From Isoetes taiwanensis (Eukaryota; Streptophyta; Lycopodiopsida; Isoetales; Isoetaceae): a stretch of DNA of 64,000 bases. Below the pieces are notes generated by a model, which made no database searches, was not told the origin of the DNA, and was given only the letters and a program-made list of their open reading frames with translations. Location of the stretch: positions 16,802,041 through 16,866,040 of the forward strand of contig JAJEKV010000002.1 of NCBI GenBank assembly GCA_021234155.1. Direction: 5' to 3'. The position numbers were made by a program, and so were the translations under genes. Positions 1 to 64,000 of this stretch are shown piece by piece (the stretch's first letter is position 1; every line of letters begins with the position of its first letter).

Positions 1-18
1 TATCTTCATCTTCATCAT

Positions 19-318
19 TTACTTCAATAATTGCTCAAAATCTATAGCCACTTCTTCAACAGGAAAGTGGGGTTTTTTTGTTTTGGTGGGGAGGGGCGCA
101 ACAAAGGAACCAATCCTATGCAGTGCTAAAAGCTCCTGCAAAGGCATGGTGATCAATTTCCGCCTGGCTCGTTTGGTGACATGTAGTTCTTCCTCTAATT
201 TATTGTAGGCAGGGGGGAAGGCAGAACGCTTCGGCATTCTCTTGAGCAAATTAGTAGAGATGGAGGAAAAAGCGTCTCTCTTATGACCATATAAAGGGCT
301 GGCGAGAATGCGTACCAT
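19..318 (-). CDS. Hypothetical 99-aa basic protein
   Basis: An ATG-started reading frame of 99 codons ends in TAA close to the left edge of the window. The product is rich in Lys and Arg (for example VTKRARRKL) and has no motif I recognise, no signal peptide and no membrane segment. No neighbouring gene gives it context, and the next recognisable feature is a PPR fragment 1.2 kb away. It could be a short exon or a chance frame. I assign no function. Confidence 0.25.
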   Translation of the reverse strand: MVRILASPLYGHKRDAFSSISTNLLKRMPKRSAFPPAYNKLEEELHVTKRARRKLITMPLQELLALHRIGSFVAPLPTKTKKPHFPVEEVAIDFEQLLK

Positions 319-1529
319 TGGAATCTTAGGTGGTATAGTTAAGGTAAGATATAGGGTGAAAATTAGAGTTATTCTTATGGCGTAATCCCAACGGTTGATG
401 ATTCTATCTCGTAGAATAACGGGCGATCATAATTGTGCCACAACCCATAACAAGCGTAACTCTCTAAGATATGGAGTGAAATGACCATCATTTTTTGGGT
501 TGCCCCTAGGGGGGCAAACCCTCGTTTAGGTGAGTTTTTAGCATATTCTAAGGATATGCTGGTATATACCTGGTACATTCTGAAAACTGCTCCAAACCGG
601 ATAGTGCCCTTAAACTCGCGGCCACCCTCGTTAGTGGGCGAAGCTGTTCTTACCGTGTAACCGGTAGCCGGAACAAAATGCAGACCCTCTTCTCTAATGC
701 ATTCATCTGCAACATTAATCCTTCAGAGCTCGAGCCGCATGCCAGAGCCCGAACAACAGCCAAATGATCTTTGCCCCGTTAAGTTTTCCCTGCCGAAATC
801 GATTTCCCTCTGCCGAAATGGCTTAATCTGTTGTTGTATTTGTTTGTTCTGTTTTCGGCTACTTCCCTTGCTGTCGATGGCAGAACCTTTCAGATGCTCT
901 TGCCATAGGGGCAAGGCACTCTAGAGATTGCAGTTACAATCTTTTCTCGTCAAGAAATCGTCCGGCAATGCCTCTAAATTATGGTACTTCTTTTTTATCT
1001 CTCTCCTTTGGTTTTTTTATTTTATTTTCTTAGATAACCTCAGGAATTTTGTACGTAGATAACCTCAAATATCTGCCAAATAACTTTATTTTTGGTTCCT
1101 GTTTTTTCTTTTGATGCACTTGCAAGATCTCTCAAACAGGTTTGGAGCCAGACAATTCGCTGATGCAAGGCCTCTCTGTAAGCTCTGCTTCATGCTTTTT
1201 GTCAAAAAAAAGCTTTATGCTTTTTTCCATGTAGCCTACTGTTCTGTAGCTGCAATGCTGTACATTGTAACGTTCTAGTTTCATAGACCTACATGATCTC
1301 ACGTATAAGTAAAAATTAACCTTTCATTCTTCCTTTCTTTGATGACCATTCCCATTAGCTGCTAGATGCACAGAAGTGGTATTATTTTCAAATGCATGTG
1401 CACAGAAATGGTATCATTTCCAAGGTTCTGGCTTCTTAATTCTTAATACATCATGTTAGAACATCTATCTTTTCATGAGCATGGCAGACAGAATAAGCGG
1501 TATGATTTTCTTTTTCCCACTCTGCATTG
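319..1529. other. No gene recognised
   Basis: AT-rich sequence with short open frames on both strands, none resembling a known family. The last 200 bases may be decayed flank of the PPR fragment that follows. Confidence 0.4.
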
Positions 1530-1778
1530 AGCACAACTATAAGCTTTATCCATAATGCAGTTGACATGTATGGCAAGCTTGGAAGCATGGAGGATGTGTG
1601 GAAGGTATTTAATAGAATCAATGAGAAGGACACACCATCATGGAATGCCATGATTTCTCTATGTGATCTGCACAAGCATGGGAGAGAGATTCTCAGTGCC
1701 TTTAGAAGTATGCTATTGGAGAATATGGTGCCTGACAACTTTACATATGTAAGCCTTCTTGATGCATGTGGGAGTTAG
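1530..1778 (+). pseudogene. PPR protein fragment
   Basis: About 80 codons encode one and a half pentatricopeptide repeats of the plant PLS type. VDMYGKLGSMEDVWKVFNR is followed by KDTPSWNAMIS and then DNFTYVSLLDACGS, which matches the usual order of an S/P motif block (vDMY.KcG..e.A.kvFd.m..kdv.sWNamI). Full PLS-class PPR proteins are several hundred residues and act in organellar RNA editing or processing. Here there is no upstream array, no targeting peptide, no E/DYW tail, and a stop follows at once. It is best read as a captured or decayed fragment. Confidence 0.7.
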
Positions 1779-2223
1779 AAATCCCTGCTAGAAGCCTAAT
1801 AACTATGACCCAGGGGGATCGGCATAGTATGTCATACACCAATTGTAAGTTGCCCCAACACGTATGACAAATCACATCCATCTAGTGAGCTCTCTTGATG
1901 TAGATCTTTGCAACATAAGGGTTCAGATGGCTGGAAGGCCTTGGCTATAATGCAAGTGAAATGTCTTCTTCCCCACTGGCATTAATGGAATGACTTGCAA
2001 CAACACCAACAGCTATCCTTGGTAGAACTTAATGTGCTTAATCCAGAACTGCTGCAAGTTTGCAATGCCCATTTACAGTACTTTGATTCTCTTATAAATC
2101 CTTTTAAAGCATTCTTTACCACATTTACACTGAAGGATCTCTATGTTACTGTGTTTAGAATTTCCATTTTCCTGCCCCAAGTTAGTTTTTGTGATGCATG
2201 GTGTGGCAAGCAGGGGACTGTAC
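1779..2223. other. No gene recognised
   Basis: Non-coding flank between the PPR fragment and the dynein fragment. No further dynein exon is visible here, although the protein should continue toward lower coordinates. Confidence 0.4.
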
Positions 2224-3114
2224 CTGTAAAAGCCACTTCTCAACTGCTCCTTGTGCAGTTTTAGGATTGAACTTCTCTGCAAGTGTGACCACCTCCCCTT
2301 TAGCAGAGATCATTGCTGTGACGTCAAGGTTATGTTCAAACTTCAATGAATCAATGCCTTCAAAACATTCTTTGAGATGTGGCTGCACACGAAGTGGATC
2401 TTTTGTCTCTGATAGAATCTCTAGCATTTCATCATTTGAAAGGAAAAAAATCGAGGAAATGCTACTCGCTTGACCTACATAATAAAGGTTAGACGTAAAC
2501 TTGCTAGGATAAAAAAGAAACAGAATTCAAGAAAAATTTTATCAATAAACTATACCTCAAGATATGATGCCAGTCCTTTATTTATAATTTCTAGGAGTCT
2601 ATTGGCTTCCTTCAACTTTTGAAGCCTCTCAACATTAGCTGCAGCCTCTAAGCACTTGGGAGATGCTAAAGTTCTTTTCATAATATCACGCCACGTAGCA
2701 TCAACGGTTTGAAATTTCTCACCCTCTTCTGGCATTTGCCTCATAATATCTTTTGAGCCAAATATTGGTCCAAGGTATTGCCATGTTGCTTGACACTCTA
2801 ACCAATTGTCAAGAAGGTTCTGAAAGGGGAAAAAACATGGGGAGGGGATAGGAAGGACAATCCCGCATTAGTAACTGACTGTATGTCATGTGGTGGTACT
2901 AAGGTTTTTTCTAGCAAAAAGTTTCAAATACCTGCATGTTCATCATGAGAGTCTTCCATCGATTCACACGTTCTTCATAAACTTTACTAAAAGGAGAAGC
3001 ACACATGGACACTTTAATAAAAGGAGAAGCACACATGGACATGATCTTCACAAGCTGGTCATCTAAAATAGTTTGGATATCATCCACTCCACCAATAATG
3101 CATGTTCCAGACAT
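2224..3114 (-). pseudogene. Axonemal-type dynein heavy chain fragment, linker region
   Basis: Three exon-like blocks in consistent order encode part of the dynein heavy-chain linker: about 2932-3114 (DDIQTILDDQLVKIMSM), 2556-2819 (NWLECQATWQYLGPIF, then MRQMPEEGEKF and VDATWRDIM) and 2224-2474 (EILSETKDPLRVQPHLKECF, then EKWLLQ). Each has a GT donor and AG acceptor at the expected place. The linker is the mechanical element of the motor that drives ciliary beating, and these chains are over 4000 residues long. Only about 240 residues are present. The third block has a one-base loss in a T run, and the first has a 9-residue tandem duplication around CASPF. No flanking exons are visible, so I call it a fragment. 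Its presence implies a lineage with flagellated sperm. Confidence 0.85.
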
Positions 3115-4960
3115 AGTGGATTAACTAATGAGGCATGCAGACATAGTGGATTAACTAATGAGGCTTGCTATTTCTTTGTGTCTTTAAGTCAAGACTATTC
3201 CATCAAACAAACTATGGAGCATTATAATTGCATGATTTGCCTTCTTAGATAGACGGAATCTATGGATATAGCTGAGGACTTGATGAACTTTACACATCTT
3301 TTGAAGGCGGCTAGGGTCCCTTTCTTACTTGTTTTTCTTATCGTAGTGGTATCGATGCATTCTGTCTTTACAGTTAATGTTGTTTTTTAGATCAACGTAA
3401 CTGTAAAGGATTCCTAGGAAAGCTTTTAGATGAATCTACATGTCGCAGGGATGGTAGTTGAGAAGGCAATATAGTGACAATTATACAGGAGATAATCTTG
3501 CATATAGGGAGGATATGTTTCTATATACTTAGTATTTTCTGCCAGTTTTTATAAGCATTCAATGCAATATGTTTATGTAGTTGCTATTGTTTTAACTTGC
3601 AGGCACAAGCTACAGATTCTCTTCTGCTGATGTCAATTGGTGAACAGTTAGCAACATCCTTGAAGGATCTGGAGATACATTATTGCATTTCAAGGTAGAA
3701 ATCTGGCATTCCAAGAACCATTTCTTAAGAAATATGGAACAACTAGATCTATTATACACCAAATGACAAATATTTGACAATGGAGGTTGCAACTTCAGGT
3801 TTTAAATGAAGGCATCATGTACATTAATAAAAATTTTGCTTTGTTCTTCAATAGAAGTCCGTGCAAGGCCTGTTTATTGCACACTGAAATCTGTATTTCG
3901 TTAATAGGAGCCCTGCAACAATGTACACGATCTCAATCAAAGCATTGAAGATGATGCATTGGGACAATGAACGAATTGTTCTATCATGAACATAATTTTC
4001 CTTTAAGCAAAGATCTTGATTTCAAATTTGCAAACCAAATATTCGGAATAACAAACTTGATCGAGTATACAGCTGGGTCTTCAGGGTGAAGTGTGATCTA
4101 CGCCACTTCACCCTCAGGCCATGGAGGGCAACCCTCCGTGCTTAGCACCTTGTTTTAATTATATAGGAAGTGAATTCTTGGGATTCTTGTTTAGTAATAT
4201 ATAGGAAGTGAAGTGAAAAGACCATTATTTTCCTTTTCGCTATATATATGATGACTTGGCACTTGTTGACTTGAAATTTGACATATATATGATGACCTTG
4301 GCATATAGATATGATGATTTGGCATACATATGATGATCTTCATGATGGCTTGGCACTTGACTTGGTAACTATTGGTTTGACTTGGAGCATTATGGCGTAG
4401 ACGTCCTTGGTAATTGTTGCCTTTCACTTTACCAAGCATGTTGTAGACAACATGTTGTGGCAAGAATTAGTATTTTGACTTATGTATGTTGTAGAAGTGC
4501 CTAAGTTTTCAAATAAGATTTTCTCTAGCCATGTTTGAAAAAGAATTTGTAGGAAAGAAACATATGACACGTGTGGATTTTGTTCCAACTTGCATTGCAT
4601 TATGCAAGCGGGAATAAAGTTTGCATGCAATATGAAGTCATCATACTACACATTCTCTTACTTAAATAGCTCGAGACCATTGTATATAAATGGCTTTAAC
4701 TTTTGTGATCAATGCATGTGGGATATTTGAGCCCATTATAATCTAAACATAGAGCTCAAAAAAGGAATCGAGGAAAAAGAGCATGTTTTCTTTAGCAATG
4801 TTTGAGGGAAAAGAGCATGTTCCCTTTTTAGCAATATTTGAAAAGCATTTGTAGGAGAGGATCACATGATGCATGTGAATGATTTATGTTGTTAGATTTC
4901 CATAATCTTCAATGAAATAACAAAAGAAAACTATTTATGTATGCGAACGAATTTTGTAAT
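3115..4960. other. Non-coding, imperfect ATATGATGA repeats
   Basis: No coding signal seen. Between about 4245 and 4370 an imperfect short repeat built on ATATGATGA-TTGGCA recurs five or so times. A 30-base duplication (ACATAGTGGATTAACTAATG) occurs at about 3112-3165. Confidence 0.4.
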
Positions 4961-4970
4961 CTATATATGT

Positions 4971-5530
4971 GGAATATTGCACCGCCCTCTCTGCCCTCAT
5001 CGTGAGACTGTGGAGCATTGTCTGGTTTTATGCCCTCACTTGCAGGCTGCCTGGGATTGGGTCAAGCCTCTGTTTCAGGTGAGATTGACTAGCCAGTAGT
5101 TGCTGCTTCATGTGTATCCTGGTGCTTGGCCGCTCTTGCCGCAGCAAGCCTTGCATCTGTGTGTGGCTTGGTTGGTGTGGCTAATTTGGAAGCGGCGGCG
5201 GTTGTGGATCTTTCAGGGGATTCAGCAGCATGCAGCCTCTCTGATTCCTCGACTCAGGTACAAGCTATTTCAAAGCTTTCTGGTGTTCCCGGGATTAGTA
5301 GAGCGGAAGTTTGCCATTTGGCGGGACTTCTTGGGTGTTGTAGATGGTGATGGTCGGTTTGTAGATGGTGATGGTCTGTTTGTACAGTAGTAGAGTTGCA
5401 GTTTTTCTGTGTGTTTGTTGTGGAGTGTCGAGGTATCGTTGTTTCTTTGGGGCAGTTCTCCTTCCTCCTCACTTGCTTTGTAACATTACCATTCTTTTAA
5501 TATGTTGATGACACAGTTCTTCAAAAAAAA
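4971..5530 (+). mobile_element. LINE (L1-type) 3' end
   Basis: The plus strand encodes the zinc-binding C-terminal region typical of plant L1-type LINE polymerases: LCPHRETVEHCLVLCPHLQ, followed by AWDWV and, after one stop, a helical stretch containing VWLIWKRRR. The frame is broken by a TAG near 5097. Downstream come a short 3' untranslated region and an A-rich tail at about 5521-5530. This is a 5'-truncated, dead insertion. The reverse-transcriptase domain itself is missing. Confidence 0.65.
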
Positions 5531-5786
5531 GAAATTTCAGAGAATTGTAAAGTTTTTTATATGTCTATGGTGTTGATAAATACCAAATTACAATAAAAAG
5601 GAATATAATATTAAAAAATATACAATAGTTTAGGACAAGTCCATGGTCTTTAGTACCTCCAACACTTTTGTGCTCTTTTCATCATAATGATTTTGAAAAT
5701 GCACATACCTTTGTACATAAGCAATTATATTCACTTCTAGAACTAGCACGTAAGGTACCGGAGCCTTCAACAGCTAATCACCCATC
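5531..5786. other. No gene recognised
   Basis: AT-rich flank between the LINE tail and the SINE-like repeat. Confidence 0.3.
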
Positions 5787-6651
5787 AATATGTAGCAAAA
5801 TAACAGCGGGTTCCAGGGGGATTTGATATAGATGTAAAAATAACAATTCCTGAAACCATAGGCCATATATCCCTAAAGCAATTGAATGGATTGTTACAAA
5901 ACAAAATATAGATTCTAGATAAAAAAAAATAATCACATTAGCTCACTCGGTATATTGGTTACAGTAGTTTTATTAGGACATTGAGTTATTTTGGTAGAGG
6001 TTCGAGCCCCCGTATTTCATAATCTAAAATCTTAGGCAAAGGCGTATAGAGGTTCGATATTCCCTCAAAACCTTAGGCGAAACCATAGGCCATATATCCC
6101 TAAAATAATTGAATGGGTTGTTACAAAAAAAACATAGATTCAAGATAAAAAATAATCACATTAGCTCACTCGGTATATTGGTTAAAGTAGTCTTATTAGG
6201 ACATTGAGTTATTTTGGTAGAGGTTCGAGCCCCCGTATTTCATATTCTAAAATCTTAGGCAAAGGCGTATAGAGGTTCAATATTCCCTCAAAACCTTAGG
6301 CGAAACCATAGGCCATATATCCCTAAAATAATTGAATGGGTTGTTACAAAAAACATAGATTCAAGATAAAAAATAATCACATTAGCTCACTCGGTATATT
6401 GGTTAAAGTAGTCTTATTAGGACATTGAGTTATTTTGGTAGAGGTTCGAGCCCCCGTATTTCATATTCTAAAATCTCAGGCAAAGTCGTATAGAGGTTCG
6501 ATATTCCCTCAAAACCTTAGGCGAAATCGTATTTCATATTTCAAAATCATAGACGCCTCCAATCATAAATGACTATAAACGAAATGAGAGGTGCCTAGAG
6601 GCTCCAACTTACGATCTGTGTCGTACGATCGACGAATCCGACGACTGTGGT
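5787..6651 (+). repeat. tRNA-like SINE repeat, three tandem units, split by the LTR element
   Basis: Three near-identical units of about 225 bp start at about 5861, 6088 and 6311. Each has a tRNA-like pol III promoter pair: an A box TAGCTCACTCGG (5939-5950 in unit 1) and a B box GGTTCGAGCCCC (5999-6010). It continues to GTGGT at 6651, where the 15-kb LTR element is inserted, and resumes at 21623. A single-unit copy in the opposite orientation lies at 27612-28050. Both copies begin and end with a version of AATATGTAGCAAAATAACAG. Confidence 0.65.
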
Positions 6652-8291
6652 TGTGACGTTCCAGGGGAATATACGCTATAAATACGTATATTCCTGGACC
6701 CGTCACCATACAAGTCTACACATGTAGCCTTGTATACCTTAGAAGTGGCAAGGGGCACATATCTAAGTTAATTGTATAACTTAGATAACCTTAGGATAAG
6801 GCCCATTTCCACATGGCCTTATCCTATTGGGCAACCGCCACACGGCCCCATCCTAGTGGTGCCATGTGGCATCCCACGTGGACCCTCACCTATATTGGCT
6901 CAAACCCTAACCCTAGACCCCTTTTCCTGACTCTAGCACTTGATCACTCCTCTACGCACTTGAAACCCCGTTTCGAGCATCGTTCGTCGTGGCATAGCCT
7001 GGTGTAGCAGCCCCCGAAGTGTGCGCATGATTGTAGAGGGAGCACGAATTCGACCACATCAAGGAGCAATGGAGACACCAGGGATGGGAGGAAGCGCTTC
7101 TGGAGCAGGTAGGTGGAGTAGAGTCATGTTAGTTCATCTGGAAGTTAGCACTCCAGATGGGCCTGTATGTTGTATCTTGAGTAGAGCCATCCTAGAACCC
7201 TTGTTGAACATCTTGAACCCTAATCAAGGAACCCTAATTGTAAGTTAGATAGGTATGATTAGGTTAAGATGTTCTTATGATGTTACCATGATGTGATGTG
7301 ATGATGGTTGATCATGTTTGCTCCTCTTGTATTGGGAAGGGGGGTAGAGACCTAGTAGCCTTACTTAGTAGTATGCTCCTAGTTTAGACCCCTTAGTTCC
7401 TATTATTATTGCGGCGTGTGCATAGGAACCCACCAGACTATTGAGGCTATGATGTGACTCAGCACTACACAACGGGGCTAGAGGCAATGAGGCGGGAGGA
7501 TCCCTGCCAAGTGGGGGCTACGGGGGATCCCATAGTGGGCTAGGCTTATGGTCGGTCACTTCGTGTGGGCCGAGCATGGGTCCAACACCTCCTGGGGCAA
7601 TGGTGTCGCCCTGCCTCTCAAGAGTTGCAAGTGTTAGCTTGGCTCTTGTTTTGGGGGGTTCAGTCGGGTATGAATCGTGTGTCGCCACGATTCTCTAGCC
7701 ACCTGAGGAGCCTTTAGACCCCGGGGAGGGGAGATGCCCTTCCTGCCTCGACGGACCGGGGAGATGCAACCTGGAGTAGTCCCGATGGGTGATACCATGA
7801 GATTGCATATCCGGAAGTCTAGAGTCATGTCAGAGCCTGATCTAGCCCATCTGCAAAGTATGCACAGGAGGGGCGGATGGAGTGGTCAACCCTAGCCATT
7901 GTCTATAGCCAGCCCCGCCATTGTTATGACTCGGTCTGCTCTATCTTGAGACCTATCCAGTCAGTCGACCTCCTTATGAGTCGGAGCCACGGGTAGGAGC
8001 TCTCATGTTTTACGGTATATGATTATGATCCTTGCAGCTATGGATATGTGGTGAGCTACCCTTCGAGGTAGTATGATGTATTGTTATTGTTAGTTTTGAC
8101 GATGTGTATGCTTCCGCTGTGATAGAAGCCCATAGGAGAAGGGCGTGCAAGACTCCTTCGTGTCCCCTTCCCGCACTATGGTGATTCCAGAGTGCGGGAT
8201 AGACGGAGGGCCCGTGCGGTCGGAGGACCGGATGGGGGATTTCCTACGGAGTGTACGGCTGGGAGCCGCATATTTAGTAGGGAGCGTCGCA
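6652..8291 (+). repeat. 5' LTR of the chromovirus (1,640 bp)
   Basis: Begins TGTGACGTTCC and ends CA directly before the primer site. It is nearly identical to 20018-21622. Close to its start an inverted repeat with arms CCAGGGGAATATACG (6661-6675) and CGTATATTCCTGG (6685-6697) encloses the TATA-like loop CTATAAATA. Confidence 0.9.
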
Positions 8292-8292
8292 A

Positions 8293-8304
8293 TGGTATCA
8301 GAGC
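8293..8304 (+). promoter_or_regulatory. Primer binding site, initiator tRNA-Met
   Basis: TGGTATCAGAGC, one base after the 5' LTR, is the classic plant LTR-element site complementary to the 3' end of initiator tRNA-Met. Confidence 0.9.
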
Positions 8305-8858
8305 GATGTTCTTGGTTGACCAAGAACTAGCACTGACCATATCCTTGAAAGTAGTCTAACCGGCCTGATAGGGTGCGAAATGAAAAATTTCCACCATGGA
8401 ACCTCGAAAATAGGGGGAAAATGTTTTCTCCTAGGTAGTGGGTCCGTAAGAACAGGCTAAGTTGTTAGATGATGAAAAAGAATGAGTCGAATTAACATTC
8501 TAGTAAAATTGGAGTGGAAATTATGGATCAGCAGCAAATTTCACCTAATATGGGTCAAAGAATCATGTCAATCCAAGACCCGGGTGAAAAATGGCGCAAA
8601 TTCATAATTAACCCTTCAAACCATTAGGAAAAATTCGAAATTCTAATATAATACTGTACTAAATACGTACTAATAATTAAGTATATTGGAGTAATTAATA
8701 GGGGAGGCTAATCATTACACCTATTAATGGTAGGAGAATATTCCTTAGGGAACCTTCCGTTTTAAATATCCTCTTGCCACCTCATTTCCCCCCAAACCTT
8801 GCCAGCCACCTTCTCTCTCTTGATCAGCTTACGTCACCCATTTCTCAGACCGTAAGAT
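8305..8858 (+). other. Leader of the chromovirus
   Basis: Non-coding stretch between the primer site and the H3-like gene. It holds a short perfect palindrome, CTTGGTTGACCAAG, at 8311-8324. Confidence 0.5.
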
Positions 8859-9930
8859 ATGGCCCAAACCAAGCAGACCTACAGGAAGCCTGGTCCAAGG
8901 AGCACACCCTCTATGGCGGCAGCAGCAGCAGGTGGCCATGGGAGGCAAGTTCCACCGCACCTCCGGCCGAAGCCAGGCGATGAGGCGTCGTCTTCCTCCA
9001 ATGAAACCTTCCATGCATCTCAGGAGGAGCCCCAAAGCAGTTCGTCGTCGGTGGAGAGCCAGCGGACCGACGAAACTCACCACCTTGGCCCCCTATCCGA
9101 CCAAGGGGGAGCCCAAGAGGACCAGGAGGTGGAGCACCAAGAGGTGGAGCACCAGGAGGAGGAGGCCGGGCATCAGCAGGCAACAGCTTCTTCCAGCAAG
9201 AAGAAGAAGGGGAAGAACAAAGTAGCAGAGTGGCCAGAAGAAATGGCAGCGAGGAAGAAGAGGGAGAGGGAGCTGCGGGAGAAGGAGCGGAGGACTAAAA
9301 TGAGGAATGATCGGCCCCGCGGGACGGTCACAATTGAAGAACCTCGCCCCCGCGAGGTAGATGAAGAGGAAGAGGCAGAAGGAGGCGGAGGTGAGGAAGA
9401 GGAGGTCGAAGAGGAGGAGGAGCAGCAAGACGTTGGGGAGCCTTCAGACCCCAACGCATGCCCACCCTACCCGAAGTGGCCCAAGCCACCAAAGGTAGTT
9501 AAGAAGCAGAAGGTGGGTGAGCGTGAATTCGCGCTCAAACAAGATCGCGAATTCAAACGCAAAATGAAGGTGTACCAGGAGTACCTTCATCGCTGGACGA
9601 GGTACAATGATTGGTACTGTAAGCAGAATGTGGAGAGGTTTGTCAAGGGCGGGTGGCTGAAGAACCAGCCGAAGCTACCTCCACCTAAGCCGCACTAATC
9701 TCCTAATAAGGAAGGCGCCCTTCGAACGCCTTCTTCGTGAAGTCTTGCAGGAGTTCCGGACCGATTACAGGGTCACGCCTCTAATGACCCAGGCCCTGCA
9801 AGAAGCCTCAAAAGCAGAGCTGATCCAGCTCTTTGAGGAGGGGAACCTTTACGCCATCCACGACAAGCGGGTGACGATCATGCCCAAGGACCTGGACTTG
9901 GCGCGGAGGACCCGCAAAGAGAGGCCCTAG
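8859..9930 (+). pseudogene. Histone H3-like protein with a long acidic tail (element A copy)
   Basis: The frame opens with MAQTKQTYRKPGPRST, which keeps Lys4 and Lys9 of the canonical H3 start (ARTKQTARKST) but has Gln2 and Tyr7. About 270 tail residues follow, with Ser-, Lys- and Glu-rich blocks and a Trp/Tyr-rich segment at about residues 235-265. After a frameshift near 9685-9697 the histone fold resumes: [17 protein letters not shown], then [16 protein letters not shown], then [14 protein letters not shown] and LARRT, ending in TAG. This covers alpha-N to alpha-3 of H3. Loop 1 has normal H3 length, so it is not obviously a CENH3. The Cys110 position is Tyr. Canonical H3 is 136 residues; this protein would be about 355. 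It sits inside the LTR element before gag. The frameshift could instead be an unrecognised intron. Confidence 0.88.
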
Positions 9931-10136
9931 GACCTCAAATTTTGTAATTTTGTTAAAATTAAAGTCTTTCTTAGTGTAAACGGGTTTTTATTAATATATA
10001 CTAGTAATGGTGCCTAGCGTTGCTGGGCATAAGTTGGGAATATGTATGGGCAAAAACATGTTCATCTCAGACTTCTTTTCATAAATCTAATATGATAGAA
10101 GTCCAGCATTGCTGGGCCATAATAGGGTTTTGTGTA

Positions 10137-11700
10137 TTCGACACCCTTTTCCTTTCCTTTGCCTTTTGCTCTATCCCGCGTTTCCTTTTTCATCATTCTC
10201 TTACGCACTTTCTTTTTCCCTTTATTTTTCCTATTTTCCTTACACATCTTCTTTTTTCCTTCTCCCCATTTTTTTACCCCCCTTCTCCCTCCCCTTCCAT
10301 TCCCTTCCCTTTCCTTTTTTCGTTTTTCTCTTTCCATTTTTTTATGGACTTTTTCACTTCCCTTTTCAGTCTTTCCTCTTTTTTCCTAATTTTCCCCTGC
10401 TTCTTTCCCTTCCCTTCCCTTCCCTTTCCCTTTCCCTTTCCCTTTCCCTTTCCCTTTTACATGTCCTTTTTGTTTCATTTTCCCCGTCTTTTTCATGTGG
10501 CCTTTTCTTCCTTTCCCCACCCTCTTCCTCTTTATCCCATGCTCTCCATTTTTCCATTTCTCTCTTCCCTTTTTCTTGTACCATTTTTCCTTTCCCTCTC
10601 CCTCCCCCTCCCCTTTTCATCTCCCTCTTCCTTTTCCTTCCTTTTTTATCCTTTCTGTACCCTTTCCCTTTTTCCCGTGCCTTTTTTCCCTTTCTCTTCC
10701 CTCTTCCTTTTCCTTTTCTCTTTCCCATTCTCTTTTCCCATGCCTTTTTCCATTCTTTTTTTCCCACCTTTTTTACGGGTCCCTTTATCTTTTTCCTCAC
10801 CCTCTTCCCATTTTCCCTTTCCCTATCCCCCCCCCTTTTTTTTTTCTATTTTCCATGCTCTTTTTCCCTTGCTTTCTTTCCCTTTCCTCACTATTTGCCT
10901 CTTCCATTTTTCACGTGCCATTTTCCCCTTCCTCTTTCCCTTTTTCCTCTCCTTTTTCCTCGCGCCCTTTTTCCCTCCCCCTCCCCCCCTTCCCTTTTTG
11001 GCCTCCCTTTTCCCTTTTTTTTTTGCCTTCATTTTTCATCCCTTCTCCTTTTCCATGTGCCTTTTTTCCCTTTCCTTCCCCCTTCCTTTTCCATTTTTAT
11101 TTTCCCATACATTTTTTCATTCCTTTTTCCTCACCTTTTTTACGTGCTCCTTTTCCACCGTCTTCCCCTTTTCCCTTTTTCCATTTCCCTCCCCTTTTCT
11201 CTTTTTCCTTTCCCCTTTGCCATGCTCTTTTTCCCTTTCTTTTTTTTCTTTTCCTCACCCTTTTTCTTTTCAAATTTTCCCATGCCCTTCCCCTCTTCCT
11301 CTTTTCCATTTTCCTCTCCCATTTTCTCGTGCCCTTTTTCCCTTCCCTTTTCCCCGTTTTGCCTCCTTTTTCGTTTTCCCTTTCCCCCTATTTTTCGATG
11401 CCTTTTTTTCATCTCTCCACTATCTTTTTCTTCCCCCTTTTTCCTTTTCCTTCTTTTCCTCACCCTTCCCCTTTCCCCTTGCCCTTTTTCCCTTCCTTTT
11501 CCTCCCTCCCCCTTTTCTTTTACCTTATTTTTTTCTTTATCCCATACTATTTTTTCCTTTCCTCACCCTTTTCCTCTTCCCATTTTTTCCATGCCTTTTT
11601 TCCCTTCCATTTTTCCCTTTCCCTCTTCCCCTTTTTCTCGTGCCTTTTTACCCTTCATTTTCCCCTTTTGTCCCCCTTTTCCTTTTCCTCTTCCTCTCAA
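10137..11700 (+). repeat. 1.55-kb polypyrimidine tract
   Basis: Almost only C and T on the plus strand, with CATGCC, CGTGCC or similar purine-containing interruptions recurring every 50-150 bases. It looks like a degenerate array of TTTTTCCCTTTCC-type units. All three plus frames stay open because pyrimidine codons contain no stops, so the apparent Phe/Ser/Pro/Leu proteins are artefacts. Such mirror-like tracts can form triplex (H-) DNA, which is an inference here. Confidence 0.85.
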
Positions 11701-12007
11701 GAGATCAAAGCGAGAACCAATCACAGTGGTGGGAAGTCATGCGATAAATCTTGGCCTTCAGATGCGATCTGATAATCTGAGCCATCTAAATTAGGGCGTG
11801 GTCCAACACTTACGGTAAAACTTTATAATATAAGATAAGATAAATTCTCTTACTCTGGAAATTGGATTATATGATGCTTGAAAATGTAGGTAATTAAGCT
11901 AAATTGTAGTAGAATTCTTTGTAAATCGTTTAGAAATTGCCTAGAAACCTGAGTAGAACAAAATTTCAGCAAAAATTATCGAAGATCGACAAAAATTCGG
12001 GTACCCA
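11701..12007. other. Non-coding spacer before the hairpins
   Basis: Nothing recognisable; AT-rich. Confidence 0.4.
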
Positions 12008-12068
12008 GGTGAGACCGCGCCAATCCACCATGCGTTCGCAACGCAGACGTGTTTCGCGCGGATTCACC
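12008..12068. repeat. 61-nt hairpin, copy 1 (element A)
   Basis: Arms GGTGAGACCGCGC and GCGCGGATTCACC pair except at two central positions. The loop contains the palindrome TGCGTTCGCAACGCA. It lies between the H3-like and acidic genes. Its size equals that of the hairpins in element B at 55-63 kb. Confidence 0.75.
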
Positions 12069-12208
12069 CGGTTACATTGAAATTTGGCTTCTAGATGATA
12101 ATTTTGTTTGAAATAAGTTGCTAGCTAGGTTAGAATTGATCCAATTAGGCATGTTAGCATCTTGTAGCTCCTAAAAATGTTAAGTTTTGACCCAAATCAG
12201 GCCAACCG

Positions 12209-12269
12209 GGTGAGACCGCGCCAATCCACCCTGCGTTCGCAACGCAGACGCATTTCGCGCGGATTCACC
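12209..12269. repeat. 61-nt hairpin, copy 2 (element A)
   Basis: Direct repeat of the hairpin at 12008-12068, 201 bp downstream, with the same arms and nearly the same loop. It lies about 300 bp before the acidic-protein start. Confidence 0.75.
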
Positions 12270-12569
12270 TGGGTCGACCATGTTTGACCTAGACTAACCA
12301 AATTTGACCCAACAAACGGCCATGTAGTGTTTCTTGCTTTGTTTTGCTTAGATTTGTACTTCATGGTAGTTCAATTGGAGACCTATAGCCTTAGAACAAA
12401 AGTCTCTCCCATCAAGAACCCTTGTGCACGAAACCCGAGGCAGACCATAGTCTATAAAAAGGGCCTCATTTGCCATTTTCCCTTCACCAGAACTGTTCCT
12501 AGCATCTTAGGCGATTTTCCAACCTTTCACTGATCCTTACAAGCCATTTTCTACACTCATTTCTGCTCA

Positions 12570-14105
12570 ATGGCGCCTAGTAACTTTGTCAGATGGTATG
12601 ATGCTGCCAACCACATCCGTGACTTTCCTACTGATCAAGCCTTCCAGGTGTTCGACCATTTATTTGATCTTCATGCAACATTGACCAGAACACCCTTCTA
12701 TACTGATATCATTTGCCAATATGACCAACAGGTCCTACCATGGGAAGTTAGCTTACCCCCCTAGGGGAGGGAATTGGGTATCTCTAGAGACACTTAGCCA
12801 AGCCTTAGGAAGAGAGATGGGAGGATCCAAGGGCAAGAACCAGCTGTGGGATAGGAGTAGAACCATGCCCGACTACATGACCTGCAGGCATAATAGACAT
12901 AGATACCTCTCATCCCAGACAGCCCTTGCCCTATTCATGCAGTATAAGTCAGTCAATAGGGTGGGAGAACCTTCCATTCAGCCCTTAGACCTAGCACCAC
13001 TCAACACTCAAAGAGACCAAGGCCACATCCTTGAGATAGACTCCTCGGAGTACGAATACCATGGAGCGACATCAGGGACAGCAATTCTACAGATCGAGCA
13101 AGACTACGAGCAGCTAGGGGAGGAAAATCCAGAATGGGAAAGCAGAGAGGCGACGAGGATGGAGAGGTACATGGCCAGGCACGATGACGACATCAGGCGA
13201 GCCTACGAGCCACCAATCGGCATCACAGCCTTGTCACCAATAATCATCGACGGAGAGGAGTATATCTTGGCAAACGACATCCTCAATCTACCTTACTGCC
13301 AAGAAGAAGGGCTTAGGATCGACGAGCTCTTAGGCTTGATGGCACAGGAGCAGAACACCGACCTCATCGACTACTCCTACCAAGAAATTCCAAGGGAGTT
13401 AGCAGAGCGGCACTCCTACGCCGGGGAGACAATGTCAGATATAGCAGCCTATCAGCAGATAAGGGAGATCTATCGACAACATGAACCCATCATCCCAGAG
13501 GAGGAGTTCCAAGAAATACAAAGCAGGTTGTACAAGCCAGGAAGAGGCCCAAGCTCTAGCCGGACAGTTCGTTCTAGGAGTATGCGGGAAGCATCCAGCA
13601 GCATCAACTTGGAGAACGCAACTACCATGTGGAGGGATCATGAAGACCTCTTGGCAGTAGATGTCTACGGCGGGCAGCTCAAAGGAAGGGCACAGGATCA
13701 CGAAGCACAGGCAAGGGTACGGCGCTCCGCTATTACCTCCTAGCCTCAGTCAAGGGCAGATGATAGTCTTCCACAAGGAGTTCAGCCCAAGAGGGGAAGA
13801 GTCTGTGGCGCTCCTCATAGCACTCTCTGGCTTCGGGCAACACTCCAAGATTTACAGCCATGCGGATCACATCGTTCTCTTCAAGAGATCCGTGGCGCTC
13901 CACTGCCTCGACTTCGCCAGAGGCCACCTCAGGGACGCGACACTATCAGTAGTACTTAGCGGCAACCGCACCAAAACTCCCGGCACCGCAAATGGCCCGA
14001 GCACTCGAAGGAGGATCAACCAGGAACATCTTGCGCAACCTCGGCAAAGGCCTTCGGCTTAGGGATGTCAAGAATTTCTTCAAGTTGACGAAGGGCCATC
14101 GATGA
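12570..14105 (+). pseudogene. Uncharacterised acidic protein (element A copy)
   Basis: I do not recognise the family, but it is homologous to the protein at 61335-62749. Shared blocks in order are: an N-terminal FVRWYDAA / FLEWYASA; GNWVSLETL / GSWIPKPAL; RYLSSQTALALF / TYFSLPFAFASY; SPIIIDGEEYILANDIL / TPILVEDKEYLLLSDIL; IPEEEFQEIQSRL / LPTEEEFQRLRAKL; GQMIVFHKEFSPRG / GEIIVFSRTFSPKG; and a C-terminal LGKGLRLRD / CGRGLKEHEID. Length is about 510 residues, with many Glu and Asp. The frame is broken at about 12755 (a C run), about 13735 and about 13950. It lies directly upstream of gag and downstream of the H3-like gene, in the same direction. A chaperone-like partnership with the histone is only a guess. 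Confidence 0.75.
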
Positions 14106-14339
14106 TAAATAATTTCTGTTTCTAATTATCTTCTAAGTTCTATTCAATGTCTTCACTCCTATATGCTAGCATGTATTTTATATTAATGTGTAACTTTTAT
14201 ATATTAATGTCTATAAATTATCTTTAACTTATAAGTGCAATTTTGGCATGATTTCTTTTATGCTCAACAATAATTCACTTGCAAGTAAGGATGAATAATG
14301 TATAACTTAAGTAACAGCATTGATGACTAATACTTGCAG
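14106..14339. other. Spacer before gag with a possible splice acceptor
   Basis: AT-rich spacer ending in TACTTGCAG at about 14331-14339. The codons after it read into gag without a stop, so gag may be expressed from a spliced transcript. Confidence 0.35.
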
Positions 14340-15728
14340 CCAGGAACACCGGCTCAGGTTCTCAAGGCCAGGGCCGACATCACCAATGGGTACCTAGAAA
14401 CTTATTTGGATGTGAACAAGACGACAACAACGAGGAAATGATGGTGGAATCAATCAACGCAAGGCTCACCCAGATGAGGAACCAGATGCATCAGCTGATT
14501 CACTGGGCAACCCCATTGATGAACGCCCAAGAATATGCACCTGCACCACCACCTCCCCCCACCACTACCTCAGCAAGACGTTGAGGAGGTTCCACAACCA
14601 GAAGGGGAAGGCAATCAGGGAAATGTCGGGGACAGAAAGAGAAAAAGGAGAAACCGAAGGATCCCAACACCATCCAGCTCAAGTTCATCAGACACTTCTG
14701 GCTGCCAAGACAGTTCTAGCTCAGAGAGTGAGTCCGATACATCACAGGTAAGAGCCAGGGCAAAGAAGACAGATGACTATCAGAAGAAAGTTGACAGTGC
14801 TATGAGCAATGTATGGAAGACCAGGAAGTTGGGTCAGGTCTGGCATGGAGGCAGAAACTTGGCTTGATGAGATGGAAGAGTTTGGTAATTCTTATGGCAT
14901 GAAGGACAAAGATATAGGGAAGGTTGCTACAGCAAACTTAATAGGGGCAGCTAGAATTTGGTGGAAAGGTTACGCGAAGTCCAATAAGCTGAAAAGGAAC
15001 GGTTGCAGATTCAAGACCTTCTGCAAGGCCTTTCGCAAACATTATGTGCCAAGATCACATACTAGCAGGCAGATCCAGCAATTCTACAGATTGAACCAGG
15101 GTACCTTATCAGTAGCAAAGTACACAGAGGAATTCATGCGACTCAGGCTCCATGTTCCCGGAGTTTCTGAAAGGCAAGCGGTTGAAACCTACATTGAGGG
15201 ATTGAACAGCAATATCAAAAGGCTAGTCCGAGCAATAAACCCAAAGACAGTGGCAGAAGCCGAGGATAAAGCTATAAGTTTGGAGGAAGCACCACAAACT
15301 CCAGGGGAGAAACAGTCGGCCTTCAAAGATAAATCAGCAGGGCAGTACCAAGGGCAGTATCAGAATAAACAATCGACAACTACGCCAACAGGAGGCCACC
15401 AGCAAGGGAAAGTTCAGGGTAAGACCTTTGGGGATCGTAAGACACAGAATGGAGCAGGGGGCAGTTCACTGAAGCGCCTTGTAGACAGCCTGCCCAAGGA
15501 AAAAGGCAGGAATGTATCGAGAAGAAGCTATGTTTTAGGTGCTTCCAGCCAGGGCACCGAACACACGATTGTCCATTCGTTATGCAGGCAGCTTTGGCAG
15601 AACTTGCAGATTGGGATTCACCAACTGAGGGAGACAACGAAGAGGACGACCAGCAGGACGCGCAAGATTTCATAGAGGGTGAGTGCCATATTTGTGCAGC
15701 TATTGAGTCAGATGATGTTGAAAATTAG
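14340..15728 (+). pseudogene. gag: Gag of the chromovirus
   Basis: The capsid-type region includes METWLDEMEEF-like residues at about 14850, WWKGYAKSNK, FRKHYVPRS and YTEEFMRLRLHVPG, the usual Ty3/gypsy retrotransposon-gag signature. A CCHC zinc knuckle (C-x2-C-x4-H-x4-C) lies at 15531-15572. Ser-rich and basic residues precede the capsid region. Gag packages the element RNA into cytoplasmic particles. There are frameshifts near 14570, 14835 and 15480, and a TAG at 15726-15728 separates it from protease. The first in-frame ATG pair is at about 14440. Confidence 0.85.
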
Positions 15729-17320
15729 TCCACAGTCATTGCGGCTGAGGGAATCATAGATAGCAGTCCATATCTAGTCTTGATAGATACAGGTAGCTCT
15801 CACAACTTTGCCTCTCCTAGGCTGGCTGCCCTAATGAAGAATAAAGTCTTGAAATCTAAGCCAAGGCCAGTTAACATGGCAAACGGTGCCATTCGGCACA
15901 TTAAGGGGAGGAGGATCACATTTGACATAGACCTTAGTGGAAGTAAGTGGCCGATGGGGGCAGAGGTCGTGGATATTGGAAGATATGACCTTATAGTAGG
16001 AATGGAGTTCTTAAAGCCAGCTAAAGCGATGATTGACTGCGACCGCAACGAGATCTCCATGACAGCACCAAACGGCATCAGATTCATAGTAAAAGGTAAG
16101 AAGGTAGCTTCTCCCATGCAGTGTATTTCTTTGAAGCAGCTAAAAAAAAATATAGAAAGAAATAAGGTGGATTATATCCTGAGGTTAGAAGCAATTGACC
16201 CAGCTAAAGAGAAGGGACGTGACCAAAGTGGGAATCAGTTGCCCAAGCCAATAGCAAGGCTCATTAGGGAGTTCAATGACGTATTCTCGGATCAAATCCG
16301 TCAGCTACCACCTTATAGGGGTATAGAGTGTGAAATCACACTAGCTCCAGATGCTAAGCCTACCAGCAAGGCACCTTATAGGATGAGCACCCCGGAGTTG
16401 ATTGAGCTCAAGAAACAGCTGCAGGAATTGCTTGACCTTGGATTTATTAAAGCAAGTGCATCTCCTTTTGGAGCACCCATACTCTTCGTGAAGAAGAAGG
16501 ACGGGAGTTTAAGAATGTGCATAGATTATCGCCAGCTTAACAAGCAGACGATAAAGAATAAGTATGCGTTGCCAAGGGCAGATGATTTGATGGACTAGCT
16601 CCAAGGAGCAAAAGTATTCTCTAAGATTGACTTAAGGTCAGGTTACCATCAAATAAGGATAAAGGAAGAAGATATCCATAAGACCGCCTTTAGAACGCGG
16701 TATGGGCACTTTGAGTTTACGGTAATGCCCTTTGGCTTATCGAATGCGCCGGCGACTTTCATGCGTCTCATGAACGACATCTTCAGGGACTTCTTAGATG
16801 AGTTTGTCATTGTTTTCTTCGACGACATTCTAGTCTACAGCAAGTCCATTGAAGATCATTGTCAGCATTTGAGAAGAGTGTTGGAAAAGTTAAGACGGCA
16901 TCGCTTGTATGGGAAGCTCTCCAAATGCCACTTTGCTACCGAAAGAGTGGAGTACTTGGGCCACATAATATCAGCAGAAGGGATCTCCACCGACCCCGCA
17001 AAGATTGAAGCAGTCGCTGATTGGCCAGCTCCAAGGAATGTGGCAGAAGTGAGGAGTTTCCTAGGTCTGGCAGGATATTACAGGAAGTTCGTGAAGGACT
17101 TCGCTAAGTGGGCGTCCCCTTTGAGGACCTCACTAAGAGTGTTAAGGTGAAAGATTGGAGAACACGTTGGCTAGAATATGTTCAAGCTTCATTTGAAAAG
17201 CTTAAGGAAGCCTTAACAACAGCGCCAGTGCTAGTTCTGCCAGATCCAGATAAGGACAAGATAGTAGCAACGGATGCAAGTAAGATAGCAACAGGTGGAG
17301 TCCTTATGGAAGAAGGAATT
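15729..17320 (+). pseudogene. pol: Pol: protease, reverse transcriptase, start of RNase H
   Basis: The protease active site LIDTGSSHN is at about 15780. Reverse transcriptase follows, with [57 protein letters not shown] and the catalytic FFDDILVYS at about 16815. It continues through YLGHIIS and [18 protein letters not shown]. RNase H begins with VATDASKIATGGVLMEEG and stops at the inversion breakpoint at about 17320. Pol copies the element RNA into DNA. There is a TAG at 16596-16598 in place of an expected Gln and a frameshift near 17125. The remainder of pol is on the opposite strand at 18188-20018. Confidence 0.93.
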
Positions 17321-17349
17321 TATAGCGTATATTCCCCTGGAACATCACA

Positions 17350-17362
17350 TTCTCCCCCCCTT
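17350..17362 (-). promoter_or_regulatory. Polypurine tract (inverted)
   Basis: On the minus strand AAGGGGGGGAGAA directly precedes the LTR start TGTGATGTTCC. This is the plus-strand priming site of the element, now flipped with the inverted block. Confidence 0.75.
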
Positions 17363-18187
17363 AGGACAATGCTGTCCTCAGCATTGCGCTAAGGTGATGA
17401 ACCTATGCTATCTCTGCAAAACAACATTAGTATACAACTTTAATTTGAACGATCAACTTCCTATTAAGAGTTAATTGTCAAAATCTTAGACTATATTTGT
17501 ATCTATACAAAATTATATAGCCTTAACAAGGTTACTCCTTATAATAAATCAAAACATTACTATAAGAGGAGTTAGGGTTCATAATTTAAATCTAAATCAT
17601 GGTTCCCCCATCTTCTCGTAATGCGCCCCTCCTCGATGCTCGCTTCTCACTTGCCTGCACGAGTAGCACATTACATTATTTTAGTTAATAAATTTGTGGT
17701 TTTAGGGGACCACCCCCCTTACCTAATACCTTGCACTCGATCATGGCCCTTTCGGATTTGAGCTTAAGGACCATTTAAGATGATCCCATCATTGCCCATG
17801 ATCAAGTGCTACCTTGTACTCAGTTACCCGGTGCCGAGTACCCCTAGTGCATCATGCCCCAAGGGTTTTAAGCTAGGGAACGTCTCACGATCCCATCATC
17901 GTGCATGATCACTTTGACCTTCACTATGACCCCCCTATGGCCAGGTGTGCGAGCCCCGCATCGTGGCATAGAGAGCATCCGACCGATGTCCCATCATCGC
18001 GCACCATGCCTCACTTCCTCTCTCGCATGACCCTATTGGTCATGCGCACCTCTTGGTGCATGTTGGCCTAGAGAATGCCTTAAAGGCTTATCTCATCATC
18101 GCCTACACGTTCCAAGATTCTGGCATATGTATTCCACTAGCTAGAATACATCTGCCAGAGCTAAGGCTAACTAAGAAACATACTAAG
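17363..18187. other. 3' untranslated part of the chromovirus (inverted)
   Basis: No coding sequence. It lies between the chromodomain stop and the polypurine tract. It contains C-rich blocks with CCCATCATCG-like motifs recurring at about 17780-18000. Confidence 0.5.
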
Positions 18188-20018
18188 CTAACCTCCTGGC
18201 AAGTCGGGGTCGACCAAGTCGGAGATGACTCGCCCATCAAACTCCTTCATAAACTCTGGGTATTGCTTCTCCAAATCCTGTTTCAATACCCATGTCGCGT
18301 CTTCCACGGGCAAGTGCTTCCACTTGACCAAATACTGGAGGAACTGAGACCTCCTAGTCTTCTTGAATGACTTATCAAGAAGCAATTCAGGCACAATTTC
18401 AACTTGCTCTTCTGTCATTTCCAACAAAGTTGGAGTATCCAAGACCTCATGGGGGTTAGGATTGTGCCTTTTCAATAAACTTACGTGGAAGACCTTGTGA
18501 ACTTTGAGATGGGCCGGAAGATCCAACTTATCGGCTTGGGAGCCCACTCTCTCCAAAATCTTGAACGGACCAGCCCACCTAGGGACAAGCTTCTTGCAAT
18601 TCCCTATGCGAAGCTTAGCTTGCTTCACCTTGATCTTCAACCACACGCTATCGCCTACCTTGAACTCCCTTACGGTCCTGTGCTTGTCGGCTACACTCTT
18701 CTGCCGACTTCTTGCTGCTAATAAGTACCCCCTTACTTCTTCCACCAGCTGCTGCATATCTCCTAGCATCTGCTATGATACTTCAACCTTTGACACATGA
18801 TTGTGCCAAGTATCCGGGGTTAAGCACTGGTACCCATAATTGATCATGAAGGGAGACATCTGGGATGACTCCTGCTTCGTACTATTGTAGGCGAATTCTA
18901 CCAAGTGGATGTACTCATCCCACTTGGATTGCTTATTCCACACATAGCTTCTGAGCATATCTTCAATAATGCGATTCGTCCGCTCCGTCTGGCCATCCGT
19001 CTGAGGATGGTATGCCGTGCTCATCGAGAGCTTGGTCTGGATCGTAGCAAAAAGATCTTGCCAGAATGCACTCATGAACTTGGAATCTCTGTCTGATATT
19101 ATCTCTCGAGGCATGCCATGGAGTCTAAAAATCTCCTTTACAAATAGCTTGGCAGTGTCTAAGGCTGTGTCCGTAGTTTTACAAGGCACAAAGTGTGCCA
19201 TCTTAGATAACTTGTCTACGGCAACCATTAATGCATCTTTGCCTCGTAGAGTTCTAGGAAGTCCTGTGATCCATGCTTACCACTTCCCATTTTGCATTCG
19301 GCACTACTAGAGGTTCCAAGGCTCCCGTGATTCGAAGCTGCTCTGCCTTGGTCTGCTGGCACAACTGGCACTCTCGAATATATCTGGCTATCTGTTTCTT
19401 CATTCCTGGCCAGAAATAGCTACTCCGAATCTTGAAGTAGGTCTTCATAAACCCCGCATGCCCTGCTATTGGGCTGTTGTGTGTGTCATGAAGAATTAGC
19501 TTCCTTACACCTGACGATTCGGGCACACACAACTTATCTTTATGATACAACAGGTTGCCTTCCTTTCTATAATGCTTGAAGGCTTCCCGCTCTTTATCTG
19601 TTCTAGCCTCCTTAGAGAGGCTTTCCCATACTTCCTTGAAATCACCATCAGATGGTAATGTCTCCTCAATTTTCTTGCCATACCCACTCGAAAGAGTTGA
19701 TATAGCATTACAATGTGTTCCCGTCTCAAGGGGTCTTCTAGAGAGAGCATCAACAACCACATTCAACTTACCTGACTTATAAGCAATCTCAAAATCATAC
19801 TCTTCTAGGAATTCCATCCACCTCCTTTGCCTCAGATTGAGGAGTGGTTGGGTAAAAATGTATTGGAGGCTTTGGTGATCAGTATCTAACTGAAATTCCC
19901 TCCCAAGCAAATAGTGCCTCCAAATACGAAGAGCTCTCACAATAGCTAGAAGTTCCTGATCATGGGTTGGATAGCACTGCTCGGTGTCGTTCAACTTCTT
20001 AGAGTCATAGGCTACAAA
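18188..20018 (-). pseudogene. pol: RNase H (rest), integrase and chromodomain
   Basis: Read on the minus strand: RNase H (SKKLNDTEQCYPTHDQELLA, then the DTDHQSLQYI block), the H2C2 zinc-binding region (HNSPIAGHAGF, then CQLCQQTK), and the integrase core with AVDKLSKMAHFVPC, ISDRDSKFMSAFW and STAYHPQTDGQTER. The core's first Asp region (VSMD) is disrupted by a short deletion near 19240. The integrase C-terminus (WAGPFKILERVG, LPAHLKVHKVFHVSLL) and a chromodomain (QYLVKWKHLPVEDATWV at about 18250) follow. The chromodomain places it in the chromoviruses, which target histone-marked chromatin. An in-frame TAG lies near 18770. Confidence 0.93.
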
Positions 20019-21622
20019 TTCCTGGACCCGTCACCATACAAGTCTACACATGTAGCCTTGTATACCTTAGAAGTGGCAAGGGGCACATATCTAAGTTAAT
20101 TGTATAACTTAGATAACCTTAGGATAAGGCCCATTTCCACATGGCCTTATCCTATTGGGCAACCGCCACACGGCCCCATCCTAGTGGTGCCACGTGGCAT
20201 CCCACGTGGACCCTCATCTATATTGGCTCAAACCCTAACCCTAGACCCCTTTTCCTGACTCTAGCACCTGAACACTCCTCTACGCACTCGAAACCCCGTT
20301 TCGAGCATCGTTCGTCGTGGCATAGCCTGGTGCAGCAGCCCCCGAAGCGTGCGCATGATTGTAGAGGGAGCACGACTTCGACCACATCAAGGAGCAATGG
20401 AGACACCAGGGATGGGAGGAAGCGCTTCTGGAGCAGGTAGGTGGAGTAGAGTCATGTTAGTTCATCTGGAAGTTAGCACTCCAGATGGGCTTGTATGTTG
20501 TATCTTGAGTAAAGCCATCCTAGAACCCTTGTTGAACATCTTGAACCCTAATCAAGGAATCCTAACTGTAAGTTAGATAGGTATGATTAGGTTAAGATGT
20601 TCTTATGATGTTACCATGATGTGATGTGATGATGGTTGATCATGTTTGCTCTTCTTGTATTGGGAAGGGGGGTAGAGACCTAGTAGCCTTACTTAGTAGT
20701 ATGCTCCTAGTTTAGACCCCTTAGTTCCTATTATTATTGCGGCGTGTGCATAGGAACCCACCGGACTATTGAGGCTATGATGTGACTCAGCACTACACAA
20801 CGGGGCTAGAGGCAATGAGGAGGGAGGATCCCTGCCGAGTGGGGGCTACGGTGGATCCCATAGTGGGCTAGGCTTATGATCGGTCACTTCGTATGGGCCG
20901 AGCATGGGTCCGACACCTCCTGGGGCAATGGTGTCAGCCTGCCTCTCAAGAGTTGCAAGTGTTAGCTTGGCTCTTGTTTTGGGGGGTTCAGTCGGGTATA
21001 AATCGTGTGTCGCCACGATTCTCTAGCCGCCCGAGGAGCCTTTAGACCCCGGGGAGGGGAGATGCAACCCTTCCTGCCTCGACGGACCGGGGAGATGAAA
21101 CCTGGAGTAGTCCCGATGGGTGATACCATGGGATTGCGTATCCGGAAGGCTAGAGTCATGTCAGAGCCTGATCTAGCCCATCTGCAAAGTATGCACAGGA
21201 GGGGCGGATGGAGTGGTCAACCCTAGCCATTGTCTATAGCCAGCCCCGCCATTGTTATGACTCGGTCTGCTCTATCTTGAGACCTATCCAGTCAGTCGAC
21301 CTCCTTATGAGTCGGAGCCACGGGTAGGAGCTCTCATGTTTTACGGTATATGATTATGATCCTTGCAGCTATGGATATGTGGTGAGCTACCCTTCGAGGT
21401 AGTATGATGTATTGTTTTTGCTAGTTCTGACGATGTTTATGCTTCCGCTGTGATAGGAGCCCATAGGGGAAGGGCACGCAAGACACCTTCGTGTCCCCTT
21501 CCCGCACTACGGTGATTCTAGAGTGCGGGATAGACGGAGGGCCCGTGCGGTCGGAGGACCGGATGGGGGATTTCCTACGGAGTGTACGGCTGGGAGCCGT
21601 ATATTTAGTAGGGAGCATTACA
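20018..21622 (+). repeat. 3' LTR, lacking its first ~38 bases
   Basis: Direct repeat of 6690-8291 with few differences. The missing start of the LTR is at 17319-17349 in reverse orientation because of the inversion. It ends TTACA, followed by the GTGGT target duplication. Confidence 0.92.
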
Positions 21623-21665
21623 GTGGTAGTCCAAGGTGCACCTCGTTTAGAATATGTGGCAAGAA
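21623..21665 (+). repeat. Target duplication and rest of the SINE-like repeat
   Basis: GTGGT (21623-21627) repeats 6647-6651. The continuation AGTCCAAGGTGCACCT matches the end of the repeat copy at 27612-28050. Confidence 0.8.
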
Positions 21666-21769
21666 CCTTGGTGTGATGCAAGAATCTGTATTATTCTTAA
21701 AGTTCTGATGCTAAATTTAGGACGCTTCTCAAAAAGATTTAACAGTTTTTTGATGTGGCAAGAAGTTCG

Positions 21770-22046
21770 TTTATTCACTTTCAAAGGATGCACCATCCAT
21801 TTGAAAAGGAACTTATCCATTAAGGCCTGAGGAATGAAAGACCTGAGGCAGTTAACCACTGAATGATTGGAAGATTCGGTGACAAAATTCATGAATTGCA
21901 CTGCCCCTGGCCTGAAAGCAAGAATGTCTTTTCTTAAAGGATAAAAATGGACATCTTTAAGCACATCAGGTACTGTTTTAGCCTTTTTGCAGACCACGTA
22001 CAATAAGTCTTCGGACTCAATAACCAAAATTCTTGCCAAGAATATT
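21770..22046 (-). CDS. Unrecognised exon-like segment
   Basis: A minus-strand frame follows a plausible acceptor (CACTGCACAG) and encodes about 90 residues including LIFLARILVIESEDLLYVV and FRPGAVQFMNFVTESSN before a possible GTGAAT donor. Composition looks protein-like, but I cannot place the family and see no adjoining exons. It may be one more captured gene fragment. Confidence 0.35.
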
Positions 22047-22364
22047 AGCACTGTGCAGTGACAACTACTATAAAAATTATACTAGTACAACAGGCAGAAA
22101 GAAACACAATACAATCACCTTAATTTCCTAGTCATTCATTTGGATGAGGTCGTTTGCTGGAGAAAATCTGCTTGGAATTATTCTTATAAGGAGATTCTCC
22201 AATTGATGCCAAATCAGTTTCTTTCTCCGTAATTGATTACTCTAGAATATTTGCAATTTGTTCAATTTGAAAATATAATCATCTATTTTTTCAATGTTAG
22301 TTCACATTTTTCTCCTATTATTTGGACATGATTGTCTTCAATTCTGTTAGACATGTCAATCATA

Positions 22365-23284
22365 GGGTAGTTTCCCACTCGCAATTAGGTTAGATTAACT
22401 TAACCAATTGGTTATCTCTTAACTTAATGGAAAGTAGGTTGTGATTTCCCATTAAAGCCATTAAGTTAAGACTAACTTAGAGAATTGTGAAGATATGCAT
22501 TCACACTATACCAATTATGGACCACTTAGGTTAAGCTCATGAAATCAACTTAACCTAACCTTTATAATAAGCTTGTGCTTCACACTAGTAGTTAAGAAGT
22601 TTTGTTAGGATAGAGATAAATGTGTTCGTTTCTCACTTCAGTTAAGAGATACGGTTAAGTTAAATGGAGGATATGACTTTTTTTTGTCAAGTTACTATTT
22701 TTGTGAATTGTTGACTACCTAGTAAAATCTAGTAAAGTGGTTGACTCTAGTCAATGAGTTGACTTTTGGTTAACTTAGACACTTTCTCGCCAATCAATTG
22801 ATTTGTAGCCAACTCTCTCCATTTTAATACTTTCTAGTCAAGTACTACGTGACCAGTCAATCAATCGTAAAATTCTTAAAATCCACCTCCTATTTTAATG
22901 TTTTTTATTCAATCTATCAAACTAATAAGACACTTGGTCAACTTGTTGGCATCCTTGTCAATTACGATTTAAGAGTCTAACCTAACTGGAACCGTTTCTC
23001 ACTCGTAGTTAAGTTAGTTTAATGCTTAACCAAAAAGTTATAAGTTAAGTGGACCTTGCTTAGGTCACTTAACTTTTGCACTAGTTGGTTAAATATTTTA
23101 AAATTCGGTTAAAAAAAATAACTTAACTTTTTCTAGTGAGAGATGCTCCGTTACGTTATTGAACAGTTAAAAATTAACTGGAATTAACTTAACTGATATT
23201 AACTTAAGGGTCAGTGGGAAGGGAAAGCAAGTTCTAGTTATTTGCCCTACTTAACTTAAGTTAATGGCAAGTGGGAAATGACCC
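22365..23284. mobile_element. 920-bp MITE, PIF/Harbinger-like
   Basis: Ends GGGTAGTTTCCCACTCGC… and, inverted, GGGTCATTTCCCACTTGC…, flanked by a 3-bp ATA duplication (22362-22364 and 23285-23287). The interior is rich in TTAACTTAA motifs and encodes nothing. GGG-starting ends with a 3-bp duplication fit non-autonomous PIF/Harbinger elements. Confidence 0.65.
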
Positions 23285-24290
23285 ATAGACTCTGAAATAT
23301 CCAAACTTGAGCCTAAGTCATTCAAATTATCAAACTAAATAAGTACGTGTCATAGAAAAAGCCAAACTAATTATACTTCACAAACATATTTTACTCTTCA
23401 ATCTTTTATAACTGTTAGGTTATTCATCATTGTCTCTCTTCAAATTTGGGCTTGTGGAAGATATCAAAGTGCAATTTTCAGAAAAAGCAATTTGAGGGCC
23501 TTTCTCATCTCAGGAGTCGAGAAACAAGGGTTTTCCATTAAAATTTATTTTAAGATTCTTAATACATAAATAAAGTTATCAACTTATCTCACCCATTAGC
23601 TAAATATCCATTGGCCACAACCAAAGTTTTTATGGCTATAAAACTTTTAGGATAAAAAACGTGACAATATAGTATAACAATAGGATAATAAGTGACAATA
23701 ATAGTATAACAATAAAATAATGCTATGGCCAAATTTATGCTATGTCTGTCATCATAACCATGGGCTACTCATCATAATATTCCATTCCATGCTTAAAATG
23801 GGTGATATTTCTGTCGACAAAAAGCCAGATTTCCTCCAAAGCCTTTGCTCAAGATTCAGTTCTCGCACATCTCCTAGCAATTAATTTGGGTTTTTCCAGT
23901 TTGGCCAAAAACATTTTTGGTATTGTCTTAAGGCCGATTTTCTAAGGTTTAATGGGTCTTGGATGCCCCAAAAAAAAATCCGATCTTCCAAGAATAAAAA
24001 AAATTTCTTTTGTTATGATCTGGATTTTCATTTTTTCCTTTCCTATCTTGGCATAGCTCCTTCCAATTTCCGACATGCAATGATTTGCCCCCTTTAGGCA
24101 TGCTATAAGGATGATTATGGGCATGAGAAAAGGACCGGTAGGGTTTTGTTGCAATAGATTTTGGCCGGAGCAGCCCTAACTATGGATAATAAGCTTCCAT
24201 GGCTTTTACCAGGTCAATCTCTTTGGTTTCCCTTCTGATCGATTTTATGCCTCTAATGTTTGCCTTCTCTAACAATTTTGGTGAAGAGCT
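23285..24290. other. No gene recognised
   Basis: AT-rich. No family recognised on either strand. Confidence 0.35.
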
Positions 24291-24785
24291 GTGGGGAGGA
24301 GGAAAGATCTGATACAAGTAAGAAAGGGGAGGATGCAGATGGGGAGGAGCAAGAACAAACTAACGCAGGAAAATGTCGGTTTTGGTATAATCGATCCATT
24401 TGTTTGCCTTAGATTCTATTTTGGCTTTCAATCTTGGGATATCTTTCCATCGATTCAACCAGAGATTCATATTACGGCTGGCATGTTGCTCAACAAAGCA
24501 GACGTGAAAAACTTAGGATTCCCGGTTCCTTACATCCTACTTCGCCGTAGAGTGGCACTCACATCGGCCTTAGAAATCCGGCAAGGGGCACCTGTTCCAG
24601 AATATATGGAAACATCTACACAGATGAGGTATTCTAACCAACACAATATGAACAACGTGCTCCTTGTATATAATGCTTCCTTGATTTTTGCTATTCCTCT
24701 CAACTTCCCTATCAGAGCAGAGCTGTTAGCCATGTCTGCAAAAAATAATGGTTACATGGGTTGCTTGGACTCTGGCCAGTTTTAA
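24291..24785 (+). CDS. Hypothetical 164-aa frame
   Basis: Open frame of 164 codons, possibly starting at a GTG-type codon rather than ATG. It has no recognisable domain. It may be chance or a decayed transposon frame. Listed only for its length in an otherwise empty region. Confidence 0.2.
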   Translation: MGRRKDLIQVRKGRMQMGRSKNKLTQENVGFGIIDPFVCLRFYFGFQSWDIFPSIQPEIHITAGMLLNKADVKNLGFPVPYILLRRRVALTSALEIRQGAPVPEYMETSTQMRYSNQHNMNNVLLVYNASLIFAIPLNFPIRAELLAMSAKNNGYMGCLDSGQF

Positions 24786-26514
24786 GAAATTCAATTATGT
24801 CTAGCATGATCTTTGTTGTTTCCAAATAAAGGGCCACTGGAATTTTTTATTGGTTCTTCTATCAATCTTGCATGAAAGGAGAATTGTGGTTGGTGCTTTA
24901 GTTTAGACATTAGCTTTGGATGTCACAAGTCCCATGTCGTTGATGATGCTCATGGACCAGTTGAGTTCATTTGATGGAAGGAATATCAGGCATAGAATAT
25001 GGATGATCCAAGTCGATAATGCCAATAGAGCATAAGAATGTTTGTGGTGCTTAACTTGCCAGCAGATGGTTCCTAGTCTTTACTTCTCAATGATTTGAGT
25101 TGCATGTAGAGATTGTAAGGTGTAGATATGTAGTGTTATTGTTGTTACTATAACGAGCAGGACATCTCTTTGCCTTAGAAGATCTATTTAGGTAGATTAG
25201 AAACTTATTTATGTTGCACCCTCTGTTATAAATAATTGGACTTGCCCGTTGTTGAAGTTTTGTTTTGATTTTGTGAGATTATTAGAGATTGTGGATTAGC
25301 TACTATACATGAAATTTTAGTTATTAGTCTGTAAGTTTTGCCTTATATTTGTTCTTTACATAGTGCAGAGCTAATAATCCTCATCAACCAATTTTATTTC
25401 CATTGATCTTACTGTAAAGTTTCTACCTATGATGTAGGCAAAGGAAATTTGTTAAAAGCCATGCAATACTGATTTGTCACTTTACAACTTTTTCAAGGTA
25501 TCTTTGATCCTGGCAAGAGGGGATACAAAGAAAAATGAGTCAACTGAGAGAGCTACCAAAACTAGAAGAAGAAGAAGACCTTCAGGAGGTTAACTTGGTC
25601 TGTTAATGGCTTTGTAGCACTTTTCAATTCTAAAATATGTCTTAGTGAAAGCCAACTTACTGGAACGGCATTGTCAATAGATTATTGTGTGTGTAAGATG
25701 TTAGGTGTGTTAATCGGATGTAAGTGTGACATGTCTAGGCCATATATATGCTTGCAATAGCTGCATGCTATCATTTTGTGCTTGCAATAGATGCATTTTT
25801 CCTTCCAACTATGCTGGCTATGAATCTGCAAGCTTTTCTTATCTAGGCTATTGCACTCTTGAGCATTTGCTTCGCTATGCATTGCTATACGCATTTATTC
25901 TAGAATCGAACACATATGTGATGCTAATTTAATTTTCCTCGTCCTTGCTGCAAACAGTTTGTTTGGAGCTCAAATACATTGGAGAGCCTAGCCACGTTTG
26001 AGGAGTCTAAGTTGACTACATTTGAAGAGATCCCTTTAGATGGCTTCTAAATCTTAGTGCTCACAGGCGACTAAAGAACTGCCCTATATTCATGTTGTTT
26101 AAAGGTTAATCGAAATTCTATTAAGTAAATATAATAGAATAGTAAAAGGATGAGGTTGTAGTACAACATTCTAATCCAGCTCGAATTTGCACCATTCTAG
26201 CCATTAACATCAATGAGGTACGCATCTCAGCTATTTGCATGTGCAGTTGTTTTCTTCGGTTGATTGATTACAGGCAACGTTTGTGCCTTTCTCTTTTTAA
26301 TCTGTTAGTATCCCCTTATTGTGTGTTAAAACCCTTAATTTGTTTATGGATTTATCACTATGTGGTATCCAAGGGTTATGCTATAGGGCTATACTTCCTT
26401 GTCCTTATGTTGATACTACGCTTGCAGAGTAATTGGTGTATGATCATCTTTGGGAACAAGTATGACCATCTGTTGAAGCTGAAAACAAGTATGAGAACTT
26501 ATATGTTTTCTTAA
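24786..26514. other. No gene recognised
   Basis: AT-rich non-coding DNA. Short duplications of CTTGCAATAG-TGCAT occur at 25750-25800. Confidence 0.35.
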
Positions 26515-27535
26515 ATGTTTCTTACAAGGAGTGGATATGGCTATGGCAGGCTTCGTCCTTGATGTCGGCAATAACAGAATAGAAAACAAGAGGCATTTAA
26601 TCAATCCTTCAGTGTTTAAAGAAAGGTAAGTAGCACATGTTTGTAATATGCAGAAGTTCACACTAGAGCAGTGCCATAACTATAGAATATTTTTATCTCA
26701 TTTTAGTCCTATCTTACTGTAACAGTTCTACAGAGCTTCTGCATAACATAGTCGATTATCTATATTGTTATGTTGTATGTTGCACACCTTATCCTGTCAT
26801 CTTTAATACTTCTTGCAAAGTGGATTGGCTATGGCAAGCTTCCTCCTTGATGTTGAATTTGAGTTACTAATGTGGAATCATGGCAAACGTCTGTGATAAA
26901 ATGAGCCGTTTCTTATTTTGCAAAAGGAATTTGGTATTTATTTCTTATTTGTAGCCTAGATATTGCTTGTCTGCCTTGAATTGAAATTGTTGCCCTTAAT
27001 TGAAATTGTTGTGCAGAGTCTCTCCCTGCATGCTTTTGCTGCCTAGCTATTTACCTGTGCCATCTTCTAAACTCTTATGCAGCCTGTGGATGCCTATAAG
27101 TCTCAATCAGGTATAAATATCAACCAGGTATGATTCACCATTTAGGTTCTGTGCATTGTCTCCTATAAATAATAATAGATATTAAAGAAAGCCAATAGTT
27201 AATCCCCAAGTTGTGGCTGTAGGAGCAGATGCCATGTTTACTATTTGTGCATTTATGAAGAAAATGCAGCATGCTCAGTTGAATGCTATAGGTGTCAGGA
27301 ACAGGATGCTGCCACGTGCTACTTTGTAGCTTAGCACATTTGGTGTCAGCAATAATTAATCCTAAGGCATGAAGCTGTGGGAGCAGATGCCATGTTTACT
27401 ATTCCTGCGTGAGCAGAAAATGTAGAATGCTCAGTTGAATGTTAAGGTGTCAGCATTAGGTTGATGCCACATGCTTCTACTTTGTATCTTAAAGCATCTG
27501 AATGTTTAAGGTGTCAGGAATAAGTTGATGCTATG
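26515..27535. repeat. Diverged tandem duplications
   Basis: GTGGATATGGCTATGGCAGG near 26530 recurs in altered form near 26820. A block of about 150 bp beginning GGAGCAGATGCCATGTTTAC near 27226 recurs near 27378 and in part near 27500. No coding content seen. Confidence 0.55.
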
Positions 27536-27611
27536 GTTACTATTTGTGCTTCCATCGTAGTTAAGGTTATGTTACTAAAGTAATTCTGTTATTTTGCTAC
27601 ATATTCTAAAC

Positions 27612-28050
27612 AAGGTGCACCCTGGGCTACCACAATCGTCGGATTCGTCGATCCTATGACCCAGATCATATGTTGGGGCCTCTGGGCACCTGTCGTTTCG
27701 CTTATAGTCATTTATGATTGGAGGCGCCTATGATTTTGAAATATGAAATACAATTTCGCCTAAGGTTTTGAGGGAATATCGAACCTCTATACGTTTTGCC
27801 TAAGATTTTAGAATATGAAATACAAGGGCTCGAACCTCTACGAAAATAACTCAATGTCCTAATAAGACTATTTTAACCAATGTACCCAGTGAGCTAATGT
27901 GATTATTCTTAATCTTGAATCTATGTTTTTTTTATAACAACCCATTCAAATGTTTTAGGGATAATATGGTCTATGATTTCAGGAACTGTTATTTTTACAT
28001 CCATATCAAATCCCCCTGGAACCCCCCTGTTATTTTGCTACATATTGGTG
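27612..28050 (-). repeat. Single-unit copy of the tRNA-like SINE (unoccupied site)
   Basis: Reverse-complement match to 5787-6651 plus 21628-21665, with only one internal unit. At 27629-27633 it has the intact target (ACCAC on this strand, GTGGT on the other) where the 15-kb element inserted in the other copy. Confidence 0.75.
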
Positions 28051-29400
28051 TTCATGTTATTTTTGTTAGTATAGGACTTATGTTAACACTTGAGTGAGTA
28101 TGCAACCTCTGTAATCACTCAAAAATTTCAAGGCTCAAGTTGACCACAAGAATAAATTGTCTGCTTTTCATGCTTTTTCTATTTTGACGTAAATAGCAAC
28201 TAATATTCAGTATTAAAAGCTCTTATATGTTTTATATTATATAGGGTTTCAAATTTTAGCATCTTTTGAGACAGGCTTCTCCAAGATGTGGCATTGCAGA
28301 TGGGCTATTTCCCACCCTTCAAATATAACAAAACGAAGACGATTGTGAATGAATTATCACTGTCTATTATTGTCAAGCTATCATAGATTATCCTGTTTCG
28401 AAAGAATTTTTTTCGTGTATAATGTGCCTCCCTTGACCCACTATAAGGGGATTTCTACATCAAAGCAGACTTTCCATTTGAAAGTCGCAAATGCATTAGG
28501 GGTGGACATTTGTTATGTCTACAGATGGTGCATTTGTCTCATATTCCTCTTATGTATGCTTTATTTTCTTTCTCATGCCTCAAAGAATGGTCATGCATTG
28601 GATGCTTTGAGCTTCGAGATAAAATAACATAGAGATACTGAGCTTTGAGGCATTGTGTTTGATATTGGAGTTTGAACAAATTAACAAAGTGTAGTTTAGG
28701 ATGAAGGTAGTTTAGGATGAAGGATAACTGAATTCTAAGTTGTGCGTCCTGTCTTAGTTTATCCGAACAGTCACATTATCTAGCGTTTATGATTGCCGTT
28801 TTTGGACATTCATGTTTTTACTTTTATCACAAACTTTTATTATAATTTGCTATTAGAATACTTGTTTCCATCCATGAAATCAACCAGCTTGCATTGTCCT
28901 GAGTCATGATACCCTCTTTAAAAGACAAATTTCTTTTATTATTTCCTTCAATCCACAAAGGCCTTTCAATCCATTAAGAAATGTGCAAAATGTGAGAATA
29001 AAAATGAAAGGGCAATAGCCATCACGATGGTTCTCTTGATACCCACATGACGAGCTTTTGGAGTAGCAAATATCCATATATGGATGTCCAAAATTTCAAA
29101 ACCATTTCTCTACATTGCACATTATGAAATGGTTGTTACAAATATAAGGCACCAAGTGCAATTATATTCTCTCGTTGTCCCCAACATGAAATAGTTATAA
29201 ATGCAGGGCACCAATGCAAGTAAATTCCCATTGTTGGTTATCTGTCGTTATTAAAAACAACAAATTGGAAAGCAATTTTAAGAAACTTCATCCAACAAAT
29301 CCTCGCGCTCTAATATACAAGCTATACCATATAAGGCATGACCTCTTATGTTGGCACTATTGTTTCTATAGCTCATTAATTTGCCTCTCTCTAACAAGGT
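28051..29400. other. No gene recognised
   Basis: AT-rich non-coding DNA. No feature supported. Confidence 0.35.
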
Positions 29401-30454
29401 ATCATCTAAAGTGCTTAAAATATCTTTCATTCTACAACATTACCATTCATCTCAGCAGATTTTTCTACAATGGTGGATAGTGAGTAGCCGCACACATGCG
29501 AACTACCCACAAAAATAAAGGGAAAATCCAATTATATCATTTGGACCCCAACAAATTACAATGCTAATAGAGAGTGGGCTAGTGTACCTGCCGAAAGCTT
29601 ATCACCGGGATTAAAAAACCCCGCCCTTTCGGGTTTTCGAGGAAAAACCCTAGTGATAAGCCTTCGGCAAGGGGCTTGGACAAACGCAAGGCATAAAAAA
29701 CGCTCCCAAAACCCACGAATGGAAGAGTCAAAACAGACGCCGCTCGCTCACCTGTACCTGCACATCACCAACAAAACAACAAGACAAAACAAACCTCCCA
29801 GAGTGGAGGGGCTGATTACGCGCGTGCCACGCGATAAAAATACAAAAACAAAGAAGGGGGGGAGGGTGGGTTCACAGAGAATAAGGTACTGCTGAGAGAG
29901 AAGAGGAAGCGCCGATGAGATGTTGCTGCAGAATCGCGCCTAAAATAGCGAACTCCCAACCAGAATGGGCATGCGCCGCCCACATGCATGCAAAACATGC
30001 ATGCTCGTCCCATTCTAGAATGGCGATCCGATGTCTCGGATCGATGGGATTCTAGAATGGGACTCGCATGAAACCAACAAACCGCCCGAATACCAAAGGA
30101 CTTCCTTACAAACTAGGAGCGAGGACGAAGGTCACAGGACGAAGGCTAAAGGCCGAAAAAGGACAGCAAGAAAGAAACGCCAAATTGGCCAAACCAAGCA
30201 GGGAGAAGCCCCTCCCCTGCCTGGGAAACAAATCACAGAGAATAAGGTACTGCTGAGAGAGAAGAGGAAGCGCCGATGAGATGTTGCTGCAGAATCGCGC
30301 CTAAAATAGCGAACTCCCAACCAGAATGGGCATGCGCCGCCCACATGCATGCAAAACATGCATGCTCGTCCCATTCTAGAATGGCGATCCGATGTCTCGG
30401 ATCGATGGGATCATCTAAAGTGCTTAAAATATCTTTCATTCTACAACATTATCA
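29401..30454. repeat. Insertion with 180-bp direct repeats and a duplicated 44-bp flank
   Basis: ATCATCTAAAGTGCTTAAAA… (44 bp) occurs at 29401-29444 and 30411-30454, bracketing about 965 bp. Inside, about 180 bp beginning CACAGAGAATAAGGTACTGC occurs at about 29873-30053 and 30234-30412. A hairpin with ends TGCCGAAAGCTTATCAC and GTGATAAGCCTTCGGCA lies at about 29590-29672. No coding content. Confidence 0.65.
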
Positions 30455-30934
30455 TACCCACCCTAATCATTTGCATGGTAGATTCCTATGGATGTCCAAG
30501 ATTCAAGTCCTAATTGGTATTGTCAATTTTCCAAAACACTCTTTCGTTCAAATGTCGTCATAAAATCAAAATAATATATCCTCGAAATTTCCTACCTATT
30601 TATGTTATTCCTCTTTCTCAAATTTATGTCTACTTGCGTGATGTCTTTCACAATCGCATATAAGCTTCTGAACTCTTAAAAACTTATTCTTTCCAAACTA
30701 CAGGGGATTTGATTTATTTTAGGAGAAAGAATTGCTAAACTGCATTTATTGAAAATGGATTGAAAATAAAAGCATTTCTCACTCTCCCTTCAATGTACAA
30801 TGGTACGTTTAATGTTAGACTCTTTTAGACTAGATTTCTTTTTATTGATACTGTAAACACATCATGTTGTTCAAATACATGTCAAATAAAACCATAACAT
30901 TACATCTTATTCAAATGCTGACTTTTATGCTCCA
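30455..30934. other. No gene recognised
   Basis: Non-coding flank of the insertion. Confidence 0.3.
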
Positions 30935-31007
30935 GATCTTTTTTGAGTCTTAAACAACCACCTCTTCAGATCTTTTTTGAGTCTTAAACAACCACCTCTT
31001 CAAATCA
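30935..31007. repeat. 35-bp tandem duplication
   Basis: CAGATCTTTTTTGAGTCTTA-type unit repeated twice head to tail. Confidence 0.7.
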
Positions 31008-31679
31008 TCACTACGCTCGGCAACGCCGAGCACCATAACTAATTTATATAATTTTTGTTTAGCATCAAGCACTGAACTATGACATTGAACTATAATTCAA
31101 TCGTGGTATATTATTATCTTGATTTAAGACTATTTTTTTTTTTAATTTTTAGCCCCTTGACCAATAAAAACCAGGCCCTTCTTTTTTCCCCCAAGCCTAG
31201 CATTTAAAATTTGGTACATAATTTTGCGTGGGATTTTTTGTACACACGTAAACAACGGGGAGGGCTTTTTTCCTCCTGGATTCCTGTTTTTTTTTCGTCT
31301 ATGGAAACTTCTGTTGGTGGCGGAGCTTAAGCGGCGCCGCCACTATTGTTTACATTCAGAAAATTTCGAAAACAATTTGCAAACATTCAGAAGACATGGA
31401 AACACTGCTGCAATTCTAAATTCATATTACAATCCAAAATTCTGTAGTTCTTATGTTCCAGATAAAATCCAAAACTTTTACAATGTCTTGAAATTTTTAC
31501 ACATCCTTCAGATCTTGAAGCGAAATCTTAAAGCCAGATCTTGAAGTGAAACATATCTTGAAGCTGAGAAAGGCCATAGCAAACAAATGCATGCTCTGTC
31601 ATAGCCGCAAAAGAATGCCATAGCCTATACTTTCTGCCATAGCATGCTCGCCATAGCCGCAGAAGAACCCCATAGCCGC

Positions 31680-31885
31680 AGAAGAACAAAATCACAATGC
31701 CAGAAGAGTCAAGAACTCCCAAGAACTCGTCCCAAGAACTCCAGAACTCGCCAGAACTCGGCACAAAGTCGCTAGAACTCGCCAGAACTCCTGGGAACTC
31801 CTCGGAACGCTAGAACTCGCCAGAACTCCTTCAAATCCAGAAAAACTTGAAGCTAAGGATGATCTGCCACTGTACAACTCGCAAA
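31680..31885. repeat. AGAACTCGCC minisatellite
   Basis: About a dozen imperfect copies of AAGAACTC / AGAACTCGCC. Just upstream, AGCCGCAGAAGAAC also repeats. Confidence 0.7.
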
Positions 31886-32236
31886 GAACTCGCCAGAAGT
31901 CAAAAACATATCACAGGGCTTCAAGAAAGCTCCAAATCCAGAAAAATCGGCATCAAAATGAAGCTAAGGGGATGGCGCCACTGTCAAACTACACGCCGAG
32001 GCGAGCGCCACAGCAGCGCCTCAAAAAAACGACTCCGAGCTGCCGGAGTTATGCCATCGCCAGAGCTTAGATTCAAAAGAAACAGACGACAATTCATCAA
32101 AAAATCCACGCGTAAGGGGCGTCCGGCCGCCAAAAAAAAAGCCCTCCCGGTTGTTTCACGTAGCGAACCGATCCGTATGCGTGTTTTCGTGGCGGAAACT
32201 TTCACGGCGCTTCGTGGCGCCGAAACTTTCAGCGGT

Positions 32237-32697
32237 TTCCTATTACTTTTTATAGATGCATCAGCGCCATAGTCATTTCTTGGAGCAGGAAGGATCTCCG
32301 GGGTCTTTGATCCCCAGCCTCCATTTCTTCCCTTTTATATACTTCCAAATGCAGAATGGATCATGCTCATCCCGCGATGGCGATGAAATTGATTTTTGGT
32401 GGGGATCAAAGGAGATCCTTCACGCCAAAGACTGACATACTTTTTATAAAAAAGATGAAGGGAGAAATTCCGTGTGGAAACTTTGAGCGCCGCCGAAAGT
32501 TTTCCGCCACGAAACTCCTCCCCCGGATTTCCTATTACTTTTTATAGATGCATCAGCGCCATAGTCATTTCTTGGAGCAGGAAGGATCTCCGGGGTCTTT
32601 GATCCCCAGCCTCAAAATCAATTTCATCGCCTACTGCGGGCAGACAGTATGAGCATGATCCATTCTGCATTTGGAAGTATATAAAAGGGAAGAAATG
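32237..32697. repeat. Nested direct and inverted repeats
   Basis: An 86-bp block starting TCCTATTACTTTTTATAGAT occurs at 32237-32322 and 32528-32613. The sequences after the two copies (32323-32400 and 32614-32697) are inverted relative to each other, for example CCATTTCTTCCCTTTTATAT and ATATAAAAGGGAAGAAATGG. Confidence 0.75.
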
Positions 32698-33013
32698 GCG
32701 TCATATCTTGATGCTCATGTTCCAAGAAACAGAGTAAAGGGTGGATCCACGAGGGCAAAGGGTGAGGGCAGATATGGCATCGGTGTGAGAGATCTAGAGG
32801 CAAGATTCAGGGTCCCAAGATTCATGGTGCAGGACTTGAACATAGTTCTTGGCCAGCAGACACGCCACAAAAAAGTCTTGAACATCGGTAAACTGGCCAG
32901 AAGCTTGTGTCTCTTGCCCTTGCAAAACTGCCATAACCGAATCTTGTTGTCCTAGTGCCTGCTTAATACATAGCCTTTATACGCCATCGTGGCCTTTACT
33001 GCCCCTTAAACCA
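32694..33013 (-). pseudogene. JINGUBANG-like WD40 protein, N-terminal half
   Basis: On the minus strand the codons read VKATMAYKGYVLSRH-stop-DNKIRLW, then KLLASLPMFK, then after a shift HTDAISALTLCPRGSTLYSV and SWNMSIKI. This matches the first WD repeats of plant JINGUBANG-type proteins (…GHQDNKIRVW…, TLPT.KDRL, H.DAVS.La….LYS.SWD). JINGUBANG proteins are cytosolic seven-bladed WD40 proteins, best known from pollen germination. The HQD Gln codon is TAG here. The block ends exactly at the inverted repeat at 32697. The second half of the same protein type lies at 37250-37725, on the wrong side for a simple split gene. Confidence 0.7.
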
Positions 33014-33441
33014 TTGGGCTCAAAGATTATTACGATCTAACCGTTGACAACCGTTAGATCTAAGTGAGGTTAAAAGCTGTAACTTGCAGCATCTTTAGAA
33101 TATTCCAAAGATTATCTTGATAACTGCCGAGGATTATCAATGATAATCTTCAGAATATTCCTTTATTGAGATAATAATCTTGAGAATATTCTTCTAATTA
33201 AAACTTTAATTTTATTGTTTACTGCCTGTACAAAACTTGGTTTGGCAGAAACAACATTAACAGATTATTTACAACAATTGCTGCCTTTTACTTGGCAGTG
33301 AAATTTCAAGTACATCCAGCTTCAATTGAAGCTTAATTCTTGTAAATCATCCTATCAACTATTTTCATTGCTGTATCTGAATCTGGTATAGTTAGAAACA
33401 CACAATGGCTCACATTTGAGTGCTGGAAATTTGGGCCTCCG
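33014..33441. other. No gene recognised
   Basis: AT-rich, with three imperfect AATATTCC/GATTATC repeats at 33095-33195. Confidence 0.35.
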
Positions 33442-34102
33442 TTACACATGATGATCATGGTCTATCATCTTTTTTGAACCAGTAGAAAGTATTGGATCTG
33501 CATTACAATTAAGCGCACTAGAACCTTGTAGTTCAGGCTTGAGATTAAGAGCTTCACAAGCAGCAGGACTCTTTGCTAACTCTTGTAAAAGCTGTTCATC
33601 ACTGTGCAATATACAAAGGATATTAAATACAATATCATTTGCATTTTTTCCTCTACAAAAACTAGGACACGCACCAAAAAACACTTGGCCCTGTTGAATA
33701 ACATGTTAAAATATACAAATCTTATGTTTTTACAACAGCAAAATGCCATGAAATAAATGCATATTTTACCATGAGTTGTGGCCTTAGTTTCATTGGCTAG
33801 TTTCGTCTCGACAAGCTTTGGAGCTATTTTATTAGAGGTATCAGATAATATACGCATCTTATAGAAATCTGGTTCGTTCGTTACAGCTAACGAACTTGCT
33901 TCACCAACATTTGTCTTGGCGGCACCTGTCAATAGACTTCATTAGGCATCTAATAAAGAGCAATATGCATCTTAAAAAAATCAAAGGAATCACAGCATTA
34001 CTCTAAAGCATAACCCTAAACCCACCTGCATTTATTGCTTGCAAAGTTTCCTTTTCGATTTCTTTAAAAACCTCCTCATAACGTCTAACATTTCCGTTCT
34101 TG
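33442..34102 (-). other. Possible 3' exons downstream of the recombinase
   Basis: Two exon-like minus-strand frames, at about 33442-33690 (contains SDEQLLQELAKSP and ends in a stop) and 33760-33925 (contains NVGEASSLAVTNEPDFYKMR), have plausible splice borders. They lie after the stop codon reconstructed for the recombinase, so they may be alternative terminal exons or unrelated. Confidence 0.3.
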
Positions 34103-36515
34103 TCAAATCTTTGCCAAAGAAGTGACTGCATTGCCATCATTTGCATTTTTTTCAGAGTGATCATATCTGCAATCATCAACATTGCAGAAATCAGCCACAA
34201 GAACAAACTGAAAATAAATAAATGAATACATACTGATGCAAGTTTTCTGCTCGCCGATGCCCGGTGAGCTTCATCGTTACCTCATCAGGTGTACCGGATA
34301 TATTCAGGTCTGTAATACTGGAATGACGCAAATCCTTGTTTGTAAAACTTAAACCTGTGGTTTTCGTAATCAACTTTGCAATATCGGCAATCTTGCCCTT
34401 TCCAACTCTATTTCCCCTGCAATACCATATGTCTGATCTTGGAAAACTGATACATGACTGAAATAACGCATATTCATCGGGTTTGTCTTCTTCTTGCGGT
34501 ACTGGTAACCTCTTGTAAAAGTCCACGAAGGTCTCGTACACCTCGGGACTGTACTTCCTGTAAACTTCTACAGGTTTCCTGCATATCGATCATCAAGTTC
34601 AATCAGCAAAGCAATCAGCGGAAGCACCAAAAATTACAGCTAATAATTACCTTCGATCTTTTTCTCGACAATGTGTAAGATCGTCTCCTTGATACGTTTT
34701 ACTAACTCTTTGCTTGAACCTATAAAATAACTCGCTAAAAACACGAGATAACTCATACTTACTGAATGAATTCGCCATATGCATCAGCTAAAAAGTTGAA
34801 ATCTTTGTACTTTAAATCGTAAAGCTCATTCTGAGATCTCACTAAAAAAAACTTGATACAAAAGAGACAAACTCTCTGTAGAAGACCATTCGCATTGTTG
34901 CGAGAGAACTCTGGTTGGCTTAAGCAAGCTTTGAAATCTTCAGTACTAAGCATAGTCCTGCCGACAGTAGGCTTCCTTGGTGCAGAAATGGCAGCCTCAT
35001 GTGCAACAACGCTGGCTGCACACCTAACACATCAAACAAGAAATTATACATTAAAATTTCAAATACTAATAAGTTGTTATTTTCTAATGTAAACTCCACA
35101 AAATCAAATGGAAACTGCTTACCTTGCCTTTTCAAATAGTGGGTGCGTCATAATATTAATTTCTTCCTCTCCTCTACCACTATTTTGTATTCTAATTTTG
35201 CGACCCTCCTTCAAAATACGTCCGAAGCAAAGTAGAATGTCTTTGATACTACCACCAGGATACGTTCTCCCATCACACTTCATTATTTGCTGGAAAAACA
35301 GTTCAAGGTGCTTTGCAAACACCTGCAACAAGCAAACGCCATATTAAAATCATAAACAAGTGAATAATAAGAAAGAAAATGAATTTATTACATACATGCA
35401 ATGGCAAATCTGCAATCGCAGTTTGGAAGTCTGTAATACCATGTTTTGGGCCATAATTCTGCCTCCATTGGTAATACATGTTACTTGCCCATTTATTTTT
35501 CTTGATAGTTGCCTTTTTAACAGTCCTATGATTCACCATCTCCATCCTGTTTAGATCCAATTCACAAAAAGCTCTCTTCTTACCTAACAAGGCAGATACA
35601 AACTACATTATAAGCCATAACCTCCAGACGCAAGCAGCCAAAAGGAATAGAAAATGACATAAAAAAGAAGCATTTTACCTCTTCCATTTTCATCTGCAGT
35701 TATGTTATTTTCCATCTCTGAAAGACTTGTGGCTGAAATTGCAAAACTAAATCAAGTAAATGGAAACTATATTATAATGCCAAAACATACAAATAAAAGA
35801 TGCAAGCAACCAAAAAGAAAGACGAAATGGCATAAAACAACAACATGTTACCTTTTGCATAATCTGAAATGTTGTTATTTTCATCTGCATCCACGTTATT
35901 TGGAATCTCTGAAAAGAAATTTGCCCCAAAATTATCAAGAAAATACAAAATCTATGAATGCAACAATTTGTAATGCAAGCATCAAAAGAAAAGAAGAAAT
36001 GACATGAAAAACCAGCAGGTTACCTGTTAGACAGTCTGCAATATCACCATTTTTATCTGCATTCACGTTATTTGGCACATCTAAAATGTCTTGGCTTGGA
36101 AATCCAAGATCAAATCGAGGTGCTTCAGGAACCGCACTATTTCATAAATCAAGAGCATGAAAATGTATAAAAGATCCACAAAAAACATGTAGAAACAAGC
36201 AAATCTTTGGAATAAAAGAAGAAAGCCAAAAATGGCATACCTAATGATGACTGGCTCTTGTAGAATCGTCGCCATAACTGCCTTGCTATTCCTTTGCTGC
36301 ATTCTGGCCTTGTTCTTGATTTTCTTTATCCCAAGATGTGCTTCAAGATCCGCACTGTTTGATGAATGAAAAGCATGAACATGTCTGTAAATCTGTTGGA
36401 AACATGTAGAAACACACAAAATTTTCAACCAAAGAAAAGAAAGGCAAACTACGAACCTGCTGGCTGGCGCTTGGGAAAACGGCGCCATAGATTCCTGTCG
36501 GTTGCTTGTCTGCAT
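34103..36515 (-). CDS. Crypton-type tyrosine recombinase, eleven exons
   Basis: Exons with GT/AG borders: 36457-36515, 36241-36354, 36024-36136, 35852-35908, 35679-35732, 35396-35582, 35123-35322, 34763-35015, 34651-34719, 34234-34578 and 34103-34166. The middle exons give a SAM-like DNA-binding region (KKNKWASNMYYQWRQNYG) and a core-binding region (TYPGGSIKDILLCFGRILKE), as in Crypton/KIAA1958-like (DUF3504) proteins. Catalytic residues: Arg in LVRSQNELYDL; Arg in NKDLRHSSIT; His in LTGHRRAENL. The nucleophile Tyr follows as HQY, its codon completed only when exon 10 joins exon 11. Cryptons cut and join DNA through a Tyr-linked intermediate and a circular form. The exact start is uncertain: the first in-frame ATG is at 36515, and a MITE sits 105 bp upstream. 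It could be a domesticated host gene. Confidence 0.72.
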
Positions 36516-36620
36516 CAGCCTTGCCAGTCTTGATCGATTTCCCTTTAAATCGTGGTCGAATCTCCTCGCAAGAACAAGCGGCCGTCTCTCTGAATGCTGA
36601 AACCCTTGCCGTCCAACTGA

Positions 36621-37049
36621 GGGGCTTTTCACACGACTAGTGTGTCTTATATTTTAAGGCATGCTATTGGTCCATGTCAACATTTAAGAAGAACTGGTTT
36701 TCACACGGAACCATATAAGACATGTCCCATTTAGGTTCGGGTAGGTTTGGATAGGTTCGGTAAGGGCAATGGAGTCTTATTTTATACCGGGGGACTTCCC
36801 CCGCCATAAAATAAGACACCACTTATTATATTCTATTTTATTCTATTGACCAATCATATTCAAAATAAAAGGTGGTCTTATTTTGTGATGGTTTTCACAC
36901 TAGTATTTGTTAGTGTCTCATTTACATAAGACACCCTGTAGTGTGAAAACAACTTATATTTGTGTGTCTTATTTTTTGCTTCGGAGTCACAAATGATGTC
37001 TCATATGAAATGGGACAGCCATATTATAAGACATCGTGTGAAAAGGCCC
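36621..37049. mobile_element. 429-bp MITE, PIF/Harbinger-like, upstream of the recombinase
   Basis: Ends GGGGCTTTTCACACGA and (inverted) GGGCCTTTTCACACGA, with TGA target duplications at 36618-36620 and 37050-37052. Several TGTCTTAT-type subterminal motifs. Non-coding. Confidence 0.75.
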
Positions 37050-37145
37050 TGAAACCCCTCCCATCCGTGAAACACAAGCATCAATTTTTTCGTTTTTTTT
37101 TTTTATTTTTTTTTAATAATCTTTTCGCCCAATGGTTCAAGGGAG

Positions 37146-37242
37146 GTCAACCTCCCCTTCACGGCGGTTATGCAAATAACCCTCTCGGCCTAACGGCCTC
37201 GAGGGTTATTTTGCATAACCCCCTTGAAGGGGAGGTTAACCT
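37146..37242. repeat. Near-perfect palindrome with ~46-bp arms
   Basis: GGAGGTCAACCTCCCCTTCA… pairs with …TGAAGGGGAGGTTAACCTCC across a 4-base centre, TAAC. It abuts the 3' end of the JINGUBANG-like fragment. Confidence 0.8.
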
Positions 37243-37249
37243 CCTCCTC

Positions 37250-37725
37250 CTCACCTTCGAAATGGCTATAGATTTAACAGGAGCTCTGTGCCCTTTAAGA
37301 ACAGCAACACAATAGTGAGAACAAGCAGAAAAATCTCTATTCCAAATCCGAATAGTTAAATCAGCCCATTGCAGAGAACTCCCTCTTTCCCAGCGATGGC
37401 CAAGTGAAAAACGGCCTCCAGTGATAGCAAAAAAACAGTTCTTTCAAGACCATATGCTTAAAAGGATAAATCTATTTCCAAACTATGACAGTATCCTCAG
37501 AAGAGGCCGAGTAAAAGGTACAAGATTTACCAAAGCAAGAAAGAGCAAGAGAATTAACGCCGAATTTGTGGTGAGACTGAGAGAGGGTCTGGACCAAGAA
37601 ATGCTCCTGTTTCTAGCCATCTTTGCTCCAGATCTTGATGTTGGAGTCGGCAGAGGCGGTGTAGAGGAATCCGGTAGACTGCGATGGAATTAGAGGTTGG
37701 ATTCATCGCGCCTTATGTAATCTGT
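37250..37725 (-). pseudogene. JINGUBANG-like WD40 protein, C-terminal half
   Basis: Minus-strand codons read GFLYTASADSNIKIWSKDG, then after a stop HFLVQTLSQSHH and GVNSLALSCFGKSCTFYSAS with EDTVIVWK. Later come LTIRIWNRDFSACSHYC and VLKGHRAPVKSIA. These correspond to the middle and last WD repeats of plant JINGUBANG-type proteins (…FVQTL…TALAV…LYSGSSD…, …TIRIWRR…C..VL.GH.GPVK). Several stops and shifts make it a pseudogene. It starts within about 20 residues of where the fragment at 32694-33013 ends. Confidence 0.75.
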
Positions 37726-38084
37726 GTTGCAGGGGCGTTTATCTATGTTGCAGGGATGTAACCTGCCTTATGCGCATGCTTTGATGTAAGGGCCTGCCCA
37801 TTCTTGACCCGCCAAAGGAGAACAAAAAAAGACAAAAAAACTAGCAGAACTGCAGGGTTGGGAAGAAGGCTAGGCAGTCGAGCTCGCGTTGGCTTTTCTT
37901 CCGTGATAATTCTAAGATCGGCGGAAGGATCTTCTAGAAAGCTAATACATGCTTAATCCAATTTTATTGTCAATAAAATACAATGCATCGTATGGGTTGG
38001 AACAAGTCAATAGGACTTCAATTTCCTGGCTGGCAATAAAGTATAAGGAAATACAAAATTGTGTTAACAAAATTGTGCGTATTT
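37726..38084. other. No gene recognised
   Basis: Non-coding spacer. Confidence 0.3.
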
Positions 38085-38327
38085 TCACAGCCGTGCTATA
38101 ACAGCTTCAACTTCAGTTGGAGTATAGAGATGTAATTTTGGTGCAACCTTGGCAATATCGACATTGGGAGACGTAACCTGCTGGGCATGTCTAGAGTCAA
38201 AAAGCTTCCCACATTAACTTGACGTTGGTTAGTAAAAGACATATGCAAACATACACGTTACCTTCTCCTCCATGACTTGCTTTAAGGTAGAAAATGCCAG
38301 TATCTCGGCCTCTTCTAATGTCATCTC
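38085..38327 (-). pseudogene. 20S proteasome alpha-5 subunit, last two exons
   Basis: Exon 38262-38327 encodes EMTLEEAEILAFSTLKQVMEEK up to a GT donor. Exon 38085-38177 continues VTSPNVDIAKVAPKLHLY, then TPTEVEAVIARL and a stop. This is the exact C-terminal end of eukaryotic alpha-5 (plant PAE1/PAE2 type), part of the proteasome gate ring. The remaining 80% of the protein is not visible upstream on the minus strand, where the next recognisable coding piece belongs to another gene. The splice junction and frame are intact, so it may be a recently captured fragment, or the other exons may lie behind a very long intron. Confidence 0.8.
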
Positions 38328-38789
38328 CTGTTGTGGCATTAAATGGAGGCTAGCTATTATATAACAAGCATACCACCAGAAAATAAAATCTATTGCAAAC
38401 TTCTTTTTGTATAAGGTGATTTTAATTCAAAAATCATATGCACATAATAAACAACAGTTGGTGGAATTTGAAAGATGAGATCACGAAAGAATAAACCCAT
38501 AAAGAGTGACTAACAATGACTAAAGTCTTCTATTGGAAAAGGCATTGGCATACGAAAACATAGGTGCCATTTAGTCTATTTTTTATTCATGTTCTTGATA
38601 ATTCCTTAATCTATGTTCCCCAACAATCCTAGCCACATAGAACAAATTCCTCTACTATCATGTGGGTCTTGTAAGTTCTTTTTGACTTTGATGCTTAACG
38701 CTCAATATTATTATGGGTTCTTTTGCGAATGCTTAATTCTAATGTGGGTTGTAAGGTTACGGTGTACCTTGGTGTTTCCTACGCTAGGG
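38328..38789. other. No gene recognised
   Basis: AT-rich non-coding DNA. Confidence 0.3.
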
Positions 38790-39055
38790 GGCGCTAGTGC
38801 TGGATGATATATATTTTATGCCTAAAGGCATTGATAAACAAGTAAGGCATTGGGGGCAATAACACATTTTATGCCATGGGTAAAAATATGTTGAGAGAAT
38901 AGATAAGATAAGATAAGATAAATTTTTACGTCCACGGGAACCCAACGGGTTATGGGACGGCACATGCAAGGGCAACAACCCATCTAGAACCTGGGGACTA
39001 GGCCCCATCACCAAACACGATAACCAAATATTAAAAGGCTACCAAGAATAAGATA
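38790..39055 (-). repeat. Retroposon-like repeat with (GATAA)n end, copy 1
   Basis: AGATAAGATAAGATAAGATA followed by a block containing GGGACGG and GGGGACTA-GGCCCC. It resembles 46390-46600. The GATAA array may be the 3' tail of a LINE- or SINE-like element read from the other strand. Confidence 0.5.
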
Positions 39056-40719
39056 AGATAATGCTAATGCTAGTAGTAAACTTATGCTTCTAAAGAACAA
39101 TGGTTTATTTAAACTATAATTGTTTAAACTATTTAAACAATGGCCTTATAGTGCCATATAGTGTTAGTCAGGTTCTGGGGCTACCTAGATTACAAACACA
39201 AATAAATAGTTGTCCCGAAATCATGAAAATTCTATTGGGTCTTTAATATCAGGAATGAGATTTATTGCAGCAGCCAGAAGCGAAAACAATTTAAATCAAA
39301 GGCCTATAAACACATTTAATCTTCTTATGTTGTGACGATCTAGAGAATTCACATTGCAAACATCATTACCAGTTTGGTTCTTTCTAACCTATAGTGTGAA
39401 AAAAAAAAGAAATTAAAAGGGTCTTCGAAGACATATATAGAAAACCAAGAATTCTAGGAGATAATAAAGAGGTGACAATGTCACGGTTGTATCTTTTGTT
39501 CACGTTTGTAGAGTGTATGTATGAATGTCATTTGTAACTACTGTATGTTTTTGAACAATGAAAAACCATTAGCATTAAATCGGGAAAGCATAATATGCGA
39601 GTTTTTAGAACTTACTAGAAAATTCAATTATACCAAGCCCTTGAATGGTGATAGTAAAACCTTCCTTAAAGTTACCTTTTTTTTAAGTCGGTTGTAGTTT
39701 AATGTTGAACATCTAACAGAGAGAATCTATTACATATCCATCCCGACTACCTATTAAAATCATCTCACAGCCTTCGAACTATCATATCAATACATGTTTT
39801 CAAGTTTTGATAACAAAGGAGAATGCTTTTCTTTAAGTTGGTTGTACTTCTCATAGAAAGGGAGAAAAAGAAAAATATACTAGATTTTTTTTCAAGGTTT
39901 TTAACCTTTGGGTCAGCAAGAATATCTTTTCAAGCATTCATACCAATTTTTTTCCATGTAAATTACATCACATGCCAAATAGATACACATTGCAAGATTG
40001 GACCAATAAGCATCCAATTTGCCATTTTGCAATGAATATTCTATCCAACAAAGAATCCACAATTGTGAGCAGCACTTTTTTTTAGCCCACAATTCCAACA
40101 ATCCACATCCAAGAAGCAGAAGGCAAATAGGCAAATAGGTTGATGTTGCACCTTTGAATTTAGTGTTCTTAATTCTTCTTAAATTAGCTATGAAAGACAC
40201 ACATAAATTTGATCCAACTAAGGAAAACATTGCGTCGCAAAAAGAAAAACATTCAAACACATGAGGCTATGAGGCTATAAAGAGAAATTGGTATTCGGGT
40301 TCGTATTGATAAAGTACAAGATTAAACAAGGATATTCCTTTCATTATAAGCAATCCCACCATGCAAATTATGTCAAGTTTGAGCTTCAAAAATTTAAGTT
40401 TGAGGTTTAATTTGCACATACAATGGGGGGCGAAATTTAGGTTTGTGGTTTAATTTGACACATACAATGGGGTGCATCTTTTTTCAGCTGAGTGCAACAA
40501 CAACTTTTGCAGAAAAATCTTTCTAAGTCAAGGAAGTGTTAGAGAAAAGATTTACAAGATAAGTCTTGTCGAAATGACTGAATTTCTTGGGGCCAAAAAG
40601 TGTTTTTTGTCCGGTCTTGCACAACAACGAAGGAATATCAGTAACTTAACTAAATCAGAATTTCAAGATAAACTCATAACATCCTATGTAATGTTTATCC
40701 ATTACATAGTAGACACATA
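39056..40719. other. No gene recognised
   Basis: AT-rich. No coding family seen on either strand. Confidence 0.3.
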
Positions 40720-41180
40720 CAAGATTGAGAAATGACACAAATGTTTAGAAAGTTTCCAGCTGCATTAGACATGAAAACATTACTGTTAAGGCGTATAACA
40801 AAATCAAGTCCAGCAAGTTGATGAGAAAATTGAAGAATAGAATAGAATAGAATAGAATAGAATAGAATAGAATAGAAGAAATGACTTGAATTCATCCTTT
40901 GTTGCAAGTATCGAATTGTTATCAACATAAGGCAACAATTGCTTAAGTGATTTTATCTTTTCCTCCCTTCCATAAGTTCCTTTAAAATGCAGAGAGCTAT
41001 TAGAAACTTATGACACAAATTTGTCAATTTATAATTTAGTACCTTCTTGGTAATGTAAATCGGAGCTGGGTATGTGAAACCACATGCAGCTAAAAATAAA
41101 TCTAGCTCCTCTGGGTTTAGAGGGCACTTACCATTTTTCCTTAGACTTTAGGCTTGGATTGTGCCTTCCTCATATGGTTT
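40720..41180 (-). pseudogene. O-fucosyltransferase-family protein fragment
   Basis: Minus-strand exon 41043-41180 encodes NGKCPLNPEELDLFLAACGF and PAPIYITKK before a GT donor. The next block, at about 40870-40975, reads TYGREEKIKSLKQLLP and LATKDEFKSF. The next, at about 40740-40830, reads FSHQLAGLDFVIRLNSNVFM and AAGNFLN. This order matches plant O-fucosyltransferase-like (GT106) proteins: GKCPLTPEE, IY.GG…L..L.PN…KEEL, AALD..V…SDVF…GN. These are Golgi membrane glycosyltransferases. An AGAAT pentanucleotide array (40834-40873) inside the exon and a TAA break the frame. N-terminal exons are absent. Confidence 0.7.
40834..40876. repeat. (AGAAT)8 microsatellite
   Basis: Eight copies of a pentanucleotide inside a former O-fucosyltransferase exon. 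Its length shifts the reading frame. Confidence 0.9.
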
Positions 41181-43099
41181 CTGCAACACACACAAATCAA
41201 AGTTAAATGAACTTTCTATAGGAAGAACTTCTCTAATTTGGACTGGATATACTGCCATAAGAACGGTTCTTTTTTGACACAGGCAATCATCATGATGTCA
41301 ACAGAATGAGCCACATAAGTAGAAACAAACGATAAGCATATTTAAGAAACACTTTCATGCCTCTTTGGGATCTTAGACCTTCAGTTAATTAGACAGAAAT
41401 AAAAATATAGTAAGACTGGCTGCGAAAAAAAGATGAATGACTGAAGAAAAGTAGCAATCCTAGTGGCTTTGAGATAAGAATCCTTGATGTTAGTTCTTAT
41501 GTACTTGCACTTGAATAATTAGCATTACAAAGAAGGGCGAAATGAAATATTTGAAAGGATTATTCCCAGAGCAGTATCATAACTTGGTGAAATAAACAAC
41601 AAGCTTTCATGTTATTGTTCTTCAGTGGCTATGGGGTGTGAGAAATAGTACACTAAATGCCAGCACAAAGGGCATTAGCAATGGAGACGCAAAATTATTG
41701 GCTCTAGCTAGAATGCATGCAAATGACCACTGCCATGGATATGCCAAATTACTGAACGTTTGTTTATATGAACATGCAATACAAAATGCAAAAAGTACCT
41801 TTATTGTACACTTGATTAACAGAAACTGGAGACCAGTCCTCTATTCATGTTATTGCAGTAGCCCAAAGCTCATGCTCATATAACGAAATGGTCTAGCAGA
41901 GAACTCTTCTCCTCAACAATATAGGATACAGAATATCTCTGCCAAATTGCATTAAGTGTAAGTGAGAGCGAATTCGAGATATTGTTCTTCAAACAGGACA
42001 AATTAGCAAAAGGTAGATTAAGGCAACTAGGTATTGGAAATGGAAATTAGTCTACAAAAAATAAATACAAACTAGTAACTCACATCACAAAGATAAGCAA
42101 ATCCAGCATTCAATTCAGTAAAATCAGTTCCTTCATAGGATAAAAGCTTGTTAAGTCATGTGCAAAAAAAATGGCTAAGAGTTAGATTGGACAGAGATTG
42201 GTAGGAAGAAGCTCATGAAAGCTACTATCGACAAGAACGGGAGAAACTAAAATGAAAATGATACTGAGGGATTGAGGTCTAACAAATCTAAAAGCTTTCC
42301 CTTTTGAAAAAACTTATTTTACATCCTGCCATAGATATTTGAACATGCCGCATTCCTCCCTGCAAAAAGGACAAAGACCAAATGATACTAATATGCTGCC
42401 GCATGTCCAATGAAACAACAAGCATGAACCCTACCATTTTTCATTGAACTGAATGGACGTCAATTGTCTGGATACTAATATCTGCTCATTTCCATTTTCA
42501 AAATAAAACGTGTTTCTTTCCCTATGAATTGATAGGTTGTACAGCTTGAGCATTTTCTAAGCATCCATATCTAGCATTATGACAACCAACACTAAACACA
42601 ATATGCAATACAAATTCAGAAAAGGATTGGGCACCTGTTCCAGTATTTTACTTGTTCACAAGCTAGCATCGCCTTGGCATCTGGTGACATTTAGGAACTG
42701 TTCTAAGTATCTCAGCACAAATTTTAGAATTCGTTCTAGAATTTTGCCAAGACTAAAATAAAAGCACAAAGCCAGGCAGAATCTGGCACAACATCCTCCC
42801 AAAATCAATATTGTTCCCAGTAAAATAAAGAAAAGCAAAATACTATTTTGTTAGCAGTTCACGCAGAAGGCACTCGAGTCCAGCTCTCGCAATTTTTCTG
42901 GATTTCTCTGGATCTCGTGGCGCTAGTTAGGGCCAAAAAACAACAATGAAAGGAACCATAGCTTCAACAGCCCAGAAGAATCCTGCAGCTCAAACGGCCT
43001 GCCCACCGTGGAGGATAGGAACAAACAAGAAAATGCATCAAATAAGCAAGATTTCAACACCTTCTTAGCCGGACAAATAATACAAAACTGTTACCTGGT
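41181..43099. other. No gene recognised
   Basis: AT-rich non-coding DNA. Further captured exons may hide here, but I cannot support any. Confidence 0.3.
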
Positions 43100-43204
43100 T
43101 CAGAGAAACTTCTGGATATGGGAGCAAGAACCTGGTCCAAAATTGGCGCTCTTAATAGAAAGGTCGTCATCTAAGACCAGGTTTTCTGACTTGAGATCTG
43201 CATC
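43100..43204 (-). pseudogene. Protein kinase catalytic-loop fragment
   Basis: Minus-strand codons DADLKSENLVLDDDLSIKSA and NFGPGS match kinase subdomains VIb-VII (HRDLKSENLVLDDDL..K.aDFG), with HR changed to DA and DFG to NFG. A stop follows. It is too short to assign a family. Loss of the catalytic residues shows it is not functional. Confidence 0.45.
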
Positions 43205-44089
43205 AATTATACCGCCTCATCAATGGTAAGGTCTGACGGCATTATGCAGAAAAACCCTCAAGCTTCCTTCGGCATATACTCTGTATTCTATGAAATATAG
43301 GCACCTTGTTGCATGCTGCCACAAACTGCACCTTGCATACATACTGGATGGAATCAGTCATATGCAACCATGAAATCTAAGTGATTGTATCTCAACAGAA
43401 GCTTAAAGTTACAGAAACTTATCAGTCTCAGAAACCCATAAACTATTCTATATTAATATTCCTTGATAGGCAGGCAAGCAAGATAATCCTATTTGCTGAG
43501 CAGTTTCGTCCTCGAATCTAGTCCGTATCTCGAAAACTGAGGCCTAGGTCAGAGCAAACTTACATGCGGATTGTATGGAGTCGCATTTGGATCGTTGGCT
43601 CATACCGGGCTCTGTGGTAAATTCAAGAATCGTCAAGAATTACTGGTAGATTTACTGGCGATGGGGAGGAAAATCTTCTACGTATTGGGCTTATGTCAAG
43701 GAATAAATGGGCGATGTCGGGCCCATCTGCTTAGACGCCGGAGGGCAACGCCATAGAAGAAAGTCGAGCAAGCAGAAGCAGAGGAGGGAATCGGGATGGT
43801 CGGAGAAGAGGAGAAGTGATTTTCAAGAAGTTTCTAATTTTCATGGCCGTCCGATGCGAAATTAAGAAATTTAATGGTTGAGATTAAAAATAACTGACGT
43901 GGCACGACACATGGCATAGCTAGGAATGCAAGAAATCGGGCAGGGGGGGTTAGGCAACCCTGCTAAAAAAAAAAAAAATTGGTACATTTAATTATGTTAA
44001 TTTATATTTATTATATTATTTAAATATTTATTAGCATTATTTATACATTTAATTTTGGAGATTATTTATATAAGTGCTTTCTTTTTAGG
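43205..44089. other. No gene recognised
   Basis: Non-coding; includes a poly-A run at about 43965-43977. Confidence 0.3.
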
Positions 44090-44325
44090 GATCCCTTGCC
44101 CCTTTCCCGTGCCCCCTTTGCCCCTCCCCATGCCCCCTTTTCCCAACTTCCCCCCTCCCCAACTTATCCTCTCTGCCCCTTCCTCTCGGTTTCAGTTCCC
44201 CAACTTTCCCCATTGCTGTCAACTTCCCCCCTTCCAAATTTCCTCGCTTTTCCCAACTTCTCCCGTTCTCTCCCTTCCTTCTCTTCCCCTTCTCCACTTC
44301 CCTTCTCAACTGGTTGTTCAACTCA
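44090..44325 (+). repeat. Short polypyrimidine tract
   Basis: C/T-rich stretch with CCCAACTTCCCC-type units, similar in kind to 10137-11700 but not a copy of it. Confidence 0.6.
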
Positions 44326-44708
44326 TTGTTCGTAAAAATTGTGGAAAAATATCGTGAACCAATTCTTGATGTATGATGTGATAATCCAGTAGTGATTCAA
44401 CGAAAATTTACATTTCCCTGATGGAGTCCCACTTTAACTGCACGAGGCCCATCTATTAGAATGTGTCTCTGTCTAATGTAATGCGTCTTATATCTTTAAT
44501 TTCCCTGTTTTGTTGCAGAAAGTTTTGCAATCTCAAAAAGTGTATCTTTGATCATTTGGCAAATACTTTCGATTCTCACATAGCCTCTATTTCCTATAGT
44601 TAACCATCATTTGATAAATCATATAATTCTGAGCAATTTAAGTTATCGACGGGTCCTTGGTCTGTTATTGGTCCTTTTTCAGTCATTTTTATAATTATAA
44701 GAATTTTT

Positions 44709-45367
44709 CTAGCTATGCATCATATACCTCATGTGGTTCCAGCTAGATTCTGCAATTTTCAGACTATGGGATAATCCCATCTCTTCAAGTTTAACCAGCT
44801 GATTTTTTCTCATAGATTCATCTTTCATGAATTCCAATTTCTTGTCTTCAGCTTCCCCAAAATATGATGCCATTTCATTAATTTCTAATGTTATGTCCTC
44901 ATCAATAGCCAATCTAGATCTCTTCTTTGAAACTGGCTTACTAGCAACTCCAGGCTGCATACAAGCTGCTGATCTGGGACTAATTTCCTGCACATTGTCT
45001 TTGTCAACAGATGTTGGAGCGTTATTTGAGTTTCTATCTTGAATGCTTGGACTTGAAGGAGTTTGAGATGGTTCAATATTTGCAGGAGTTCCAATGTTGT
45101 TTGTTGTAGGTTGTGTTTGGAATTCCAAACTGTTCTTCCTCAAATGCAGAATGAGTTTCAATGTTGTTTGTTGTAGGTTGTGTTTGGAATTCCAAACTGT
45201 TCTTCCTCAAATGCAGAATTAGTGACATATGTCTCATAATATGAATCTGTCATAAATGTTTCTTGGTATGATGAGTGCATCTCTGTAACGGGGCCTGCCG
45301 GGTTAACCTCCAGGCAACTCAAGATTCCATCTAACCTTGCATGAATCAAAGTCAAATTGGTATGCAT
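44709..45367 (-). CDS. Hypothetical protein C-terminal region, duplicated segment
   Basis: Two overlapping minus-strand frames (44709-45161 and 45158-45367) look like one coding region broken by a tandem duplication of about 62-67 bp at 45094-45224. The product is polar and Ser/Thr/Asn-rich, then helical and charged near its end (AIDEDITLEINEMASYFGEA, then KKLEFMKDESMRKNQL). The shape resembles the tails of Myb/SANT-like companion proteins of plant Harbinger elements, but I cannot identify the family with confidence. No transposase is adjacent. Confidence 0.35.
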
Positions 45368-46389
45368 GAGTTGAATGATGCAATGCTACTGAAGAAATCT
45401 TGGTAAAGAATTGGCAGTTTAATATCCATAAGCTCTAGAAACGATAAGGCCTTTCTAAAGGCATATAGATTCCCCATAAGTGAAGATTGCACTTAGTTGT
45501 GCCCTTCAATTGCCCTGCTACATTCTGCTACTAAAACTGCTTACACTATGAACACGTGGGGTTAGTCTTAAAGACTAAGTGGGGGTTTGAGGCATTTAGA
45601 AAATGGTGGCATAATCAACAAGAAACATGTATGATGTACCAATCACAAGAATAATTCTCAGACTTAGATGCCTCACCTAAGAATCCCTCTATGCTAGAAA
45701 CTAGCAATGCAGTATTAGCACATAACATGAACAATGATAATAAGAACCAAAAGATCATCAAGCCATCCAAATAAGTTGTAAATGCACATGTCATATAGCC
45801 AAGAGATAACCACGAGAAAATGAGAAACCATGAAATAACCATGAGATATCCATAAGCATGCAGTGCCTACTTCGGTGTTATGAAGGCCACCTGGGCAGAT
45901 CAGGGCCTGCAGCAAATACGGGCAGGGTAAGCCTCATGTGTACACATCCTTCTAGCTTGTGTCCAGCACTAGGGAACCACTTCCAAGCCATGTAGCGCGA
46001 TGAAGCACCCTCGCTGGGGTGACAACGCCTGATGTCAAGAACAAGAAACAACTGCGAGTCCAAGCCACCGCAAATGGACTCCGGCCGCGGAGATTATGCA
46101 CTCGTGTATTAGCCAAGAACTTCACACATGCCCCATATGTCAGAATTTAAACTATATTTATCATTGTATGATCCAAGAACCATGAGTCATAATTCACATG
46201 CATTTCCTATGTATTTACCAGGAACAATGCTAACATTTGCAATGATATCATAGAGAACAAATCACTTCATGTTCTACCATAGTATGATGTCAAATATTCA
46301 ACAAGTACATGCTAATATAATGCAACCTTGATACATAACCATGGTATCCAAGCATGTAACATGTCTAGATACATTATACAAGAACATAT
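45368..46389. other. Non-coding, diverged repeat
   Basis: The block at about 45860-46080 resembles 47240-47500 (CTCGTATG-CATATACC and TGGCACTAG-GGA motifs), an old duplicated repeat of unknown class. Confidence 0.35.
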
Positions 46390-46605
46390 AGATAAGATAA
46401 GATAAGATAAAATTTTAACATCCACTGGAAGCTCTTCGAGTTTATGGGACGGAACAGTACAAAGGGCGTAAGCCCAAACTAGAACGGAAACCCCAACCCC
46501 AGAGCAAATAAAGGGCATAAGCCCGGACAGAAGAAGACAGGGGGACTAAGCCCCTCACAGAACGTAGCAACTAAATCAAAATCAAATACAACCAGAAGAT
46601 GGTAA
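46390..46605 (-). repeat. Retroposon-like repeat with (GATAA)n end, copy 2
   Basis: Starts AGATAAGATAAGATAAGATA and shares GGGACGG and GGGGGACTAAGCCCC blocks with 38790-39055. Confidence 0.5.
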
Positions 46606-48559
46606 ACATAGGCGACACCCAAATTTCAGACCTCGGCTACGCAATGGCCATAGGTCCACAACATCTTAAAACCTGTTTGAAGGAGAAATAGAAGGTTGTT
46701 CTCCAGATGGAATATGTAGAAACTGAGTGACGAGTCTGCCGAGTTGACCCTCCTGACAACTGAGGATCTTGTCAAAATTTACAAAGGACTAGATCTAGGT
46801 TGGTATATCTAATATTGACATGATGTCAAGCAATACAAATGGTGAAGAATCGAATCTTCTTACTCATAACAATTAGAGATCAATAATAATATGTTTGAAT
46901 ATATCCATTATCAGATACACAACCTATTTGAGTAATTCACAAGCTTCTCCTCTAGAACTCAACCATGATCCTCAACTACCGCTCGACCATCTCTTTGCTT
47001 ATTCACTGCACGTCCACTCACAGTTAGTTCTCGTGACTAAGGGGACTTCCTGGCTGCCATTGCATACATGGAACATTTTGGGAATCTTGGATAACAAGAA
47101 CATGAGCAAATCAAGACACAAGAACCTATGGTGCAATGCTAGGCAATGACAACAAAGGAAATGTAAGACATGACCATCAGAAGCAAAGAACATAGCCAAA
47201 GTACCAAACCATCAAGACACATAGCTCCATGACAATGGGAAGCTCAGCCAACCTACATGCATGCCCTGTTAGTAGAAAAATGCCCAGCCAGCTTACATTG
47301 CATTCCAAGCCCTGTAGCGAGAGTGTTGGGGTAAACCTCGTATGCATATACCCCCTCAGCCCACGTTTGGCACTAGAGGACCTCTTACCATGGAGTCACA
47401 GAGTTAACATAACATCCTTGCCAGGAGAACTACGCCTGGTGTCACAGAGCACAAGAACATAACATAGAAGCATAGATGACATGACATGCCGGAGCAACCT
47501 AGGCCACCGAACCTGGAAGCCCAACGCCAGAGGGTCCAATAGACATCAAATACCAAGACACATGTGGTGCAATACCAAAGATCAAGGCATGTGAAGTTCA
47601 TTAGATATTTAATATAATACGATACATCAATGTAAATAGACGAACATCTGTGCAGGATCTCTTTAAAAACAATTGCTTGATGTTTTTGCATGTGAAATTT
47701 GGGGGCACTCTCTTGCTAAATCCAAATGGCAAAAACTAGAAAGCATACGGAAAGAAGACATGCATACAACTTTTAGGATTAAACGCTGTATACCTTACGC
47801 GATTCCCATGAGGTTATGCTCTTTGAAAGTGGCTGCTACTCCTTAGAAGTCTTGGCAATGCACAAAACATTGGACTTTCTACACAAGAATACAATTGAGG
47901 AGACCACTTTAGTATATTCAATGATTGAGAAGTCTATTCATCTGAGCAATATGAGTGAGAAAAGCTAGTATAGGGAGTTAGATGCATGGCTCGACAAACT
48001 TGGCTTCACTAGCAGGGACCAACACAAAAACTTCTGGCAACATGCTTTTCACAGGCATGCAAGAAGAAAGTTATATATTATATCATTGACTTCAATCCTA
48101 AAAGAGAACACAAAGTATAATTGTATCTGAGCCACCTAGAATTGTTTTCAAATATGATCCAAGCTGTTGCAAGGATACGTATGAGCTCACAGCGTGATAA
48201 GGACTACCCTCAATAGCCTTCCCAAAGGGGTGGATTCTTCATGAGCCCCAACCTCTACAAGGCTTTATCTCATACCCGAGGCACCCAAAGCATATCACAT
48301 CACTTGCTAACTGAGAAAGGCAGATGTCAAGGCATCCCAAGGGAAGAGCGACAATGCACTTGGGACTTACATAAAATAGAAGACAAATCACCAAATGTAC
48401 ATAACCAAATGCAAAGACGGTATAAAGCATGTAACATGTCTCAACGTTGCATAAAATATATTTATTTGCGGCATCAAGAACTTTATCACCACCACTCCCC
48501 ACTTATACGGTATTGCAATGGTAATGCTTTCCATGAATTCCAAGGGGAATCATGTATAG
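46606..48559. other. No gene recognised
   Basis: Non-coding; includes the second copy of the diverged repeat at about 47240-47500. Confidence 0.3.
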
Positions 48560-48673
48560 GGGAATGGCATTTGGGATGACATTCCCTGTTCATCCGGTGG
48601 TTGCTACGGCCAGCGGCAGCCAAGAGCAGCCCACCGGATAAATAGGGAATGGCAGACCAAATGCCATTTCCCT
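48560..48673. repeat. Foldback element upstream of the CAF gene
   Basis: GGGGAATGGCATTTGGG… and …CCAAATGCCATTTCCC, with inner arms ATTCCC…CCGGTGG / CCACCGG…GGGAAT, form a 114-nt imperfect hairpin about 590 bp before the CAF start codon. Confidence 0.65.
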
Positions 48674-49261
48674 ACAACAGAGAAGTCGGGGAGCCAGTTT
48701 TAGGCATAGATTTTGCGAGTTTAAGCAGAGATCCGACAGATTTAGGCACAGATTTTGCAAGTTTAAGCACAGATTCGGCACTTTCTTTGCATAAAGAAGA
48801 CGATCTACTACCGTTTTGCACAAATCTGCTGCCAATTCTGCTGTTTTCCACACTTGATTCGGCTGCACAGGATCTTCAGGATTCATTTGCATAGATTTTA
48901 TGTGGTTTTTGCATAGTTGGGCGAGCCGCAGCAAACCGACGCTCATCCTAATTTACCTAATCATTACCCTAATCTACCTAATCTATCGGCTATCTACAGT
49001 ATGAGCGGAATGGAGCACCGAACTTCCAGTCCGTGTTATTGTGGAGTGCAAGGTGTCAGCATGAGAATGCATGCCAGACAAAACTGGCGACCCAACTTCT
49101 ATGTTGTCCTAATTGTTGCATTACTATGGGGTGTCCTCGAATCAAATAAAATAGGTTTTGGTGAATTTTTTGTTTGCAATTGTCGTCGAATATTCAAGGG
49201 ACCTTTTCCTTATCCAAAAACCTTCCCAAAACCCTGCCTTTGCAAATGCCCCGATGTACAT
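48674..49261 (+). promoter_or_regulatory. Likely promoter and 5' leader of the CAF gene
   Basis: No separate gene. The frame of the first CAF exon stays open upstream to about 48917, but its sequence there does not look like a transit peptide. A degenerate repeat of TTTAGGCACAGATTTTGC lies at 48700-48770. Confidence 0.35.
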
Positions 49262-52219
49262 ATGGTGCTGGCTATGGCGGTCGATGCAAGCCTAATCACA
49301 GGCACATCAGTCCGGCATGCTAGTGGCATGGCTGCAGTGAAGCTTCCTTTCGGCCTTAAAGGTAAAAATCTGATCAGGCTGCCTGATCCCTTCCTGGTAT
49401 TCACACTCCACCCATCGATCCAAGGTGCTTCCAAGCCTTCAAATCTTGAAATTCATTGCAGCAATGTTGGCGGAGCATCTCATGTTAACAATGGCGAGTC
49501 CGATTTTAGAAAAAAACAGGATTCGTCATTCCAGTTTAATCTTTTTTCTAGCGCCCCTGGTCCCATCCCCCATCAACATACGAAGCTTGATACTTCCGAT
49601 GGTGCAAATAATAGAGAAAATGATGTTGATCCAAGGCGTATATTCAGAACTACTGGTTCTAGATCAATTTCTTCAAGGTCATCTATTCCAGGAAGGTATT
49701 CCAAATACTCTGATAAGGTGAAAGGAAGGGGAGGGCCCATGAAATCAAGGTCTTTAGTTACTCTTCCAGTTCCTGCACAATTGCAGACACCTCTTGTACC
49801 ACCGCCTTCAATAGAGTTACTTAAGGAATCTGTATCAAGGGCATTTACCACATTAACACCTTCGACAGATGAGCCAAATGTTTCAACTGCAAATGCAAAT
49901 GCAAATGAGAATGCTGTAGCAGGCGCATCATATTCTCAGGTCGATCTTCGGAGGCGCAAAGTTTGTTATCCTCCAGCACCCCCACCTCCTCCATCTCTTA
50001 TACCACAAGAATTGCCATTTGAATTTCAGTATAGTTACACAGAGGTTCCAAAAGTTGCTCCACTTGGTTACAGAGAACCTCAATTTTCCCCATTTGGGCC
50101 GGAGGGAGTTGAACGTCCGTGGACAGGTCGGCCTCCGTTGCCAAAGAGTAAGAAACCGGTTAGGGGTGTAGACTCTTTTAAACCCCCTCCACCAGGAAAA
50201 AAAGGCGTAAAAACAGTTTGTCAACCTGGGCCTTTCCCTGAAGGCCAGGGCCCTAGGTATGTGCGTACCAGAGAGGAGATATTGGGAGATCCTCTTACAC
50301 CAGAAGAAGTCAAGAGTCTTGTGGAAAGCGTCTACAAGGAAAAACGTCAAATCAATTTAGGTATTTATAAGAAAACTATTGCTGGAAACAATATGTCTAT
50401 TTCTGCTCCGTTTGCTATCAGAATGACACATTATTTCTGTTTAGGTAGAGATGGACTGACACATAACATGCTCAATGATGTTCATAACCATTGGAGAAGA
50501 CGTCGTGTTGTGAAGGTCAAGTGTAAAGGTGTACCGACAGTAGATATGGACAATGTCTGTTTCCACCTTGAGGTAATACTATCTTTTTCTTCATAAGCTT
50601 CTTCGTCAAGTAATTTCTGCCTTCTGCTTGAATGTTTCTTTTTGGCTGAAAAATAATGAGCAAATCTGTCAGAAACCAAGAAACATATAAGAAACTAACA
50701 TTTCTCACTCACCATGTTATATTTTCATCATCATTTACACCAAGATATACATTATACATTTAGCTCTGTTCCTTTAAAGCCACAATTTATGTTAGCACAC
50801 TAAAAAATCTTCAATATAATGACAGGATAAAACTGGAGGCAAGATAATTCACAGGTCAGGTGGTGTTGTCATACTTTTCAGGGGTCGTAATTATAACACC
50901 AGATTGCGCCCTCAATTTCCGCTTATGCTTTGGAAGCCTGCAGCACCCATATACCCGAGGTTGATACAAGCAACTCCTGGGGGCTTGACCTGGGAGGAAG
51001 CAATGGAAATGAGAAAAAGAGGTTCCAAAGTAAAACCCCTTACTAAGCTAGGTGAGCTATGCTTTGCCATCTCTAAAATATGGGATATGTGCTGTATTCT
51101 TGTATGCGCTTACCTATAACTGACTCGAAGCGTGAGATGATAGCGGTAGTCATTTTGTACTGGTTTAAGATACCGTAGAAAATGTAGGCCACGGACCCAT
51201 TTGTTTGGTACTTGCCATTACAATACAATGTAGCCACATTGGAGATATTTTGTTTTGTTGTAAATCCGTCTGAGTATTAAATGTTCTGCAGGGAAAAATG
51301 GTGTTTACCTCAATCTTGTGCGGCATGTTAGGGAAGCTTTTGAGATTGATGAGTTAGTACGAATAGATTGTACAGGATTGAATCCAAGTGATTACAAAAA
51401 GATTGGCGCCAAGCTCCGGGTATAGTTTGTCCTAGTCAGTTGTGGAGCTTAAAAGTTATTGGTATTTCTTTGTTTCAGTCAATAAGTTTGCCTTCTTTCC
51501 AGGATCTGGTCCCCTGCGTACTGCTCTCTTTTGAAAGGGAACAAATACTCATCTGGAGAGGACATGATTGGAAATCAAGTTCAGACACAGTTATTGATGA
51601 GAAAAATACATTACCATCAGAGCACCTTAGTACAGTCGAAGAAGATGCAGCATTATATGCAGGTAGTGATTCAGAAGATGAGCAGTCTGAAGAAGGATTA
51701 GATACCATAGAGAGGTTAGCAGATTCCGATTCTGATGATGGTCAATCTATTAAATCTGTAGAAGTTGAAACATGCATACAAAATGAAGTGTCTTGGCGAG
51801 ACCAAGTAAGCAATGAACGTATAGGGCAGGCTGCGGTTGCTGTTCCTCCACAGGACGATGAGTTGGAGGCTTTATGGCAGCAGGCTGCCACAAGTGGACT
51901 ATTAGTTTCGCTAGATGACAATAGTTTAGATGCAGATTCAGTGCACAAGAAGGTTTCATTATTAGTAGTAGGTGAATCAGTACAGACTACCAATGCTGAG
52001 GATGTGGTGAAATCACATGAAAGCAGCAGTCTTGCAGGAGCAGTGGAAGACCAGGATAAGAATTCAAAAGCTTCTCTAACTGCAGGTGAAGGAAAGAAAG
52101 CTAGTGATACGTCAAAGAGAGACTCTAGCCTCCCTTCCACGAGAGAGTTATCAGCACTTGATGTACAACCACAAGAAGGCTTACCAGTAGATGAATTGGC
52201 GAAATTGTTGTCCATGTGA
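49262..52219 (+). CDS. CAF1: CRS2-associated factor (CAF1/CAF2-like), chloroplast group II intron splicing
   Basis: Four exons join in frame: 49262-50572, 50826-51051, 51292-51419 and 51503-52219, giving 793 residues, near the usual CAF length. I chose the ATG at 49262 because it opens an alanine/serine-rich, acid-poor stretch ([14 protein letters not shown]) fitting a transit peptide. After a Pro-rich linker, CRM domain 1 spans about residues 330-460 ([45 protein letters not shown]). CRM domain 2 lies in exons 3-4 ([44 protein letters not shown]). The acidic C-terminal third matches the family only loosely. CAF proteins bind group II introns together with CRS2 in the chloroplast. The gene appears intact and is probably host. 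A mitochondrial paralogue is the main alternative. Confidence 0.9.
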
Positions 52220-53817
52220 TCATTAAACGTATGAATTTATTTTCTTATAACATTTCCCATATTTTTGGCAAAAGTATATCATTGTGTTCAATGTCTAGTT
52301 TATAAGTCATTTGTGGTTGCCATTAAAACTTGTGGATGAGTTAGGCTCATTACATACCACTGGTTATATTAGCGTAAATGTTAAAATCGTAGGTTTAACA
52401 CATGTTCGGTTAAAAAATTTCTGTTAAAAATGGGGGTTAATTTCTAACCTGATTGGTCATGTAAATTTTTGTTAGCCCCGCTTCACATATATTTTTATTA
52501 GGTTAAAAATTAAGAATTGGTTAAACTTACCTTTAGAGCGTGGTTAGGGCTGTTAAGTTCCGGAATCGTCCTGTAGCGCAGGTTGCTCACAGCAGTTTGG
52601 AGGATGCCACAACGTCAATAGCAGGTTTCTTGCATTCCTGAATCTTTGAATGTCTTCTGAATATTTTGTATGTTCATTTCTGAATCTTTGAACGTCTTCT
52701 GAATCTTTGTATGTTCATCTCCTCTGTGAGAGCATTTTTCTTGGATGAAAAAAACCCAAGAAGCTTTGTCCAGTTCATTTGTTTGCTTGGGTTGGATTGC
52801 AGCTAAGAAATGGACAGTAATGCAGAAGAAGTTAGATTGAATTTTTGCCTTATATTTTCTGATTCCTCAAGTTTTTATTTGGACCTATAAGGCTGTTATC
52901 TGTATCACCATATCACTTTTTGAGTTGTGGTCACCATATCTGTATCCACTGAGATGCATTGACAGGGAACCTTTAGATGATTTAATTCCGAGTTCAGGGC
53001 AGCTAGGTTGATAATTCAGCACATGCATGCATTGACAAGGAACCTTTAGATGTATTTCCGACTTCAACGCAGCCAGGTTGATTTAATTCAACACATGTAT
53101 TAAAAGAGCCAGGTTTTTATAAATCTTTGTTATGGAAGCATATTTGCTGGGTGAGAAACTTGAGCAGTGGATAGGACGACCTGGTGGAAGACTGCAAGTT
53201 AAAGAAGACAATGCAACTCATATGCATGATTTATGCACGAGCCAGTGTCTACTCCCGTCCTTGCCATGTACAGCCTGAAGTAAACAATAACAAAATGAAA
53301 GGTTCCCTTTCAATTTGCTTTTCAGTTCTGCAGTGGGAGGTCTAGACGAGACAATGTTTAAACTGCTCAGCTAAAATGCAGTCGCAGTTTTGAGTCCCCA
53401 TTGCGTATACACCTGTTGTCGCATCTATGAAGTCATTTGAGAGCCCCTCCCCTTAATATAAAACAGGTGCAGTTGCAGGTAATGCGCAATGATTTTCTGT
53501 TGCTGCAGGGTATGGAAGTTATGCCCCCGTCAGGATACACAACTACCCCATCTGTAATTGCAACCAACTCTACTACATATAATGATGTTAGTGACTTTAC
53601 AAAGAAAGCAATATGTATGTTTCAAGTCAGCAGGTAAAATAACTGTGCACCTTTGTAAATAGCATTCTCTCTTTCTTTTTAAAATAATTCTCTTGTCTGT
53701 AATATTATGTTGTCAGGAAGAGGGCTGGATGCAACTATTCTCTGGAGTTATGAGGGCAACTGCATTGCAACCTAATTCCTACTACAGCTTACAAGGACGG
53801 ATATACACACATGCAAC
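52220..53817. other. CAF 3' flank, no further gene
   Basis: AT-rich sequence with a short duplicated block (GACA-GGAACCTTTAGATG) at about 52965 and 53035. No coding feature supported. Confidence 0.4.
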
Positions 53818-53989
53818 TGTTAGCGAATGACATGTCCCGCGTCACTACTCTTAGTTGACTAGGCGTTGCTGACATGGCTCTTCTATAAAGCCATAGTCAT
53901 GCTTTATAGTTTTTCATCCAGTTTACTCATAGCCTAGCTATATCGGGTATCTCTTTCATTCTAACATACATGCATACAGGATTTCTTCA
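53818..53989 (+). mobile_element. Short LTR (172 bp)
   Basis: TGTTAGCGAATGACATG… to …TTTCTTCA, TG/CA-bounded and directly followed by a tRNA-Met primer site. The size fits Copia or TRIM-type elements. I found no second LTR or coding region in the window. Confidence 0.6.
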
Positions 53990-54003
53990 TGGTATCAGAG
54001 CCA
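53990..54003 (+). promoter_or_regulatory. Primer binding site, initiator tRNA-Met
   Basis: TGGTATCAGAGCCA immediately after the short LTR. Confidence 0.75.
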
Positions 54004-54567
54004 AAATGCAGGATGAAATGAGTGCCGAAGTATAGCAGGTGGGATCAGAACGTGGTATCGGGCCTGATCAGAGGAATTGGCATCATTTTTTTTTTGCATT
54101 GTGCAAGAGTTAGTCTAGAACGGGTCTAGAATGAAAGCTCGAGAAATCTCTGCAAAGATTCCGCTAATCTTGCAAGATTCTTCTTCGGGCTAGGTCTACT
54201 TCTTGCTACGATTTGCAAGAAAGGGTCGGATCTGATGTTGAGAAGAGATTCAGTTGTGTAGTTTGGGCGAGCATCTGAGGCGTTTGGAAGACTCGTGCGA
54301 AGATATTTTGCACGGCTATTTTGGTTCGTGGCTTAGGCCCAAATCACACTACTGGCCAAACTCGAAAAATAAAAATAAAGAGCCAACAAAAATATGCCAT
54401 GTGGACTTTCGGCGGCCAACCTATATCACACCTAGGGTGCCAAAACTCCAGTCAGCATTTAGGCACCCTATAATTTTCTGACGGGGGATCTCGCCTGCCA
54501 AAACTTCTGGCGGGCAGCCAGATCATCCATGTTTTCCACGTCCTCCTACCTTCCATGATGCAAGCAA
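54004..54567. other. Non-coding internal part after the short LTR
   Basis: No gag or pol codons visible. Confidence 0.35.
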
Positions 54568-55019
54568 AGAACTGTGTTTTCTGATCACCTTCTGGCTACG
54601 AATCATGTTGATACCTTCTGCAATCTGGTAAAGAATCGCGCTCCTTTATTTCTTATCGCTAGAATATGAAAGATTTGGGTATGAAGAGTCACGAGAGGTC
54701 ATTCATGTTTCGTTTTGTGGCTTTCAATGATAAAGGATATCTGCAAATTACAACTGGGAGTTTAGAAAAGCAGAGAATCAGTTCGACTCATCAATCCAGC
54801 ATCGAGATGTAGCTAATTGCGATGTGTGCAGATCTCAAATTCTCATCAGAAGAAAATCATACATAATGCCTGCTCCAAACTTCTTCGAAATCCAACTTTT
54901 CTGAGCCGTTAATTATACAAGAAACTCCATGGAGCTCATCGAAAACCTGCATCGCAGTTGTGATCTGACAGAGATTTGAGCAATTCGTCCATACTCCGGT
55001 GATCAGAAAACACAGTTCT
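54568..55019. repeat. Perfect 22-bp inverted repeat, 408 bp apart
   Basis: AGAACTGTGTTTTCTGATCACC at its arms (54568-54589, and inverted at 54998-55019). It may mark a foldback element; function unknown. Confidence 0.6.
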
Positions 55020-55741
55020 GAATCATAGAATCGGCCGATTTGGATTCAAGATAGAACGACGTGTCATATATTTTTATTTTGGGCTCTGCCAAAGTGCGAT
55101 ATAGAGTGGCAGGCAGAACTGTCGGTCTGCCCAATCATTAGGGCGGATTTGGGGTCTCAAAATGGCCTCCTATCAACCATTCCACGTCATATTTTCTCTC
55201 CTTTTTTCCCATGCCACCTAGGATACCAAACTCTCATAATTACAGATTTGCTTGGAATATTCTCCCCGAATACGGGGGATCGCACATTCATGGCGCCATA
55301 TGTATTTAATTCTGTTGGTTGTCAGACAGACTGATGCAACACGTGGCGCTTCTAAAAAGCCACTTGCATTATAGCATACCGGCAACTCATGACGGTGTCT
55401 CTTGGTTTGTCAGATACCAAGCATGAGCGTCACCGATTCTTGTCTTGCGCTATTTTCATTTAGAGGCCATGGCCATACAAGCTTCCCGCCTTCTACATTT
55501 CAAAATTTGAATGTGTAGGTTGAAGCTTTGTATCAGACTTTCATTTCGAGGCGCTGCGATTGCGCCTTAAAAGTTCGTAAACCGGGATCTTTACTTCATC
55601 CCAATACAGGCTTCCCGCCCCCCTACAATTCGAATTTTGAATTTGCTAATGTATAAAAGCATGGATTGTAGGAGAATGGACTTTTCGATTTCCATATGCA
55701 CGTTGCAAATTTAAAAAATGAGGTTAGTACGGACGTTCGGC
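55020..55741. other. Left flank of element B
   Basis: No gene supported. The left end of element B is not identified. Confidence 0.3.
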
Positions 55742-55802
55742 TCACACGAAGCGAATTGTGCTGGGGCATACAAATTGTACACCTTCATTTCGCGCCGTGC
55801 GA
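55742..55802. repeat. Element B hairpin 1
   Basis: 61 nt. Arms TCACACGAAGCGAA and TTTCGCGCCGTGCGA; diverged. About 135 bp before the transposase-like frame. Confidence 0.65.
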
Positions 55803-55937
55803 TCCACGCAGTATGGAAGCTCCAAATGATATGTGGATAAGGATCCAACTGACTCACGAATATGCTCCAGTCTTCAATCGCAAAAAAGGAACCTCGACGT
55901 GTTGCGTCTTGCAGGCTCAAAAAGTGTCGACATCTAG

Positions 55938-58434
55938 GCGGATGGCAGTTTATATCCATTGGATCCGTTGAGTGGCAAGAAACCGTCATTTCGAGACGTT
56001 TCAAGTTTAGTCCGATTTTGTGGTGACGGTAACTCTGGCCTCCTGGGATATTATGAGAGATTGAGAGAGGATGAAGGCATTCGGAATCGAATACAGTTCC
56101 TTGAGATGAGCTGCTTCCGATTGTCACAAGAGAATTATAACTTAAACCAGCAGCTCTTTTTTCTCTCACTTCATTACTCCACTGCAATGAAGGAAAGGAA
56201 TGACGGCTTGGGGAGGGAAACTTCTTTGAGATACGAAGTGGACAAGTCCAAATTGGTGATAGGGCAGCTGCAAGAAAAGATCCAAGAGCTCGAAAGAGCA
56301 AACTTTGGGCTTCAATATAGGTTAAAGAATTTGAAGAAAACACCCCTTGGCTTGCGAGAAAGGAAGAAGCACTTTCGACCGATAGAGGAACTGAAGTTTG
56401 GATCAGGTGCATTCAGACGCAGGATCACGGCCACAAGGTCCGTTTACAACACTAGCAAAGGCCAATTAAGATCTGGGAAAACTAGAAGCAATCTTGGTTA
56501 CGTAGTGAAGAACCTAGCGACAAACAGGGAGATAGTGGACATGATTTGTCAGCCCTACAACTCTTCTCTCAAGAAGATGGTATTGGAAATGGTACTAGGA
56601 GAGATCTACAAGAAGCTAGAAGCGACAGATGTACAGACTGTTTGTGATGATGTAGGCATCAGTAGGCTTGGTTACCGTTCTCTATTCAAGCCATTCCACG
56701 AAGCGTTGAAAAGAATGGGCACAAAAAAAGTGTTCGCTCCACGTCCACAAATTGTTGAGAATACACGGGTTACTAGGACAAAGATGGTGTATGCCATATT
56801 AGGAGAGATGCACCACGTTGAATGTGCTGGTCCTGCCATAGCCATAAATGATAAGAATGACAAGGATTGTTGTGATATAGTTGGAATGAATGAACGCAAT
56901 AATCTTTGGGTTGACCTGGTTAGTCTCTTACAATTCCTTGTCAAATACTATGACTTAACAGTTGCAGAAACTAATGGTGAGATTGAAGTTTGCATAAAAT
57001 TGGATGAAATGGAACTGACCAAGTTTGAGAAGTATGAGAGGGTATCCGTTGTCATCATGAATAGAGCAATTGAGAATGCAATTGCACATGCTAAATCAAA
57101 GAGCAACAAGAATAATAAAAAAGATGTAGAGGTGACGGATGAGGAGAAGAAGCGTGCCGAAAAATGGTTCTCATGTCAATCTGAAGATGACACCTGGTGG
57201 TTAGGTCTCTTTAAAGTTCAGAAAGAAACCCACGAGGTATTGAAATGGGTGTTCAATCAAACTGACATCCCAAGTCTAATATCTAGATTCGAGGGAGGGG
57301 AAAAATTGCAAGTACATCACTATGGACCTTACAAAGTAATTTTTCACTTGGCGTCTGATTTAAAAACTGAGAAAGCAATGTACAACATAAGTGGAGGAGG
57401 ACAAGGAACATGCAAAAGTTGTCTGTACTGCAATCATGCAAGGAAGTCAAGTACTGGGAAGACTGTTTCAACCTTGTCCCTTAACCAAGCAAATGCTCCT
57501 AATAGAGGAGAAGAAGATCCCAAGTTCCATGGCATTTTCCCCATTCCATTAGAGAGGGTTCATATCTGCACTTTGCACGGCTTTGTGAGAATCATCGACA
57601 AGATATTTTTGAGCTACAGATTCGTGTGGAACATTTCAGACAAGAAGAGAAGAGAGGAAGGAATTCGTAGAGTTGAACATGTTCTATCAGAAGCAGGTTT
57701 GCATGGTGGCAATGTAAGATTAGAGCTCGATGAGAAACGGGCAGGAAGAACACGTGTGCCTCGTAAGGTGTCAATTGGAGGGGTGAAAGCTCGACGTTTC
57801 ATAAAGAATCATAGAGAGGCTCTGAACGAAACCAGATGGGAGAAAAGGTATGAATTTGGCAAATTGCTGGTTGATGCGGAGCAGGACCGCACAGATGGCG
57901 TTCGTTCGGCATTGAGGAAAAAAAAAAGCATGGGATGCATTGTCTGAATTGTTCCCATACATTCAAAGAATGGACCTCACAAGAGAAGATGCAGAAATGT
58001 TCGTGCAAGCGAATAACTAATTTATTAGAGCTTTCATAGACGCATGGGGAGAGAGTGAAGTCACGCACTACTTGCATATCTTTTGGGCTCATGCACCTTG
58101 GTTTTTTAGGAAGTATGGAAGCCTAGCAGTGTGGAGTGCACAAGGCATGGAGAAGTCGCATAAACAAGCTAAAATAGCCTTTCATCGTAACACTCAAAGA
58201 GGGGGTGGAAATGTGGGAACCAACCCTCTAAGACAGATGATAGAGTGGTTTTATAGAAGGGCGATGGCTAAATACGACAAGAACGTCGCTTTAAGGAGCA
58301 ACCCAGAAGTCGTAAACACCATTGGCATAATGCTGAAGAGAAAACGGGAAGTTCCTTGGCAAAATTCTAGGGCCCCACTAGCATTGCAACAGTGGAGATC
58401 TAAGAGACAAAGAATCGGTAAAGTATACTTGTAA
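55938..58434 (+). pseudogene. DDE-type transposase-like protein, superfamily unresolved
   Basis: About 830 codons. An N-terminal coiled-coil-like part (about 56090-56330) precedes a basic linker. Candidate catalytic core: the first Asp in CIKLDEMEL (57003) and a second in HLASDLKTEKAM (57354). A CxxCxxC zinc-like cluster follows (CKSCLYCNHA), then an LHGFVRIIDKIF helix motif resembling the LHxxLRIxD block of several animal and fungal transposase-like families. Last comes Glu in SAQGMEKSHKQAK (58150). A LRQMIEWFYRR helix and a basic tail finish it. The frame shifts after a 10-A run at about 57918 and meets TAA at 58018-58020, with homologous-looking codons continuing. No ATG precedes about residue 50, so the start is uncertain. 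It probably mobilised element B. Confidence 0.6.
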
Positions 58435-58448
58435 TGTGTAGCATGTTC

Positions 58449-58509
58449 ACACGACGCGAAGTACTTGCCTCCAACCTTGTTTGCACAACTGTAGCTTCGC
58501 GTCGTGTGG
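58449..58509. repeat. Element B hairpin 2
   Basis: 61 nt, perfect 14-bp arms CACACGACGCGAAG / CTTCGCGTCGTGTG, 15 bp after the transposase-like stop. Confidence 0.9.
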
Positions 58510-58520
58510 TCTTATTTGTA

Positions 58521-58583
58521 TCATACGGCGCGAACAGTGGAGTTCGCTATTGCTTGCATTTATGTGGCTTCGCGTCGTGTGAA
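58521..58583. repeat. Element B hairpin 3
   Basis: 63 nt. Left arm ATCATACGGCGCGAA is diverged; right arm TTCGCGTCGTGTGA is canonical. It lies 38 bp after the stop of the minus-strand gene at 58621-58791. Confidence 0.8.
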
Positions 58584-58620
58584 GCTTTACAAGATAATAA
58601 TAAAAAAAGGTTACTTTTGA

Positions 58621-58791
58621 TTAAAGTTGTTCTTCTTCTTTCTGCTTCTTTTGCTGAATTGTAACGGCGTTTTCCTTTAGAAGATCATCTTGCTCCGTCA
58701 ACCTCTTCATTAGAACACCCAACACTATGTCAGAAGGGAGTTCTATCCTCTGGCGTTTTCCCTTATCAGTGATTGAGGATGTGGAGGCCAT
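58621..58791 (-). CDS. Small coiled-coil protein 1 of element B (56 aa)
   Basis: An ATG-to-TAA frame starting MASTSSITDKGKRQRIELPS. The block ELPSDIVLGVLMKRLTEQDD aligns with LPVDITLAVVMKRFKEIHDE in the gene at 60509-60931, and more weakly with IPAEILSQVLVKEIKNIRAE in the gene at 59212-59631. A charged helical tail rich in Lys, Gln and Glu follows. No known family is recognised. It converges on the transposase-like gene, with two hairpins in the 186-bp gap. Function unknown; short helical proteins of this kind often form dimers. Confidence 0.6.
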   Translation of the reverse strand: MASTSSITDKGKRQRIELPSDIVLGVLMKRLTEQDDLLKENAVTIQQKKQKEEEQL

Positions 58792-59018
58792 AGATGACAA
58801 ATGGGAGGGACGTTAAGATTATAGAAGTGAGGAGCAAAGACTCTAACCGGCGGAAGGAGCACAATGCAAGGACCTCAATTTATACATATTAGCGCTTGAA
58901 CATATTAAACACAGTCGGCTGCTGTCGCACGTGTCGAGCGGATTCTGTCGGTTGTCCGTAGCACAAATTAATGGTACTGTCCGCTGGAACACATTAATAA
59001 CTATTCTAACTACACTGT
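58792..59018. other. Intergenic spacer of element B
   Basis: Upstream region of small protein 1; no further feature. Confidence 0.4.
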
Positions 59019-59082
59019 ATCACACCACGCGAAATCTGCACACGCGCTTTAAAACCCTATGAAGGGTTTCGCTTCGTGTGAT
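59019..59082. repeat. Element B hairpin 4
   Basis: 64 nt. Arms ATCACACCACGCGAAA and TTTCGCTTCGTGTGAT with one mismatch, about 130 bp after the stop of the gene at 59212-59631. Confidence 0.85.
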
Positions 59083-59211
59083 CTGTCTTGTCATTCTCTC
59101 TACCACGGATATTGAAAATTAAAAATAGGAAACGTAATATTCGGCACATTTTTCAAAAACTTTTTCCATTGAGAAACAAAATAATTACAAACATAAAAAA
59201 AAGGGGCCTCT

Positions 59212-59631
59212 CTAGGAGGAGCCCGATGCAAGCTCTTCCTGGAGGGCAGTGATAATTTTTTTCTGCTCCTCCAACATGATTGCCTGCCCCGCAACCACGT
59301 TCTCATACTCTGCAACCTTATCTTCCCGCTCATCGAGTTGAGCTCGGGCAGCCTCGCCCGCTTCGATTGCGGCCCTAAGCCTCTCTTGGAGGTTAGATCT
59401 CGTGGCGCGCAATTCGCGGTCTATGGCAGCCCGCTGATTGTCGCGCACTAAAATCACCTCCCTATAGAAGGCGGCCTTGTCCTCTGCCGCAACCAGCTTG
59501 GCGACGTCTTCATCATTCTTTTCTTTCAGAAGGCGGATCTGTTCCTCCGCTTCAGCACGAATGTTCTTAATTTCCTTGACCAGAACTTGAGACAAGATCT
59601 CGGCAGGGATGGAACTGGAGCTGGAGGCCAT
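59212..59631 (-). CDS. Small coiled-coil protein 2 of element B (139 aa)
   Basis: An uninterrupted ATG-started frame beginning MASSSSSIPAEILSQVLVKE. The rest is almost continuous amphipathic helix (ERLRAAIEAGEAARAQLDER, then EDKVAEYENVV and LEEQKKIITALQEELASGSS), so a long coiled coil is likely. It shares the MASSSSS start and the Ile/Leu-Pro-x-Glu/Asp-Ile block with its two neighbours. No enzyme motif, signal or membrane segment. It is the only element B gene here longer than 100 residues without an internal stop. A structural or DNA-bound dimer role is possible but unproven. Confidence 0.65.
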   Translation of the reverse strand: MASSSSSIPAEILSQVLVKEIKNIRAEAEEQIRLLKEKNDEDVAKLVAAEDKAAFYREVILVRDNQRAAIDRELRATRSNLQERLRAAIEAGEAARAQLDEREDKVAEYENVVAGQAIMLEEQKKIITALQEELASGSS

Positions 59632-60133
59632 TGAAAGTGATGGGAGAACAGGAGAGATGGCTGAGGGCGGATGTGGTAGAACAGGAGATGGCGGATAGGA
59701 GAAGACAAAGGCCTCCGACGTTTTATATAGAAACTAGAGATACGTTGGAATCTACGGTTGCGAGTACCGATAAAGTTGTGTAATAATCCTACGAGGCGAA
59801 ATTATAGCATGCAATCAGGCAACGGTAGCCTATGTTCGCATCATGGGATCCGTCATATCCTAGCCGTACTGTATGCAGGCCGTACAAAAGACAGTGTTAT
59901 TGTGGCAGCGCATGCCACGTCCTTGGCATGACGTTGTCATCCACATGCCACGTATGTGAGTAGACGTCATCCACATGCCACGTGCTTTGAGTGCTGGCGC
60001 TTGCCAAACCTAGATATGACTAATTCGCATTTACCTGCAAGTTATCACATAATCTAGCTAGATATTTGTGTTACATATAGTTTTCCATTAATAAATTAGG
60101 AATTTGTACATACAACGAGGTGTACGTTATGGA
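59632..60133. other. Upstream spacer of small protein 2
   Basis: Includes a duplicated 25-bp block (GTCATCCACATGCCACGT) at about 59936-59981. No gene. Confidence 0.45.
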
Positions 60134-60200
60134 GATCATACGACGCGAAATCCATTGATTGCTACCTAATTGCAAGCATGGCATTTCGCGTCGTGTGATC
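60134..60200. repeat. Element B hairpin 5
   Basis: 67 nt. 18-bp arms GATCATACGACGCGAAAT / ATTTCGCGTCGTGTGATC with one mismatch. Part of a ~210-bp tandem duplication with hairpin 6. Confidence 0.92.
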
Positions 60201-60343
60201 TTTTAATAAAACAAAACAAGAGAACAGATAGAATTAATAATTTTTATTAATAATTTCGGTGATACAATCTATACATAAGTAATTTTACTGATACATAAGT
60301 AAAGATAGAACTTCTCATTGAAGCAAAGATAGAACGGCATGGA

Positions 60344-60410
60344 GATCACACGACGCGAAATCCATTGATTGCTACCTAATTGCAAACAAGGCATTTCGCG
60401 TCGTGTGATC
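60344..60410. repeat. Element B hairpin 6
   Basis: 67 nt. Perfect 18-bp arms GATCACACGACGCGAAAT / ATTTCGCGTCGTGTGATC and almost the same loop as hairpin 5; about 100 bp after the stop of the gene at 60509-60931. Confidence 0.95.
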
Positions 60411-60508
60411 TTTTAATAAAACAGAACATACATTTGAACAACCGAATAGATAGAAGCAAAAAATAGAGAAAACTTTTCTTTGAAGCAAAAAATAGATAGA
60501 TACAACGG

Positions 60509-60931
60509 CTAGGGATCTTCATGATTCTCTAGTTGATTTTCATCATCCTCTAGCTGATTTTCATGGTCCTGTAGCTGAAGCCGTAAGGCCGCGTTCTCAT
60601 CCTCTGCAGCTCGAAGCTTCTTCTCCATATCTTCTAAGGCCTGCGAAATATTGTGGGCGGATTTCAAGCGCCTTCGCCCCTGCTGACTAGTCGCCTCTTG
60701 GTACATGGCGAATGTTTTAATGAGCTCAATGTCTCGCTCATGCGGCCGGCGCCCTCGTGAAGGCTAATCGTCGACCGCCTCCATATTCTCGGCGACGAGG
60801 CTACCATTTTCATCGTGGATCTCCTTGAATCTCTTCATCACCACTGCAAGGGTGATGTCCACGGGCAGCCGGGCATTTGGGGAGTGCTATCTTGGCATGG
60901 TAAACTTGCTAGATGAAGATGAAGATGCCAT
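60509..60931 (-). pseudogene. Small coiled-coil protein 3 of element B, two internal TAG codons
   Basis: 141 in-frame codons from ATG, beginning MASSSSSSKFTMPR. The second block is ARLPVDITLAVVMKRFKEI, and after MEAVDD there is another in-frame TAG. The tail resumes with a helix-rich KKLRAAEDENAALRLQLQDH and the short acidic repeat ENQLEDDENQLENHEDP. Both stops are TAG and the frame is otherwise kept. This gene therefore either decayed recently by point changes or, less likely, is read through. It is homologous to the other two small proteins of the element. Confidence 0.6.
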
Positions 60932-61051
60932 CGGAGTAGAAGGTGGAAGGCGGAAGCCGGAAGTAGAAGATGAGCAGAAGGCGGAAGGCGATCGGAGGTC
61001 AAAGTGGACATAGGTCTTCTATTTATAACATAGATTTCGTAGTAGCTTGAG

Positions 61052-61113
61052 TCACACGACGCGAAGGATGCCGTCGGTCAGGAAAATGGACCGTTGCTTC
61101 TCGCGTCGTGTGA
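61052..61113. repeat. Element B hairpin 7
   Basis: 62 nt. Arms TCACACGACGCGAAG and CTTCTCGCGTCGTGTGA, about 120 bp upstream of small protein 3. Confidence 0.88.
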
Positions 61114-61170
61114 GGAATAAATAAATTAATTGTTTTTTTCCAATAATATTTCATTTCTTCGAGAGAAATA

Positions 61171-61232
61171 TCACACGACGCGAAAACCTAGATATGACAG
61201 AAAATCAGACTGATGTATTTCGCGTGGTGTGA
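61171..61232. repeat. Element B hairpin 8
   Basis: 62 nt. Arms TCACACGACGCGAAA and TTTCGCGTGGTGTGA, one mismatch, about 100 bp after the acidic-protein stop. The following AT-rich block (about 61250-61310) is a copy of 60236-60290. Confidence 0.88.
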
Positions 61233-61334
61233 ATAGATACAAATAAAATAATTTTTATTAGTAATTTCGGTAATACAATCTATACATAAATAATTTTACC
61301 GATACAAGTTGGAAAATATATAACTTCCAATTTT

Positions 61335-62749
61335 TCAAGCTTCGTCGTCAATTTCATGCTCTTTCAATCCCCTGCCACACTGATCCAACAAGGCAATGAC
61401 TTCCATGTTATCGACCCCAGCTTCCAACCTTGGGTGAGTTAAGCCAGCAGCTAAAAAAATTAACATATTGCTCGCCCGCAGACCGGCTTGGTCGTCAAAA
61501 TATTGTAACACAACATCCTGCCGAATTGCTATCACCCTTTCAGTGTTTGATACTCCCGAACATGCATAATGCACGGATGTAATAGACAAACTCTGCACCT
61601 TTTGGACTGAAAGTTCTGCTGAAGACGATTATCTCCCCATTAACGAATCTTGAGATATATCGTAACAATGTGGAGTCCTTCAATCTTTCCTATCCCCCGC
61701 GTGCATGTCGGCAAGAAAAATCATCTACTTCCCACAAATAAGAACCCTCAAGCTTATCTTCTTCACATTTCTCCTCATCTATGAGGCTTATGCTGTCGCG
61801 ATTGACTGAAGGGCCTGCCAAACCTGTAGATCCTGTTGGCAGCTTTGCACGGAGACGCTGGAATTCTTCTTCCGTTGGTAGATTCGCCTCCTCTTGAGTA
61901 AATCGAGACTCCAGCCTCTCATAGGCTTCTTTAAGCTTTATAGCATTGCCGGTATAAGAAGACACTTCAAACATCTCTTTGTCCAAATCCTCTTCAAAAT
62001 CTAGGCCTAGGTTTACCCATTCGGCCAAGGTACTGATAAGCTCGTCTTCCCTAGCACACATTTGTAACAAAGACGGGTTCCTCAGTATATCACTTAGCAA
62101 TAAGTATTCTTTGTCTTCCACTAAAATTGGCGTTATGTCAGACAACTCATCCTCATCCTCATCCTCATCCTCATCCTCATCCTCATCCTCATCACCTTCA
62201 GAATCATCTTCCTCCTCTGGTTCACCCAAGGCCAGTGCGTCGATGCCAAAACTCCTACATTCTTGCTCTTCTTCTTGTAGATCTATCTTCTACGTCATAG
62301 TCAGCATCATCACACATAACTGACCCCACTTGGCTTAAAGATTTCATTGTTTCCAGTGTATCTTCGGTTTGGCCGAGCAGAATGCAATAACTAGCAAATG
62401 CAAATGGCAAAGAGAAATAAGTTACCTTCTTAAGTACAAGGACGCAGCCAGGAGGAGCCCGTTGCGCAGCATTCTTGAAAAACATCTTCGCTGCTTGCAA
62501 ATGGGAAGCCGCTTCCTCTAGAGCTGGTTTTGGAATCCACGAGCCAGGGACATTTGCAAAGGACGTGCGCTGAGACCAAGCGGTCCGGCTGAAAGCTAAA
62601 GCAACCTCGCGATAGCATCCAAGCTCGCTATTGTTTGCCATGATGTCCAACTCCTTGCAATAGAACGGATAAATCGCAGTCTGCGCAACTTCCTCGTTGT
62701 CATGCGGGGCAGATGCATACCATTCCAGGAACTTCACATAACAATCCAT
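61335..62749 (-). pseudogene. Uncharacterised acidic protein (element B copy)
   Basis: Homologue of the protein at 12570-14105 in the LTR element, colinear over its whole length. From the ATG at 62749 come FLEWYASAPHD, GSWIPKPALEEA and FSLPFAFASY. A shift near 62300 leads into a Glu/Asp run coded by a CTCATC hexamer array (62146-62194), then TPILVEDKEYLLLSDIL, LPTEEEFQRLRAKL and LWEVDDFSCRHARGG. A TAG near 61690 is followed in the same frame by GEIIVFSRTFSPKG. A second shift near 61570 gives the C-terminal VVLQYFDD, CGRGLKEHEIDDEA and a stop. About 470 residues in all. No known family. It follows the H3-like gene in the same direction, as in the LTR element. Strong acidity would suit a histone-binding protein; that is inference. 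Confidence 0.75.
62146..62194. repeat. (CTCATC)8 hexanucleotide array
   Basis: Codes for the alternating Asp/Glu stretch of the acidic protein on the minus strand. Confidence 0.9.
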
Positions 62750-62896
62750 GGCGAAGCAGACGACGAAAGCAAGAAGCTATTTAGGAGCGGTAAGACGCTG
62801 TCACTTCTGAACTCAAGTAGTCGTTGTTGATTATGAAAGGGGATACAACCGTTGTGGGGAGATTTGTCCGTACATTTTAGGGTTAGGGTTAGGGTT

Positions 62897-62964
62897 GGAT
62901 CACACGACGTGAAAACTACTATGTGCAAAAAAAAGAACAATGCTTTCTGCGCGTCGTGTGATCC
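62897..62964. repeat. Element B hairpin 9
   Basis: 68 nt. Arms GGATCACACGACGTGAAA and TTTCTGCGCGTCGTGTGATCC, between the H3-like gene and the acidic-protein gene. A short GGGTTA triple repeat precedes it. Confidence 0.9.
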
Positions 62965-63104
62965 TCACGTATAACATTAAAAAAAAAATACAAAGTGCGA
63001 ACCTAGGCTTCTAAGAAAGAAATGGACTAAGAGATTAAGCTTATAAAGCCATATGAAAAATATACATATGAATATTATACATATGAAAAAAACACAAAGG
63101 CACT

Positions 63105-63979
63105 TCACGACCTTTTTTCTGGGGGGTCTTTCTTCTTGTTGTATTCAGCCATAAAATTTTGACCATAGTACTCGGGATCCCTTATGCGTAAGACCAGGCG
63201 CATGTCCTTGGGCATGACAGTCACCTGCTTGGCATGTATTGCTGCAAGCTGCGAATCCTCGAACAGACCGACACCAACTGCTTCCGAAGCCATTTGAAGA
63301 GCATTTAAGACAGTTGCTTGAATTCTGTAACTGGTATGATGTATCGCACCACACTCTTGCAGAATCTCTTTCACGAGCATGGGAGACGCGGAATGACCAT
63401 CTCAGTGCTCTTCTGATACTTCTTAATCTCGCGAAGCGCTTTAATGCCAAGCTTCGTCTTCCGCTTCCGGCCACTACCCTCACCCACCCCAGCATTTGCA
63501 GGCTGTTTCTCGGCCGACTCTTCCGGCCGTCTCCTCACCCCAGCATTTGCAGGCTGTTACTCGGCCGACTCTTCCGGCCGTCTCCTCACATTTCTGGTCG
63601 CCTTCCCCTTTCTGGCGTTGGGCCTCCTCCTTTGATTTGAAGGTCCTGGCGCATCCACAGGAGGAGCAGGAGGAGCAGGAAGAGCAAGAAGAGGCGGTTG
63701 CCCAATAATTAATCCGACGTCATATTCTGCTCGCCGGTCTCTCACATTTTCATCCTCCGTCTGCGAACCGGAGTGCACCTCCCTACTTACTCCCGAGCTG
63801 CTTCTCCCACCATCTGTCATGCGGATTTCTTTTCCGGATCTTCTGTTAGGCATGGTCGGAGGAGGAGAATCTCTATCAGAGACTTCAGATTCAGATGTGG
63901 ATGAAGGAGGCAGACCAATGTAATCACCTGGCCTTACATCCCCTGGATGGATCCTTGCGGTTTGCTTAGTTCTTGCCAT
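63105..63979 (-). pseudogene. Histone H3-like protein with long tail (element B copy)
   Basis: Starts MARTKQTARIHPGD: the first eight residues after Met are exactly those of canonical H3, but Lys9 is Ile. About 165 tail residues rich in Ser, Pro and Arg follow. Then comes a recognisable alpha-N ([19 protein letters not shown]) and the histone fold ([48 protein letters not shown]), followed by a unique 20-residue tail ([14 protein letters not shown]). Loop 1 ([13 protein letters not shown]) is four residues longer than in H3, a trait shared with CENH3 proteins. Breaks: a TAA near 63554 inside a duplicated 51-bp unit whose other copy has AAA, and a one-base loss near 63382. About 291 residues if unbroken. 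Next gene downstream is the acidic protein. It may lie near the other end of element B, which leaves the window. Confidence 0.88.
63491..63592. repeat. 51-bp tandem duplication in the H3-like tail
   Basis: Two head-to-tail units coding RRRPEESAE-x-QPANAGV, where x is Lys in one and a stop in the other. Confidence 0.92.
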
Positions 63980-64000
63980 GGCTTCTCAGTGGATGGCGCT

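Follow-up and report, generated by a model that had tools for sequence, protein, structure and literature searches.

A histone H3 gene without Lys9 and an acidic-protein gene in a DNA transposon of Isoetes taiwanensis, with a related gene pair in a Ty3 chromovirus

Introduction

Plants silence mobile DNA partly through methylation of histone H3 at Lys9 (H3K9). VANDALs are Mutator-like DNA transposons and, to our knowledge, carry no histone gene. According to the accessible part of the report, noncoding motifs of a VANDAL element are bound by proteins that it encodes, which also remove silent marks (PMC10398659). Histone H3 itself has been captured by hAT transposons of Dothideomycete fungi and amplified to many copies. 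As far as the available text describes them, these elements each contain one or two copies of the H3 sequence, which is RIP-inactivated in P. fijiensis, and are flanked by an 8-bp target duplication (PMC6710886).

Here, a 64,000-nt stretch of Isoetes taiwanensis DNA (contig JAJEKV010000002.1, positions 16,802,041-16,866,040), referred to as the window, was analysed. It includes two gene pairs, each consisting of an H3-like gene and an acidic-protein gene. The right-hand pair is part of a 10.7-kb DNA transposon with terminal inverted repeats, while a Ty3 chromovirus in this genome bears the related pair, in the same gene order. Altered H3 and acidic protein may together enable mobile DNA to resist silencing.

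The two mobile elements

The left-hand element is a Ty3 chromovirus with LTRs, gag, protease, RNase H, integrase, and chromodomain (Table 1). The sequence TGGTATCAGAGC, directly 3' of the 5' LTR, resembles a primer-binding site of the plant initiator-Met type. The first 33 bases of the 3' LTR are inverted at 17318-17350. H3-like gene a and acidic gene a are located between the 5' LTR and gag, in agreement with the original prediction of such a pair inside an LTR retrotransposon. A CT-rich tract is present at 10100-11700.

The matching pair, predicted in the same order and orientation in an element with a DDE-type transposase-like gene, was indeed found there at 63979-61335 on the minus strand. 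All four genes are damaged by frame breaks or stops, which corrects the prediction, and the terminal inverted repeats are an addition to it. The DNA transposon spans 55136 to 65837, so that its right terminus is beyond the window end. Both ends were found in 5 of 17 stretches of the family, one being an internally deleted copy, and the DDE-like gene in 11 of 17. The proposed check, recurrence of the pair, was borne out for the DNA transposon: in 18 of the 21 loci examined, an acidic gene in the same direction comes after H3. Furthermore, cc2 occurs twice in several copies. On sequence evidence, the element on the right is a DNA transposon with several genes, and a diverged H3 and an acidic protein belong to its standard set. 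A reading as ordinary host genes is rejected because the DNA-element H3 fold has at least 151 matches in the genome (best 150 of 6474 candidates scored) and the genes lie, in recurring order, within repeated inverted termini.

hAT membership was rejected, as the 8-bp target duplication is absent from the five two-ended copies, in which no exact duplication longer than 3 bp was found, and no Pfam hAT family was matched. No MULE family was matched in Pfam either, where no curated family reached its cut-off at all for the DDE-like protein. Comparison with RAG1/Transib around the catalytic Glu gave PF12940 only at a weak E-value of 0.019; among solved chains RAG1 ranks first, also weakly (E 0.22). 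The predicted transposase structure is unusable (mean pLDDT 35.6). A protein database search with the transposase returned one relative, P0001 (best 7995 candidates scored), and no relative of the transposase or of acidic protein b was found in viral contigs.

Eleven copies of one palindrome are distributed along the DNA transposon, one of them overlapping the reading frame of gene X. The CACACGACGCGAA/TTCGCGTCGTGTG pair, selected as a motif after being seen, was absent from 20 first-order Markov simulations and from the remaining window sequence. Six other copies of the transposon contain 5 to 10 palindromes each.

Table 1. Features of the two elements, in window coordinates
Feature	Position	Strand	Evidence or remark
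5' LTR, Ty3 element	6652..8292 (about)	+	97.0% identity over 1611 bases to 20018-21628
H3-like gene a, damaged	8859..9930 (ATG 8859; tail ORF up to 9695; histone fold in a different frame, up to 9930)	+	PF00125, 2.5e-23 (segment 9661-9930)
Two palindromic repeats between H3-like a and acidic a	11988..12276	+	86% alike
Acidic-protein gene a, damaged	12570..14105 (ATG 12570; main ORF 12685-13740; C-terminal part 13661 to about 14105)	+	ORFs and alignments
gag	14806..15672	+	PF03732, 5.5e-18
Protease and reverse transcriptase	15729..17150	+	Protease: Pfam PF08284, 2.5e-8; reverse transcriptase: presumed from characteristic motifs
RNase H, integrase, chromodomain (inverted segment)	17318..20030	-	Pfam and LTR alignment
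3' LTR	20018..21628	+	LTR alignment
Left terminal inverted repeat	55136..55165	+	Alignment of copies; right one ends at window-equivalent 65837, outside the window
Palindromes, ten of eleven, between or beside genes	55743..62960		CACACGACGCGAA-N33..35-TTCGCGTCGTGTG
DDE-like transposase, damaged, two frames	55938..58431 (55938-57944, 58021-58431)	+	ORFs, weak profile match, other copies
Gene cc1, coiled-coil-like by eye	59215..59631	-	ORF; other copies
cc2 region, disrupted in the window; resembles a coiled coil by eye	60511..60933	-	Other copies
Acidic-protein gene b, damaged	61335..62749	-	ORFs, alignments, other copies
H3-like gene b, damaged	63105..63979 (ATG 63979; tail down to 63560; fold 63401-63108)	-	PF00125, 1.7e-15
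Eleventh palindrome, overlapping X	65081-65141 (window-equivalent)		Same motif pair

The acidic proteins

Judged by alignment, acidic proteins a and b are homologous and form one family across a Class I and a Class II element. The similarity noted in the prediction proved real: within the window the two match at 31% over 118 residues (E 1e-13), and a second, C-terminal block reaches E 8e-12 in comparison with less damaged copies. When one copy (C1045) was shuffled 500 times, the shuffle maxima were 36.2 and 21.2 bits, compared with true scores of 60.1 and 46.6 bits, respectively. BLASTP did not align the C-terminal pieces from the window itself, since frame breaks disrupt the shared block in b. 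Acidic b contains an acidic run; an intron considered for this gene was dropped, since other copies read openly through that stretch. In Pfam, no family scored above its own cut-off for the acidic protein, and no known chaperone domain was found. The structure model of acidic a is unusable (mean pLDDT 35.2), and a protein database search with acidic a gave no relative in 2286 candidates.

The histone H3 genes

The tail of H3-like b reads MARTKQTARI, with Ile in place of Lys9, followed by a linker and the histone fold. Across all 19 loci with a tail, ARTKQTAR is retained, with hardly any variation in the first eight residues. Lys4 is present in 19 of 19 and Lys9 in none, position 9 being Ile in 16 and Thr in 3. 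The canonical tail with Lys9 and the following lysines is absent, and the linker in its place is unrelated. This Lys9-less tail is a new observation that goes beyond the original prediction. Many of the listed copies contain stops; less damaged copies elsewhere in the genome have 293-codon open frames.

Among solved structures, the fold matches nucleosomal H3 best (9.2e-31), and the best 60 of 176 matched chains all belong to H3 types, with no centromeric H3 among their names. Compared with H3, loop 1 has four extra residues; a longer loop 1 is a trait of centromeric H3. The protein database returned 5153 matches to the H3 query, with canonical H3 sequences recognised by script in many of the 120 listed, and three inspected matches consist of two H3s in tandem.

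Constraint was estimated as dN/dS with codon bootstrap, from copies chosen through H3-fold similarity and an open frame, which lowers dN there. The ratio is below 1 for the H3 fold, at 0.42 (0.28-0.71), and for the acidic N-terminal block, at 0.33 (0.21-0.49). Tail and linker gave 0.45 (0.23-0.88) and 0.74, with overlapping bootstrap ranges for fold, tail, and linker, and the transposase and its end gave 0.63 and 0.92.

H3-like a begins with MAQTKQTYRK, followed by a charged linker, and its type is also present in two further LTR copies. Position 9 is Lys in two of the three (window and C1026) and Ala in the other (C1100); thus, loss of Lys9 is not general. The acidic partner was seen in only one of these LTR copies and was not found in a second, which possesses both H3 and pol. 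A nested insertion of the LTR pair is less likely, because H3 occupies a like place in the further copies: from where the matched leader ends to the start of H3 is 247 bases in the second copy and 248 in the window, and in the third copy H3 follows the LTR.

History of the gene pair

The original prediction of a shared mobile chromatin module stands in part. The genes belong to mobile elements and the acidic family occurs in both classes, but the pair may not have moved as a unit. The LTR-type H3 was seen with an acidic partner in a single copy, and tails plus linkers of the two H3 types show no detectable similarity (24.6 bits versus a shuffle maximum of 32.7). The LTR-type fold in the window has 45-49% identity to the DNA-element folds and 62% to canonical H3, while the DNA-element folds have 58-63% to canonical H3. 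Canonical H3 is thus nearer to each fold than the two are to each other. In a third element the acidic gene adjoins gene X, and no H3 was found in the surrounding stretch. The acidic gene may therefore form the core, to which H3 was added, and the arrangement counts against an obligate chaperone pair.

Independent capture of H3 beside an old acidic gene is possible. The acidic gene, together with X, would be the old core of the transposon, and a host H3 would have been captured beside it by the DNA transposon and, independently, by the LTR element. This history is a credible, if tentative, alternative in line with the third element, the unalignable tails, and the fold identities. Against it, gene order and orientation are identical in both elements, and a long charged linker separates tail from fold in the two H3s alike. 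Furthermore, because canonical H3 evolves very slowly, both histories predict closeness to it, and a tree of nine H3 sequences yields three groups but, being unrooted, does not give the sister pair.

Proposed function

The best reading, with a probability of about 0.42, is that the transposon-borne, Lys9-less H3 would serve to resist silencing. It is supported by the multi-copy family, the matching terminal repeats, the recurring gene order, the H3 fold, the tail with Lys4 and without Lys9, the dN/dS values below 1, the acidic run in acidic b, the palindromes, and the VANDAL precedent. Against it stand the Lys9 of two LTR-type copies, the third element with no H3 found nearby, and the acidic protein's lack of a Pfam match above cut-off. 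In the proposed mechanism, the transposon H3 would be incorporated into nucleosomes on element DNA. Because the tail has Lys4 and Arg8 but lacks Lys9, and an unrelated linker replaces its remainder, this chromatin could not take H3K9 methylation, and the element would thereby escape silencing. Lys9-less chromatin may also tie up the methyltransferase. Inhibition of the enzyme by a Lys-to-Ile tail is familiar from K-to-M/I work; a literature search found no test of K9I. A role as chaperone or loader would fall to the acidic protein. The recurring palindromes could be an address read by one of the element's proteins. The most extensive version, a self-made transposon chromatin whose H3 would be unable to bear the H3K9 mark, with its own loader and address palindrome, as an anti-silencing module common to Class II and Class I elements, is somewhat less probable.

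It is improbable that host-derived H3 and acidic genes are passengers amplified without function for the transposon. Such amplification of H3 is documented for a hAT transposon, as far as the source's available text goes (PMC6710886), and the stops in many listed copies would fit, yet the transposon H3 is far from canonical H3 with dN/dS below 1, the pair is widely retained, and the start of the tail hardly varies. Slightly less probable still is a role in packaging, replication, or targeting of element DNA, as in virus-like or centromere-like chromatin, for which the longer loop 1 and the H3s encoded by DNA viruses (PMC9145170, available part) would speak, but not the best 60 solved chains, with none named centromeric, or the viral contigs, in which relatives of transposase and acidic b were not found.

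If resistance to silencing is indeed the function, a transposon with its own Lys9-less H3 would attack the substrate of the mark, not the enzymes. The related pair in a retrotransposon would suggest passage of such tools between element classes.

Comparison with known systems

As described in the available parts of the cited sources, four systems resemble the element to some extent. Like the fungal hAT elements, it is a DNA transposon with terminal inverted repeats that multiplies an H3 sequence (PMC6710886). In contrast to these, it has a diverged H3 without Lys9, an acidic neighbour, several other genes, and no target duplication that could be found. With the VANDAL/VANC transposons of Arabidopsis it shares the build of a plant multi-gene DNA transposon, short motifs repeated in noncoding parts, and the anti-silencing role, which is putative here (PMC10398659). 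The motifs are tandem repeats in VANDAL (PMC10398659), whereas palindromes beside genes occur here. The single H3 histones of viruses are likewise encoded by a non-host genome (PMC9145170), but the carriers here are a transposon with terminal inverted repeats and an LTR element, and no relative of acidic b was found in the viral contigs. Finally, the K9M and K27M mutants also have a residue other than Lys at a silencing site of the H3 tail (PMC6562757). In the present case, Ile or Thr stands at that site, in a gene that a transposon carries naturally, and inhibition is putative. If the proposed function is true, this H3 would be a natural, testable counterpart to the laboratory Lys9 mutants.

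Anatomy and copies of the DNA element

The right-hand part of the window holds a DNA transposon with terminal inverted repeats. It carries CATTAGGGCGGATTTGGGGTCT at both ends (55136 and, in window numbering extended past its end, 65837) and is 10,702 bases long. The acidic gene b is followed, likewise on the minus strand, by two small genes, coiled-coil in look by eye. Gene X, a reading frame of the element beyond the window end, matched no Pfam family over the part searched.

Main features of the two elements and a neighbouring gene (window positions unless a locus is named)
Feature	Position	Strand	Remark
LTR pair	about 6652-8292 and 20018-21628	+	97.0% identity, 1611 bases
H3-like gene a	8859-9930	+	inside LTR pair; fold above Pfam cut-off
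Acidic gene a	12570-14105	+	inside LTR pair
Gene with plant-type CRM domain	48917-50593		
DDE-like gene	55938-58431	+	
Acidic gene b	62749-61335	-	next after H3-like gene b
H3-like gene b	63979-63105	-	fold above Pfam cut-off
Gene X	L010:6325-7108 (fetched locus)	-	beyond window end

The original prediction that both elements carry an H3-like gene followed in the same direction by an acidic gene was borne out in coordinates, strands and histone folds, and, of the recurrences it proposed to check, that of the pair beside the transposase holds for the DNA element. Matches to H3-like gene b were sought across the assembly (1,658,258,908 bases, 1110 contigs); the matched fold is free of stops in the first 27 matches listed, and many later ones contain stops. 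Seventeen stretches, the window included, were taken around high-scoring matches with a preference for long open frames, a sample biased to good copies. A same-strand acidic gene follows H3 in 14 of them, split by an insertion in four, and is missing from those on contigs C1026, C1028 and C1100 (C1100:23625000). Four further short loci (L002, L004, L005 and L007) have it 3' of H3 on the same strand, giving 18 of 21 loci overall in this favourably biased sample. Gene X lies ahead of H3 in 13/17 stretches, the DDE-like gene is found on the opposite strand in 11/17, and both termini are present in 5/17, one being an internally deleted copy; some of these misses arise because the stretch ends fell within the element. 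In the element at L018:5454-6870, the H3 fold is 93% identical to that of the window and the acidic protein just 45-68%, a pattern that would fit either a swap of the acidic gene between subfamilies or its faster evolution.

No exact target duplication longer than 3 bases flanks any of the five copies in which both termini were found. The copy on contig C1045 is inserted inside a related LTR; when its two flanks are joined, they can be aligned through the insertion point with the window LTR and show no duplication, although alignment is poor immediately at the right flank. Among the best 7995 database candidates scored, the DDE-like protein has a single relative, P0001 (37% identity over 97% by BLASTP, 41% in the alignment), and its C-terminal part weakly resembles RAG1 around the catalytic Glu (E 0.019; E 0.22).

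Histone tail and selective constraint

An unbroken H3 frame at L011:4529-5401 encodes 291 amino acids beginning MARTKQTARIHPGG. Between tail and fold lies a charged linker, about 160 residues long; the fold aligns with H3 from alpha-N through the C-terminus, its loop 1 being four residues longer. The tail is covered in 19 of 21 distinct loci; among these, Lys4 and Arg8 are invariant (19/19), and position 9 is Ile in 16/19 and Thr in 3/19, never Lys (0/19).

Codon-bootstrap dN/dS from 19 H3 copies, with partly overlapping ranges, was 0.42 (0.28-0.71) for the fold, 0.45 (0.23-0.88) for the tail and 0.74 (0.57-0.96) for the linker, the fold value being biased down because copies were chosen by fold similarity. 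The acidic protein is free of that direct bias; its N-terminal block gave 0.33 (0.21-0.49; 13 copies) and its remainder 0.61-0.69. Gene X gave 0.56-0.69, the transposase 0.63 (7 copies) and the transposase end 0.92 (10 copies). The DNA element is mobile and multi-gene and carries an H3 lacking Lys9, with its H3 and acidic genes at dN/dS below 1. A decayed, near-canonical H3 at L029:33-335 (C1028:5800032-5800334), 67% identical to residues 11-117, is perhaps a host H3 pseudogene.

The acidic protein family

The proposed kinship of the two acidic proteins was confirmed. Within the window they share 31% identity over 118 residues (E 1e-13). Their C-terminal pieces gave no BLASTP alignment in the window; compared with a less damaged copy, the C-terminal block shows 39% over 54 residues (E 8e-12). 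For both blocks the score lies above the maximum obtained from 500 shuffles. A third relative, at C1100:23626426-23629569 (L024:1427-4570, minus strand), consists of an X-like gene followed by an acidic-family gene, which matches acidic protein b with 41% over 82 residues (E 2e-18) and acidic protein a with 34% over 74 (E 1e-11). No H3 was found between or near these two genes in a stretch extending 1.4 kb past the acidic gene, which counts against H3 and the acidic gene forming an obligate unit.

The LTR element and its relatives

The left-hand element is a Ty3 chromovirus with gag, protease and reverse transcriptase on the plus strand. Segment 17318-20017 runs opposite to gag and reverse transcriptase; it holds RNase H, integrase, chromodomain and the leading 33 bases of the 3' LTR. 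Outside the LTR pair, a unit of roughly 220 bases occurs three times in tandem at 5924-6574, and similar sequence is inverted 21 kb off at 27629-28024. A 1.6-kb pyrimidine-rich tract (10100-11700) lies 3' of H3-like gene a; a 67% similar tract at C1100:23637080-23638145 adjoins a copy of H3-like gene b, its orientation to the gene being reversed.

The window LTR-type H3 tail, AQTKQTYRK, retains Lys9. A second copy, on C1100, starts MARTKCNARA with Ala at position 9; its fold shows 63% identity, and its H3 begins 247 bases past the matched leader end versus 248 in the window, its 5' LTR lying beyond the stretch examined. In a third, on C1026, an 83% identical LTR is followed by the H3 tail GKTKQVARK without a preceding Met; the fold is broken, LTR, H3 and pol genes share one strand, and no acidic gene was found in the stretch. 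Since H3 is present in all three, it appears to have long belonged to this LTR lineage; an acidic gene beside it is known from just one copy.

Palindromes

The DNA element is dotted with eleven palindromes whose arms read CACACGACGCGAA, with at most 3 changes, and are spaced 33-35 bases apart. Ten of them sit next to genes or in the gaps between genes; the eleventh overlaps reading frame X. Six other copies have 5 to 10 each. Such a pair was absent both elsewhere in the window and from 20 Markov simulations, for a motif chosen after being seen. The palindromes are putative sites for an element protein, the nearest precedent being the Arabidopsis VANC motifs (PMC10398659).

Directly before acidic gene a, the LTR element carries two palindromic repeats whose sequence differs from that of the DNA-element palindromes. 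The one at 12189-12276 includes TTTCGCGC, which resembles an E2F site; S-phase control of the H3-acidic pair through it is possible.

Proposed mechanism and known systems

The element H3 would enter nucleosomes and, lacking Lys9, may escape H3K9 methylation; the acidic protein could serve as its chaperone, and the palindromes would be recognised by an element protein. This whole chain is put forward tentatively, at a probability of roughly 0.42. If true, such anti-silencing would be categorically new; in the open-access texts searched, no transposon turned up that pairs an H3 lacking Lys9 with an acidic protein. Transposon capture of H3 as such is not new and has been documented before: H3 capture by fungal hAT elements is described in PMC6710886. 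Viruses with their own H3s are reported in PMC9145170, and anti-silencing by VANDAL transposons in PMC10398659.
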